This document shows positions 1 through 64,000 of a stretch of DNA of 64,000 nucleotides, one piece after another. A program made the position numbers and the translations under genes. Position 1 is the stretch's first letter; every line of letters starts with the position of its first letter. Location of the stretch: assembly GCA_031213475.1 (NCBI GenBank), contig JARUPZ010000030.1:6751661-6815660 (forward strand). Direction: 5' to 3'. The stretch is from Nereocystis luetkeana. Taxonomy: Eukaryota; Sar; Phaeophyceae; Laminariales; Laminariaceae. A model generated the notes under the pieces. That model saw nothing but the letters and a program-made list of their open reading frames with translations, was not told the origin of the DNA and ran no database searches.

Positions 1-684
1 CAGACACAACGTGAAATAGGGGGGGGGTCAAAATATTGCATCATTGATGGCCCATCATTACTTTGGTCTAGCCCTATGCCAGGCTTGACGCCCTCATGTA
101 TACCCACACCCATCCACCGGTGCTGCTTATTGCGTATGTCGAGGGAGGCGGTGCGGTACGGAATACATTGCCGAACGCCGGCATCCCACGGCGAAGTACG
201 AGTTGGTCGCGCACGATTCGATACAACACAAGGTACAGTACAAGATACGGTATAAGGCACAACACAATGAGCAGTAATTGGGAAGCGGCTGGCAGAGAAG
301 CGTATGAGGAATACTGCTGATTTACGGAAGGATATTCGGTTCATATTGGAGCGGCATCTACGCAATATTGTCGGAAGACAAGCATAACAATAATAGTGTG
401 CAGTACACGGTAGGCGACAAGATCGCAACACCCCGGCTCATGGCGTCGTCAAGAGTACTGCCCCCTAGCATAAGGGCAGTGTATAATGAAAGGTGATGGA
501 AGCAGGCGGGTGTAGAGTCGGTTTATTGTGTACACCAGCACTTCTGTGTACATCGCCGAGGAATAACGCCGCGGCGGCCCGGCGCTGGCTGAATCGTTAC
601 ACGTATGACCGGGACACCCCCCCCTGCACAACGTGGGGGTCAAAGAATCGCTGGGGAGACCTTGTGAGCAATTTAAGAAATCCC

Positions 685-830
685 ACAAGGTGTTGACAGC
701 CTCCCAATTCGGTACGCCTTACGTACTGGTGTGATACATTGCTCTGGCGTAAATTCTCTTTTTGAAGACATTGAACAATGTACTGTAGCAAACCCGACAA
801 GGTGTCGACAGCCTCTCCATGAGGTGCGCC
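685..830. repeat. Direct repeat, about 34 bp, 112 bp apart
   Basis: The module starting ACAAGGTGT(T/C)GACAGCCT occurs at 685-718 and again at 797-830. The two copies differ by several substitutions and both end in a GGT(A/G)CGCC-like word. Together with the inverted repeat at 766-858 this suggests a local duplication followed by divergence. Confidence 0.6.
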
Positions 831-858
831 GAATGATATGCTACATTGTTCAATGTCT
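766..858. repeat. Inverted repeat with 17-bp perfect arms
   Basis: AGACATTGAACAATGTA at 766-782 is matched by its exact reverse complement at 842-858, with a 59-bp loop. The arm is itself partly palindromic (ACATTGAACAATGT). It could be the end of a foldback element or a cruciform-forming site. No gene is attached. Confidence 0.65.
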
Positions 859-1350
859 CCACAATGTTTTTTTCACGCCCGAACTGTGCAACGGGGGGGT
901 CCCGGCCACCTGTGTTGTGAGCAGACTCTATGCGAGGTACAACGGGTGGACATCCCTTAGCCACGCCCCTCGTACGTTAGGGACGGTGCCTACTTTTTTT
1001 CAGGTCGTTTCTCACATACATGGAGAGGTGTACACTATTACAGTAGAGGAAGTCACACAAACCGATATAGGGAATGTTTGTACGATGGACAACTCGGCAA
1101 ACAACTCCATGAACCATTCTGCATTCATTGGCTAGGCGTACGGCGGATCATACTGTCGAATAATATATCAGATCACTCTGGCCGGTAATATAATCATCCT
1201 TCATACTCTAATAATAATATATTAATAGCATCAAACGAGGACTATATCACCGGCCGGAGTGGTATAGCGTAGCATCGCAATTATTTTGGGTAGTTGTTCA
1301 GACAGGGAGTACCACTAGCCAGAACAAAATTGGGCGCTAAAGTCCCCCCT

Positions 1351-1584
1351 CCACCGCACTGTGGTAACATGACTCTACCGCACTGTATCGGCACTGCACT
1401 GTAGTAGCATGACTCTACCGCACTGCAGTGACACCGCAGTGTAGTATCATAATTCTACCGCACTGTAGTGGCACCGCACTGTAGTAGCATAACTCTACCG
1501 CACAGTAGTGACACCGCACTGTAGTAGCATGCCTCTACCGCACTGTAGTGGCATGAGTCCACCGCACGCTAGTGGCACGACTCC
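1351..1584. repeat. Minisatellite, 40-bp unit
   Basis: About six units of roughly 40 bp, each made of two half units: TCTACCGCACTGTAGTGGCA and CCGCACTGTAGTAGCAT plus three variable bases. The copies differ by scattered substitutions. The internal core CCGCACTGTAGT repeats about every 20 bp, so the array probably grew from a 20-bp ancestor. No frame stays open across it in a way that suggests a protein repeat. Confidence 0.85.
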
Positions 1585-1758
1585 CAAGTAAGTCTCGTCG
1601 CTCTCTCCTTGATGACCGTACTGTTTCCAGCACAGGAGGGGCAATATAGTAGGATTGCCCAACTTGGTAGTTGCAACACCGCTGGGAGCCCGCGTTCCCT
1701 CGAGGTGCTCGGCTCTAGAATAGTTAGCTTGTTCTCGCCTCTAATGTACGTGTGGTGT

Positions 1759-1869
1759 CTATTACGGGGGGCCATAGTTAACAGGACCTATGGTATACAT
1801 AAAAACCTATATGTTTAATCATTTTTCCCAACAATATTTGGTCCTGTTAACTATGCCCCCCCGTAATAG
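1759..1869 (+). mobile_element. MITE-A copy 1
   Basis: A 111-bp non-coding element with terminal inverted repeats of 30 bp. The left end begins CTATTACGGGGGG and the right end is its reverse complement, with 29 of 30 positions matching. The core carries ATGGTATACATAAAAACC. Related copies lie at 27663, 38968 and 41181. It has no coding capacity, so it would be moved by a transposase made elsewhere. Termini and size fit a MITE; the superfamily is unresolved because no clean target-site duplication is visible at this copy. Confidence 0.85.
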
Positions 1870-1970
1870 ACGTATGTTGATACTCCGGAGTATAACCATT
1901 TTTACTAACAATATTTGGTCCTGTTAACTATGGCCCCCCGTAATAGACGTATGTTGATACTCCGGAGTAT
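1831..1970. repeat. 77-bp tandem duplication of a MITE-A end plus flank
   Basis: The right half of MITE-A copy 1 and its flank are repeated 77 bp further on: ACAATATTTGGTCC occurs at 1831 and 1908, and CCGTAATAGACGT follows in both. Each flank contains the palindrome ATACTCCGGAGTAT. The second unit therefore carries an orphan MITE right end at 1946 with no left partner. It looks like a replication or repair slip after insertion. Confidence 0.8.
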
Positions 1971-1984
1971 AGGCTCAGTAAACA

Positions 1985-3440
1985 TCAGACTGGTCCTGTA
2001 AACGGTACGGCATGTAACAGTCTTTTTCTAAACAAAAACCGTCAGCGATGATGGTTGGTGAAAGTTGGGGCTTCAGCTACGTTGTTCATAGCGTTTTATT
2101 GACTGGTGGATGCCTCCGTACCAACGAAGACCTTTCTCCAGCTTCCAACACCCTAGGTCACAATGTTTTGCTAGCAGTATGATGGAGGTGATGCGTGGTG
2201 CGTGATGCGTGCGTGTACCCATGCATGCACGCATGCGATTTTTTCACCCCCCTCAAACATCTCTTGTGATGGTGTCGTCAAAGGCCGTTGATTCCCCCCC
2301 CTGATTCCTTTCAAATAGTACCGGTGGGTCCAACAGGGATACATAATACGGTATACACGGAAAATAGAGAGAAGCGGAGCCACTAGCGGCCATGTTGGAA
2401 TAAAAAGAAACCGTGCTTGTGTACGTTTTGGTCGGAAGAGAAGGAAACCCATGTTTTTCAGTTTTGTTTCGCTTGGTTTTATTAATAGTATTCCCTTGTC
2501 TGGGGCTCAACACCTGAAGTGAAGTGTTGACTATTGTTATAGTGCACCCTTGGGCCCAACAAAATAGTTTAACCGCCACTGACTGACTCGCCGACTGGTC
2601 CACCCGACAAACACCCATCTATCTACAGTATCTACTGTATATACCTGTGAATATGTACATTTATGCGATGCGCCGACTCCAACACTCTCAACGTTTTTGC
2701 GGACTACCTACTACGTGATGCGTGGTGAATCCACATATATATATGCGTTATTGGCATCCTCCAGTATTTTCTCATGATGCATAACGCGTAAAGAAACACC
2801 GTTATTTCGTCTTGTACCTATATACCAGGTACCGGTACTAAATAGTACCAGTTGCTCCAGTAGGAAGAGCTTAGGATCTCGACGGACATATTCTAAGACG
2901 GTTCTAGAATAATAGCACAATAAGCGCGATTCGCGATTAAGATAGTTCGGAAGTGATCAAACCTGATCCCTAATAATTAATTGAGACGCCGCAAGTCCGA
3001 TAAGTGTATACTAGGTTCTCCTTGGGGGTGATGGTTGACTTGAAATCCCGAGGGTGTCGCAAGGCAACCAAGAAAGACACTGTAGTAGCAGGCGTTCGTT
3101 CCTCGTGCCTGCTGCAGTATACATACTCGAACGTAGGCACCGACTGGGCAAAAACGAAGAAAAATCTGGAAATCTAAAGAAAACATGATAAAATACCCGT
3201 TGGGCAAGGAGCCGGGCAAGTAACACCAACCACTTCAAACGAGTTTATAGTTACACTATTATTAATAGTTCTTGACTACTGCCGTAGAAAACGTGGCAAT
3301 CGCCTGAGGAATCCAGGCGGAAAATATCAGAAGAAGTTGTACGAGTGAGTCGATGACTGATGGGACAAGACCAAGTGGGGATGGAGAAATATTCCCGATT
3401 CCAGACATAATAACAGGAATTCCACTTTTTTGCCGGAAAC
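1985..3440. other. Intergenic, no gene recognised
   Basis: No supported gene. Short purine/pyrimidine tracts and a GTGCGTGATGCG-type degenerate run occur near 2190-2240. The open frames here are short and change frame often, and none shows a domain, signal peptide or splice-linked neighbour. Confidence 0.4.
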
Positions 3441-3444
3441 AATG

Positions 3445-4300
3445 CAGGGCCTTGTTTGGAGCAATTCCCGAGAATGGTGGGAATCGCGACGAATCAACCA
3501 CAACGGAGTTACCAGCGACGAACAAACAAACGCAAAAGCACCATTCGAAGGACCGAACCACGGCGAATCGAATGACGGTGTTGCTGTCTTCGATCACGAA
3601 ATGGGAACCGCGGTATGACCATGGGAATTATATCTCGGGAATTGGATCAAGTCCCGTGGTGCTTCGTGATCCTGCCATGGTTTGATCTTGCTTGTTGTGG
3701 AGCTTTTGCGATCCTCATTCCAATTCCCGAGGTGAAATTCCCGTGGTCATATCGAGGTGGTATAGTAAGGATTTTACCCTGAGCTGGGTAATCGATCGAT
3801 CTTTCATCCCTATAGCTCAGTACTGTAGTAGGTGGCACCTTCACTTTTGACGTCGTCCGGGTCGCGGCTTCGAAGCACACTTCGATTGTTTTTTTTCTAG
3901 AACCGCTTGCGCGTGCACCCCTAAAACCATACTACCGGTATGTCCTTGGTTCCCCAGGTAGTGAAACGAAGCGAGCAGTCAGATTACGCCCGTATACGAT
4001 ACAGACGCTCCCAATATCTCGCCGTTCAAAGGGGGGGGGGGAGTAGTTCAAGTATTACCCTGGGCTGGGTAATCGATCGATCTTTCATCCCTACCAGGTA
4101 TAGCTCAGTAGTAGGTGACACCTTCACAGCGGTTCCTACTTCGTGAACAAAAGAAAACCACAACCATTCGATTCGCCGTGGTTCGGTCTTTATTCTACGA
4201 GTGTTTTTGCGATTGATTAACCCTCACTGGTAACCCCTTTATGGTTGATCCACCGCGATTCCCGTCGCCCTCGGGAATTGCCCCGAGCATGGCTCTGAAA
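3445..4300. repeat. Element with inverted arms of about 150 bp, with a nested inverted repeat
   Basis: The arm at about 3447-3600 is matched in reverse complement by about 4149-4300. Shared words include GACCGAACCACGGCGAATCG and GCAATTCCCGAG. A second inverted pair lies inside: 3608-3648 and 3719-3757, sharing CCAATTCCCGAG and ATGGTCATA in reverse. The centre also holds a tRNA-like repeat (3767-3905). The arrangement looks like a foldback element or a head-to-head duplication. It encodes no recognisable protein; the frame at 3353-3685 simply runs through the left arm. Confidence 0.7.
3767..4147 (+). repeat. tRNA-like SINE-type repeat, copy 1
   Basis: The unit begins near GGGTAATCGATCGATC and continues with TAGCTCAGT...AGTAGGTGG, which resembles a pol III A box. 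About 40 bp on is CGGCTTCGAAGC, a degenerate B box (GGTTCGANNCC), followed by a T-run. The body then runs through a GTTCCCCAGGTA-like word, and the head module recurs near 4055-4140. A second copy lies at 5545-5920. A tRNA-derived SINE is the best reading. The acceptor and T stems do not pair, so it is not a working tRNA gene. Confidence 0.5.
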
Positions 4301-5057
4301 AAACGGACGGCGTCAGCTGAACGGCCAATCAATGGGTAGAGCTGGGTACTACTGTGCTATCATAATGTCAGCCAAAAGACAAGGAACCCCGGTTGCGCCT
4401 GCAACCAGGAAACTGGATTCGAACCGAAGCGCCCTCCCGGCTTGGCTCGCGAGGGGGCCCTGGCATAGATAGGCGCCACTCACTGTAGGCCCCGCTGGAG
4501 GCGCACTGCCGGACACGTGCTTACGCGAGTTGGATTCATTACTATTTCCGAGGTTTTCTTCTTTCGGGAAAGTTATGAGTGATCCATGTTGAAGATCATG
4601 CTGCACATTGTCAGATGGCAAGAAAGAGGAATAATAATAATTAACTATACATCGAGCAAAACAGCACGATTACTTTGGGCTTTTTCAGGCCATATTCAAA
4701 GCAAATTTTCGAGTCAGGGGTTGAACCAAAACGAACCAAAAGAGAAAACAGAGCCACACTCCCCGCGATGTCGGAATTCGTACGTACCGAGTCGAATTTT
4801 TAGTCAGAAGTTATATAAAACAACTTTTTTTTTTCACGTTTTTTAAATTCCATTTTACTATACCCCCCCCTCCCCGCCCCTATCTGGAACTCAATAAAAT
4901 AATGGGGTTTTCGTTTTTTTTTCATGTATCTTTGTGGGGTGGTATAAGATACCAGGTATACTGTAGATAGACTCCGGAAATAGGTAGAAAACACGGACAA
5001 TATGAATGGTGATGCACCCTCTCTACGCGAAACTCTCTACGCGAAAGGCTCCTCTTC

Positions 5058-5115
5058 ATTAAGTAGTAGTAGCAGTAGTAGCAGCAGTAGTAGTAGTAGT
5101 AGTAGCAGTAGTAGT
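5058..5115. repeat. AGT/AGC trinucleotide microsatellite
   Basis: An imperfect run of AGT units with interspersed AGC units, about 55 bp. It reads as poly-Tyr/Cys on the reverse strand, which explains the low-complexity frame there and is not a sign of a gene. Confidence 0.9.
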
Positions 5116-5544
5116 GTATTTTTGACGGAATTGTGAGAAATTCGACGAATGCTACAATGCATCCGACGAATTCCGTTCGTTGCATGGATTCCGCTATATA
5201 TATGCTCTACACTTTTAGTGCCTGTTTTCCGGATACCTCTATGAATAAGAAGAGGAAGAGTGAACTGTTCCCGGGGTTGTTATTCTCATATTGACTCATG
5301 CCCAAAATATTGAGTCTGCAGTCACCGGGCAGGCGCCGAAAAACAGGAGCGGAAGAATACATCTATCTGGGGAAAGGTCTGTACCATCGGTTTTGAGCCC
5401 AGGCGATATCATACATGAAAAAGGATTTTATCCACCAGAAGTTACTACAGTAGTTTTGGCTGCCACACCTGAGATATAATAATACCAGTATGGTATACGA
5501 TGGTGTGACCGAAACGGTTGTGATTGGCGATGGTATTACAAGGG

Positions 5545-5920
5545 TTATCCTGCGTTGGGTAATCCATCGATCTCTCTTACCCCTATATAGTATAGCTCAG
5601 TACCAGGTAGTTACCACCTTCACATGTATGTGACGTCGTCGAGGACACGGGCTCGAATATAACTTCGAACGTTTCTTTCGTAGAAACTCTTGCGCGTGCG
5701 ATCCCTAAATACGCCAATTCCCTTGTTCCCCAGGTATTGGAACGAAGCTCCTAGGTCAGCGTACGGCCGTATACGGTACCGACGCCCCCAAGATCCCGTC
5801 GTTCAGAGGGGGGGCGTATATAAAGGGATCACTCTGGCCTGGGTAATTGATCGATCTACGTACCTCTATGGGTCAATAGGTCATCCCATCACAATGACCG
5901 TACCACGTGCCAGGTGGCAG
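5545..5920 (+). repeat. tRNA-like SINE-type repeat, copy 2
   Basis: Collinear with 3767-4147. It has a GGGTAATC-CATCGATC head, TAGCTCAGTACCAGGTAG as the A-box region, GGGCTCGAATA as the B-box region, then TTGCGCGTGCGATCCCTAAA, TTGTTCCCCAGGTATTGG, a GTATACGGTACCGACGC stretch, a G-run and a second head module near 5835. A TACCAGGTA word falls inside the A-box region. The two copies differ by many substitutions and small indels, so both are old. Confidence 0.5.
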
Positions 5921-6559
5921 TCACCTGAAAACGACCCGAAGACCCGTTGAACCTCCCCACGGCCTGGTGCTTGGTACCGCATACTGCACTATACTAGGAT
6001 CCGGCCCATTACCCATTGCCCATCCTCCCACTGCTCCTTTGTCCCATTGGCTCATTGCCCCATGTTTATATATATATATATACATACACCGGTACTGCAG
6101 TACGTACATTATAGAGTGTTGGATATCGGTATCGGAATCGAAATCGATACGATACCGACAAGCAAAAAGATAATCTACTTCGTATACCTGTCTGTCACTT
6201 ACTTGCGACTTCGGTATTTGATACATCGAAAATTAAAATTCGTTCAGCGTCAGCGAAAAAAAGACACGGCGATGGCACACAGGCGTACAGGCACACAGGG
6301 GGATGGACGGCGAAACACGTTCGAAACGACGATGTATGGAATATATCGAAACTCTCGACATCATATCTAACACTATACGTAACCGGTACGCACCTTGCAC
6401 TATAGTTCAGCTGCCATCAATAAAAAACTGTATTTGTCGTCATAACATTATTCATTTTTGACAATTCATACAGAGTCTACCGGTGTATCATACCTGGTAC
6501 CTGGTGCTTGGTACATATATATATATATACACACAGTAGAAGAAAGTAAGACATTTCCG

Positions 6560-7180
6560 CAAGATCCACTTTTTGGTCGATGAAATGGCGTGACGGAAGA
6601 AGTCGCAGCAAACGGATCTTCAAACCACCCGCTAGATGTTGTTCAATCCTCAACAAATACATCGCTTCATCGGCTTGCAGGAAATCAACGACCCGCCCGC
6701 CACAGCAGTCGAGGCCTTCGCAGGTGCTACTACTGCTGCTGTCTACCGAACGGAAAATATTGTCAAAGACAGGCACAGGCCTCGTTTGGTAGTACGGCTG
6801 ACATCGCGTTAAACGGTCACCGCGAAGTTGGTGGTTTCGGACCCGAGCCGTCTGCTAATAATACCACACCCGAGATATCTGCAGAGGCTCAAAATCTTCT
6901 GCGCCTCCAGTACCTCTGAACCGCCATCTTCGAGTTAGGGAAGACCGGGAAAGAAAGCAGGTGCGCTAGGTACGCGTATTGAACGTCTTGTTCCGAGTAC
7001 CAGGAAGGCTTACGAGTAATGTTTGGATACATACCGTTTCTGTCTTTTTTTCAACCTATCGATTTTTCTCCGAGTCACATTAAGAACATTCACTGGCAAT
7101 AACATGCCGAACCCCGGTCACTGGGTAGCTCGTCAAGCCTTGGCTGGCACCATCAGCCTCCATGTCATTCAATATATATT
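6560..7180 (-). repeat. Decayed coding repeat (relic family R), copy 3
   Basis: Read on the minus strand, this region aligns with the better copies at 46557-47196 and 32490-32960. Shared landmarks in order are a GAAAAATCGATAG word (about 7060), GCGCACCTGCTT (about 6965), GGTACTGGAGGCGCAGAAGA encoding a GAEDFEPL-like peptide (about 6905), and GATGTC(A/G)GCCG (about 6805). Frameshifts and stops break every frame. It is a fragment of a multicopy, probably mobile, gene of unknown identity. Confidence 0.45.
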
Positions 7181-8176
7181 CAGTATTCCACGAGTTTGTT
7201 TGTCCAGTACCACTGCTACTCCTATAATACCAGGTACACTTGTTGTAGTTATTAGTAGCTGCAGTATCGTATGACACGGAAATAATACGATAAGTACATA
7301 CACACCAATATACTTCATACTCGTACGACGTAGGTAAGGGTTTTCTTAGGACTCCAGGTTCTCGAACCCTAACTTTGAAATCGTCGAAACCAAGGAAAAA
7401 AGCTGAAACCGCCAACTACGCACACACTGACTGGTCTGGCATTTATTACATTCCTGGTATTTTAAACGAACAACACGCACGTGTAGTTGTCCTGTCGGCA
7501 CGGAAAACTCGGGGTCGGTGTTTTGCGTGCAGCATACGATATTTCACGATGATGAATGACCTTGCTACCTATCATGCCACTACTGTTATAGTAGGGCAAC
7601 TATCGTGCGTGATGCATGCTTTCGTTCCATCGTTCGTTACGTTGCTGTCGTTTGCTATTATTCTCTTGCAGACATATGGCCAGCGCCCTTTTGGCAGTAC
7701 GGCCGAGTCGTTCACAACAACTCACTGTCGGAGTGACATACGCTTGGTATTAATAATAGTAACGGTACAGGGTAGTTGTGAAGGGACTGCCGGGTTCTCC
7801 GAGTTTTTGAATACAATGTCCAGGTTGCCCCTACATAGTCATACTCGTACACATTTTTTATTGTTTGGTTCTTCTTGAGTGGTTACCTCGTAGTATGTGG
7901 CTTTCCCCCCTGTTCTCATGCGTGGAGCCGTCGGTCGCCGCACCCTGCTGTTGAATCACCGGATAGATGCGCGCGATGGCGCAGCAGCTACCTGCCGCCA
8001 TTGGAAGGTCGGGTTGAGTGCACCAGTTCCTTGCGTTCGGGGCTACATTCCGACACACGCATACGTTCTACTAGATATTATCATAGAAGATTGCGCTGGA
8101 ACTCAGATTGTATGTTGCTGCATCTATCTGCAATAATCTTGAGAGTTTATACGCGATGCCAGTGAGGTTGTTACGC

Positions 8177-8197
8177 TTAGGGTTAGGGTTAGGGTTA
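8177..8197 (+). repeat. Interstitial telomere-type repeat, TTAGGG x3
   Basis: Three consecutive TTAGGG units followed by TTAC. The motif is the vertebrate/brown-algal type of telomere unit. It lies far from any chromosome end visible here, so it is interstitial, probably inserted during break repair. Similar short runs lie at 34845 and 36480. Confidence 0.85.
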
Positions 8198-8344
8198 CAC
8201 ACGCTTGTGGCAAGTGAGAACGTGAGCTTGCGCATGCATGCGAGCCGTGTGAACTCACCAGACCTTATATGCCCACCCCGAAGCTCCACTACCGCCGCAC
8301 AACACAACGGATACAGTAGTAACAGCGACCATTGTCGGAGGACA

Positions 8345-8887
8345 TCATCCTTGAGAGCGAGGCCAGCACGGCGCACTCCAAAGAGCGCTGGAAGCAGCCA
8401 GCAATTCTAATATCGAACGTATCACGAGCGAAACAGAAGATACGCGGGATAACTTTCGACAGACGGAGCTACGCACCACGCGTGGAAATAGTCCGAGATC
8501 GGCGTGTCTCCCGTCTATGTTAAAGCACGAGCTAGTAGCTCTACCTTTGACTACGGACGTGGCCAATGTGCATCGGCGCGAGTGCCCCAACAAGCGGCTA
8601 TTCCTATTTATTTGGAGGGCACTTGACGAGCTTTGTTCAGTTTCCGGCCTCTGTTCGGTTTTCAATAGTGTGCGAGGCAAGAGTCTCCCAGTAGCGGCGT
8701 CGTACAGCGGTAGATAGTCTCCGTGAGAGTGGTAACTCGTACTATTAATGTTACATGATCTGGGCGCAGCACTACCAAACACGAAGCCACGTGGTCGTGC
8801 GTTACCAATGCGTGTCACGATGCTCCACAAGTTGCGAAATGTATAAATACTCACATCATATGTATTACGTGTTGAGTGCAACAGCAC
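8345..8887 (-). CDS. Uncertain 180-aa open frame
   Basis: Stop-free for 180 codons on the minus strand, with no domain, signal peptide or membrane segment that I recognise. The composition is Ser/Arg-rich with low Lys, more like antisense or random frame than a typical protein. The plus strand has a shorter frame (8517-8717) that looks equally plausible. No splice-linked exon nearby supports either. Most likely a chance frame. Confidence 0.12.
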   Translation of the reverse strand: MLLHSTRNTYDVSIYTFRNLWSIVTRIGNARPRGFVFGSAAPRSCNINSTSYHSHGDYLPLYDAATGRLLPRTLLKTEQRPETEQSSSSALQINRNSRLLGHSRRCTLATSVVKGRATSSCFNIDGRHADLGLFPRVVRSSVCRKLSRVSSVSLVIRSILELLAASSALWSAPCWPRSQG

Positions 8888-8967
8888 TTAATTCTCTTTT
8901 GTTCTGCACAAAATAGAACAGGTAGTGCGCTACTATTTAATAATGCACTCTTATGCGTATTGTTCGA

Positions 8968-8987
8968 GACGGGGGGGGGGGGGGGGG
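8968..8987. repeat. G homopolymer run
   Basis: About 18 consecutive G, then TGA and GGGGG. It is a possible G-quadruplex former and a place where assembly or sequencing is unreliable. A similar G-run lies at 37346-37362. Confidence 0.9.
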
Positions 8988-11224
8988 TGAGGGGGTTGCG
9001 GGCACCTTGCCATGGTGAAACAAGCATCCCCCCCCGACGTAGAAATATTCATTATAAATATAACCCATTATTTTTGACAACAAGGTCTCTGGCTGACGGA
9101 GCTCCCCCACAGAAGAACGGACTACCCAACGTCATTGGAACTCTGTTGTAGAAACTTAGCTGTGTTTTGCAATAGGATTCGTTAAATAACTTTTAGTACA
9201 CAGACAATGAAATCGTGTGTCAAGCTTAGCTTACATTGTTTTTGATCGAAAAGGGCTGTTGCTAACTGTTGCAGCCCCTCAATTGGGGAGTCTGCTGTGA
9301 AACAAATTACTGTAGATGCTACCCCTGACGTAGCACGGTTTTTATTTTGGCAAACACTTGCCTGTGGCACGAAGTACCAGGTACTGTTCTTGCAGCTGAC
9401 CGGTCCAGGTGTACTGCTATAAGTTGCCACTTTGCTACGGCGACTCGATGTCGTCGTCCCTACTACTTGATCGATCTGGTATTAATAGTTGAAGGAGGAG
9501 GGTTGGGGTCGAACGATTGTAGACCCCATTCCGCGCTTTGTTTCTGTTGGGCGACCAAGAGCGCCCGACCTCTCGCCCTCCGCTGTCTTACACCTTACCT
9601 GTCGCTTCGTGGTATGATTTCTTCCTTGGTTTTTCCCGGCGTGAAATGTTCGCTCCATGTTCCCATCTCCGCGCTTTGACGCGCTCTACGATAGGGAATA
9701 CCTTATTTCCTTATATCATTGGTAATTCAGACCGTTTCTGACTGCCGGGGCTCCCTAAGGCCATGTAGGATCTCTACTCGCTATCCTTGAAACACCTATA
9801 TTAAACTGTGTTTTACATCTTACCATGGTACATACGATATTATTAGTCGGCCTTGGGATCGCACATGATTTTTTCTTTTCAAAGCCAGTTTTTGGGTTTG
9901 GTATTCGAAGAGTCCCAGAAGAAGTACCTGGTAGGTAATTCACCCCAATCGTGGCATGTGTCCTTTCTGGGTTCGCCAGCACGCCGCGTTGAACCACCAG
10001 CTTTCCAACCCCTGTATAAGACCGCCTTAGGCGCTGGGGGATCACTGAGCCTGTGCCTTGTGGGACGTAACACCACCACCTCGACTATTGTAACTTTTCA
10101 GTAACTGGGTTCTGTACATTTTCCCCTGCGACACGTACAATACCTTCGCTTCCAGTGCCCCCGAGCCAAGTTTCTCTGTAGATCCTTCTCTCCGGGTCCC
10201 TGCCTTAGTCCCATGCTACCAGTGGTGTTCCTGTATTCAGGCGAATGTTCTCCATTGACTGAACTCCTCACAATAACAACCCAACATCGCTGGATCCGAT
10301 TATGCTGATACGAAGTACATTATTACAGCTAGGATACCGACCGTTTCCTTAAAGGTTGAGACCTGCCGTAGGGATTTATGTGGAGTAGCTCACCTCGTGC
10401 GAGTGCGATGTCGAACACCGCACACAACGTGATCTACGGCTTAGGCTTAAATGTGTTGATGCCGACTATGGTTGCGCTTGTTGGGACGAACGAAGGTGCG
10501 TGTCGACGACGATCGCGCATGCCTCTCTGTGCCCTAGAGGCCTGTCTGTTGTGCGAATATGTGAATATGTGCATCGGTTTTAAACATCTAACCCATCTAT
10601 CTGTCGAATTTCACGGATATTTTCGGTCGAACGGCAACTACCGGGCCCGATGGTTCCACACATGAGACAACTAGTCTATTCCCATTTCATGATCGAGGTG
10701 TTTTAGGGCTGATATCGCCCTGATCTGTACTACCTAGTTCACGTTGCCAGGTGGAGGCCGTATACGTTGAACTCATCTAGGACTGGTTTTCTGGGCTGGA
10801 TCTGTGCTACACATATCTTGCACAACGTATCATAACGACACGCCAGGATCTAGATGATCTACGTACAAACTGTGACCCCTCCGCCATCGGGGTGGAGGTA
10901 CCGGTCCTAATCCCCAGTAGATACAACGTGCATGGTCAACCCATGCGAGTCAGTGATTGGTTAGGCTGGTATTTGCATCAGTCGGCCCGTGAGACGAGGA
11001 TGTGCGTACGTTCTTTCATGGGTGGTCAGGGTGGATTCAGTTGACGTGTCGATCTAGACATTTACAAACTGGGGAATGTCTCACGACTATTCCTCCAATA
11101 GTTGATGTAGTAAACTAGATGAGATATCTGCCGCAACAACCGCCAACGTGCTGACAGTAAAAGCTCACCATCTATAGCACGAGCCAGTCCATGACCAGAC
11201 TACAATCACAGTAGTCTAAAAGCC

Positions 11225-11280
11225 AAGCACGCACACACACCCATATATATACCTGGTATATATATATATATATATGCACA
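11225..11280. repeat. CA and TA microsatellites
   Basis: A short CA run is followed by two TA runs interrupted by TACCTGGTA (11250-11258). The pattern is simple sequence, with the over-represented 9-mer sitting inside it. Confidence 0.8.
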
Positions 11281-11804
11281 TGGTTTCATGATTAGCATAG
11301 GTAGTGCAAGTACACACCAAACACTTATCTTAAGTGCCATACACTGTAAACACAACATAGGCCTCTCCCCCTCCGTCAGATGCGAATCCTTTTTCTGTCA
11401 GAGACTGGTTTCTGGGCGTTGCGAGGCCAATCGCTGTACCAGGCCAACTCTAATCGAGGGGCCACCCTCAGTGAGAATGTGCGCGTCGGTTACGCGACCA
11501 ATACCGTGACCCGATGCGCTAAGGGTTAGTTTACCAGGACATCACAACACAAGCAGCAGGGCGACAGGTACTGACCGAGTCGATATCATTACGTGACCAT
11601 GTTATCATTCTGTCTGGCTCGAGGTCGCACAGCGGGCCTTTTACGTCTATGTTCTGTCTGCGTCTTATTGATACATCGTTTCGCCTTACTCAGGGTTATG
11701 CAGCCTCAACACTCTCCTATTTGCGCCAGCTTGTGCAACGTGGCTCACGTGAGACGCCTTTTGCTTGCATATATGTACGCAGTGCACAAGTAAACATACC
11801 AGGT

Positions 11805-11882
11805 GTGCCCTTGCCTGGCATCGAACCCACGACTAAAGCGCTCAAGAGGCCATGCTGACCATGCCGATGCAGACTACCAGTG
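11805..11882 (-). repeat. tRNA-like sequence (possible SINE head)
   Basis: On the minus strand, GGTCAGCATGGCC resembles an A box and GTGGGTTCGATGCC is a good B box, about 30 bp apart. The arms that should close the T and acceptor stems do not pair properly, so a functional tRNA is unlikely. A decayed tRNA pseudogene or SINE head fits best. Confidence 0.3.
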
Positions 11883-12384
11883 AAGCTCTATTATGAGTCG
11901 CCTGCTGACAGAATACCGGGACAATCGACACGAATCACACGGTGAAGGTATACAGTGCATCCGAAGGCCTTCACTACGTCGCAGCAGCGTAAGCCACCCA
12001 GGCTCTTCATTCTTCCACCATTAGTAAGCAGAACCCCGCTTTTAGTCCTTGGGTATAGCCACCACGCCGACACTGACTGAGTATTAACTCAGCCAAACCC
12101 ACACCTTTCTTTCTGCTTCGGTACCTTTGGGAGCATCCGCGTCCTCACCGCACTCGGTATTGCTGCTAAGTATCGATAGGAACCCTTTGATAGCATTACG
12201 TAGTAATTTCGGGATCAGATCCTAGGCGGCGGCAATCGACGTCTCGCACGATGAGGGGTGTTGCTGCTTCTTCAACAACCCAGCTTTGTCCGCAACATCA
12301 AATACGACTGGGTAGCGACCAGACCATTTTCTTACGAGTAACTCTAACTCTTACCCAAATCTTCAGTAGACACTGAGGGCGTTT

Positions 12385-12495
12385 TCCAACACGAACCTAC
12401 TCGTTGACATTTCTTGTACGCATTCCTCTCTTGTTTCTGCTCGTCATGTGCGTTTTGCACTGCCCATACATTCGTAGTCGGCTTGGAAGCGCGTG
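12385..12495 (+). promoter_or_regulatory. Conserved 5' flank of gene 1
   Basis: The roughly 100 bp upstream of the gene 1 start resemble those upstream of gene 2 (49575-49685). Shared words are CATTTCT(T/C)GTAC, TTGTTTCTGCTCG and CGTTTTGCAC. Shared non-coding sequence just before the start codon suggests the duplicated unit included the 5' UTR and proximal promoter. No TATA box can be assigned with confidence. Confidence 0.45.
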
Positions 12496-15400
12496 ATGGC
12501 TGGTTGGCTCGTATCTCAGGTGGTGATTTTGCTGCTTGCCAGCTGGAGATCAGCCGCTTTGGCGTGCAACTCGCCTCAAATACTCGTGCCGACACAAGTG
12601 AGAGACACGGAAAGTGCTTATCGACTGGCCGAGGCCGTGAACTGCTCGGGAGGGTCGTTCGACGTAGAATGGGTCGGCTCCGTCAGGATGGGAACAGCTA
12701 TCCGCGTGATAGACGGTACTACCCTAAGCGTTACAGGCGCCTCAGACGGATCCTCTCTTATCGACGGTTCCAATGAAACTTCCTTTTTTCACGTGATCGG
12801 CGGTACCCTGCACCTGTCGCAACTTACGATGGCCAACGGCACTGCTGAGTTCGGTGGCTCAATCAATGCGACACACTCCGTTGTGACGACTTCCAGCTGC
12901 ACCTTTGTGGGCAACGAGGCGGGGTTCGGTGGAGCCGTGCATCTGCTTGACTCCACCTTTGAGGCTATGAATACTACATTCGTCGGCAACTTGGCCGCAG
13001 CTGATGGCGGTGCGTTTACATCGATAGACTCGAACGTAACAGTGGGCCAGGGCGGGTGTTTCGAGAACAATGGCGGGTACTTTGGGGGTGCTATTTACTC
13101 GGAGGGTTCTTCGATTCACGTGACCGATTCCGTATCCTTCTTGAGCAATACTGCCTTTGCCGGCGGGGGCGCATTCCTCTGGGCCTCCGAGTTTGAGGCG
13201 GACGACGTAACATATGCTGGCAATAATGCTACAGGCTTTGGAGGTGCAATCTGCGCAGGAAGCTCGAACGTGACGATTGCGGATGGCGCGCGCTTTCTGA
13301 ATAACAGCGCGAAGGAGCAAGGTGGCGCTATTTTGGTATATGAAAATAGTTCTCTACTTCTGTTGGAGGCGGTGGAGTTCGAACGCAATATAGCGAACTT
13401 TGGAGGAGCTTTATTCGTGGAGGTTTCAGTACTCTACATGGATGGGTTTGCTTCCTTCACGAACAACGTTGCGGACGACTCTGGCGGAGCTGTGTATGGG
13501 GTCCTTTCCGACATCACCATCACTGGCAATGTTTTGTGGGAGACAAACAGCGCCCTTTATGGGGCGGGTATGCGGCTGTATCGCTTTTGTACGCTCATAG
13601 TTACCGGTGGTATTGCATTCCTCAACAACAGCGGATTTCAAGGCCCGGGAATGTGGGTATCAGAACGCTCGAACGTGATCATATCCGGACCGTCGATTTT
13701 CGAGTCCAATTTCGCACATCACGATGGTGGCGGGTTGGTTGTCTTCAACTCCACAATGCAGTTCACGAACCGCAGCACTACCAGCTTCTACAACAACAGT
13801 TGTGCGCAAGCCGGGGGGGCAATACTTCTCTACACAGCGGGCGAAATCACTCTCGCAGGCAAGGCGACGTTTGCCAACAACAGTGCCGAGCTAGGGGCGG
13901 GCATTGCGGCTTCGGAAGGCACGTCCGTGACCGTCACCGGCAATGTTGTAATGGCGGGAAATCTTGCGTCGTCGGCGGGCGGGGCTATATATCTCGACGC
14001 GCCACATCAAGTCCTGGTCAATGGCACACGATTTTTTCATAACCAAGCAATGCAAAGTGGAGGGGCCATAGTAGCGTTTTCGGCAGGAACTGGAGATGAA
14101 TATGCAACAATATCGTACTGTGTTTTTGAACACAACAAGGCCAGCGACGCCGGTGGGGCATTGTTCATTGGCGGGGGGTTCGTTTTCATTAACGAATCTC
14201 GGTTCCTCTCCAATATTGCCGGTGAGTAGCAGTAGCGCCTGCTCAAATACCTCTTCAGGATCAACGTGCTCAGGTTTATCACGGTATATGCTTATTCAAC
14301 GCCTGACATAGTAGCCAAAACCACGCCTTTTCGTTCTGGCTGTAAAACATTGTATGTTTTGCCATGCTGGTGGTACATTGGCGCAATGAACCGCATGCGG
14401 CATTGGTTTTGCAGTCCCTAGATAAACGAGGGATTCACACGGCAGTCGTACGGTTGTTCGGCTGACACCTACAGCCCGCCCGTATTCTCAGTTTTTTTTT
14501 CTCACGTCCTCTGCTCTCTGGCTTTATTTTGGTTGAGAAAGCACAATAGTCTGGGGCTGTAGTTCGAGGAGCAGATTTGGTTCTCGTTATTTTGTAGCCA
14601 TGAATAGGGAAACAATACTTTATCTGTTCGGATGCCAAGCTCATCAGCAGACGGAGGTGCAATCTGAGCGTGCGTTCTCCTGAGAGCATCGGGGTGTACA
14701 TCAGCGAGTTCAGTATGTTGGACGCAACTTACTTTCCTTTCCGGGAGCAATTTCGTGTACATCCGAGGCTGACTCACGACCCCTACCCAGTACCCCCATA
14801 ATTACTCCTATAGACCGTAGTTGTCTTGTAAATACCTACGGACTGTACGTACTGTAGCTATATCTATTGTTGGGTGGCGGCGGTTCCCTTCCAGTTTGAT
14901 TCTGCAGCCGAGGTTTCCGTACGGTACGGCGTTCGCAAAAAAAATAATGCCCGCCTTCTTACCAGGCATCTTCAGGCGGCCGCGTGAGCGACCTTGATAA
15001 TTTTGGTGATGAGTAGGGGGCGGTTATAACCCAGGCATGCAACTGGCTCGTATTGATGTACATAACATCGATGCCGCTATTGTTATATTGACTGTCTCAA
15101 GGACAGTACACACCCTTAAATTAGGCAATATCACCAAGAGACACTGCTACACGCTGCTGTCGATGCTTCGGAAAGCGAATATATTGTGCTTGGGATAAAA
15201 GCGAAATTCTACACAAAATAGTGACCGTAAATGGGTTCGTTAGATGGGTGAGACACAACTGGAAACTGCAGTACGGTAAACACAGCATGATACTGTACGT
15301 AAATATGGTGTTTCGCGGTTCGCGGAAGTTGCCGAACCTGACCATGCCCAGTCCCTCATGCGCGGTCACTGTGGTCGGTCGGTGCGCGTACGGCAAAGCA

Positions 15401-18400
15401 GGTCGTGCTGGTGGTGCGGTGCTGGTGTCGGGCATCGTAAAACTTAGCAACTGCATCCTGGTGGACAATGAGGCCCGTCTGGGACCAGCAGTTTACAATG
15501 CGGTGACGGTTACGCTGATATCTACGGACGTTTGCGACAATCAACTCCTTTGTGACGATGGCAGTTTTCTTGACTGGAATTATGTGAGTTATAAAAAAAG
15601 CTGGCGAACAAGTGGGGGAGGGGTCATGCTTGTGCGGATGCTCATGCCGAACGGGCCACGCTGAGTCCCGCTCGTTCCCAGTTGGAAAGGCTTAAAAAAT
15701 TGCTCCTCGCGATTCAAGCTATTTTAGTCCAGGTGGTTTTGGGCAACACGTGCCTGCCAGGGCAGGGACTCCTGTACATCGAAACTACCCTTACCTGGTA
15801 GTTGTTTAAACCTGTCACAGTGCATGAAAAGTCTCCACGGGGGTAACAATACAGACTTTTTCTATCGTAGAGGCAGCATTGTGACGGACGTTCTTCGCGG
15901 CATCCCTAACCCCTACGGTGCGCTTCCCTCAGAAGGAGCGTTGCGTTCACTGTTATAAGATCTAACCCTAACTCCAGCCCTGTGGGCTTCCCTATGTGGG
16001 CTTCTCCAAACAACTGCCGTGCGACCGACCCTCTTTGTGCGCGGATAAACATTCCATGTTCATCACTCCGCCCATAACACCAACGGAAGCGCAGGGCTCT
16101 GCGTACGATGTCGCCTGCGATTCCTGCCCCGTAGAAGGCAACAGCTGCACCATGGCCTACTCGGACATCGTCCAGCTCTGTGAACCTCTCCTTGAGCACA
16201 CCGCTAGCATTGTTCCGCATGGGACGCTGGAGACGCTTGATCTGGAGCCGGGGTACTGGCGAAGCTCAAACACGAGCAGAGACATTCGAGAGTGTTATGA
16301 AGCTGCCGCGTGCATTGGAGGGGTGCTTAATTTGTGCGCACTCGGGTACGAGGGACCCTGTGAGTGCATGAGTTTGCCAGTGTCAGATTCTCAACTAGCT
16401 TTCTATTGGTATATACAACCCTACTGCAGAACTACAGGACGCTAGGAGTCCATGAGGCCAATATCATCTGCACGCGGCTTGCAGTCAGTGGCACGAGCAG
16501 TGTTTACAGTGACCTATCCTCTTTTATGCATTGCGCCATACCGAACCCTGGCCGTTTGTTCTACTGCACTATACCTGCTATGGTACACCCCTGCCTTCCT
16601 GTTGCTCTACGGCATCGCGCCAAATAGACGGTGCTAGTGCTGTGGTTTTGGTGCCTTCTTGCGTGCTGCTGTCCGCGTACGAGTGTTCCTCGGCCTGCTC
16701 TTGATACATGGTTAACTCTGCCCCTCCAGTGGTTACGCTTTGCAGATACACCGCAGCGATTTGCCGCACAAAGCAAATTCGTACCTGGTACAGTCGTAGC
16801 AATCGCTTGAAGCGCTAGGCACTTGTACGATTTAAGGGAGTAGGTTTAGGTGCTATGTTGGGAGTGTATCACCCGCCGGGAGGTTTTCCTCAGCCTTTGG
16901 TACGCGCTTTGCTCTGCCCCCCCCAACGGTAATCCTTTACAGCTGCACCACAGCTTTTGGGCTGAACAGCAGCTGCTCGTACCTGGTACAGTCGCAGCGA
17001 TCACTTCGAGCGTTTCGATATTAGCGGGGTACCTGGTAAATTGATATTGCAGTTTAAACGAAATACGTGGTCAGCGTGTCGAGCGTCAGACGCGACATAG
17101 TGGGGTTAGTGTTTCCCAGATCGAAGCTGTGTCGCGTCTGGTGTGCCTTGTGCTTAGGCGACTTTGGCTTCAACCAAGAGAGACGGGCCTGCACTCGGCC
17201 ATTGATGGCAAGATACCAACGTCAATGAAAACGAGGTTCATACAGTTGTACGGTAAGCTAGACCCCCACCAGGGCGAAACCTTGGACTCAGCAATTCGCT
17301 ACTGGTAGTGTTATACTCCATCTTTTGCTGTGACTGACGGTTCTGAAACTCTTTGCTATTGATATATCTATGACAACGTCAGCAACATATGAAGATACCG
17401 CACATTAAATTTTCCTCTCCTTCGCACCGCTCGTTGCGTATTCCTGCTTTGATCCAAGTTTGTGCTGTGTGCGCGGAAGGGCACACGCCTGGACTAGGGT
17501 TTACCTGTGTCAAATGCAGCGGGGTGCGTCGAAACATGACAATAGGTCTGGGGGCTGTTCTCCTGGGCGCGGCTGTCGTCATGGTGGCTGTCAGCCTTAA
17601 TTTCCTCGGGTCTTCAGCTTCCGGAACGCCGAAAAGGCTGCATGCCTCTTGCGAACGGTTTCGCAGGGTTATATCTCGTTTGAGAAGTACCAAGGCAACC
17701 CAGGCTCTCAAAATCGTCATCGTTTCATGGCAAATCGTCACACAGGCAAGTTGCTCATATTCCACGATTCCAACCAGCAGACAACTTCTCGCCCGAGTAC
17801 CAATCGGTTTAGCGAAACGCCGATCCACGAACGTGGGCGCGGGCGCCTATCTCCTCCAGTAGCGTCTAGCTTGGAATACGGTATCCAGGAGATTCCGTGT
17901 GATCGCTGGTGATGAACACGCTTGATGACCATGGTATCATCGGCGATCGACCCTATTGAGATCCCCGCTGGTCCGCAAGCGCCTGAAATAGTCACTTTGA
18001 TATATCAGGTCGGATATTTATTGTTTAGTCGCAAAATGAACCCGCCCGTCCCCTCAGTATGAGTGCCTGTTCTTCCATGTATTGGTCACGGAGGTAAATC
18101 GAACACCCGCAAACCGTGCGCCCACCCTCCTCATGCAATCCGATGCTTTCTCGTCCCGGTGCAGTTCGCGACCGTCGCGAGTATCACATACCCCGAAGTG
18201 TACTCGGCTTTCCTCAGGTATGTCGACATATTCAACCTCAACATCACCTGGATACTATCGGCGGGGTGCTTGATTAAAAGCAACTTTTATCACAGCCTCC
18301 TCGTGTCGACCATGGGAACCTTGGCGATTGCGGGCTTCGTGCTGGGTTCGCACGCGGTCAGCCGTCGCAGATGTCCTGCACACGACAGAGAAGCACGCGC

Positions 18401-19241
18401 CAAAATCGATCAGCGCCATGCGTCAGTCTTGTTTTGGATTTCATTGCTGGTCTATGCTACCGTGTCTTCAACTATTTTCCACACGTTTGCCTGCGACGAT
18501 CTCGACAACGGGAGCTCCTTCCTCCGTTCTGACCATAGTTTAGAGTGCTACACCACCACCCACAAGATTTTCATGGTTTACGCCGGCGTAATGGTCGCGG
18601 TATTTCCGCTTGGAATCCCTTTATGCTACGGGTTTGTTCTGTACCGGAATCGAGCTTCTCTGAAGGTTGGGGTTGGCCTCGGGGCCGGCACAGCCAATGT
18701 AGCGAGTTTCAGAGAACTGTGGGAGCCCTACCGATCGCAGGTGTACTTTTACGAGGTGGTGGAATGTTTGCGCCGCATCTTGCTTTCCGGAGTTGTTGTT
18801 TTTATTTTTCCCAACACGGCTGGACAAGTCGCTACGAGCCTCTTGTTAGCAATATTTACGGCCGCTGTGTTCATGGCCCTGGACCCCTACGTTAGCCGCT
18901 GGCATACATGGCTGGCAAGAATTAGCCACGCGGTTGTTATTTTGAGCCTGTATGTGGCGTTGTTACAAAAGGTTGACGATATGAATGACGACACGTCAAG
19001 TCAGCACGTGTTCTCATGTGTTCTTGTAGCGACAAACTGCGGTTTAATTCTGGCCGTCGGAGTTGAGGCCTATGGCATGTTTTCGGTTGCCGTTTCAGAA
19101 ATACGCAAGCCTACAGGACATATCTCTCCCAATAACAATGGGACCTTTAGGTTAAGTTCGAGTGAATCTTTTGGGCGAGTTGTACCATTGACAGAATCGC
19201 CGCCCAACAACGAAGTGTGCATGGAACTGGAAATGGGATAG
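12496..19241 (+). CDS. Gene 1: Pmp-repeat surface protein with multi-pass membrane domain (5 exons)
   Basis: The model is join(12496..14221, 15402..15583, 16095..16359, 17459..17745, 18165..19241), 1178 aa. The start is the ATG at 12496, because it opens a signal peptide (residues 1-23, ending AALA before Cys) and the paralogue starts at the matching place. Residues about 90-610 carry at least a dozen GGA(I/V/L) and FxxN repeats (FVGN, FLNN, FESN, FANN) with many N-glycosylation sequons; in chlamydial polymorphic membrane proteins such repeats form a beta helix. Residues about 637-745 are Cys-rich (CDSCP, CAVCAEGH). About nine hydrophobic segments follow from residue 750, with the conserved words LWEPYR and DPYVSRWH, then a Ser/Asn-rich tail. 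The last part resembles the TRP/polycystin-like multi-pass region of protist surface proteins, by pattern only. Exon junctions have phases 1, 0, 1, 0; the last donor is GC. It is probably an extracellular adhesin, receptor or channel at the plasma membrane. Function is inferred; the structure is well supported by the paralogue. Confidence 0.85.
14222..15401 (+). other. Gene 1 intron 1 (phase 1)
   Basis: Starts GTGAGT directly after the codon-splitting G and ends GCAAAGCAG. It is 1180 bp against 1346 bp in gene 2. The donor side is conserved between paralogues (GTGAGTAGCAG), while the interior is not. No open frame inside is shared by both genes, so an extra exon is unlikely. Confidence 0.7.
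16360..17458 (+). other. Gene 1 intron 3 with an internal duplication
   Basis: 1099 bp, GTGAGT to CAAG, phase 1. It holds two diverged copies of a module of about 100 bp, at 16713-16814 and 16911-17012 (offset 198 bp), both ending GTACCTGGTACAGTCG(T/C)AGC. Gene 2's intron 3 is only 619 bp and lacks this pair, so the duplication arose after the genes separated. Confidence 0.65.
17746..18164 (+). other. Gene 1 intron 4 with GC donor
   Basis: The exon ends CAG and the intron starts GCAAGT and ends CGGTGCAG. Reading straight through the GC would append an unrelated tail, whereas splicing joins IVTQ to FATVASITYPEVY in frame and matches gene 2. 419 bp here, 1858 bp in gene 2. Confidence 0.75.
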
Positions 19242-20440
19242 TTTAAACTGTGGCAGGGAGTTGTTTACAAAAATATGCAGTACCTGGTATGCGTTTGGGA
19301 TTTAAGATGGTCGGTGTTAGGTGTTCACCCGTAGGAACAATAGGGGTCGTAATCTCATTCATATGGATCCCGGCAATACACACATGGTGTACGGTACTAC
19401 AGTACCTGGTGCCGGTATACGACAAATAAAATACATTTTACTACGGTTCGGTAATGCGTAGCAGTAAACCAGCATCATAATTACAATCGTTTACCACGCG
19501 GGTGGGCGACCTTAAACGTGTGATGGAGCGTAGCGGTAGCCCACGTGTTCGGGTCGAGTTTGAAGGTGTCCTCGAGAAACGATGAGTGCCCTCCGTGTTG
19601 ATCACGGTTGCGACGGCTTTATGTTAGGAGCGCTAGGAGAATCCAGGAACATATTAGTATTGTGTGGTGGTGTTGTCATTGCAAGCAAGCGCGTGAGAGA
19701 GCGCAGCGTGTATTATTGCATGCAAGTGCAGTATTATAGTGGGAGACAAGGTACTGTCGCTGCAAGAGCTAAACGTAGAATATAGATAACGGGGTAATTA
19801 CAGTAGTTTGGTTTCACAATGTATTGTGCAGAACATCGGGAAACGGTATCCCAGGCGAAGCGCATTATCGTATCGGAATTTTCGTTGCTGGTTTTACACT
19901 AACAACCGCTCACTGTTACACTTTGCACTAGTGGGTCAATTTTTGCTCATGCTTGTAGTGGGAACAACGGGTTTTAAATATTCTAAGGTATGACTGAGCA
20001 CGTAAAATAGCAATGGTCCTGTTCTTCGACGAACTCGTAATTTATTGTTGGTTTTAGCTTTTATACTAGTCTCCGGTTGCCCTGCCGGTGTACTTCGCAG
20101 TAGTTGGTTCTCTTCGAGATCTTTAGAAGGTGAAGACCGCCCATCCAAGGACGGGTGAAGATATGTCGGGCTTGTGCTTGAGAGTAATACCAAGCGAAAA
20201 GGGTATATTTTAAAGAGATACCGCGGACTGTGCAGCAGCGTGATCAACTCCTGAGATTGGTCTCACCCGCTGTCTTGAGTGCGTTGACAGAGATCGGAGC
20301 CCGTGCCCGCTACTTCTTCGAAGCATCAGATGGCCTCCGACATCCAGTTTTCCAGCTTTAGATCAGGCAACAAAGTTTGGCTAATGATGCTCCAAGCGCG
20401 CTGCGGGCGATACATATCCACAATAGGCGGACATGTGACC
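19242..20440. other. 3' flank of gene 1
   Basis: Contains two TACCTGG-type words (19281, 19403) and the module GATGGAGCGTAGCGGTAGCC (about 19522), which recurs in the third copy's flank (about 35110) and in gene 2's flank (about 57770). The duplicated block therefore extends several hundred bp past the stop codon. No other gene is visible. Confidence 0.5.
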
Positions 20441-21260
20441 GGTGGTCATATCGTTTGATAGGTGGACAGAGGGTTTGACTTTGGTGTTTGCTTTATAAAT
20501 GGCGTTGAGAAGACGCCGAGCTCGCATGCTGTGTCGTCAGGAATTGCCACACATAACGGAGGACGTCCCTCGCCGGAGACACTCCTCGTGTTTACTAAAG
20601 GGTGCCTCGGGATCTTCTTGACAACCAGATCCTCGCCTACACAGGCCGAGTCTCCGCGTGCCGCTGGTCCGGACAACCGTGACGCCCCTTTCCTCCTGAC
20701 CTTTCCACGAAGCGTATGGTAGCTTCTCAGTAAATCCTGGCGCCTTGGCGGTCAGCAGAATCTGGCAGTCGTGAGCTCTCTGTACAGACATCAGGTTTCC
20801 AACATTGTTGCAAGGTTATTTTCCTTAGGGTGAGTGTCACTACGAAGTTTGCACGGACACCATGTCTCCCCCATGATTTCTTGGCTTGAGTGGGACTTCG
20901 TCCTTTTTAAATGTGCCAGGCAGCGGATGAGCGGTAATACACTATGCATTCGTACTGCGGTCGATAGTCGATGGAGGTTGGAAGCCTTAAGAACGGTGAT
21001 GGGCAGCCTGAAACTGCTTCTTAAGCGCGTTGTGAAAAATGAGGAGATAGATCATGAAGGTGGCAGTTACCTGGAGCAATGGGGACCAGTAGAGGGAGCA
21101 CATAGGAGGAGGAGGAGCAGGAGTAGTCAAGGTCCAACACACCTCAGAAGAGTTACCCTCAAACCGCCATTGACAGTTGTCCCGCATTTACTCACGAGAT
21201 ATGACCGCCAGCCAACGACCGATTCTACAGAACCATACTGTCGGTGAGCAGAGCTATGGC
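20440..21260. other. GC-richer stretch with competing frames
   Basis: Open frames of 60-140 codons overlap on both strands: 20462-20722 (+), 20446-20676 (-), 20537-20791 (-) and 20834-21247 (+). None has a recognisable domain. Part of it (about 21050-21260) aligns loosely with 37240-37450 through words such as AGTCAAGGTCCAACACA and GTTGTCCCGCA, which points to a shared decayed element and not to a host gene. Confidence 0.3.
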
Positions 21261-21269
21261 GATCACGAC

Positions 21270-23900
21270 CGCCGAAGAAGCGGATCTAAGCCTTGAGTTG
21301 CTCCTCCGGGTTGCGCGAGATGTGTGCTTGGCTTAGGCTTGGTGTTTTCGACTTAGCATTGCGGTCGCCAGCGTCCGACGTTACCCCCTGCTTACTACCA
21401 TTCATAGTAATTATCTTCCTGCGCACTAAATAAAACAAGCGAGATCTCCTGCTGCTTTGTCCCGCAAGCCAGAGAGCCCCTAACACATTGGAGGGAAGCA
21501 AAATGGGCATAGGCGTGAAGCATCTCGTAAACACCAGTTGTAATATATATATCTATTTGGCAGAGTCCCACTTCAACACCAGCAGACGGAGAAGGTACGC
21601 ACAGAGGTCTCATCAAAGCCCCCCAGCCATATCAAATATCACAACCCTCACTCCTCTATCACTCTATCCAGTCCACATCAAGCTATACAAGTGCAAGGCA
21701 TCAAGCCAGAGAATACGTGTATATCCAATATTTCCAGGATATTCAAGACAACGCCGCCGTAACTAGGGCGCTTCTAGGTAACCAAACAAATATAGGCATC
21801 GTGAAATAGGACCGAAAGAAGTATACCGCAAGATTGCATCTATCATTGCCGTATTCGCTTGCATCTCAACCCCCGCCAAGCCTCAAAAGGTCGGAAATCA
21901 TCAGAGGTACTGCGCACATTTCGAATCATCAACCCGAAAACCCTAAACAAATCTAGTAATATGTTATACTGAATAAAATCAAAAGTACAATCCTCCCCCA
22001 TTGAAAAAGCGGTCCTGCGTACAGTCACTTTTATCGACTTTTCAAATAAACCGTGTCTATCTGTGCGGCATGCACATGACGAATAATTGAAACTCCAACC
22101 CTCACAATCGAATAAACATACCATACGAGGAGCATATCCATTACAATGTGCTCACCGGGAAGCCCCGTGTTTTTCACGTCAACGCCCCACGGGGCATACT
22201 AGAACCCCAAAGGAATACCTCATGACACGTCATACTTCCCTATGCGCATATTACGTACCAAATGTCATTCGTGCAAACATCTACCAGAGCCATTCATCGT
22301 TCTAGCGCGACGCACTTTTGCATCCTCTGAAAACATATAACAGCTGATCTTCCAGTTCTAGAATTTCCATTGCGGTGATAGCGAGAATCGATTTTACTTT
22401 TTGTTGAGTTTGTTAAGACTTGTATTCCCCTCACAGTAAAACACTAACCTAGAATATGTTCATTGGTGATAGGTACCGATTCACGAAACATTTTACTCTA
22501 AATCAGCCTTAACCCTTATTGGACTGCAGCTACGGTTAGGGGGCATTCCACTCAATTTCTACGTAGGTTGCCCCCACAACGAGACTGCAGTCCTCAAAGG
22601 ATGACCGGGCGTCTAAAACAGAGCATAAAACTAAGAATGGTATTCAGAAACGAGGAGCTTCACCCAAACGCCCCGATTTTCTTGGTTCTTCGATATCTCG
22701 AGACCGCCAACGCCGCGCGCTCATATGCAAACTCTTTCCATTTTTCCGAAACAATTTGTTTGTCCCACAAGCTATAATGACACCCCAGTACTGTATCACG
22801 CCAGGGTATACTGTTGTAGAACCTGGGGCTACGTAATATCTTGTCGCGTATATTCTGCGATATTTCAACTTCTACCTCGTACGAGTAACGGTCGATCGTA
22901 AGCTACCAAATCACCGCCAAAATGACAATATATATATTCTCCAACAACAACAAATGTATGAGCTAACTGTTCGGTTTAGAGAGATACTACCCTTCGTGTA
23001 TGCTGGTCTCCCGCCTGTGTTCGTCCAGGTGGAGGGTCCTCCTTCCATACATCCGTAAATACCGGCGATGGCATGGTACAATATCCTATTTAACCGACCA
23101 GTAGCAATTGCTCACTCGACACAGAAAATCACCCCCACTTGGTACTGATTGCGATCTGTCGTAATTCCAAAACATGCGCAACAACGGCCATCCTTTCTTA
23201 ACGATGTATAGGATACGCTATCACACAATTGCGAAAACAATACCCCAGGAGTCAATCGTCGACAAAGGGATGCGCCTCTGCCCCCCGCTTACAAAATATT
23301 GCATGCGTCGTTCTATAGCTTCGGAAAATGGAGCGCTACTTTTCACAATTCTAGTGGCTGGACGTTATTGGTGTAGACGCCAGTGGCCGTCAGATGTTCG
23401 TTGGTCATGTGCCTCGGCTTAACACTTGAGGTTCAACTTGATCTTGTGCTTGGGAGGATATGCAGCCTCCTTCCCCTTAAAACCGACTGCCATTATCGGC
23501 TCCGCCTGAACCGTTAACTATGCAACCAGTGTCTGCGTCAAGGGCCCGATGCTGCTGGGCACTCCGTTCAGGAAGAAAAGGAGGCCTGGAAGGGATATGC
23601 AACCGTACACGAAGGCAGTGGCGGTCGGAAGGGACGCTTGGTTTTGCCGCGGTGAATCATCAGATCCTGCCGCACGGCTCATCCACGGTTGTCCTTCCGT
23701 TATCGTGAGCGTGGGGTCCTCCTTCCAGTGACGGTTGGTTTTCGTGTCAGGCTTGGCTCGTGAGGCTGGAATAAAACGTAGCCCAAATGAAGCTGACGTG
23801 ACATCTGGTGAAGCAAATTATGTCGGTCCAGCAACCCCGGTTGGGGATTCTCCGAGGGCCCCAAAAAGGATTTTCCCGCCATCGCAGGCAATGATACTCG
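21270..23900. other. Intergenic, AT-richer, no gene recognised
   Basis: Only short, inconsistent open frames occur. The one repeat I can name is MITE-B copy 1 (22509-22604). No splice-linked exons, RNA genes or membrane or signal sequences could be supported. Confidence 0.4.
22509..22604. mobile_element. MITE-B copy 1
   Basis: About 96 bp, starting TTAACCCTTATTGGACTGCAG and ending CTGCAGTCCTCAAAGGATGA, so the ends are imperfect inverted repeats. The inner arms GGGGGCA and TGCCCCC also pair. Related copies lie at 30120 and 62873. TTAA followed by CCC is the form of piggyBac-type ends, which suggests a non-autonomous derivative. Confidence 0.6.
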
Positions 23901-23929
23901 TTGGCCTCAAGCAACGACGCTCAGACGAT

Positions 23930-24440
23930 CCCAGCTCCGGCGATGCCAGGATCTAATACGCCGGCGATCCGCGGTGCTGAAACTCCGGTGATCTAATTGC
24001 TGATGCTCCGATTGTCCCAGATGTTGATGCGCCGGCGATCCCAGATACTGATGCGCTGATGACGACGATCCAACAACCTCAGGCGATACTATTTCGAAGA
24101 GTGGCGCCATCGCGGTACTTGCTGAAAGTTTCGGTCACTAAATCTTCTCCTCCAAACCCGAAATGTGCCTCTATTGGTGTATGATAATTCTACACCCCTG
24201 ACGGAGGGTTTCGACCCCGATACTCCCCATTTGGGTGGACTGTTGAAGGTGTCCTCGAGGTTTGGATTGGGTGTCGTACTGGCGGTCATGTGATGTAATG
24301 TGTCCAGCGTAATTTCGGGCGAAGTAGCAGGTGTGACTCCTGATGATACACGCCAGCCTCTGGTGGCGCTGTTGCAGCCCCTCACTATGGCGTTCCAGCC
24401 CCTGAAAGTATTATCCACCCTTGATGGTGACGCCATTGCT
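23930..24440 (+). repeat. Decayed Pro/Asp-rich coding repeat, copy 1
   Basis: A degenerate run of GATGCGCCGGCGATCCCAGA-like units (about 27-30 bp) encodes Asp-Ala-Pro-Ile-Pro-Asp-type peptide repeats, followed by a unique part (TTGGGTGGACTGT, GGTGTCCTCGAGG, CCAGCCTCTGGTGG). The whole aligns with 26660-27150. Stops and frameshifts interrupt both. It is likely a fragment of a mobile-element protein with an acidic low-complexity linker. Confidence 0.5.
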
Positions 24441-24640
24441 GCTGACGATGACGTGTTCAACCTATGCTTTTCTTCAAACATGACTCCAATGTGCGCACGG
24501 AGGAGCTTCATCTCAGCGGCTGCGACCTCCTTCGGCGTATCGTTGCCCTTGCTCATGCATCTGGCCTTGGTCAAAGGCTTCTGCCCATCCCAGTCGGATA
24601 CCCCCTTTAGCTTTATTCGTGCTGCTGCTCATTTGATTAG
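24440..24640 (-). pseudogene. Possible decayed exon on the minus strand
   Basis: A stop-free minus-strand stretch encodes a Lys/Glu/Ala-rich helical peptide containing TPKEVAAAEMKLLRAHIG and FEEKHRLN. The composition is protein-like and unlike neighbouring noise. It abuts the Pro/Asp repeat, so both may come from the same element read in opposite directions. I do not recognise the family. The competing plus frame (24300-24761) is hydrophobic and looks like its antisense shadow. Confidence 0.3.
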
Positions 24641-25416
24641 AATTCTAATAGTAGTTAACTCCAAGGTAAATTGCAGGGACACCGTCATGATTGCGCCGGA
24701 ACCCGAAGTGCTAGAGCCAGGCCGGTCACGAGACCTGGGCCGGAAGAGATACGTTAGATGAAACTTACATTGAATATCAAGGGGAAAGGGTGATCGAACC
24801 ATTGGTCCGTCGCTGCTTGCTGAACAACAACTCCGAATCGAATATGCAGACACTATGATGCAAAACCACAAGGTCTATTATTTGTGCTTGTTACAATATG
24901 CGAACGCGATGGAAGTTGGGAATAACTGGTTACTGTAGTTGCAATGGTAGGAAGGATCCATAGGAATGGGGAAGTGAGATGTACAGTTCTCGATCGGGAG
25001 GAGATACTAATATCCGCCACGTGTTTGAGCGAATAGAGTCTGGTATCTTGCCTCTCTTTCCACTCCATGTCAAGGTGTTCAGTTGATATCAGGTTTATAT
25101 CAAGATGCTGCCAATCTTCTGTTCCTCGTTCCCACTTAAATAATTAAAGGCGGTTCCTGCTTTAGGGTCCCAGCAACACGATGTCTTGCACTGTTGCCAT
25201 CCTTGCAAGCTGTCAGGATGATACAGGGTGAAGACCGTACCGAGTAAACTGCCCATAATATACCAGGTACTGCAGAAGTTGGCCATGCTGCGTGGACGCA
25301 AAGACCGGGACGATGTGAACGTACACATCATGCAGAACCTGTCACCATACTCTGTTAACACGTCTGCCGCGGCGGAGCCACCACTGCTGTAGGGCACTCT
25401 CACCCTCCAAACACAA

Positions 25417-25622
25417 CCATATCGCTTGAGAGGGGTCACGAATTAGCCGTCTAGCCCACACCGCCTCAGGAAGCCGTTGCCGGAGAGCCGTAACCATTGT
25501 CAGACCAACAAGGGGTCATCCATATCGCTTCAGAGGGGTCACGTATTAGCCGTCTAGCCCACACCGCCTCAGGAAGCCGTTGCCGGAGAGCCGTAACCAT
25601 TGTCAGACCAACAAGGGGTCAC
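25417..25622. repeat. 103-bp tandem duplication
   Basis: Copy 1 is 25417-25519 and copy 2 is 25520-25622, both starting CCATATCGCTT. I see only two mismatches. 103 is not a multiple of three, so any frame crossing it would shift. The near identity makes it one of the youngest changes in the window. Confidence 0.92.
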
Positions 25623-25639
25623 CATAGGTGCGGTCGTCG

Positions 25640-26110
25640 CCAGTGCATTCCCCAACGAAATGGCCGGGTTGATGATACCAGAAGCACAGGCGGGCGCCCG
25701 TTGAGACCCTTGCCGGCGGCGGGCCCCAGCCTGTCGGCATCCTCGCCGTCAGCGGTGGGTTCGGCAGTAGCGAAGTTGATGGGGACCCACCCTATCCGCG
25801 GCGGTATCTCGCCGGTGCCCAACGGTGATGACTCCGAATCGTTCCATATTCACTGTCCAGATCTACTGCCGCCTCATTGCATCCCAACCAAACTGTGGGC
25901 TGACCACAGGTACAGGTCCGGCACCTGCCCAGCTCCCGCCCAAACGGGGGGGGGGGGTACCACGGTCATCACCCTGCCAGTGGTGATTGTTGTGATGGCT
26001 GTGGTGGTGGTGGTGCTGGTGGTGCTCCCCTCTCTTCCGTACGTCACTCAATTCGGAGTTATTTCTTGGCGTGAAACCAACGTAGAGCAGCACCAGCATG
26101 CATGACCCTG
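25640..26110 (+). other. Low-complexity stretch (G-run, GTG/GGT runs)
   Basis: Contains a G-run at about 25947-25957 and GTGGTGGTGGTG-type runs at about 25995-26030. These create a long plus frame (25497-26105), which starts inside the 103-bp duplication, and a His-rich minus frame. Neither is convincing. A short plus-strand peptide at 25620-25690 with VVASAFPNEMAGLMIPEAQ looks more protein-like but ends quickly in a stop. Confidence 0.4.
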
Positions 26111-26659
26111 ACCTTCTCCCCCCGTCGTTTGGCACCCAGGCAAGAATACCCAAGATTCAGGGTTCCAGAATAGTGCTTTTAGGGCTCGCGGAAATTTAAG
26201 CTGCCCAAATGCAGTGTAGCGCTAGATGCTGATGGAATACACTTGACGCATGGAACTTTGTCCTTCGTGCGCAGAGGCACAGGGATCGTACGTATAGGCC
26301 ACTGAGGTCATGCTTGGTCCGATTGCTGCCGCCCTATTGGTCCCGGGAAAAAAGCAGCGCATGGACCTTGACGACCTCCATGCTTCCCTGACTTATCCCT
26401 ATGCTGAGACTCTGTGTGGGACGGCCCGACAAAAGGGAATTCATATGGTAGTTGATTCCATGTCCGGGGTGTTCAGAGGCAAGGGTTAGGAGGATGAGCG
26501 TTCCGTCGACTACGATTTGGGATCTCGGCTGGGCTCGGGCGGAGACTCAAGTTCGACGCAGCTCGCTGACAGTTGGTCCAACCCTTGTTAAAGAGACGGT
26601 GTCGGTCTGTCGACCCCCTGTAGTGACGGCCCAGCTCCCCCAGATGACGATGCTTTTGC

Positions 26660-27240
26660 GATCCAAGCCATATCCCAGTTCAAATGATCCCAGGTGATGA
26701 TGATCTGGTGATCCCAGCTTCCGTGATCCCGGTCGATGGTGCACCAGGCACCGAGGTCGCGGTGATCCTAGATGCTGATGCAATCACGAGTGGGTAGCAA
26801 CCTTGATTGAGGGTTTTGAACACCAAGTTCTCCCCCCATATAGGCCCGAAATGGAGTTTTGTTAATATCTGTGTAAGCATAGTACACAAATGTCGGCGGC
26901 CCAGTAAGTTTATCCCCTATGCTCCCCAGGTGGATTGCACTGCCCAAGATGTCCTCGATGCTTGGATCGAGTCTCGCACTGGTGGTCACACGATGCCGTG
27001 CGTCGGGCGCGACCGCAGTCGAAGTCGAACGTTCGACCCCTGACGAAGGAGCAGGTACAACCCCGAGCGATAAAAAGAAGTGTGACTCCAGTTGATGACA
27101 TACCAGCCTCTGGTGGTGGTGGTGGTGCTTCAACACCTGATGACGAGGATCTGGCCCCTGGTGAAGATAGTCCAGCCTCTAGCGATGACGCTTCGGCTCT
27201 CATTGATGGCTTGTCTTCCTCATGGAGGTAACCTTAACCC
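26660..27240 (+). repeat. Decayed Pro/Asp-rich coding repeat, copy 2
   Basis: Homologous to 23930-24440. It starts with GATCCCAG-type repeats, continues through GGTGGATTGCACTGCCC and GATGTCCTCGATGCTTGGAT, and reaches GTGTGACTCCAGTTGATGAC. This copy stays open longer at its 3' end, encoding a Ser/Asp/Gly-rich peptide (SVTPVDDIPASGGGG, then ASSDDASALIDGL) that stops at 27231. Identity of the parent gene unknown. Confidence 0.5.
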
Positions 27241-27279
27241 TTAGAGTTCGTCCTACAGTCCACACGTTGGTGCCTAATT

Positions 27280-28114
27280 TCAGCAGCTACAGTATTCCGC
27301 GGCATCTCAACTCAGGATCCAGATGCCTGTTCAACCCGCTCATCTGCCTTTTTCTGGTCGGACGTTTCCTCCAGCCCTAGAACGAGTGATATTGGTGTCG
27401 TCTACATCGTGCCACCTTGCGCGTCAAATGACATGATGCCGTACGAGCGCAGAACCTCGTCCTCTTTGTGGTGGCTCAGTGTAAGCGACCAGTTTCTGTC
27501 GGGCTGCAAGTAGAGGTTTACCGTGTCCAGATGGTGCTTACCCTCGATTCCTTTGCTTTGGCACATGAGAAGAGGTAGCGTCTCGTTACAGGAACGATTC
27601 TGGTGAAGGTGCGAACTGGAACACGCCGGCCAGCCTTGTCAATGTTGTACCCCAAGATGGTGTTATTACGGGGGGCGATACTAAATAGGACCACATATTG
27701 TTGGAAAAACAGGGAAATCTAGAGATTTTGGTGTGTAACGTAGGTCCTATTTACTATGCCCCCCCGTAATAGTTGCAGTCGCGAATACCGTGTGGTTTCC
27801 GGTGGTCACCATGGTCTTTGATTCCCTCTGTCCCTCAGAATCCTCAGGCTGTGCCGCAGAGGTGGATCTACTAAAATCGTGAACCTATCGACGTTGGAGC
27901 GAACAATCTCCCCGTCAGTGCCAGCCACGCGTCCCGCATACTCACAAGCCCCATTGGCGAAGTCATACTCGAAGTTGATCAACGAGTGCACGTCGTCGTC
28001 GGCGGGACTAAATCTAGCGCTCAGCACAGCAGAGTTGATGTGAGCGTAGCCGTTCTGCGGGGGAGTGTGGTGCTTCCTGCTCGTCGTAGGATGCGCCATT
28101 CTTAAAGGTGGCAT
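27280..28114 (-). pseudogene. Decayed minus-strand coding region split by MITE-A
   Basis: On the minus strand an open frame from 28114 to 27806 starts MPPLRMAHPTTSRKH and includes DDDVHSLINFEYDFANGACE, which looks protein-like. After the MITE-A insertion (27663-27772) the strand resumes with TILGYNIDKAGRRVPVRTF and, after a frameshift, DTVNLYLQPDRNWSLTLS and DEVLRSYGIMSFDAQGGTM before a stop. The pieces read as one sequence broken by a mobile element and at least one frameshift. I do not recognise the family. Confidence 0.4.
27663..27772 (-). mobile_element. MITE-A copy 2
   Basis: 110 bp. The left end is TTATTACGGGGGG and the right end is CCCCCCCGTAATAG. The internal order is reversed relative to copy 1. 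The ends have diverged at a few positions (AAATAGGACC in place of AACAGGACC). It sits between two halves of a decayed minus-strand frame. Confidence 0.8.
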
Positions 28115-28380
28115 TGTAAATTTGGGCCAGTTGCTGCCTTGTACTCTGCCTCGCGCTTAAAATGCTTGGTTTTATTCTGTCTCTCGTGGGCCTGCAATAA
28201 GTTGTTCAAATCTCAATTTCGTTCTAGAACCAGTTACACGCGGAAAGTCCTTACTCGTCAAGCGTGTGCTAGATCGATTTCCCCGCCGACATGACGTCGC
28301 CACTCCAAGCGGTTTTTCCCTCGGCTCCATTGATACGTGGCAGATCGCCGAGGCACAGGTGGCGAAAATGGTGCTGTGCA

Positions 28381-28480
28381 TCACAATTCAATGCGAGTCG
28401 ACGAGGAAAGAAAAGGCTGAAATCTTCTCGCGATAAAAATGAAGGCACGTACCGTAGCGGGAAGGGGGTAGAAGAGCGTG
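28381..28480. repeat. Dispersed repeat shared with 36068-36165
   Basis: About 95 bp, from CAATTCAATGCGAGTCGACG to GGGAAGGGGGTAGAAGAG, matching 36068-36165 with only a few differences. The high identity suggests a recently active or recently copied element. At 36 kb it follows a tRNA-like head, which supports a SINE origin. Confidence 0.75.
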
Positions 28481-28940
28481 CGTCGATTGGTTGGTCAACA
28501 GCGTAAGATGCGCACCAAACCCTATTTCGTTATCGTTGATGAGAAATGGATGGTCGTGTTATCACTGATCTAGGCCAGACCCGCTCCAATCATATTCCTC
28601 CTGTTCTAGGTCTACTTACAGTAGAAAACGATCAAAGGCATTTCAATACATGTTCAGCACACTGGAAATCACCACTAACGCTTCCCTTGTATTGATAGGT
28701 AGAGTTTTACTGGATCCTGTAGAAGAGCGGAACCACATCATCCAAGGTCGTAAAAAATAGTGCATCTGCGCGTTGAATGGTTGGTCAACAGAATGTTATG
28801 CGCGCCAAGGTCTAGTTTCTTATTCGTCGGTATTGATTATATACCTGGTACTTCGTATGGCTGATCATGTAAATCTTGGAATCAAAATATGGGCCAGACC
28901 ATATTCTACCATACTCCTCCTGTTGAACGCTTTGAGGAAT
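28470..28940. repeat. Local direct duplication, about 250 bp apart
   Basis: TAGAAGAGCG...TTGGTTGGTCAACAG...ATGCGC(A/G)CCAA at 28468-28530 recurs at 28722-28810, and both continue to a CCAGACC...CCTCCTGTT word (about 28573-28605 and 28895-28925). The second copy has gained an insert carrying TACCTGGTA at 28850. The copies are old and diverged. Confidence 0.55.
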
Positions 28941-29459
28941 GTTCTGCGTGATTATGACAATATCCAGCGATATTTTGGCAGGGAAGAATGAAGGTATTTT
29001 CTTCACGTAGGTTGAGGACTGTGGCAGTCGTCAGACCGTATCGTTTCCTTTGGTTACCTGCTAGATGAATGTATCCGTTCACCTCATCCCGTACAAGTTT
29101 CCCAGTGTAAGATGCCTGTACTATGGGAAGTCTGAAGATTCCCCACTCGATTATGGTCGATTCTCGCTTGTTATAAACCCCGGTGTCCCAACTGCTGCAA
29201 ATTGGAGTACCTCAACTCCTCTGGCGATCCACGCTCGCCCGACGTACGGAAAGCGGGATAAATTGCATGTGTGACATGTTTTCCTAATCATTGTACCCAC
29301 GGGGAGGGTCGCCCTGAATACAATACGTATTTAGTGTGTTATGAGCGCGGTGTCTATTCACCAGGTCGTAAACGCAAAAACTACCATAAGATATACCGGG
29401 TCGGTGGGGTGGTCGGTATTTCTCCCACAACCTCTGTTATCTAGCTTGAGCTTGATTAG

Positions 29460-29860
29460 AACAACAAAATGATTCGGGATGCCCGTATTCTACGCGATAA
29501 ATGAGACCCAAATCTTGGAGTCTCCCCAGTGCCTTGGATGGCTGCAATTTTGTGGCCCGCGGTTTCACCTCCAGAACATCCGGCACACCTACTAGCACTT
29601 AAGCGCGAGAACGAAACTGGCATCGGCGGCATAACGAGCAAGAGGCCCCCACTGGAGCTTGTGGGGAAGAAAAACAAGGTCACGGGCGAAGTCGTTCGTA
29701 CCACCATGGAGTAGCCGGTCTACTACAGCATGGAGCCTAGCCAAGACCTGGAGAAGTATTTTGTGGAGATGACTCTCTCGCGCCCGACCTCGGTAATGTG
29801 GGCGAGCCTATTTGCGTCAAAGGGGTTTAAAGCTGACTGTGCAGACATGAGCCCGTGACG
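29460..29860 (+). pseudogene. Possible decayed coding sequence
   Basis: One plus-strand frame is protein-like with few breaks: IRDARILRD, a stop, then VSPPEHPAHLLALKREN, KRPPLELVGKKNKVTGEVV, a stop after TTME, then SQDLEKYFVEMTLSRPTSVM. Two in-frame stops over about 130 codons suggest a recent pseudogene or element relic. No family recognised. Confidence 0.3.
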
Positions 29861-29869
29861 TGCAGGGAT

Positions 29870-30060
29870 GACAACCAACTATTTTTATTTTTATTTTGCT
29901 CATCCCATTTATTATCTTCACCCATCTTCTTCTCTCTCTCCTTCCAACTCGTAACTCAGATCCGGGGTCACATAGCGACACTTAAGAACTCGAGGTGTAA
30001 GCTCCTGCCGTTAAGGCACGCCGTAGGCGTGTTAAGTCATGCGCGGTACGGCATGCCGCA
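29870..30060 (-). mobile_element. SINE-like element with tRNA-like head
   Basis: On the minus strand the head reads TGCCTTAACGGCAGGAGC (A-box-like), then CTCGAGTTCTTAAG and GTGACCCCGGATC (a weak B box), a purine-rich body (GGAAGGAGAGAGAGAAG) and an A-rich tail (AAATAAAAATAAAAATAG). The body is shared with 36163-36243. Order of parts and tail fit a tRNA-derived SINE. Pol III activity cannot be judged. Confidence 0.5.
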
Positions 30061-30119
30061 GACCTTAGGTTCGGGTTAAGGCACGACTTACGGCCCTGAC
30101 TTAGCGACTTTTTTATGCT

Positions 30120-30215
30120 TTAGCCCTTTAATGGTCTGCAGTCCCCTTTAAATACAAACTATTTAGAACTTGAGTGGTTTGTCCCTAACACGGGACTGCG
30201 GTCCTAAAGGGGTTA
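30120..30215. mobile_element. MITE-B copy 2
   Basis: About 96 bp with inverted ends: TTAGCCCTTTAATGGTCTGC on the left and CGGTCCTAAAGGGGTTA on the right. The inner arms carry GCAGTCCCC and GGGACTGC. The TTAA target site expected for piggyBac-type ends is degenerate here (TTAG, and GTTAC). It abuts the direct repeat that starts at about 30216. Confidence 0.6.
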
Positions 30216-30600
30216 CATGCGATGGAGTAGCACATCCACCGTATAGGAACGTATATAACCGTACCCGAATCTTACGTGGTCGCACGTAGCGCTTTGATAT
30301 TATACCGTATGCGAATCTTATATGGCTACACGTAACGCTTTGGGAACCTTCTTTATGAAAGAAACCGTACCTGCATACAGGTTGGCTTTGGGCAAGGTCG
30401 GAGCTGAGTTGTGTTCCCGACGAAGCCTACCCTTGCTCATTCGAGCTCTCTCTCTTCCTTTTCAACTCGCGTGAGGAACAGTAACGGGATGATCGTGAAC
30501 CACAAGCATCGTGCCCTATCTAGCGTCGACATTCCCTTATTTCTTACCAGCTTCTATCTCTGCAATTCCTTTACAATTAGCGACGTTGGTCATGACTCGT
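30216..30600. repeat. Direct repeat pair, left copy (partner 31255-31670)
   Basis: A module of about 365 bp starting ATGCGATGGAGTAGCACATC. It contains two sub-repeats of about 45-50 bp (core CGAATCTTA...TGG(T/C)..CACGTA.CGCTTT), then GTGTTCCCGACGAAGCCT and a pyrimidine-rich end. The partner has three sub-repeats. Two similar direct copies about 1 kb apart around 650 bp of non-coding DNA could be the long terminal repeats of a miniature retroelement, but clear TG...CA ends and a primer-binding site are not visible. Confidence 0.55.
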
Positions 30601-31254
30601 CACGGATGAGCTAGGCGCACCTGCCTTTCCAGCCTTTGTGCACCCCCACTTGTGTCCACTCTGTGAGCATCATGATGACAGGCTTTCTCTTTTCGAGTTC
30701 CGAGTCATAGTTTCTGACATGTAGAAAAATTCGGGCTGCACCCGCAGGAGCATCCTAGCCTCATCACAGCATTGTAGCCCCGCTTTCTTTCTGTTTACGT
30801 CGGTGCGATCGTCCACCTTACCAAATCGACCTCTGACGATGGTCTACGAAAGGCCTACCTTATACAGTAGCAAGATTGAAACCTTATCTCCTAGTATTAC
30901 TACGAGTAGTAGACTTTTCTTCTTGTTTTTGGGAAGAATCGAGACTCCGCGGTGTAGACCCCCAATTTGTTTATCTTTTAAGCTTTGCGAGCGTATTTCT
31001 CGCTGACGTATCGTCTTTTGTCTTCGCTCCCCTTCGAGCTCTTGCACCTTGTCTGGTTTCTTGCGTTTTGTTTATAGCCCTTCCGGATAGTCGCTTATTT
31101 CAAGCGTCGAAGCCTCACTGCGAGGTGTGGGGTAGAGCTATCACCTTTTTTCTTTGTTGATTAGCCGAATCTTCGATCTCTCTTCCCGATTCTGGGATGG
31201 TATGATCATCATCCTTTTATCGTCGTGTGATCTCCATCATCCGACTATGCAGGG

Positions 31255-31670
31255 TGGGCTAATGTGATAGAGTTGCACATCAACGGTATAGGAACGTATG
31301 TTCCCGTATGCGAAACTTGTTTGGTTGCACATGGCGCTTTTAGGGTATATCCGTACTCTAATCTTACATGGTTGCACGTAGCGCTCTGAGAATATATTCG
31401 TACGCGAATCTTGTATGGCTACACGTTGCGATTTAGGTGTCTTGTTTACGGTAAGACTCGTACCTGCATACATGTTAGTTTTGAGCAACGTCTGGGCTGC
31501 GTTGTGTTCCCGACGAAGCCTTCCCTCGCTCACTCGAGCTCTCTGTCTCCCTTTCAACTCACTTTATGAGCAGTCACAAGAAGATCGCGAACTACACGTG
31601 TCCAGAGTTGACATCCCTGTGTATCATACCAGCTTTTATATCTGCACTTCCTTCACATGTACGTCTCACA
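31255..31670. repeat. Direct repeat pair, right copy (partner 30216-30600)
   Basis: Same order of modules as the left copy, starting ATGTGATAGAGTTGCACATC, with three sub-repeats in place of two and then the shared GTGTTCCCGACGAAGCCT. The extra sub-repeat explains most of the length difference. Divergence is substantial, so the pair is old. Confidence 0.55.
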
Positions 31671-32480
31671 AAAGGCTTGAAACTTACCTGGTTGACGTGC
31701 TCGCCCTAACATGCCCTATACTCCCTCGAAGCCCCCCCCCTGACCCGGGTTAGGAAGTTGGTGTGCAGAACGGCGGTATTTCAGTGCTCAACACGTCCCT
31801 CATCCCTTTTGACCCGTTGTCTAGCGAAGTGCTTAGCGAAAGTAGGGCAGCACACAGCGTCTACTGTAGGGAAACCCTTTCCTGACAAGGGCAAATGAAA
31901 ATGCAGTACTGTGCGGACTCGGCCGCCTCAGCCTGATATAAGTGAAGAGTCCCCCCATGGGTGGCACCGAACCCGGGTTTTGGGGGCTTTATACAGCAGT
32001 ATAGTTTGTTTTTTTAGTGTAGAAAACGTGCTTCGTTGCCTCTTTTCCATTGCCGCAAGTAAGGCATGTAAAACACCAAAGAGTCTAGGGCAAAGCTCTG
32101 CTGGGAAAGAGCTTTAAGGCATTATTTCAGGTATGCCGGGGTTGGCGGGCAGGACTTTCGCGAGGTAAATCATCGTTATGTACTGTCACTGATCCTACGA
32201 TACTGCTTTACATCGAAGTAGTACGTTATAGCAATGCATGTTACATTCGAAATGTACTTCATTCAGCTGTGAGATCGAGGGCTTCGTCGAAACTCATTCT
32301 ATTATATATATCTCGGAATTAGTTTAGTGGTCGGGTATCTGACATACCAATGTATCACTTTCTAGGTGGACGAAGGTCCTGATGAAAGCTGTCGCAAAAT
32401 AATTAACGATCCCACAGGTTGTCGGTTTTACTACTGCTGTATGTATATGCTCTCATATACCATGTTACTGCAAAAAAATA
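31670..32480. other. Intergenic, no gene recognised
   Basis: Short frames only. A B-box-like GGGTTCGGTGCC occurs on the minus strand at about 31970 and an A-box-like TAGTTTAGTGG on the plus strand at about 32320, but neither has a partner at the right distance. Confidence 0.35.
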
Positions 32481-32489
32481 TAAAAAACG

Positions 32490-32960
32490 TTGAATTACTC
32501 GTTGGAAATCAGCCCCCCGCCCCCTTTTGACACTCCAAAGCCTCGCCTATGCTACTTAGTACACGTACTCGTACTCCGTTGTACGGAAGTGAAGATTCAG
32601 AAGGAAGGCCTCAGTCGCTTTTTCGGTCTTGCGGCCGACATCGTACGAAATTCCTGTTTTTGCTGTTGTTGGATTCAGACAGAGCCGTCCTCCACCACAA
32701 CTAAAACAGTACAAGAGGCTCCAAATATTCCGCATTTCCAGTACCTTCCACGACGAAAGCAAGTTTGGGGACGCGAGAAAAGCAAGTAGGTGCGCCAGCA
32801 CTCAAGGTTTCGTTCTGAGCATATCTTGAGGGTTTGAACGTGTAATAGGCCGCGCAATCAACGGAATGTCATCGCCTCGAATGTTATTGGACATGCTCGA
32901 AGCAGGTCGAACCGCCAGCCACTCATACTGACCTTCTCAAACGTTCCCGCGACCGAGAAA
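32490..32960 (-). repeat. Relic family R, copy 1
   Basis: Minus-strand homologue of 46557-47196. From 32817 downward it encodes a peptide starting QNETLSAGAPTCFSRVPK and containing GTGNAEYLEPL, matching QNEASSAGAPAYFSGIPE and VNAEDFDPP in copy 2. Just upstream (about 32880) it encodes GDDIPLIARP, matching DADIPLVAQP in copy 2. The intervening part is missing and later frames are broken, so it is not functional. Confidence 0.5.
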
Positions 32961-33120
32961 ATTGTTTACTCAAGCTTTTATAGATACCTGTACAACACCG
33001 GCTCTCTCATACGAGACCAGAAATGGGGCTCAGGTCAACTTTCTAACCCAGGGCGCGCGCAATACCACACTTTTTATGTCGCACTTTCTTACTTCGGTTC
33101 TCTAGAAGACGCTTCCCCTT

Positions 33121-33558
33121 ATGGTGCACACGCTTCTTTCCGCAAGCGTGGTTCTCATGGTTTTATCATCAGCGTTTCATGTATTTCAGCGGAGTATCAT
33201 CGCCGATATCCACAGCGGCAACCAGCTCCTACGCCAGGCCATGTCCTCGCTACTGGATGCACTTACTCCGAGTCGGGGCCACACAAAGGAAATCCAGGAA
33301 ACTATCTCCCCGAACTATTGTACTGCAAATATCTACTGGTCTCTCTGGCGCATGTTTGGCACGCAAGCCCTACAACTCGATCGCGCGGTTGACGCCACCC
33401 CCCCCCCCCAAGACGACATATTTGTGCTTGCCGAGGGATTCTCCTTTCGTCCTCTGGACGGGTTCAGCATCTTCGAATCCACGCTCTTCTTCGCTCTCTT
33501 CTTTTCTTTGTATTTTTGCTCATCCCCTTCTCCAAAACCCCCCGTTGTCTCCTCCTGA
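33121..33558 (+). CDS. Uncertain 145-aa frame with a hydrophobic N-terminus
   Basis: The frame opens with MVHTLLSASVVLMVLSS, which would serve as a signal peptide or anchor, followed by a protein-like stretch (HSGNQLLRQAMSSLLDALTP). Its second half is a homopolymeric C-run region and a Phe-rich stretch antisense to a Lys-rich frame on the other strand. If real, it is probably only a first exon. No family recognised. Confidence 0.22.
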   Translation: MVHTLLSASVVLMVLSSAFHVFQRSIIADIHSGNQLLRQAMSSLLDALTPSRGHTKEIQETISPNYCTANIYWSLWRMFGTQALQLDRAVDATPPPQDDIFVLAEGFSFRPLDGFSIFESTLFFALFFSLYFCSSPSPKPPVVSS

Positions 33559-33607
33559 CTCTCTTGGCCAGACCCACCGCCACGAGCAAGGCCCTTCTGC
33601 AGCACCC

Positions 33608-34066
33608 TTAGATCCCTTCCCCGACAAGACACTGTGTGTACTGCTGTTGTGGTCGACAAATACGCTGTAGTCGTAGAGTTGGCGGGTGTGCGCTTGAGAT
33701 TGTCCCCCCGATCCACCCGATATCCAACCGCAGCATTACCGGCTGCTCCAGGAGTACCGCGGTGAGTGCGACAGTTATCATGCCCACGACGACGTACACC
33801 GTTGGGATTTCGAGGGGCGGTGGCTCCTCGTCTTCGGCGAGGTCATGGTCGACGTCCAGGGTTGTTCGTTCGTCGTTTGCGACATTGCTGCTCCCTCCTC
33901 GTTCCTCGTTTGAGTCATCGTCCTCATCGCTGGAGCCTGGCGGGTGCTCCTCGTCGGCAGGAACAGGCGAGGTCGGTAGCACATCCTTAAACGGCGCTCG
34001 CGTACTGTCCGTGTCTAGGAAGGAGATACCCCCCTCGAAACCTTCCAAGGTTGATGAGGTTGCCAT
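33608..34066 (-). CDS. Possible first exon of a single-pass membrane protein
   Basis: The minus-strand ATG at 34066 lies in a fair initiation context (GGGCAATGG). About 85 acidic Ser/Glu/Asp-rich residues (GSSDEDDDSNEERGG) precede a hydrophobic segment, VYVVVGMITVALTAVLL, then LEQPVMLRLDIG. An intron could begin at a GT just after the membrane segment (for example GTGGAT or GTAATG), since the sequence beyond it is less protein-like. A Lys/Glu-rich stretch at 33333-33640 could be a later exon. The order acidic tail, one membrane helix, charged stem resembles type II membrane proteins; the function is unknown. It lies about 150 bp from the 5' end of the broken third copy. Confidence 0.35.
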   Translation of the reverse strand: MATSSTLEGFEGGISFLDTDSTRAPFKDVLPTSPVPADEEHPPGSSDEDDDSNEERGGSSNVANDERTTLDVDHDLAEDEEPPPLEIPTVYVVVGMITVALTAVLLEQPVMLRLDIGWIGGTISSAHPPTLRLQRICRPQQQYTQCLVGEGI

Positions 34067-34216
34067 TGCCCTCCGTCTGCGGATATCGCCAAGTGAAGTC
34101 AGTCTTCTCGAACAGGTGCCTGCGATATTCGACTCCTATCTCGAAATCGATTTTCTTCGCAGCTTCACCGACTCATTCCGCGATCAAACTCCTATGCTGG
34201 GATTCCGTCAGCTTAA

Positions 34217-34780
34217 GGTAAGTTTCAAAAACTGTGGGGGCTCTACTGGCCGCAGGTTGATTTTTACGAGGTCGTGGAATTTTTGTGTCGCATTTCGCTT
34301 TCCGGCGTTGTTGTTTTTATTTTTCTCAGCTCAGCTGGACGAGTCGCCACAAGCTTTTTGCTGGCAGTATTTACGGTCGCTATGTTCATGGCCCTGGACC
34401 AATAACGTTAGCCGTTGGCATATGTAGCTAGCAAGAATTAGCCACGATGTTGATATTTTGAGTCTGTACGTGGCGTTGATACAGAACGTTAACAACGTGA
34501 GTTGAGACAGATCCAGCACGTGTTCGCGTGAGTCCTAGTGGCGATAAACTGCGGTTTAATTCTGGCGGTCGGGGTTGAGGCCTACAACGTGGTTTCAGTC
34601 GCCGTTTCAGAAATAAGCAAGCCCACAGTAGGCCTATCTCGCCTGTTAATAACAACAATGGTACATTTAGGTTACAATTAAGTTCAACTGATTCTTCTGG
34701 GCGAGTTGTGCCCTTGACAAAGTCGCCGCCCAGCATCGAAATGTATTTGTAATTGGAAATAGAGTAGGTAAACTGAACAG
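34217..34780 (+). pseudogene. Third Pmp/multi-pass copy, 3' fragment, broken
   Basis: Begins abruptly at AGTTTCAAAAACTGTGG, equal to gene 1 near 18700, and follows gene 1 exon 5 to the end of the coding region. The first about 50 codons remain readable (VDFYEVVEF, LSGVVVFIFLSSAG, AMFMALDQ), then a frameshift and several stops destroy the frame at the position of DPYVSRWH. The tail resembles gene 1 (SEI.KPT..ISP and SSGRVVPLTKSPP-like) and not gene 2. Everything 5' of this point is absent, so it cannot give a surface protein. It is a truncated segmental duplicate. Confidence 0.88.
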
Positions 34781-34844
34781 GTAGTTGTTTTCAGCGTCAC
34801 GTAGTGCACGCTTGGGTTTTGTTGTTCGTCTTGTACGTGTAGGA

Positions 34845-34860
34845 TTAGGGTTAGGGTTAG
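34845..34860 (+). repeat. Interstitial telomere-type repeat
   Basis: Two complete TTAGGG units and a partial third. They lie inside the duplicated 3' flank of the third copy, at a place where gene 1's flank lacks them. This is consistent with insertion during repair of the break that truncated or moved the copy. Confidence 0.8.
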
Positions 34861-35249
34861 CAACCTCTTTTCGCTTTGGGTCCTACTATACTCATGGCAC
34901 CTGGCACCGGTATCTGACAAGCGACGGACATTGACTGCCGCTGGTTAATGCAAAGAAACGAAGCATTACCACGATTACAGCCGCATCGTTCGCACGTAAG
35001 GCTAACGTTCATACCAGATCCTCCGTACCAATGCACAGTACACTCGAAGGTACGAGAAGAGGATAATGAATCTTCGCATCGACCGCGGGCGTACAACTTC
35101 ACATCGTACCATGGGGCGTAGCGGTAGCGTAAGTATTCTGGTCGAGCTTCGAAGTGTCATCGGGAAACGATCTGTATTCTCGATGTTGAATATTCTTCAG
35201 GCGACGTATTGATAGGGTTATCCGTGACAAATGTTATACCTGGTACTAA

Positions 35250-35278
35250 TAGTGGTGGTGGTGGTGGTGGTGGTGGTG
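35250..35278. repeat. GGT microsatellite
   Basis: Nine or so GGT units followed by GTTGTTATG. Gene 1's flank at 19663-19680 has only a short version, so the run expanded in this copy. Confidence 0.9.
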
Positions 35279-35364
35279 TTGTTATGTACAAACGCGCTTC
35301 GCGCACCCTTTTTTGTAGCACGCAAAGGCAGTGCTACAATGGATAGGCAAGGTGCCGATTGTGT

Positions 35365-35440
35365 TCAGTGTAATGGGTAAGCGTGCTGTGGATTGTTGAT
35401 ACCGGACTCGTGAGTTCGATTTCCGACGTTTTATGCAGTA
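35365..35440 (+). repeat. tRNA-like head (possible SINE)
   Basis: GTTCAGTGTAATGGGTAAGC resembles an A box and GTGAGTTCGATTTCC a B box, about 40 bp apart. The T and acceptor stems do not pair well, so a functional tRNA is not supported. Confidence 0.3.
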
Positions 35441-35920
35441 CATCGCAAAGTAGGATCGCATGTTCGACAGAGTTTGGGAAGTAAGCCAAGAAGGAGCGCG
35501 TTGCTCGTCCCGGAAGGTGTCTTGCTCGGTTGTTAGATGAGCAGTCACTGCCGCACTGTATGGCTTGTGCGTCATTGTTCGCCCTTATACTGAAATTTCT
35601 CCTAAAGGCTTATAGAATTCTACTCTAAGACTGAGTACGTCATATCATTCTTAATCCTGTTGATCGAAGCATTCGTAATGTTCTACTTATATTTTTCCTA
35701 ACCGCTCCCTGGTCGTCATACCGACGCCCTCGCTTTTCGTCGAACACGTTAGACGGTGAAAGTCCTTCATCCGAGTCCGACTGGAGAGACAGTATAGTCA
35801 TGTACGTGTGACAATTTCCACACGGGAAGGCATCGTTCGTATGCTACACCCGGTATCCCGAGAGCGGAACCAGTAAGCGCCATTAGATGTGTGGATCAAG
35901 GAACGATATCTAGTATATGG

Positions 35921-36250
35921 TCGCCCCGGTGGTTCAAGTGGTTAACCTCGAATTCTACTTGTTTGAGTCCTGGGTTCGAGCCCCAGGTGGGTCGGACTTT
36001 GACTTTATTTGCAAAAATGAAAATAAAAATGATTCAGTTGTTGAGAGCGCCTTGCAGCGTGGGTAGGCACAATTCGATGCGAGTCGACGAGGCAAGAAAA
36101 TGCTGGAATCTTCTCGCGATAAAAATGAAGGCACGTACCGTAGCGGGAAGGGGGTAGAAGAGCCTGCTATGTGACCCCCGATCTGAGTTACGAGTTGGAA
36201 GGAGAGAGAGAAGATGTGCGAAGATAATGAATGGGATGAGAATATATATA
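35921..36250 (+). mobile_element. Composite SINE-like element with tRNA head
   Basis: The head GGTGGTTCAAGTGGTTAACC (A box) and CTGGGTTCGAGCCCCAG (B box, with a perfectly paired 5-bp T stem) make the best tRNA-like sequence in the window, but the acceptor stem does not close. An A-rich spacer (AAAAATGAAAATAAAAATG) follows, then the module shared with 28381-28480, then the purine-rich module shared in reverse with 29889-29971, ending in a TA run. Two SINE bodies appear joined. This is non-coding. Confidence 0.55.
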
Positions 36251-36479
36251 TATATATGTATATATATGCCGACCCTATAGACACCCATATTTCGAGGCGA
36301 CTGCTACATCCAACTTCAAGTGCATGGGTGCTACTTCAAAGCTTGAGCGGGCGCCATACCTCCCTGTGTTCGTTTGTCGTACATGGGACTCCGTTCTCGT
36401 TAAAGAAGGCAGGGCGAAGATGTGCAGTACTCTTAATATCCAAAGTCGAGAGCCGATGGAGTTCATGTTCTACGCAAAC

Positions 36480-36506
36480 AACCCTAACCCTAACCCCAAC
36501 CCTAAC
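36480..36506 (-). repeat. Interstitial telomere-type repeat
   Basis: AACCCT units (four, one with a variant CCCC) read on the plus strand, so TTAGGG is on the minus strand. The run lies in non-coding DNA 3' of the composite SINE-like element. Confidence 0.8.
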
Positions 36507-36579
36507 GGCTGGTTATGGCCACAATTGCTATGATTCGTGCCTTTCCAGCAATGTAAGTATTTTGCAAGGTTAGCCTGGA

Positions 36580-37720
36580 CTCCGTCTCCTTGCCGTATGC
36601 CTCCAGAGCCTGCCTTTCCCTTTCCCCCTTCTTGTCTCTTTTTTCCCTTTTTTTTCTCTTCTTCTTTTTCCTGTTTTTTGTGTTTAGTTGTTTCGTATGC
36701 GCGTGCGGATCTCTTGCTGTTGATGGGTTTTATTTATGGGTTCTTGATTTTTGGACCTTCTCTGTGCTTGCCTGCAAATATGCAAGTCTGAATTTTCTCT
36801 TACGATTCACTACCTACCGTTAAGCTTCCATCCTTGTTCTCCTTTTCCCCTTTTTTTTCCCCTCGGGGTTTGATTTGGTTATGTGTGCTTCATTTACATT
36901 TTCTCTTCGTATGTGGACCTCTCGGTCGCGGTCAAAACTGAAACGTTTATAGAGCATGCATCTGGTGCGTACGCCGGCTGATTTCATTTTTATCTTCACT
37001 AGTTGAGGGCACAATGTATTTCAAATACAATGCATACTGTTTAGTATTGTTTTGATTTTCCCTACGGTATTCTTCCGCTCCAGAGTTACTCGAGCTCGTC
37101 CTGTGACCACGGATAATATATTTAACGATGTATTAATGTGAGAACAACTTATTCGAAGACCTCCATATATATGTACAGGGGCAAATTACAATGCAATGTT
37201 GAACTATGGAGTTGGCGCACGGCAATAATACGGAAACCAGATTGCTCAGCAATACGGGAATCAATAGTAGGAGCACCGTGAAGAGGGGAGGGGAGAGTCG
37301 AGGGCCAACACATGCCATCAGAAGTTGAAGTAGGCAGAGGGCGGGGGGGGGGGGGGGGGGGTGGAGGACCGACAAACAACAACCACAATTGTCCCGCACT
37401 GACGTACTCCGTCTCCAATCGTCTGGTTCTACCGTAGCCATCGATGGGCAGCGAAGAGAGCTACTGCAACGGATACAGGTTGCGTGTTGCAGTCTCCGAG
37501 CTAACTCAGTTGGAGTGCCGTTCGCGTTTTTCTCCTGCTTTGTATTTTAGAATATTTATGTGATTCTTAGAGCTTTATATCATTCCATCAAGATCGACTA
37601 GGTCCACTGCCAACGATCAATGGAGACTGATTTGGCAAATGCCATATTTCCGTTCCTGATCTTCGATAAATGATGGAGTATCAAGTGATTTCTAGGTCAG
37701 AGTAGGGAAGACCCCACTCT
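36580..37720. other. Pyrimidine-rich and G-run intergenic stretch
   Basis: T/C-rich tracts at 36615-36690 and 36840-36870 create Phe-rich frames that are not genes. A G-run of about 17 lies at 37346-37362. Part of 37240-37450 aligns loosely with 21050-21260. No gene is supported. Confidence 0.45.
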
Positions 37721-37727
37721 GGTACTT

Positions 37728-38156
37728 TCACGTGGATATTTCGGCACCCCTGCACTTCTTCACGGAACACATGACACAATCATTGATAGCTACGTTTTTT
37801 TCCCGTCGCCTTAGGCTTCCCCGAGACTTCCCCCTCTCCGTCTCGTGAGCGCAGCAACCCCGCGCGCGTATTGAGCCAACACGACAATCACGCCCGGCGT
37901 TGCCGTCGGTCTTCCTGCTCCCATTCATGTTGGCACCAGTGAGCGGTTTAACGCCAGTGTTGCAGTTAAGCGTTTCTCTTTGCGTGACAAACGTCACGTC
38001 TCCAAATCGAGAGGCGTCATTGTCGCTGAAATGTCGTGTTCTAAGCGTTGAGGACAGTCCACGAATGTGCCACTGCCATTCTCGGTAATGGTGGCCAACT
38101 TTCTCTAATAATCGGGCTTGTAGGTCTGTAAGTACTTCACTCGTCTGACCACCCAT
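37728..38156 (-). CDS. Uncertain 142-aa frame of ordinary composition
   Basis: The minus-strand frame starts MGGQTSEVLTDLQARLLEKV and continues with a mixed, protein-like composition (FGDVTFVTQRETLNCN), ending in a Lys/Arg-rich, Cys-containing tail. No signal peptide or membrane segment, and no family recognised. It may be an exon or a decayed element frame. It is more protein-like than its antisense partner (37900-38088). Confidence 0.28.
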   Translation of the reverse strand: MGGQTSEVLTDLQARLLEKVGHHYREWQWHIRGLSSTLRTRHFSDNDASRFGDVTFVTQRETLNCNTGVKPLTGANMNGSRKTDGNAGRDCRVGSIRARGCCAHETERGKSRGSLRRREKNVAINDCVMCSVKKCRGAEIST

Positions 38157-38159
38157 CCG

Positions 38160-38960
38160 GTATACGATATTCGTATGAGCTCAAAGAAGCTGCTGGGTGT
38201 ATCGTAGCGCTCTGGACGCACGAACGCTCGCGTGCCGGTGTTTTGATAAACCGCAAGTGATGGGGTGGTTCCACCGTGTTACAGTGTGTAGATATATACC
38301 ATACATGTTTCCCCCTTCCCAATGGAATGGAAAGGGCGATAGTTTCGAGGTGAACGTCTTGCCAAAGAAACTACGGAGCTTTTGCTTGTTCTGGGAAGGA
38401 TATGAACTAGGTGCGGTCTTAATATATGGGCACTACTACTACTACGGGAATGCGTCTCTTTTTATTTTGGTGTACCGTGTACCGCGCCGTGTATTACTAT
38501 TTGGTAAACGTTGAAGACAGTCTTAATGGCGGCTCACGACGCGGTTGTCGCCACTACTGTCTGTCAATTAGGATATGTGCGACATTCAAACGGTCAGTAA
38601 ATCTTCATCGCTCACGACTGCCCTAGTGTTAACCTTGACGTTGAAGTCCGCACGTTTCAAAGTTTGCGGGGTGTGTCTTGGGTAGCTGCAACAACCAAAA
38701 TGTGTGTTGCCAAGCCCACTGCACGCTACGCACGACTGAAGAAGTCCGTTTATGTTATCGAAAAAAGCAATGTGAGGTGAGAGACAGCAGTTTCAACTGC
38801 ACCCAAACGGCCTAATTATGTCTATTAATAGACTTTGTAATCAACGTCTTCGCGTGCGTGATCAACGTATTCCCTCAGACCACAGCAGTATACACCGAAT
38901 TCAAAGATAAACTACTGAAACCAATAGGCTCCCCGCACATATATATGCGTTCGGCGGAAC
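38160..38960. other. Intergenic, nothing recognised
   Basis: Only short, shifting frames. No repeats that I can match elsewhere. Confidence 0.35.
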
Positions 38961-38967
38961 ACCCCCA

Positions 38968-39080
38968 CTATTACGGGGGACCATAGTTAGTAGGACCTAT
39001 GGTATACATAAAAACCTATATGTGTAACCATTTTTGGTACCAATATTTGGTCCTATTAACTATGGTCCCCCGTAAATAAG
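38968..39080 (+). mobile_element. MITE-A copy 3
   Basis: Left end CTATTACGGGGGACC, core ATGGTATACATAAAAACC in the same orientation as copy 1, right end GGTCCCCCGTAAATAAG, where an extra A has disturbed the last bases. About 113 bp. No coding capacity. Confidence 0.83.
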
Positions 39081-39084
39081 ACAC

Positions 39085-41175
39085 TCGTACTTCTGTTTGG
39101 TGAAAACTGTACTGGTATGCATCATATACATATTTATGGATTCTAGGCCTGCGAATCCATGTTTCAACACCCCGCCTTGATGAATGTCAGTCGCCGTGTA
39201 TATATGTATTCGAGATGTTGGAACTACTGTCAAAAACGGGTGAACCGAATGCTAGCTGAACGACGTGTTTAGACCCGCGCATGAGCGGCGGCAACATGCG
39301 ATGTGAAATTGCCACACAATACTCTTCGTACAATAACCAGCGACAATTTTTCTATTATAGAAAAAGAGCGAAAACCTGTCTGGTGCGTTTCAGCGCCCCC
39401 CGTGTATTTACACCTTCATCCAAAACATCGAAAAAAAATAAAGACATATAACTGCGCGTGCACTCAATACAGGGAAGTGTGTACCATTATTTAGGTTTGA
39501 GAGTTTGTACTCAAAACGCTACAAGTACTGGGTAGTTCCTCGGTCGACACACCCCGGCCGTCATACTTCATACATGTTTTATCCAAAGCAAGTCCAATCT
39601 AAATAGTACTCCGATCGCAGCACGCGTCCTCTAAATATACCTATGAAACGATACTCTCGCTAATACTTGCAAAGTGAAAGAGCATCAAATAAGCCCATAA
39701 ATATCACGCCTTGTGCGTGTGGGCCATCCTGGGGTATCCTCTGAGCTGGTTCCGCCAACACACGGAACACCGCACTTTTCGGCGGCCAGAAACAGCAAAT
39801 ACACTGGGTTTCTCGACAACAAACATACATTCCATGGTCTCGTATCATCAGCAAAAAAGGGAGCACCTCATCGGTGAAGAAGGTTTCTAAGTCGGAATTG
39901 CTGATCGCGAGATTTCAGAATTGTTTGAGCTACTAAAGTACTACAGCAGCAGTAGTAGGGATTGCGTTTCGTATGCGGGGAAAAATATTCAGTACCGTAC
40001 ATTAGAAGGACATCACGGCATGTTTTGTATTTTTTACCCTGTACGTAGGTGATAGTACTAGGAGTTCTATTTCGAAGAGTCTTCATACAAGGGCACCCGA
40101 CACACTACTTGATGTTATACAGGCTCGACACTCTCGCTGTGACTTACTGGGGGAAACACGATTCCAACCTCAGGGTAGAAAGCTAGACCTACTTGAGGCT
40201 CATGTGTGGCCCTTTTTGGGTCGTCTACGATACGTCAATTTGTTTTTTAATCTCTTCGTCGCAGAGACGTTTTCGTTCATCATCCCCGCAACCACTTCGG
40301 GCTAATATTTTGCAAGAGTTGTGAAACCTTGACATAGCTCTCGTTCATGGCCACAGGTATATTGGTGGCGTTGTTTGAAGCCATGTTGTACAGTAGGTAG
40401 GTATGATTTGATGCGTTTTTTTGGGTCAAAGTTGCGCGGCAAATCCCAAAAAATGTATAGAAGACACCCCCAGAATAAAAACCAAACGTTTAAAAAAAAC
40501 GTCCACCAATTTCTAAATAGTTACACCTCGTGAAGAAGCATGCCCCTGCCACATATATATCGTGGTCTACCTCTTGTTGTTGTTGTTGTTTTTTTTTTTC
40601 TTTCTTGCGCTGACTCTCCGTGATTTTCATATTATTTTTTCTCTTCCTCTTCCTTTTCTGATTGATAAGCCGTACTGAAGGAGCCGTGTGGCGTGGTTGG
40701 AAGACGAACCTGCTCTGCTCGTTTCGTATTGTCTGACGCCAAGGGGCTGGGCATAGTTGACGAACGCAGGGCGGAGACGGCAGTCTGGGTAGCAAGGTAC
40801 CAGGCGGATTAGCAGGGAGAACCTGGCTATACTACTCGTACCACAAGCTGCTGCCGCCACCTGGAAGGTGCTTTGGGCTTTGGTCTGCCTGTTATTTCCC
40901 CTTTGTTATTTTTCCTTGTTACTTTCTCCTTGGTTCTTTGTCTTACTCTGTTTACAAGCAGTGGTGTTTTTTGTTATTTCTTCTTTTTTCCAGCTCGTTC
41001 TTTTTCAAGTGTTGGCCACCTCGCCTGCGGGGGGGGGGCACGACAGATTGTTTCTCTTAGATTTTGGTTTCATTTTTCTTCTTTTTCTTTTTCGATTTGT
41101 CTACCTTGTTTTTGTTTTCTCTTTGATTGTTTCTTTTCGTTTCACTATTTCATAGATTGCGTATGTCGTGCCTGT
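39085..41175. other. Intergenic with T-rich low-complexity end
   Basis: No supported gene. A GTT run (about 40576-40600) and T/C-rich tracts (40870-41140) dominate the right part and generate Phe-rich plus frames. The left part shows only short frames. Confidence 0.4.
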
Positions 41176-41180
41176 CGTAT

Positions 41181-41291
41181 CTATTACGGGGGTCCATAGT
41201 TAATAGGACCAAATATTGTTAGTAAAAATGGGTAAATATATAGGTTTTTATGTATACCATAGGTCCTATTAACTATGGTCCCCCGTAATAG
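41181..41291 (-). mobile_element. MITE-A copy 4, best-preserved ends
   Basis: 111 bp with perfect outer ends, CTATTACGGGGG and CCCCCGTAATAG, in reverse orientation to copy 1. TAT lies directly outside both ends, a candidate 3-bp target-site duplication (or TA plus a chance T). The inner region matches copy 3 closely (TATATAGG and TTTTTATGTATACCATAGG). Confidence 0.87.
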
Positions 41292-41299
41292 TATGATGA

Positions 41300-42420
41300 C
41301 ATGGCTTTGCATTGCCCACTGCAGTGCACACTGCACACGTGGCAACGTGGTATCTCTGTGGCGTAGCTTTGTGACCACAGAACTTGTATCTCTTCTAGGA
41401 TTGAAGAATCGGCACGGACACTGGTTGTGCTGGATGTCGACGGGTAGAAAGAACGGTTTAATGTGAAGAACACACACACACACCTCTCAAAACCCATGAT
41501 TGCGAAGGAAATATTTCCGCCTGTCGTCGCCACAATCAGCTCGTAGTGGAACTCGTACTATCATGGAGGTAGGTATGCTTGTAACATGTAGCACAACTTC
41601 GAGACCTACCTACCTGCTGGAAACGTCGCCGTATAGTATTACTCTGTACTTTGCTACCTGCCTATTTTTCTGTGAGCCCACAGATGTATGCAGCTGGGCG
41701 TACAGCGATACTGACGTACATGACTTACTTATAGGTGTGGATTGAGGGTATACCTACCTAATTAATTTATTAATTTACGTACCCCACACTCCTTTTGCAG
41801 CTCCTCTGCTTCGCCTGTGGACCGCCGCGCCGGGGTAGCATGTCGGGTTGACTTGGAGGTGACCTCAAACTATTAAGAGACCTCGACAATGTTGTTAGAT
41901 GCTGAGTACCCTGCTACGGAGCAGTACTTCGTCTACAGCAATGATATACCGGAATATATATCCCAACTACTGCGGAGTTGTGCCAGAGTTGAAATATGAT
42001 GCCCGACTTCAGTTGCGGGCTTTTAACAAGACTTAGTCTTCTTCATACCAGACAGATCCAGATCGTGGTTACAATCCCACCGACCGCCTGCTTGTTTAAG
42101 GCGTTTGGTGAGGGTGTCGCTGAGCTCGCCTCTAGGTAAATGAGTAAACAATGAAACGCGTTCTACGATAGAAGAAGCACATTTCCGCTAAATGTTTATC
42201 TGAATGACGGGGCTCCTTGACCCAAGATCGTCGGAATGTCATTTCTTGTTAAAAAATGATGTTTTTGTACATTAAAGGCATAGGATAGGGTAGCATTTTG
42301 CGTTTTGCTGAAGTCAGTGTTTGGGTGAGATATGGAGCTCCTCAAGTGCGGAGCCTCATAATTTTCAGGGTGAACCTCTCTAGTAGAACGCCTCATAATG
42401 CACTCGTCTCTCATCTAGAT
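41300..42420. other. Intergenic, nothing recognised
   Basis: Short CA and TA runs (41470, 41760) and no frame worth naming. Confidence 0.35.
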
Positions 42421-42434
42421 TCTGGTAGTAAAGT

Positions 42435-42570
42435 GCTGAAACGCGAATGGCAAGGAATTTGCTGCAGTGGGGAAGTTACTTTCCGTGGTCCGTGATGAGC
42501 TGGAGCGTTTCCTGGTTGTCCACTGCTGCCCGGAAGCTCGTGGAAGCGTTTATGCCCACCCCACCAAGGA
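42435..42570 (+). pseudogene. Short protein-like relic
   Basis: A frame of about 40 codons reads NANGKEFAAVGKLLSVVRDE, then LERFLVVHCCPEARGSVYAHP, and ends at a stop. The composition is that of a folded protein, unlike the flanks, but the stretch is isolated and has no clear splice sites. It may be the C-terminal end of an element protein. Confidence 0.25.
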
Positions 42571-43029
42571 CACCTGAGAGGTAAATGTCTGTTTTGCAAG
42601 TGCCAGGTACTGTACAGTAGATTGAGATCGTCGAGTTCTATGTTTGGTTACAAAGGATACGCCTCTGAGCAAAACTGTCACATCTGACTGAGTAGGTGAG
42701 TGGTTTATCCACCAGAAGCGAAAGAGTATGTAAAACATTGGAATCAGGTGTCAAACATTGGAATCAGGTAAACCTATGTCGCAGAAATGACAACCAGAGT
42801 GCCTACAAAATCCTGCGTGAAAAAGGGTCCCGGTTACAATATCACAATTCTCAACCGTTGAGAACTACCGTGATAAGTTTGTGCACCAAATCAACTGTAT
42901 TTATAGGTCTCTCACGATGATATTTCTACTTCTGAAATCGGGGAATGAGGAGTATTATTAAACAAAGTCCTTCGCACCTGAAGCAGTGACGATGATCAGT
43001 TTTCTTGCTGCGAGCGTCATACCTCGGCT

Positions 43030-43380
43030 GGACGTTATTCCTTCACGCCCGTCTGGGACGCTGGATCACCATCAGCTTGGATGCGTGCCACGGCGCTTGT
43101 ACGTCTGTTCGTCGAGGGAACTGAGCGAAGACGAATCTGTACAGGGTCGGGGCAAGGATCCTTCGATCTATCGGAGACCTCACAATAGCCCACGCACGTA
43201 ACGGACTGTACCGGGGATGCGGTACTTATGCCCGCCAAACTTGCCGCTGCCTTTTCTAACGATCCTGCCCGCCACACCAGCTGTGATCCCCGTCGTCTCT
43301 CCCATAATGCCGATGATGCTATAGTTGGGGGAGTCTGGATTAGTCTTGGAGTCAATATTCCGCAGTTGACTCATGGATGT
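43030..43380 (-). pseudogene. Possible decayed minus-strand frame
   Basis: The frame from 43374 starts MSQLRNIDSKTNPDSPNYSI and continues through GETTGITAGVAGRIVRKGSG before a stop. A neighbouring frame (43355-43035) stays open on the same strand, suggesting one frameshift. No family recognised. Confidence 0.25.
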
Positions 43381-44110
43381 CGTTGCGTGGTGCCGGTCGT
43401 TGTGAAAGGAAATGGTCCAGGCTCACAACCATTTGGAAGGACGGGTGTCATAGCGTGGTGTCTTGATGCGAATATATAGAGAGGTGGCCCTAGCGCACGC
43501 ATGCGCGAATAACTATTGCGATCTTAGAGATATATCCATAGGAAGAAAAGGCGCGGAGATGGCAGGATATCGAAACGAAGAAAAGCGACGAAAGTGAAAG
43601 TATCCATGGCCTGACCGTCTCGGTAAGATACGCACACTACGGGTAGATGCACTCCACGGATTGTCGTACAGGCCGACTGCCAGTCCTACTGCACCATCCC
43701 TTGACTATTATATTGGCTGTCAATGACTACACAGATGACCACTGTGTGACACTGCTAACGTCCCGACAGAGGCAAGTTGAACGTACGATGTACCTGTAGG
43801 ATCATGCTTTACTTGAGGGCGCTGAGGAAGTACCCGACATCTCAGGACTAATGTGTATGTTCTTGAATATGATTCAATAGTGTACAGCAGTATAGTCGAC
43901 ATGATTGTTCATCGAGTTCCGAGTACAGGCATCCTTTATGAGGGCGTTTGGACGGGGTATTGGGCTCCCGGCATGATTAACCCCAGGGGCATTGAGCGCA
44001 CGTCCTCGAGCACGCACCTTTGCTGGCTACCGAGGAAGAACGGCTGAAGTATCGCTGCATGCTACGTTCGGCTGAATATCCGCGCAACTATCTGTACTAT
44101 ACTCGTATTC

Positions 44111-44419
44111 GTGCGACCGACTCCATTTCAACTAGGACTGCTGCATGAATGTTCGGACTTCAGGTTTCAGACTCCAACGAAGAGCCGCTACGGCGGCGGT
44201 GATGGGGCTCGCGAGATCGCCAGAGTGGTCTTGCGGGGTCTTCATCCGTGCACGCACGAGGGTTACGGAGCGTCGCGTGTTCACCAGCGCGGTCCTGACC
44301 TAATGTACGCTACACTGGTTCAACTCGACGGACAACCAGCGAGATCCTGTAGCCCATGTGTATTCGTTAAAGGCCAAACACTTACTATAAACTCTTGTTT
44401 AGTGTGCTACTGTTTGTAG
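44111..44419 (+). CDS. Uncertain 102-aa frame with clustered Cys/His
   Basis: Contains GGGDGAREIARVVLRGLHPC, then HEGYGASRVHQRGPDLMYAT and RSCSPCVFV. The clustered Cys and His residues (C-H, C-x2-C) are suggestive of a small metal-binding piece, but no complete finger motif can be built. No splice-linked partner seen. Confidence 0.22.
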   Translation: MRPTPFQLGLLHECSDFRFQTPTKSRYGGGDGAREIARVVLRGLHPCTHEGYGASRVHQRGPDLMYATLVQLDGQPARSCSPCVFVKGQTLTINSCLVCYCL

Positions 44420-44429
44420 TGTAAGTGCA

Positions 44430-45630
44430 AGCCTAGAGCAAACATATGCTGTAGGCCTATAGCAGTGGTGACCCAGCGCCACCAACATTGTTTTTTGTTG
44501 CTCAAGATGGATAGCTGAAGAGACGATGGAGATAAGAGTGAAATGGGGAGTGCTAACTTCGTGCTCTCAAGATTATTAGCTTTAAACGCTAAGCAAAGCT
44601 AAATCCTACGCGTAAAAACAATATCTGCGAAACCTGAAATCCCAACAGGCTTTTCAGGGTCATGTTGGTAATCAATCTATACCACCACCCCTCGACGGAC
44701 GTGGCACAGGCAAATTCACAATGCGACTCGTCTCAGTTCGATAGAATCCCCATGAATCAAATAGCTTCCTTGGTATGTACTATGTGGCGTAATACTTCTG
44801 CCTCACATCCTAGATTATCCGCAGTCCGCAAAATAATCGGGTTGTTATGGGAGAAAGCTCTACTATATGTATACGATGTGTACGATAGAGCCAGTTCATT
44901 CTGCTACGACGCCCATGTATTGAACCCAAAACCAGCGGACATGAAAGTATTCTGATTTACTACTGAACCTTCTGCATGTCATATGTACAGTGACCGCTCA
45001 GTCCCGATGCATCAGATATATGAACCTGCAACTACACTAACAATCCGACTCGTAGCTTGTACCTAGCCAAGAGCGAAAACAAAAAACAACACTCAGGCTT
45101 CTAGGCTACCAGCACACGCAGTGTATGCCCACGGCATGTGCATATCTCCGCTGAGAATATTAATTTCGCATCAGCTGAGTTGAAGAGTAATGTGATGGCG
45201 AGAAAGAACAGGTACATCATAAACAACGCCAAACAACAATCCACAAGAAGGACGCGTTAACACAAATCCTGACATCGGTTGTTAGGTATAGATAGGCAAA
45301 GCACGCCTATCTTAGTCGGCACTGGTCGGAGCTGTCACCTTCTTTCGGGACAAGACGATCACGGAATCCCCCGTTCGCCCCGTCGTCAGCAGACATAATT
45401 TGCAACAATCAAATATGAAAATTAACGAGCCAGCTTGACTTTTCCACAACGTAAGGTCAGCGGCAGCTAACAATGCTACATACGTACGTACATTGTCGTA
45501 CAGCGGCATTGAACGCCTTTCTCTCGCAACGAAAACAAGGCCAGGTATTGATAGTCGTTGTGAATGGTGCGTCGGTCATGTTGACCAACTTTCACGCTGA
45601 TACCGACGAAGAACGACTATTAATACCTAC
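44430..45630. other. Intergenic, nothing recognised
   Basis: Short frames only. No repeat shared with other parts of the window was found by eye. Confidence 0.35.
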
Positions 45631-45796
45631 AGTACACTATGCACTCTTTGTGTGCGCGTTCGGCCGTGCTTTCAAGTACAATGTACAAGCTGCGTGATGC
45701 GGTTGTGCTTGGTGTACAGACTGCCCCATTTCCTCGTGATTAGTTCGCAAAGAAAGAACGCTGGTGCCCCCCCTTGCACCTAAACCAGGTATGTAT

Positions 45797-46250
45797 TCAA
45801 CTCGAAGGGAGGATACCTCGCGGTGTGAAGCCATCTTCGATAGAATCGGTAGCATTTTTTTCGGGCACGCTTGTTGAGAATTGAAAGCCAAAAAAGTGGA
45901 GCATGTGAAACGAGTGATAATCGTCCGAGACTTCAGATAAGTTGCGGAAGTTGTTATTCCATGGTTTAGGGCAAGCAAGAATCGGCGATATTTGAGCGAG
46001 GATTTTATAGACCTCGCAGAGTAGAGGGATCCCACGCTGGAAAGACTTTCGAGGGTTCGGCTGGACGGCAACTAGGCACTTGAAACCCCCAGCGGAAAGC
46101 GTGGGGAGGGGTTATCGCCAATGAATGGTCTTCCGCATAAATTTTAATGCGTAAAGAACGTCCCCCTGGTAAAAAGGTATCGCTAGTGAATTCAGACGAT
46201 TTCTCAGTTAGTCCAACAGGAGAGAATGTTCTCAGCAGATAGATGGTATG
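45797..46250 (-). pseudogene. Decayed minus-strand coding region
   Basis: Frame A (46250 down to 46005, 82 codons) encodes HTIYLLRTFSPVGLTEK and SLRIKIYAEDHSLAITPPHA. Frame B (about 46080 to 45797) takes over with FQRGIPLLCEVYKILAQIS, PKPWNNNFRNLSEVSDD and FHMLHFFGFQFSTSVPE. Both are protein-like, on one strand and overlapping, so a single frameshift explains the switch. It lies directly downstream, in minus sense, of relic family R copy 2, and the two could be parts of one element. No family recognised. Confidence 0.38.
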
Positions 46251-46556
46251 ACCCCCATTCAGATTCCACTATTAATAATTCACATGATCAGCGACGAATC
46301 AGTTTGCAGATGTGCCGCATTTCTCGACCCGGGATACATCAGTGTGGGTCCGCCCTTCCGCAGGATCACTTGTATGTACATGGAACGTGGTAATAGGTAC
46401 CTGGTAGGGGTCAAGGCCGAAGATTTTCCGAGATATTCGGTTTCTGGTCGACGAATGATCTGATAAAATACTTTGAAAACTAACAAATGAATCCATAGAC
46501 TATCCGCTCTCTATATATGCTCTTAACACTAACATAGCGTGGTGATAAACTATTGT

Positions 46557-46949
46557 TTACTCGCTAGAAACCAGCTCCCCGCCGCCGTTCCGCCCGACCT
46601 TGGTGACCTTCGACGGTGCCACAGAGTAGTACGCCGAAACGAAGGTACACGACGGAAGGCCTAGTTCAGGCTTTCGGCACTCCAAAGAAACTGCTGTGGT
46701 TGTTGTTGGAGGATCAAAATCCTCTGCATTCACAGCACCCGAAACACCAAAAACAAGTTCGGGGATACCGGAGAAATAAGCAGGTGCGCCAGCACTGGAT
46801 GCCTCGTTCTGTGGGTTGAGTAGGTTGGAACGTTTGGAATTGCTCTTTCTTCTTTTTCCCCTCTATCGATTTTTGGCCGTGGAAAATATCGATTCTACAT
46901 CGGCCGTAGCTGGATCAACGCCATTGCTGCTGTCAGCGGCCTGGTTCAT
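46557..46949 (-). pseudogene. Relic family R, copy 2 (best preserved)
   Basis: Reading down from the ATG at 46949, 130 codons are open except for one TAG at codon 29. The product starts MNQAADSSNGVDPATADVE, has a basic stretch (GKRRKSNSKRS), then QNEASSAGAPAYFSGIPE, VNAEDFDPPTTTTAVSLE and a C-terminus GRNGGGELVSSE. Two other copies in the window (32490-32960, 6560-7180) share this part, so it belongs to a multicopy, presumably mobile, family. The basic stretch could be a nuclear signal. No known domain is recognised. Confidence 0.45.
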
Positions 46950-46986
46950 GGCATGAATACTGTATGGAGGTTTCGTCGTCTACGCC

Positions 46987-47196
46987 TTACTTGGCGGGGT
47001 TCTCAACCTCCATGCTGTTCAACTTGAGAACATGGCAGTCCGATTTCAGTACATGCAGTACGTACCACGTGGTTTCTGGTTGCGCTACCAATGGTATGTC
47101 AGCGTCATGGAAACGTTTGAACACGCCTGAAACAGATTGTGCAATCTCAAACCGCCTTACCCGCATACTCGGTTGATGAAGTTGTTCCGCCACCAA
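46987..47196 (-). pseudogene. Upstream part of relic family R, copy 2
   Basis: The minus-strand frame includes MRVRRFEIAQSVSGVFKRF, DADIPLVAQPETTW and LKSDCHVLKLNSMEVENP. The same sequence occurs, more decayed, upstream of copy 1 (GDDIPLIARP at about 32880). It is out of frame with 46557-46949, so an intron or a frameshift separates them. Confidence 0.4.
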
Positions 47197-47199
47197 GAA

Positions 47200-49570
47200 G
47201 AATACCTGCTCAAGAGCATACTACTAGAGCAGTAGAGACGTACCAGGTGCCTGGTATACCCTAAATAACGCAATGACGAGTGCCGGGTACTTCATATAGA
47301 GTATTCGCTGGGAGAGGTGGCCTCGTGCATCAGTTGTTATAAATCGTTAGTGGGCATGATTGCTTCCTGCGCTTTACTACCGTAGTACAGACGCACTGAC
47401 GGAGTCGCAGGCGCTAGAGAGTCCATGGCGTGGTCAGGGGTGCTATTGGATGCCGTGTATTATTTTTCCCGGTATACTATCCGGTTAGTTGCTGTATGAA
47501 ATAACCATTTGTATCGAGCAGTTATACTAAGTCATCGGTCGCCGCAACCTTCTATGTGATCACCATATGCTCTGGGATCCGCTGTGTTTCCCCGCCGCCA
47601 GTCGAACCCTGATCACGGGTACACCAGTTACTGCATTTGGTCTGTGGGTTAATTGCGGCCCACCGATATGTCTTTAGTTACGCTAGGCGCAGTCCTTAGC
47701 GGTAAGTGCTATCCCCATCTGCATTACCAAAAACCAATGGAATTTAAATAGTTTGGACATATGCCCACCCTAACCAAAGCAGCCCTACCACTACCCCCAC
47801 ACGACCTAATCAACTACCATCAAGGGCACCAGCGTGATAAAATGGAAACGCGACCACGACAAAACCCACTTGATTTTGAAAACAGGCTTCGAACCACTAT
47901 ATGGGAGGGGACAGCTTACCGGAATACACTCACAAGCAGACATGGATTTACTAAACGCATGTGTGTGCCTGACACGTACCACGATATCTCAATGTTAACG
48001 TCGTGCGCCTACGATTTCAGCAGCAGCCCGACAGGTAGTGCGTTCTTGAAAAGCTCGGCTAAATGCTTTACACACTCATGCCTATGTCCTAGTTGCCAAT
48101 ATATATACACACTGAGGCGTAGTAAAATATCCCGCTATGATACGAGTAGTACACTTTGGAACTCAGCCCTATTCTATGCATACCTAATATGGGGTCACCA
48201 CGTCATCCGTTTCAGGGGAAGTTGACGATGCTCCACAAATTGTGAGCTACGCTACACTAGCACAGCATGCTTTGTTTCCTAGAAATGAAGCGTATCATGC
48301 AACGTACTGTGATCGAGGCTGCAAGCATCACGCCTTGTTGCACCTACTTCCTTTGACAATACCTCTCCCGCCATTTCTTCCCTCTGACGATTATACTATT
48401 TTTTTATTTGCCGTGCTATAAACGCCCTGCTTTGCTTTTGAGCCTTCCCGCGTGGCAGCTCATCCTTGACTCGACGATTGCAAAGGTTACAGCTGAACTA
48501 CCTCATATCAATGCTACAGTTGTAAATCGTCAAACTACTCGATTTTGTTGTCCCCACCTCGAGGTCGACCGAGGGGTTGGCGGGTCGAACGGTTACTAGC
48601 CCTGCCATACAACTTTTCCCGTCGGTCACCAAACACAGGAGACCTACCCGTCTCCACCACGAGTCACTGGTCCTTCGTTCCATGATACTTTGCGTCGCCG
48701 TTCATGCTGATAGCCTCGCCGTATTTCTTGTCCTGCGAAGGATGTTCAGTTGAGAGCTTACGCGCGATCTTTTCCGTGACCCATGACATTTCCCTCCTTG
48801 CAGTCTTCCTCGTGGGCTATTTCATCTCCCACAACCCACAATGCATGAAGCAACAAATATATACCGCCCGCCCCCCCCCATTTCGTTTGGCGTCTAGAGT
48901 CGCCTCGCTACCCAAACCCTCAACCAACCCCAAATCGGAGTGTGTGCTCTCGTACGTGCAATCCACGAGTTGCCACGCAACTCTGCACCCGCCCGTGGCA
49001 CTCGCAACACACCAATGTAACGAGTTTGACAAGCTTAATGGTTGGTCTGCCTTGATGTATCGAAGGTTTTAAAGCTAGGTTACACGGTAGATTTCCCTGC
49101 ACACCCGTGGTTTTGCTGTGTGGTGATGGCGCAGCACTCAGGTGTCGGTCTAACCCAAAGGACTGGTCCGAGGTTCGCTACTACGTTTGGGCCTTTTTGT
49201 TTTCGGGATATAAGACCTTCGACCTGGAAACACAAAGGTAAGCTTACCTCGCTGTTTAACAACCGAAACCTAAGTTTTATTTAGATGCCAAACTGTTATC
49301 GATATATTCGGTAGAGTAGACACTTGAGATGTCGGAAGAACAAAACGAAACCAACAGGACCCGCCCAGACACGACACGACGAGAGCACGCGCGCGGCGGC
49401 CCCGGTAGAGACGGGAGGCGCGAGCAATGTGAGGCACGATGATGAAACAGCTCATCGAGAGGTGGACCTCATCGCGAGCAAGCTCGTGTACGGCTCAAAA
49501 CCTGGTTTAAACATAACATTTTCGAGGCTTGACAGGACATGCCAACAACGACATATCTATCTGCATATGA
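47200..49570. other. Intergenic upstream of gene 2
   Basis: Open frames at 47761-48225 (+, 154 aa), 48704-49072 (+), 48817-49032 (-) and 49324-49674 (+) show no domains, and none is linked by splice sites. The last overlaps the 5' flank of gene 2, is out of frame with it, and is unlikely to be translated. Confidence 0.35.
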
Positions 49571-49574
49571 AGGC

Positions 49575-49685
49575 TACACGAACAGCTCTTCGCCATTTCT
49601 CGTACTCAACCTTCTTTGTTTCTGCTCGCCACGTCCGTTTTGCACCGCCGCCCAGACTTGCCTTTCCCGATTAGGGTAGCAGCAT
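49575..49685 (+). promoter_or_regulatory. Conserved 5' flank of gene 2
   Basis: Matches 12385-12495 upstream of gene 1 (TTGTTTCTGCTCG, CGTTTTGCACCG). Conservation ends at about 49575, which gives an approximate 5' limit of the duplicated unit. Confidence 0.45.
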
Positions 49686-52600
49686 ATGATGGCTGGCAGC
49701 CTCGCCCTACGTGCCGTGCTTTTATTGCTCGTCACCTGGACATCACCGGCCACAACGTGCCACTCGATGCCAATAGTCGTGCTGCCGAGAGTTAAGGACG
49801 CAGAAGGTGCTCATCAACTGGCGGAGGCCGTGAACTGCTCGGGTGGGTCGTTCGACGTGGAGTGGGTCGGCGCCGTCAGAATTGAAACAGCTATCCGCGT
49901 GATGGGCGGTACCACCCTAAGCGTAAGGGGTGCGTCAGACGGGTCTTCACGTATCGATGGTTTCAATCAAACATCCCTCTTTCACGTGAACGGTGGGAAC
50001 CTGCACCTGTCGCAACTTACGATGGCCAACGGCACTGCTGAATTCGGTGGCTCGATCAATGCGACACACTCCATTGTGACGACTTCCAGCTGCACCTTTG
50101 TGGGCAACGAGGCGGGTTATGGTGGAGCCGTGCATCTGCTCGACTCCACCTTTGAGGCTATGAACACTACATTCTTAAGCAACTTTGCCGCATTTAATGG
50201 AGGTGCGATTGCATCGATAGACTCGAACGTAACAGTAGGCCGGGGCGTGCGTTTCGAGGATAACCACGCGCTCTATGGAGGTGCCATTTATGGGGAGAGA
50301 TCCTTCGTACACGTTACCGTTTCCACATCCGTTTTGGGCAGTAATGCTAATGTCGAAGGAGGAGCGTTTCTCTGGGCCTCAGAGTCCGAGTCGCACAACA
50401 CGACTTTCGTAGACAACAATGCTACAGGCTATGGCGGGGCGATGCCCGCGAGAAAGTCGAACTTAACGATTGCCAATAGCGCGTTCTTTTTGAACAATCG
50501 CGCAGCGGAGCGAGGTGGCGCTGTACTGGTATATGAAAAGTGCACTCTACTCCTGTCGGATACAATTGAATTCCAAGGAAATATGGCAACATTCGGAGGA
50601 GCTTTGTCCGTGGAAATCTCGGTACTCTACATGGACGGCTATGCCTCCTTTACGGGAAACGTAGCGGCCCAGTCGGGCGGAGCTGTGTACGGTGCCCTTT
50701 CCGACCTCACCATTACTGGCACTGCTTTGTGGGAGACAAACAGCGCCCCATATGGGGGAGGTATGCGGCTGTATGGCTACTGCACGCTTAACGTTTCCGG
50801 GAGCGGTACGTTCCGCAACAACAGTGGGTTCGAAGGCGCCGGGATGTGGGTATCACAACGTTCAAACGTCATGATACCCGGATCATCCACGTTCGAATCC
50901 AACTACGCTTATTACGAAGGGGGTGGAGCGGTTATATATAACTCCACGGTGCAGTTCATGGCCGGCAGCACTGCTATCTTCCACAACAACACTGCTTCAG
51001 AAAATGGAGGGGGAATCCTCCTGTGGATCGCAGGCGAACTCACTGTTGCAGGCAACGCGACGTTTACCAACAACAGTGCCAAGACTGGGGGAGGTGTTTC
51101 GGCTACGGAGGGTTCTCACGTGACCGTAACCGGCGACGTTGTAATGGCGGACAATTGGGCGTCGGTAGCTGGCGGGGCTATTTACCTCGACGCGCCAAGT
51201 ACACTCCATGTCAATGGCACGCATTTTCGGGGAAACAAAGCGATGCAAAGTGGTGGGGCTATTCTAGTCTTTTCGGCAGGAATGCGGTGGGATTTGGCAA
51301 TTGTTTCGCACTGTGTTTTCGAACACAACAGAGCTAGTGATGCCGGAGGGGCATTGCTCATTGGCGGGGGTTTCGTTTCCATTCGCGAATCTCGGTTCAT
51401 CGCCAACAGCGCCGGTGAGTAGCAGCAACACCTCTTCAACATGTGGATTTCATTCAACTGTCTCTCGCAAACTCGAGCGTCTGATTGCCATCAAGAGAAC
51501 ACCTCGTTTCACCAGTGAACGCCTACGTCACCAAGCTGGTCGAACGATGGCCTGCCAACTATCCACATACGTGAATTGGTGGTATGATGAACATATTGGT
51601 TTCTTCAGCAGGTACTCGTTAGCCTTGGCTAAAAAACGGAGCCGGCTTCATCTCGTATGGTTATAGTACTGGGTAGATACGCAGGTGTAGGGACAGGCAA
51701 GCCCTAGGCAATGTTCCCAAGCAGAAACCCCCTACGAAGCTGCCACACAGTCTACGTCAAAGGAACACGTTTACAAGAAAAATACGCAAAACGTTTCCAT
51801 CGCTGGTGTTTGTCAGAAACGACAGCCAAAGAAAGCGCAGCAACTGCACCCATGGGGGGGATCCCATCTTTCCGTCCAAATCCTTCCCGAACGTATTCAG
51901 CAACCGCAATGAGCTACCTGGTAAGTGATTGTCAAAAAGGCGGCAACCTACACCGTAAATAGATGATATCGTACACTACTCTACGACATGAACTACAGAG
52001 TCGCATGTGCTGACCACCTTGCTTGCACATGCGGTCTTGATTAATTGTGATTTACGTCTGTGAATAGACGAAATGTAACGTCGGTTCATACAACACTCTT
52101 ATCACACGCCAGTGGTGAAATCGACCCGCGCTCTCTACTCAGTGAGTCGCTGTGTATTTGGCAAGTTTCTCCTTCGAATCAATGGGGTCACCTTGCCGGG
52201 AAGATTGTTCGTCATGTCTCAGCATGCCTAATGCCCCCTGCGCAATGTCCGGATTTCAATAGGTGGATCCAAATAATATGATATGTCTAGCAATATGTTT
52301 TGTCATGTGGCGACGGCATTCTTTCAGTAGTTTGACTTTATATCCTAGTCTTGTACATTCTTTGTCGAAGAATGAACGGCCTTTCTGCGTTAGTGAGAGG
52401 TGCATGGTGCCGTTGGCTGTTGCTCAGGCGTGCTATTGGCCCGCCTTGACGTCGTGTAACATCTATGGTTCAGTTCCTATAGGCTTTACACTCCTACGGA
52501 GGCTGCAATGTTACCAGGAGACATTGCGACAAAGCACTGCCAGTACTCTTGGGGAGCGGGTTCATACGTATCCTTCCTAGCGACCACATATCGTAGTGAC

Positions 52601-55600
52601 AGCAAATGCTTGAGTGAGAGATGCTGGATACGGCTGAAAAGGAAGCCCACATCGCTGGTAAAAATGCTGTTTTATGTTATGTTACAATTGCCGAACCTTT
52701 ACATGACCCAGATGGCCCCCATGTCATGTCACTGCGGCCGGTGCTCTTACGGAAGCACAGAACGTGCTGGTGGTGCGGTAATGGTGTCGGGTATTGTAAG
52801 CTTCGAAGACTGCATCCTGGCGGGCAACGAGGCGCGTCGAGGATCAGCAATATACAATGCAGTGACTGTATCGCTGAAATCAACCGACGTTTGCGCCAAC
52901 CACCTCCTCTGCGACGACAGCACTTTCCTTGACTGGAATAATGTGAGTGGCCCAAGTACTGGAAGGCGAGGGGGCGATGGTTATGCTTGTGGTCGTGTTC
53001 ATACCGAGTGGTCCATGTTCTGAGCCCCCTTATCCAGTGGAGACGGCACAACACAGCAATACTACTTGTGGGTTGCTTTGTTATGGCCAGGGTGCTCTAT
53101 GAAAACCGAGCCTGCCGTGGAGAGGGACGGCAATCCATCGATGACATGTTTGAGATATTTATGTCATTACACTGTGCATGAAACGTCTGTGTGACTGTGA
53201 CTTTGCCGCATGTTCCTGCAGTTGGCCGTGTGACCACAGTTATTTGTCCTATCCCGGAAGTAAACCCTGTGGATGTCCGTGTCAGTTGGCGTGTTTTTGA
53301 CCGTCTCTGCCTGGGTAAACACCCCTTTTCGCCAATTCCTTCGTAACACCAACGGAAGTACAGGGCTCTGCGTATGATGTCGCCTGTGATTCCTGCCCTG
53401 TAGAGGGCAACACCTGCACTGCGCCCTTCAAAAACAGAGTTCAGCTGTGCGAGCCCGTCCTTGAGCACACCACTAGCATTGCTGCGGATGGGACGCTGGA
53501 AACACTTCACCTGGAGCCGGGATACTGGCGAAGTTCAAACACGAGTAGGGACATTCGAGAGTGCTACGAAGCCGACGCGTGCCTCGGAGGGACGCATAAC
53601 TTGTGCGCCTCTGGGTACGAGGGGCCCTGTGAGTGCGTGCGACGCGTGTTGTGCATAAAACGTGCCAATTTCTGAGTTCAAACATATTCTTTTCAAATTT
53701 TGTGGCCCTGTATAAGACCCGAAAACTGCCAACGTTAAATCGTAATGTACAAGTGCCTTAGCGTAAAAAACGATATATATATATATATATTGTCTGATTG
53801 TCTCCCTCGCCGTAACCAGGGGGCTTCTGTTGATATCTGGTATATGTTCGAAGGTTTCGGACCTTCTTTACCCTGTGCAGTACGTGGCCAGCTATGATTA
53901 CACAATGGCCAAAGTTTAGACCGGTCGAATCGAACCTGATATATTCATATCAACCAATTTCAGCACTTCGCACTCGCCCTAACCGGCGGCTCTCATTCCA
54001 CCTCGAAGTAACGTCATGGGCGACACAGCGATGACCAGCATCAGTATATAACGGAATTATCTTACCCAGCCCGAGTTTGGTACTACCTTACACCATGCTT
54101 TCGTGTTGTGTTCTTCGGCCATCAGGCGCGTGAGGTAATTCCACCACAATTATCACGCTATGGGCGTTGAGGCTAATACAGCAAAAGCCTGCACACTAAC
54201 TTTTTTCCCTTATCCCTTGTTATGTTCTTTCCCGCGTTTGGTGCAAGTTTGTGCCGTGTGTGCGGACGGACACACGGCTGGGCTAGGGTTTGCCTGTACC
54301 GCATGCAGCGGGGTGCGCCGAAAGGCGACCATAGCCCTGGGGGTTGTCCTTCTAGTTGCGGCCGCCGTCATGATGGTGGCCAGCCTACATTTCCTGGGGT
54401 TTCTATCTTCCGGGATACCAACAGGGCTGCAGGCCTCTTGTGGACGGTTTCGCAGAGCTGCGTCGCGTCTGAAATGCTCTAAGGCAACCCAGGCTCTCAA
54501 AATCGTCATCGTGTCATGGCAAATCGTCACACAGGCAAGTTGCTCATATTCCACAACACCAACCAATGCATATCGTCCCGTCTGTATCGGGGCAATCTGA
54601 AGAGACATTCATCGGCGCACGTAGCCGCCACCGCCTATTACCTGTAGTATCGCTTTGCTTGGGTTCTGTCCACGGACATCCTTTGATAGCATTTGTGGTG
54701 GACACGGTTGCTGATAAAGGCATTACCCTTATCAAGCTGCACACGTGCAGAGTACTGTACGTTTGAAGAAATCAGATCGCGTGGTGATGACTTTCTTTAA
54801 GTCTTATATCAAGGACCTTCTCAGACGCTGGCACACGACGGTATTTAGAGGCTAGCCCGCGTCGCTGAGCTCAGGCAGTCCGGGCTGCACTGACGATTAG
54901 GTGTATATGTCTGTGGTGTCGTACTAAGTGAGGCTCTCTGGCCAAGTTACCTTTTTCACAACGAACTGGCGAGAGTTTAGAAGCAAAGGAGAGTGAACCT
55001 GCAGGCACCTACTATCTGCATCAGTCTTTGTACCGTCCCATGTACTTAAAAACGTTGTTGAAGTTATACTCCGTGGGGTATGTCGTTCGTTTCGTCTTGC
55101 GGCCTCTTGTTTCTGTTGGACAACTTGCTCCGTCAGTTGTCGTCCCGCCACCCGAACGCGCGCCGGCGGCATGGCAGGCATGATACAACAACCCGCGACG
55201 TTCCGTAATACATTAGTCTGTGGTGTGGCGTACCTATGTTGTTTTGTGCGGCAATCGGTGGCATTCCTCAATACACCAGCCGATGGCGTGGCGCTTGTCT
55301 GGCTAATGCGGCCGCCCGTGGCGTCCCGTAGTACGTCGACATATAGTGAGGCGAATTTGATCGTATGTGGCAACCCGCGGCGTTCCGCAATACATTAGTC
55401 TGTGACGTGGCTTATTTTGTCTTATCCTTGGCGTTCCTAGATATATATGTCAACCGGTGGCCTGCCGTACGTTTAGCTTGCGCGGCAACCAGTGGCGTTC
55501 TGCAGAAAATCAACCTGTGGTAATATGTGGCGTAATTTACGTTATGGAGCAACCGTGGTATTCGCAGTGCGTTACTCTGTGCGGTGGCGTGCAGTATCTC

Positions 55601-57388
55601 ATGCGGCGGCCCGCGGCGCGTAACAGTTGGTATCCGCGCTCGACGCGAACTCGCTACGTATCACGCACGAATCTGGGTTTCCGGTGGAGAGCTAGTAAAG
55701 CGATAAACACTCAGATGAATTCGGTTTGAAAAAATTCTGGGTCAGCGTGTTTCGGCAAGTGACAGTTCATGAGTTCTCCGCGAGTACTCGCATTCTCAAG
55801 AAAGTGATATGGCATGTTTTCGAGTGCATGGCGTTCTTTCTACAAGGTTTTGAGACTATTCCGCCTGGGGCTTCGATACAGCAACAGCAGAACTGCAGTA
55901 GTAGTAGTAGTTTTCTTCGGGCAATAGCAGAGACTGGCCACAGCGCTCGGCACACAACATACTCGTACGACTCAACTCCACGTCTCTAAGCACCTGCCAG
56001 GTGCTACGGGAGAGTATTGACCAACCGTTCAAACAGAATATCGCACATGTAGGAAAAGGGGTAATATTAACATACCGGTACCTACTATGTTGTTTATAGC
56101 CGACATACATGAACAGTGCGTTTGATAGTTCCAACGGTATTGTATCGGTTGCAATCATTTTGACGTGCTTATCACAGGGGGTGTTAACTACATATTTATT
56201 GCAGCCAATTATATTTCTAGCTTGGGGCGTATTGCAGCTACAACACGTCGTATATCCTGGGGCTGACTAACCCACTGATTTTGCCAAATATTTGGAACTT
56301 GAGTGTCTCTAACACCCCCCGAACCGTGCGCTCACTCTTCCCGCCTACTCTTCCCTCCCCCCGCGTTCCGATAATTTCTCGTCCCGGTACAGTTCGCCAC
56401 AGTTGCGAGCATCACATACCCGGCAGTGTACGAGGCTTTCCTCAGGTATGTCGACGTATTCAACCTGAATATCTCCTGGATACTGTCGGTGGGGTGCTTG
56501 TTCGAAACCAACTTCTACCACAGCCTCCTCGTGTCCACCATGGGACCCTTGGTGATTGCCGGCTGCGTGCTGGCTTCGCACTCCGTCAGCTGCCGCAGAT
56601 GTCCGGCACAGGACAGGGAAGCACGCGCCAAAATCGATGGGCGGCATGCATCAGTTCTATTTTGGATGTCGTTGCTCGTCTACGCTACCGCATCTTCATC
56701 GGTTTTCCGCACGTTCATCTGCGACTATCTCGACACCGGAAGCTCCTTCCTCCGTTCTGATCACAGTTTAGAGTGCTACACCACCACCCACAAGATATTC
56801 ATAGCCTACGCCTGCGTTATGGTTGCCGTATTTCCGCTCGGAATCCCTTTCTGCTATGCGTTTGTTTTACACCGGAATCGAGCTTCTCTGAAGGTTGGGG
56901 TTAGCTTCGAGGCCAACACAACTAATATAGCAAGTTTCAGAGAGTTGTGGGAGCCCTACCGACCGCAAGTGTACTTTTACGAAGTCGTGGAGTGTTTGCG
57001 CCGCGTCGTGCTTTCAGGAATTGTAGTTTTTATTTTTCCCAACACAGTTGGACAGGTCGCTACGAGCCTTTTGTTGGCAATGTTCATGGCCGCTGTGTTC
57101 ATGGTCGTGAACCCCTACGTTAGCCGCTGGCACACGTGGCTGGCAAGGATTAGCCACGCGGTTGTTATTTTGAGTCTGTTCGTGGCGTTGTTACAAAAGG
57201 TCGACGATGTGAATGACGACATGTCAAGTCAGCACGTGTTCGCGTGTGTTCTAGTAGCGACAAACTGCGGTTTAATTCTTGCTGTTGGGGTTGAGGCCTA
57301 TGGCATGTTCTCGGTTGCTCTTCTAGATTTACCCATGCCTACTGCTATCGTCGTTCTCAATAACATCGGGACACACAGGGAAGACTAG
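49686..57388 (+). CDS. Gene 2: Pmp-repeat surface protein with multi-pass membrane domain (5 exons)
   Basis: The model is join(49686..51414, 52761..52942, 53364..53628, 54248..54534, 56393..57388), 1152 aa. Two adjacent ATGs (49686, 49689) precede the signal peptide (AVLLLLVTWTSPATTC); the second aligns with gene 1's start. Residues about 90-610 repeat GGA(I/V) and FxxN (FVGN, FEDN, FLNN, FESN, FTNN) with many sequons. The Cys-rich part (CDSCPVEGNTC, CAVCADGHTAG) and about nine hydrophobic segments match gene 1 in order. All exon junctions and phases are identical, including the GC donor after IVTQ. The C-terminal tail differs: gene 2 ends in a short LPMPTAIVVLNNIG tail, where gene 1 has a longer Ser-rich one. 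Both copies are intact, so both are probably expressed and could differ in ligand (repeat region) or signalling (tail). Cellular role inferred, not shown. Confidence 0.85.
51415..52760 (+). other. Gene 2 intron 1 (phase 1)
   Basis: 1346 bp, GTGAGT to CACAG. It contains an 83-codon frame (51711-51962) with no counterpart in gene 1, and TACCTGGTA at 51915. No conserved internal exon. Confidence 0.6.
53629..54247 (+). other. Gene 2 intron 3 (phase 1)
   Basis: 619 bp, GTGAGT to GTGCAAG, with a TA run at about 53772-53790. It lacks the internal duplication seen in gene 1's intron 3. Confidence 0.6.
54535..56392 (+). other. Gene 2 intron 4 with GC donor
   Basis: 1858 bp, GCAAGT to GGTACAG. It is more than four times longer than in gene 1, largely because of a degenerate tandem array at 55180-55620 and an AGT run at about 55896-55910. 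No shared internal exon. Confidence 0.7.
55180..55620. repeat. Degenerate minisatellite, about 70-bp period, in gene 2 intron 4
   Basis: Recurring words CGGCAACC.GTGGCGTTCC, AATACATTAGTCTGTG and TGTGGCGT occur about every 70 bp for at least five units, with heavy divergence. It is absent from gene 1's intron 4 and explains much of the length difference. Confidence 0.6.
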
Positions 57389-58500
57389 TGTGATTCTTCC
57401 GTGCCACCAGGTGTACCCTCGGCACATTTGTAGTGCACCAACAAACTGTGTGTTGAATAGGGGTAATGGTACTTGTATACAGCACTACGAAGTACCTGGA
57501 ATATTGTTGGGAGTGCCGGTTGTCCTTGTTAGATTTTCAACCCGTTGAACGACAGTGAGTCGCGACCTCGCTAACTTAGGAGCCCGGCGAATAATAATAA
57601 TTGCATGGGGATATGACGAGGGAGGGACGGCTGATAGAAGCGTAGCGGTAACCCAGCACCACGATTGGTACTGCTTACTTGGGATTGACGTCCTTCAAGC
57701 ATCCAATGCGCTTTAAACTTCATCAGCAGGTACGAGAAGACGGCACAGTGTGGAAGCAGTGTGTGATTGATGGAGCGTAACGGTAATCCGAGCGTTGTGG
57801 GGAAGCGAGTGGTTCTCCAGGTTGGATGTGGTTGCGGCAAGTTCGTGCTAAAAACATTATTTGCCCTCGAGAATATGCATTCGAGCGTTGTTCTCAACTT
57901 GCTTGTCTTTTTCGTGAAGTCGCAGTTGGAGTCGGTGAGAGTAACGAGAGAGGCCAGTCGGTACCGGTACAGATGGCACCCCAGCAGGCGGAGTTTACCT
58001 CTGACTGAGCGTCTGCGTGCTGGCTATCTGCATCAAGCTACCTCGTTAGCCCTTGTTGTATTTTCATGGATGTGTTGTAGTAGTACTAACGACAGATGTC
58101 CGGCTAGCTGGACCGGAACAAGCGGCAGGTGCTGCCAGCTGGCAGAGACTCCGGGCACTCAACAAGCCAGGGACGACGCCGATGACACAGGATCAGTAGC
58201 TCGGTTTCTACTGTTGTGCCATCAGCCGCAGCGCACCACAGCGGCACGAGCACCTGTACCACTGCTACAGCATTGGGATCGATTTCATTGAGATACTCGG
58301 TTTGGCAGTGAAAAATGCATTGCTTTACCGATGCGTGCAGAAACCTTAAATACCTACAACATCTTGTCGTGCGAGCTTGTCTCTGTCTAGGATAAAGCGT
58401 AAATACTACCGGTAGATGGTTTGGATGCTCACGGGTGATCATAACAGTTTAGTGTGAAGAACACACAGACCCACACCGTATACCAGGGGGTGTCCGTTGT
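57389..58500. other. 3' flank of gene 2, with an uncertain frame at 57770-58291 (+)
   Basis: Contains two copies of the AGCGTA(G/A)CGGTAA module (about 57637 and 57773) that also marks the 3' flanks of gene 1 and the third copy. A 173-codon frame starts at the ATG at 57770, inside that module. Its VVLQVGCGCGKF resembles the glycine-rich SAM-binding motif of methyltransferases, but nothing after it fits, and the frame begins in duplicated flank. I treat it as chance. Confidence 0.35.
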
Positions 58501-58601
58501 CAATTAGGCCATTTTTTGTTTACCGTGTGAAATAAAATCAATGAAATGCATAGCTCGTATACAACTATTCGATACGAGTCGAAGAGGGAAGACCGTGTCG
58601 G

Positions 58602-59465
58602 TTGCGAGTCTTGAGTGGGTTGCCTGATTTGAAAGAGGCCAATCGCGGGTGTTTTGGGGAGGATTATCTCACTTTCAGTTCCCATCTTCTGGATAAACCA
58701 TGGTCGCATGTGTCGTCCCTTCTCCGCTTTGTTCGTATCGCCCAGATGGTTCAGAATCCCCTACTGCTCGTCGATTTTCATCGAGCTCTGCCAACTAACC
58801 CTCCGAATCAAGAAAATGTTCCCAGGCTGGTGGAAAAATTTCATCTGCTAAATACGTACTATAGTACGTCAATACCTGCTGTAACATTTGCATGGGAGTA
58901 CCCATCAAAAGGATGACGTGTATCATACAAACGTTCCAGGGTCTTCTGTGCCTTGGTCCTCACGTGTGAATTCTGTCATAAACCAAAATTTCGAACATCT
59001 TGCGTACTCCGGCCCTCACGCGTGAACCGCTGTTTCGGTGTACGAAATGGTTCTGGCAGATATCAATTGGAAATGGAACCTATACCAGGTAGGTATTATC
59101 GTCTCGTTGGGCCTGGTAGCATTTGGGGGAGTCACCGGCCAGCAGACAATCTCGGGGAACTAATGGAAAACGCGCGAACGGTTATCACGCAATATACACA
59201 GTTAGTATCGACCGATCGGTTGACGTCACAGCGGACGTGCATTTGTCTGCTTTTTATAAAGCATATAGTTGCTCGGTGTCTGTCTTGCTTCTTTATCATT
59301 TCGGTCGTGCCGTCTTATTTCAACTCCTTACTGCCATGGAGACCTTCGCGCAAAACTCTGACTTCGGTAGATACACAGCTTGATACAATCATGATCCTCT
59401 TCAATGATGTGACAAACGGCACGCCTGCCCTGTCATGTTGCTATGAACTTGGCGCTATAAATTAA
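58602..59465 (+). other. Two uncertain plus frames
   Basis: 58602-58916 (104 aa) has a protein-like start (DLKEANRGCFGEDYLTFSS, HVSSLLRFVRIAQMV). 58953-59465 (170 aa) has a CEFCHK-type Cys pair and a hydrophobic middle. They are in different frames and could be exons joined by a short intron, but no convincing donor/acceptor pair was found. Unknown function. Confidence 0.2.
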
Positions 59466-59469
59466 AACC

Positions 59470-60150
59470 TATTTTCTAAACAACTCACGCCCACCGACTC
59501 CTCTTGAGTTACGTTTACTACTTCAGGTACCCCTAGCACTGCTGATCAATCTGAACATAATATAATAATCGTTCGATCTGAATATCAGTACCCCAAAGGT
59601 CTTTCTTTTCTGGCCGGCCAGTGTCCTTTAGCATTATCTATAGTACAGCAGTAGTAGCGTAATTCTTGGCCGGCCAGAGTCTATTAGCATATACCCAGAG
59701 TCTATTAGCATATCGCATAGATAATGTAATGATACGGTTGGGATACCCGATTCAAGAGCCCCTCGTGCTATACGGATGCTCTCGGTGAGGGGCATGCTCT
59801 TCTCAACGCTTCCTGCTTATTACGCGCATACTTAATATTATCGACAATATCCTCTTCTCGTGTCCTCATAGGGTCATAGGGTCGAGTCTCTGGGTCCAAC
59901 AACATTTTAACTGTTTGGGTGGGGTATCCACAGACAAGAAAAGGTAAACACACAGCCGTGGTGTCAATCAGTTTCAGCACCATTTCCATGTGCAGAATCC
60001 CTAATCATCCTGCTCCTAACGTGCGTACTTGTGGTGTTCACACAGCAGCATGGTATCTACACTCGGTCGTGCTCGAGGGCTCCCTGCGCGGTCCTATGTC
60101 CTCGTATGGTCGAGGGGCGGTGTTGGTACAATATGGGTATGGTATGGTAC
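59470..60150. other. Intergenic, nothing recognised
   Basis: Contains a short direct repeat (GGCCGGCCAG...GT at 59612 and 59669, then AGAGTCTATTAGCATAT repeated at 59676 and 59696). No gene supported. Confidence 0.4.
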
Positions 60151-60370
60151 GTGGTACGGTACCGTGTGGCATGTGTGTGGTGTGTATGTGATAGGGTGCG
60201 CTCGCATAGTACCGGGTATGAGTGTGCTCGCATAGTACCGGGTATGATGATACGGTTTGTTTGGTGGGTAAATGATATGGAAAAGTCACGGTATGTTGAT
60301 ATGGTATGTTGGTGATATGGTAAGATGGTACGGTGTGGTGGATATAATATATGGCTAAATATACCCTGGC
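60125..60370. repeat. GT-rich satellite-like stretch with a 26-bp doublet
   Basis: A strand-biased G/T-rich stretch of GTATGGTAT-like words. Inside it a 26-bp unit (GTG(C/T)GCTCGCATAGTACC, then GGGTATGA) is repeated exactly twice, at 60196-60221 and 60222-60247, with one mismatch. Frames through it are low complexity. Confidence 0.75.
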
Positions 60371-60501
60371 GGTAGGGTATGTTTCAGTTTGGCAGGTCTG
60401 AACGCAACGGATACGTGGTATGAATGTCATCTGTAACGAACTGATACATCGATCATTGGAAATTGGAACGAACTAATATAACTACGAAAATATAAGGGAT
60501 A

Positions 60502-60560
60502 CGGACAGGCAGACAGACAGGCATACAGACAGACAGACTGACCGACCAACAGACAGGCAG
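60502..60560. repeat. CAGA microsatellite
   Basis: Imperfect CAGA/CAGG units for about 58 bp. A reverse-strand counterpart (TCTG/TCCG units) lies at about 62366-62392. Confidence 0.85.
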
Positions 60561-60592
60561 ATCTGCAATTTCCAAAATAGGCTCTTAGACCT

Positions 60593-61039
60593 ATGCCAAT
60601 GGAAACGCGAAGTTCAAAAGTTTTTTTTCTAATATATTGCTTTAAAAAAACAGCCGAACATTTTCACGTACCGCCGCTGTGGGGAAAAAAGAGAAAAATG
60701 TGTGATTTTTTTGTTTTTTCCCCAACGGCTGCAGGCGGCGCAATTTGTGTTTTTCCGGTTGCAAATTGTCAACACGGTGATCAAAACCAGCTCGTGCGAC
60801 GATCGACGCTCGATCTCCACATAGACTCAGCCCACGGCCAACCCGCTCGGTATCTGGCAAGGCCAATAACACATATAGATGACGGCCTCGAAGATATCAT
60901 CAGGTGGATCCATGGTCTAGGGCGCGAGAGCTTGCCGGCGGCGTCCAACGGTATCTTCCCAAACCTGAAAAATAGCCTATTTTTGGCCAATGATTCGAGA
61001 CGGATGGAGAATTTTGGTCTTCTGTTTTGTCCAAATTAG
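60593..61039 (+). CDS. Uncertain 148-aa frame over a hairpin
   Basis: The first about 50 codons lie over a T-rich hairpin and are not protein-like. The rest (HGDQNQLVRRSTLDLHIDSA, then HIDDGLEDIIRWIHGLGRE) has a normal composition. If real, a start further inside or an upstream exon is needed. No family recognised. Confidence 0.22.
   Translation: MPMETRSSKVFFLIYCFKKTAEHFHVPPLWGKKRKMCDFFVFSPTAAGGAICVFPVANCQHGDQNQLVRRSTLDLHIDSAHGQPARYLARPITHIDDGLEDIIRWIHGLGRESLPAASNGIFPNLKNSLFLANDSRRMENFGLLFCPN
60671..60738. repeat. Stem-loop, GC arms around A/T tracts
   Basis: The left arm CCGCCGCTGTGGGGAAAAAA pairs with TTTTTTCCCC, AACGGC and GGCGG on the right, with small bulges, and the A- and T-rich inner parts also pair. 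It could be the tip of an inverted-repeat element. Confidence 0.6.
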
Positions 61040-61231
61040 CGGCCAAACATGTTTTTGTGATGCGCCTGGTCAGCTCCCGCCACATAACACCGGGCATGGC
61101 GTGAAGACGGTGACCCTAGGGTGGGTCGGAGCCCCTAACGAGCGCACTCCGTTCAGAATTCATGACGCAATCGTTGGTTTTGTTGATCGGTGTCTGTCGA
61201 GGACTCGGAATCTCGCCGCTTCGAACCAAAG

Positions 61232-61274
61232 ATCGGCTTGAGTTTTTCTCAAGCCGATGTTGGCCCAACATCGG
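61232..61274. repeat. Two overlapping perfect hairpins
   Basis: Arm 1, ATCGGCTTGAG (61232-61242), pairs with CTCAAGCCGAT (61248-61258) around TTTTT. Arm 2, CCGATGTTGG (61254-61263), pairs with CCAACATCGG (61265-61274) around a single C. They share CCGAT, so only one can form at a time, as in an attenuator-like switch. No gene is clearly attached. Confidence 0.8.
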
Positions 61275-61289
61275 CCCCAGATTTGCCTT

Positions 61290-62870
61290 TTTCGGGCTTT
61301 TCCATATCCCTAACCTTATTTTTTTTACGTGGCCCATAGGAAGCGTGTTCTGTTTGTTTTTGGCGGGTGTCTTTGAAATTCAAACTTTTTATTGAAACTT
61401 CGCTGTCCCATTGGCATAGGTCTTAGGTTTACAATCTAAGAAGAGGATAATCCGAGGACGTGATATTAATAATATAATTTGTTAGAGTTGCCATGCGCAA
61501 AAAGGTATTATCGTTTATCGTTGTACAACATGTAGCTTTGCAGTGGAAATACAGGGCACATACACACATTATTCGCTGCAATGGCTAGCCGTAGTGTTTA
61601 TGTGATGGAGCCAATAGTTCGATTTCGCGACGTTTTTTGCAGAACATTCCGAAACGGGCTGGTACCGTGGACATTTAACAGATCAAAACGGCCTCTCCCA
61701 GAGGAGAGTGTTGTTCGTACCGGAAAGTGTCTCGCTGGAATTCCAGACCAAGAAACACTGCCGCGCTTTGCGCTCGTGCGCCGAAATTGGCGCTTGTATA
61801 AGGCCGTTGTTGCATATACCCAGATATTTTCTTCATAATAATGAGGCAAGGCCTAGGAAGCGAATTGACAGAGGCCAATTTTTGCCTATAGGGAAAACAG
61901 CCTCTTCATACTGGGGCATGTGCCGTCTTCCGTCAATGGTTGGTTCGTCTGTTTGTTAGCTTTTTGTGTGTCTATCTGGCGAATTGTTTTCACCCGCATT
62001 GATTACCAGAGCTGTACGTGACCAATTTCCATACACCTGGGATCTACGGAAACGGGCGTGCAGGGTCTCACTCGTGTGGAAATTATTTCGTGCCACACCG
62101 TCTCGAGGTAGTTGCACTCGCCGGGCTGTTGGAGTATGCATTGTGTGCTATGAATGCGGCGGCAGTAGTGGATTTGGTTTATTTTATCGCAAGCACACGG
62201 CCTGTTGCAAGGATGAGGCCACCTTGCCTCATTTACATCTCTACAGCAGTAAGGGGGCAGTTACTTGCCTGTAGGCATAAAATTCTCGTCATACTAAGGC
62301 AGATTGTTTCTTATAAGCGTTAACGGCTTTTCATACCGGGGTGTGTAAACGATTCTTGAAATAGTCCGTCCGTCTGTCAGTCTGTCTGGTCGTCTCTCTA
62401 CCTGTTTGGGCATTCGCATTGTCTGTGGGCGGTCAATATCTCTGATTGCGAGAGCTCTACGAGGCCGATGTCTACCAACCCGCGATCTCTAGAAGCGGGC
62501 GAGTATGGGCGCGTTTCCATGCACCCCGTCGAGATAGAGGTGGTTGCGGTCGACGGTGCGGTTGCGGCGCTCCTCGTAGAGCGAACTTCTCGCATGCATG
62601 CTGAAATACGTGGACAACCCATCTCCAGACCATTTATCCGCACTCACATATCCACGTGCATGCTTTTCATCTCGTCAACACACCTCAATTTGTCGACGGG
62701 GGTGTGATGGCCGGAAGATATACCCGTTGGTCTTTTCGGCTATGAGTATGACCACAAGCGGATTTGGTTTTGCAAGGTTCGCTTTACTTATTGGAGAGAA
62801 CTCGAGGATCAGATTTGCCGCCAAACGTGTCTGTAGAGGATAAAAAAAATCCATCGTATTTCCTTCTTCC
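61290..62870. other. Intergenic with short protein-like frames
   Basis: Frames at 61581-61838 (+, 85 aa), 61708-61959 (+) and 61966-62274 (+, 102 aa, Cys-rich end) change frame from one to the next on the same strand, as a decayed gene would. No domain recognised. TCTG-type simple sequence at about 62366-62392. Confidence 0.3.
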
Positions 62871-62872
62871 CG

Positions 62873-62970
62873 TTAACCCCTTTAGGACCCCAGTCCCGTT
62901 TTGGGGACAATTCACCTGTAATTTGAGTACTTTGTCCCCACTTATGGGAGTGCGGTACTAAAAGGATTAA
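62873..62970. mobile_element. MITE-B copy 3, best preserved
   Basis: 98 bp including TTAA at both ends. The left end is TTAACCCCTTTAGGACC and the right end GGTACTAAAAGGATTAA, with inner arms TTGGGGACAA and TTTGTCCCCA. TTAA duplication plus ends starting CCC fit a piggyBac-type non-autonomous element. Confidence 0.8.
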
Positions 62971-62974
62971 TGAG

Positions 62975-64000
62975 TCCTTGTACTTAATTATGTCAGAGGG
63001 TCTCACCCACTCCTCCCAACCCTTTGTTTGATAAAGTTTCCCGTGGATGTAAAATCTTCGAGTGGTATTAATATATTTCCCTTTTTTTTTCGTCTAGGTC
63101 CGGGAACACATTAAACATTTTTACTGATTTACTGTAGAAGCTATCATCCAACTCTCCGAGGAGAAATTGATGACTGGAAGTATCCAGAGATTTTATAAGC
63201 TTGGTGTTATCTACGACGCCAAACATTTATATTTCGATATATCAATGGGCTCATTACTCATCATTTAGTAGAAATAGGATTCTCGCTACATGTAACAGCA
63301 ATATTTCTTCCATCATAAGTTTTGTCGCATGTCTGTTCTAGACTTTATGCCCGAGTTTCAAGTCCTGTACGAGAAGAGGTTACGTGTAGAAGATACAAAG
63401 TATAACAGTTTTAAATCATACCTGGTATTCTACTTTAAATTTACGGTAATAATGCTTTCGCTGACGGTCGTGGTGTTGAAAAGCTTATCATATTCGCGGG
63501 ATCCGGCCCCGGCACAACCACCGCCTGTCTCAAATTATCCTCGCGTGCAGGATCATCCCTGCCCTGAATATACTTATAAGATATATAACACACCCGTTAT
63601 ATACTCCCACTGTAAAATGAAAACGCTACCCTACTTAACCTTCAATTTACAGGGAAGGTGGGTGGATGTTTATTTCAACCCGTCGACGTTCCACTTTGTG
63701 GTAGACCCCTTTTCGCACACATCCACGAGTAGAGCCCCTTACTGCTGCTGATGGTATTATTGTATATATCATTTCTTCCCCGCCCCAGTCTCCCATTTTA
63801 TCCGACTGCACCCTCACCAACGCAATGATTACCCTCCTCCCCATCCTCTCTTTTCAAGCACACCGATGATTCACTATCCTACCACAACGCAGTACAGCCC
63901 TAGTATCATGGCAAGGGAATGTATGGCAGAAACGATCTGAACTGGCTTGGAAGGCAGCTCTTCAAGAGATCGCTATCTGCGTTGCCTCAGTGTTCCTCTC
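62975..64000. other. Right edge, one uncertain frame
   Basis: AT-rich DNA. One plus frame at 63329-63751 (140 aa, start MSVLDFMPEFQVLYEKRL) has a hydrophobic stretch (VFYFKFTVIMLSLTVVVLK), which could be one membrane helix, and a Pro-rich middle. It could be a small membrane protein or chance. TACCTGGTA occurs inside it at 63419. The last 250 bp hold nothing recognisable. Confidence 0.25.

Follow-up and report, generated by a model that had tools for sequence, protein, structure and literature searches.

Pmp-type repeats joined to a putative TRP-like membrane domain in an expanded brown-algal gene family

Repeats of the Pmp type are followed at this Nereocystis luetkeana locus by a multi-pass domain, neither a bacterial barrel nor a single anchor, which raises the question of whether the two parts belong to one gene and, if so, what kind of protein it encodes. 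The window, by which we mean the whole 64-kb stretch of DNA that was analysed, is positioned at C30:6751661-6815660 in the genome assembly. A pair of intact paralogous genes of five exons each, A (12496-19241, product of 1178 aa) and B (49686-57388, product of 1152 aa), was identified on the plus strand between 12496 and 57388, together with a remnant of a third copy:

12496..14221, + strand: A exon 1, predicted beta-helix of Pmp repeats preceded by a hydrophobic leader
15402..15583, + strand: A exon 2, final repeat coils
16095..16359, + strand: A exon 3, Cys-rich stalk
17459..17745, + strand: A exon 4, stalk end and first membrane segments; GC donor downstream
18165..19241, + strand: A exon 5, other membrane segments (TRP-like, PF06011, putative) and cytosolic tail, including the stop
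34220..34790, + strand: third-copy remnant, 3' part of exon 5 alone, with stops
49686..51414, + strand: B exon 1, predicted beta-helix of Pmp repeats preceded by a hydrophobic leader
52761..52942, + strand: B exon 2, final repeat coils
53364..53628, + strand: B exon 3, Cys-rich stalk
54248..54534, + strand: B exon 4, stalk end and first membrane segments; GC donor downstream
56393..57388, + strand: B exon 5, other membrane segments (TRP-like, putative) and short tail, including the stop

An earlier, sequence-only reading had announced two intact paralogues and a fragment within 45 kb, and all three were found. The fragment, however, proved to retain no more than the 3' part of exon 5 in decayed form, aligning with A residues 1001-1177 and containing seven stops within the matched stretch. 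None of ten further ORFs in the window matched a Pfam family at E ≤ 0.01, and the window contained neither a tRNA nor an Rfam match.

Blocks of DNA conserved between A and B track the five exons closely, and all five are open and in frame in both genes. Introns 1-3 are of the GT-AG type and intron 4 is GC-AG in A and B alike, with the same phases (1, 0, 1, 0). The two products are 72.5% identical, and the pair is under purifying selection (dN 0.164, dS 0.521, dN/dS 0.31; 0.19-0.40 per exon).

Alignment of A exon 5 and A exon 1 to the 465-Mb genome produced 114 and 112 matches, respectively (E ≤ 0.001), bearing out the suggestion of an expanding family. Sixty-six rows of exon-5 matches were at least 240 aa long, corresponding to 48 distinct long loci after removal of small-contig rows with identical scores. 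The matched stretch was free of stops in 41 of these 48 (hand count); the two stops seen in B's own exon-5 genome match lie beyond the end of B. Among the matches listed, covering 49 of the 112 exon-1 matches, an exon-1 match was present on the same strand no more than 10 kb upstream of 22 of the 48 long loci, and downstream of none. Six relatives picked before the exon-1 search result existed (L031-L036) all possessed the five parts in order, with exon 2 at E ≤ 0.007. A further five (L037-L041) were picked for the absence of an exon-1 match in the 10-kb neighbour count; neither exon 2 nor a long repeat ORF was seen in any of them, while the repeat match was partial in L038 and L039 (about 1e-7), weak in L040 and L041 (0.014 and 0.005) and absent in L037. 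On contig C3, where 18 repeat-exon loci fall inside 1 Mb, all 11 membrane pieces sit 8-25 kb downstream of a same-strand repeat-exon locus (8 distinct partners), so that longer introns may account for some of the missing exon-1 links.

Splice sites were similarly consistent across relatives. All of the 16 distinct 3' contexts of exon 4 had CAG as their last bases; the donor was GT in 13 and GC in the other three distinct contexts, those of A, L003 and L027. AG preceded exon 5 in 18/18 distinct contexts and exon 4 in 14 of 15, the exception being L004, which is the same place as L037, carries a stop in exon 5 and is probably decayed. Exons 1 and 2 can be taken as one coding unit, since they lie within a single ORF in L032-L035.

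The Cys-rich stalk also bears on the unity of the gene. Spliced exons 3-4 matched DUF7630 at 17.6 bits in A and 21.0 bits in B, below the cut-off of 27, with the match extending over model positions 3-45 of 45 and, in A as in B, crossing the junction of exons 3 and 4. The GCC2/GCC3 profile, which had been put forward for this region, matched neither stalk, whether as exon pieces or spliced, leaving the weak DUF7630 match in its place. Searching the kelp's own genome with DUF7630 gave one match (E 0.24), outside the A/B family, and two control genomes likewise matched at that threshold; the family was expected to be missed in this search because the DUF7630 match in A and B spans an intron.

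If the repeat exon belonged to a different gene from the membrane exons, or if either were an artefact of annotation, agreement of splice sites and phases in A, B and relatives, an ordered set of five parts in six out of six relatives, a stalk match bridging an exon junction in both copies and a repeat placed upstream but never downstream would all be surprising. We consider such a possibility highly improbable, and the proposal that the Pmp and membrane exons form one gene holds.

The repeats themselves were readily identifiable. In the first 640 residues GGA[IVLFM] occurs 13 times in both A and B, and FxxN 14 times in A and 15 times in B; these counts exceed every one of 2000 shuffles of the first 640 residues of A (mean 0.4 and maximum 4 for GGA[IVLFM], mean 2.9 and maximum 8 for FxxN). 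Chlam_PMP (PF02415) matched A with 74.8 bits (E = 1.2e-21) and B with 76.4 bits (E = 3.7e-22) against a cut-off of 20.6, and TIGR01376 (POMP_repeat) matched with 72.4 and 79.3 bits, respectively, against a cut-off of 15, which confirms that the GGA/FxxN repeats are of the Pmp type. The label ‘chlamydia-type’ is therefore apt for the identity of the repeat, but no chlamydial origin should be read into it, because proteins with PF02415 are reported from over 100 non-chlamydial species (PMC10715098). Chlam_PMP was the sole Pfam family in exon 1 of A and B, with no autotransporter barrel, Pmp middle domain or N-terminal ML-like (TRP_N) domain; neither the barrel nor the middle domain was detected in spliced exons 3-5 or the exon pieces of the two genes. 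A search of the kelp genome with PF02415 returned 0 matches at E ≤ 0.001, as the 19-residue model is too short for 465 Mb, and whole exons were used as genome queries for this reason.

Individual coils are mostly 25-28 residues long, each opening at GGA or a variant of it, and about 18 of them were counted by hand in A (residues 120-602). Exon 1 has a hydrophobic leader ahead of the coils and 16-17 N-glycosylation sequons. AlphaFold2, given the two window sequences of exon 1, predicted a strand-rich solenoid (pLDDT 84.4, pTM 0.83; five models spanning pLDDT 61.6-84.4), in agreement with the beta-helix anticipated from sequence. Foldseek searches with this model placed PL6 alginate lyases on top, with a single match at E ≤ 0.001 (8.9e-4), followed by tailspikes, antigen 43 and EtpA; TM-scores by query length ranged from 0.10 to 0.49 among the matches listed. 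AlphaFold2 may be overconfident on beta-solenoids (PMC11795689); the A and B coils are imperfect repeats, and the profile matches are independent of AlphaFold2. A beta-helix is supported as the predicted fold class of the repeat exon, with no close solved relative.

Domain content varied between family members. Profile scans of six relatives revealed LNR (Notch) domains above the cut-off of 21.2 bits in four, L032-L035 (23.0-41.9 bits, 2-4 copies per protein), positioned N-terminal to the repeats in the best stretches; A, B, L031 and L036 were without LNR in the same type of scan. In the exon-5 tree L032-L035 form part of one clade (support 0.988; L033 represented by L011, an identical copy), which has four more members beyond those that the LNR scan covered. 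A and B are sisters adjoining L003.

Variation in repeat length and LNR content, along with clustering on C3 and on C22 (six long exon-5 loci), could be explained if these proteins were defence or self/non-self recognition receptors diversified as gene clusters. The highest A-B dN/dS in any 60-codon window is nevertheless 0.62, so diversifying selection is not seen in the pair, and we find a receptor role of this sort decidedly unlikely. A and B most likely belong to an extensive family of membrane proteins of the secretory pathway in brown algae; relatives in viral contigs, and relatives of exon 1 in prokaryote genomes, were not confirmed.

Hydropathy analysis placed nine segments downstream of the stalk in A, whereas the segment of B equivalent to A 907-925 fell below threshold, giving eight to nine segments overall. 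The AlphaFold2 model of exon 5 was unusable (pLDDT 36.3). Single-sequence matches to PF06011 were weak and below cut-off, with 9.3 and 13.6 bits in two scans of A exon 5 and 17.6 bits (E = 0.0019) for that of B; with a longer spliced piece the B match dropped to 10.3 bits and A gave none. Across 19 family members, however, PF06011 appeared at E ≤ 1 in 16 (best 6.3e-7), against 9/19 for the runner-up Pfam family (best 0.057). PF06011 also gave 16 matches at E ≤ 1 in the 465-Mb genome, 14 of which (three identical copies included) were exon 5 of the A/B family, with one family locus exceeding the cut-off (29.8 vs 28.5 bits); zero matches were obtained in 14 control genomes. Two-sequence profiles found no sequence relative among solved chains in the PDB, and the 19-member exon-5 profile found no channel there. 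A PDB match to the 19-member profile (84 residues, E = 0.53) was taken as chance.

These family-wide matches lend support to the earlier guess at a TRP relationship, and we read the membrane part as a probable distant homologue of the PF06011 TRP family (fungal Pkd2, Flc and TrpR), for which a channel or transporter role may be inferred. Fungal members are described as carrying an N-terminal ML-like lipid-binding domain (PMC8618638), in the place of which A and B have the predicted beta-helix. According to the same source, Schizosaccharomyces pombe Pkd2 and Trp1322 are Ca2+-permeable, certain homologues are thought to transport FAD, fungal PF06011 proteins are linked to Ca2+ and wall integrity, and yeast TRPY1 is without a PF06011 domain (PMC8618638).

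Collectively, our preferred reading, to which we assign a probability of roughly 0.45, is that of a surface family in which a rod that binds the wall or a ligand is linked to a TRP-like part acting as channel or transporter. The rod with its sequons would be located outside the cell and would bind a ligand such as wall polysaccharide; this contact, or tension in the wall, might then be relayed along the Cys-rich stalk, so that the TRP-like domain would open a path for cations (perhaps Ca2+) or change transport. Differences between members in coil number and LNR content could translate into different binding specificities.

Homology does not imply a surface location for A and B, since the fungal relative TrpR is a Golgi protein, reported as required for normal walls (PMC8618638). 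Together with the Flc proteins and their FAD transport (PMC8618638), TrpR fits a secretory-pathway transporter, or a lipid or flavin handler, in which the rod would be a lumenal capture or folding domain. Family size and long, glycosylatable rods of varied length would be unexpected for a housekeeping carrier, and we hold this explanation to be unlikely.

Trichomonad Pmp proteins resemble the A/B family in being eukaryotic, expanded and, as described, devoid of the bacterial C-terminal part; their membrane part is one C-terminal segment, they carry endocytic motifs, and they increase adhesion if expressed (PMC6701047). The A/B family differs from them in its eight to nine putatively TRP-type segments, its Cys-rich stalk and the LNR domains found in part of the family, and from chlamydial Pmp in having a multi-pass membrane part with introns instead of a bacterial barrel. 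By analogy, A and B might be adhesins that use the beta-helix for attachment of cells to the wall, to one another or to a surface, the TRP-like part serving as an anchor alone, and the adhesins antigen 43 and EtpA among the Foldseek matches are consistent with this. Against it, exon 5 is better conserved between A and B than exon 1 (80% vs 67% identity), and about 48 exon-5 columns are invariant across the 19 members, more than a passive anchor would need. We see such an adhesin as possible, if rather unlikely.

Returning to the rod-and-channel reading, a more specific and distinctly tentative version of it, which we would not bet on, is that brown algae evolved, as sensors of wall integrity or cell recognition, a large set of TRP-like channels gated by a beta-helix, part of them with Notch LNR domains; if true, this would be a sensor system of its own, apart from the receptor kinases of plants and the integrins of animals. 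A kelp unigene with a Pmp-type annotation is reported to be expressed, as judged by RT-qPCR (PMC10573767), a comparison made by annotation alone that does not imply family identity with A and B. In the literature searched, which lay outside subscription papers and protein databases, no protein combining Pmp repeats with a TRP-like part was described. The 48 distinct long loci provide definite candidate genes for a role in wall sensing, adhesion or recognition.

The genome is brown-algal by its own content as well: expansion of EsV-1-7 motifs is a mark of brown algae, and such motifs, none of which were found in the 14 control genomes, were present in the 465-Mb genome, where 150 of 1718 candidates were scored.

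Paralogues A and B agreed by eye at 28 of the first 31 bases past the GC donor of intron 4, and the block of DNA conserved between them ends at these bases:
17746–17776, + strand, first 31 bases after the donor in A
54535–54565, + strand, first 31 bases after the donor in B
This agreement may help a weak donor to be used.

Among relatives elsewhere in the genome, L032–L035 (contigs C30, C2 and C28) fall within one clade of the A/B family and have two to four Notch-type LNR domains on the N-terminal side of their Pmp repeats. A cluster of repeat exons on contig C3 represents a subfamily whose repeat ORFs are shorter and whose membrane part is divided into more pieces, located 8–25 kb downstream of the repeat-exon loci:
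C3:15.80–16.79 Mb, 18 repeat-exon loci

Identical scores for exon 5, which encodes the membrane segments that follow those of exon 4, were obtained at nine places in the genome (eight of them on small contigs), which may reflect either recent amplification or unmerged assembly copies:
C2:7926846–7927760, exon 5
C809, C872, C1099, C1275, C1378, C1420, C1432 and C1666, one exon 5 place each

The 9-mer TACCTGGTA or its complement occurred 21 times in the window, compared with a total of ~0.5–1 expected under Markov models, and each one-mismatch variant occurred there at most twice:
6491, 9925, 11250, 15792, 16782, 16980, 17030, 19281, 28842, 35237, 46398, 51915 and 63419, + strand
2823, 4092, 4950, 5601, 7228, 9375, 25261 and 59083, − strand
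None of the 21 sites lay inside the exons of A or B, and flanking sequences mostly differed from site to site.
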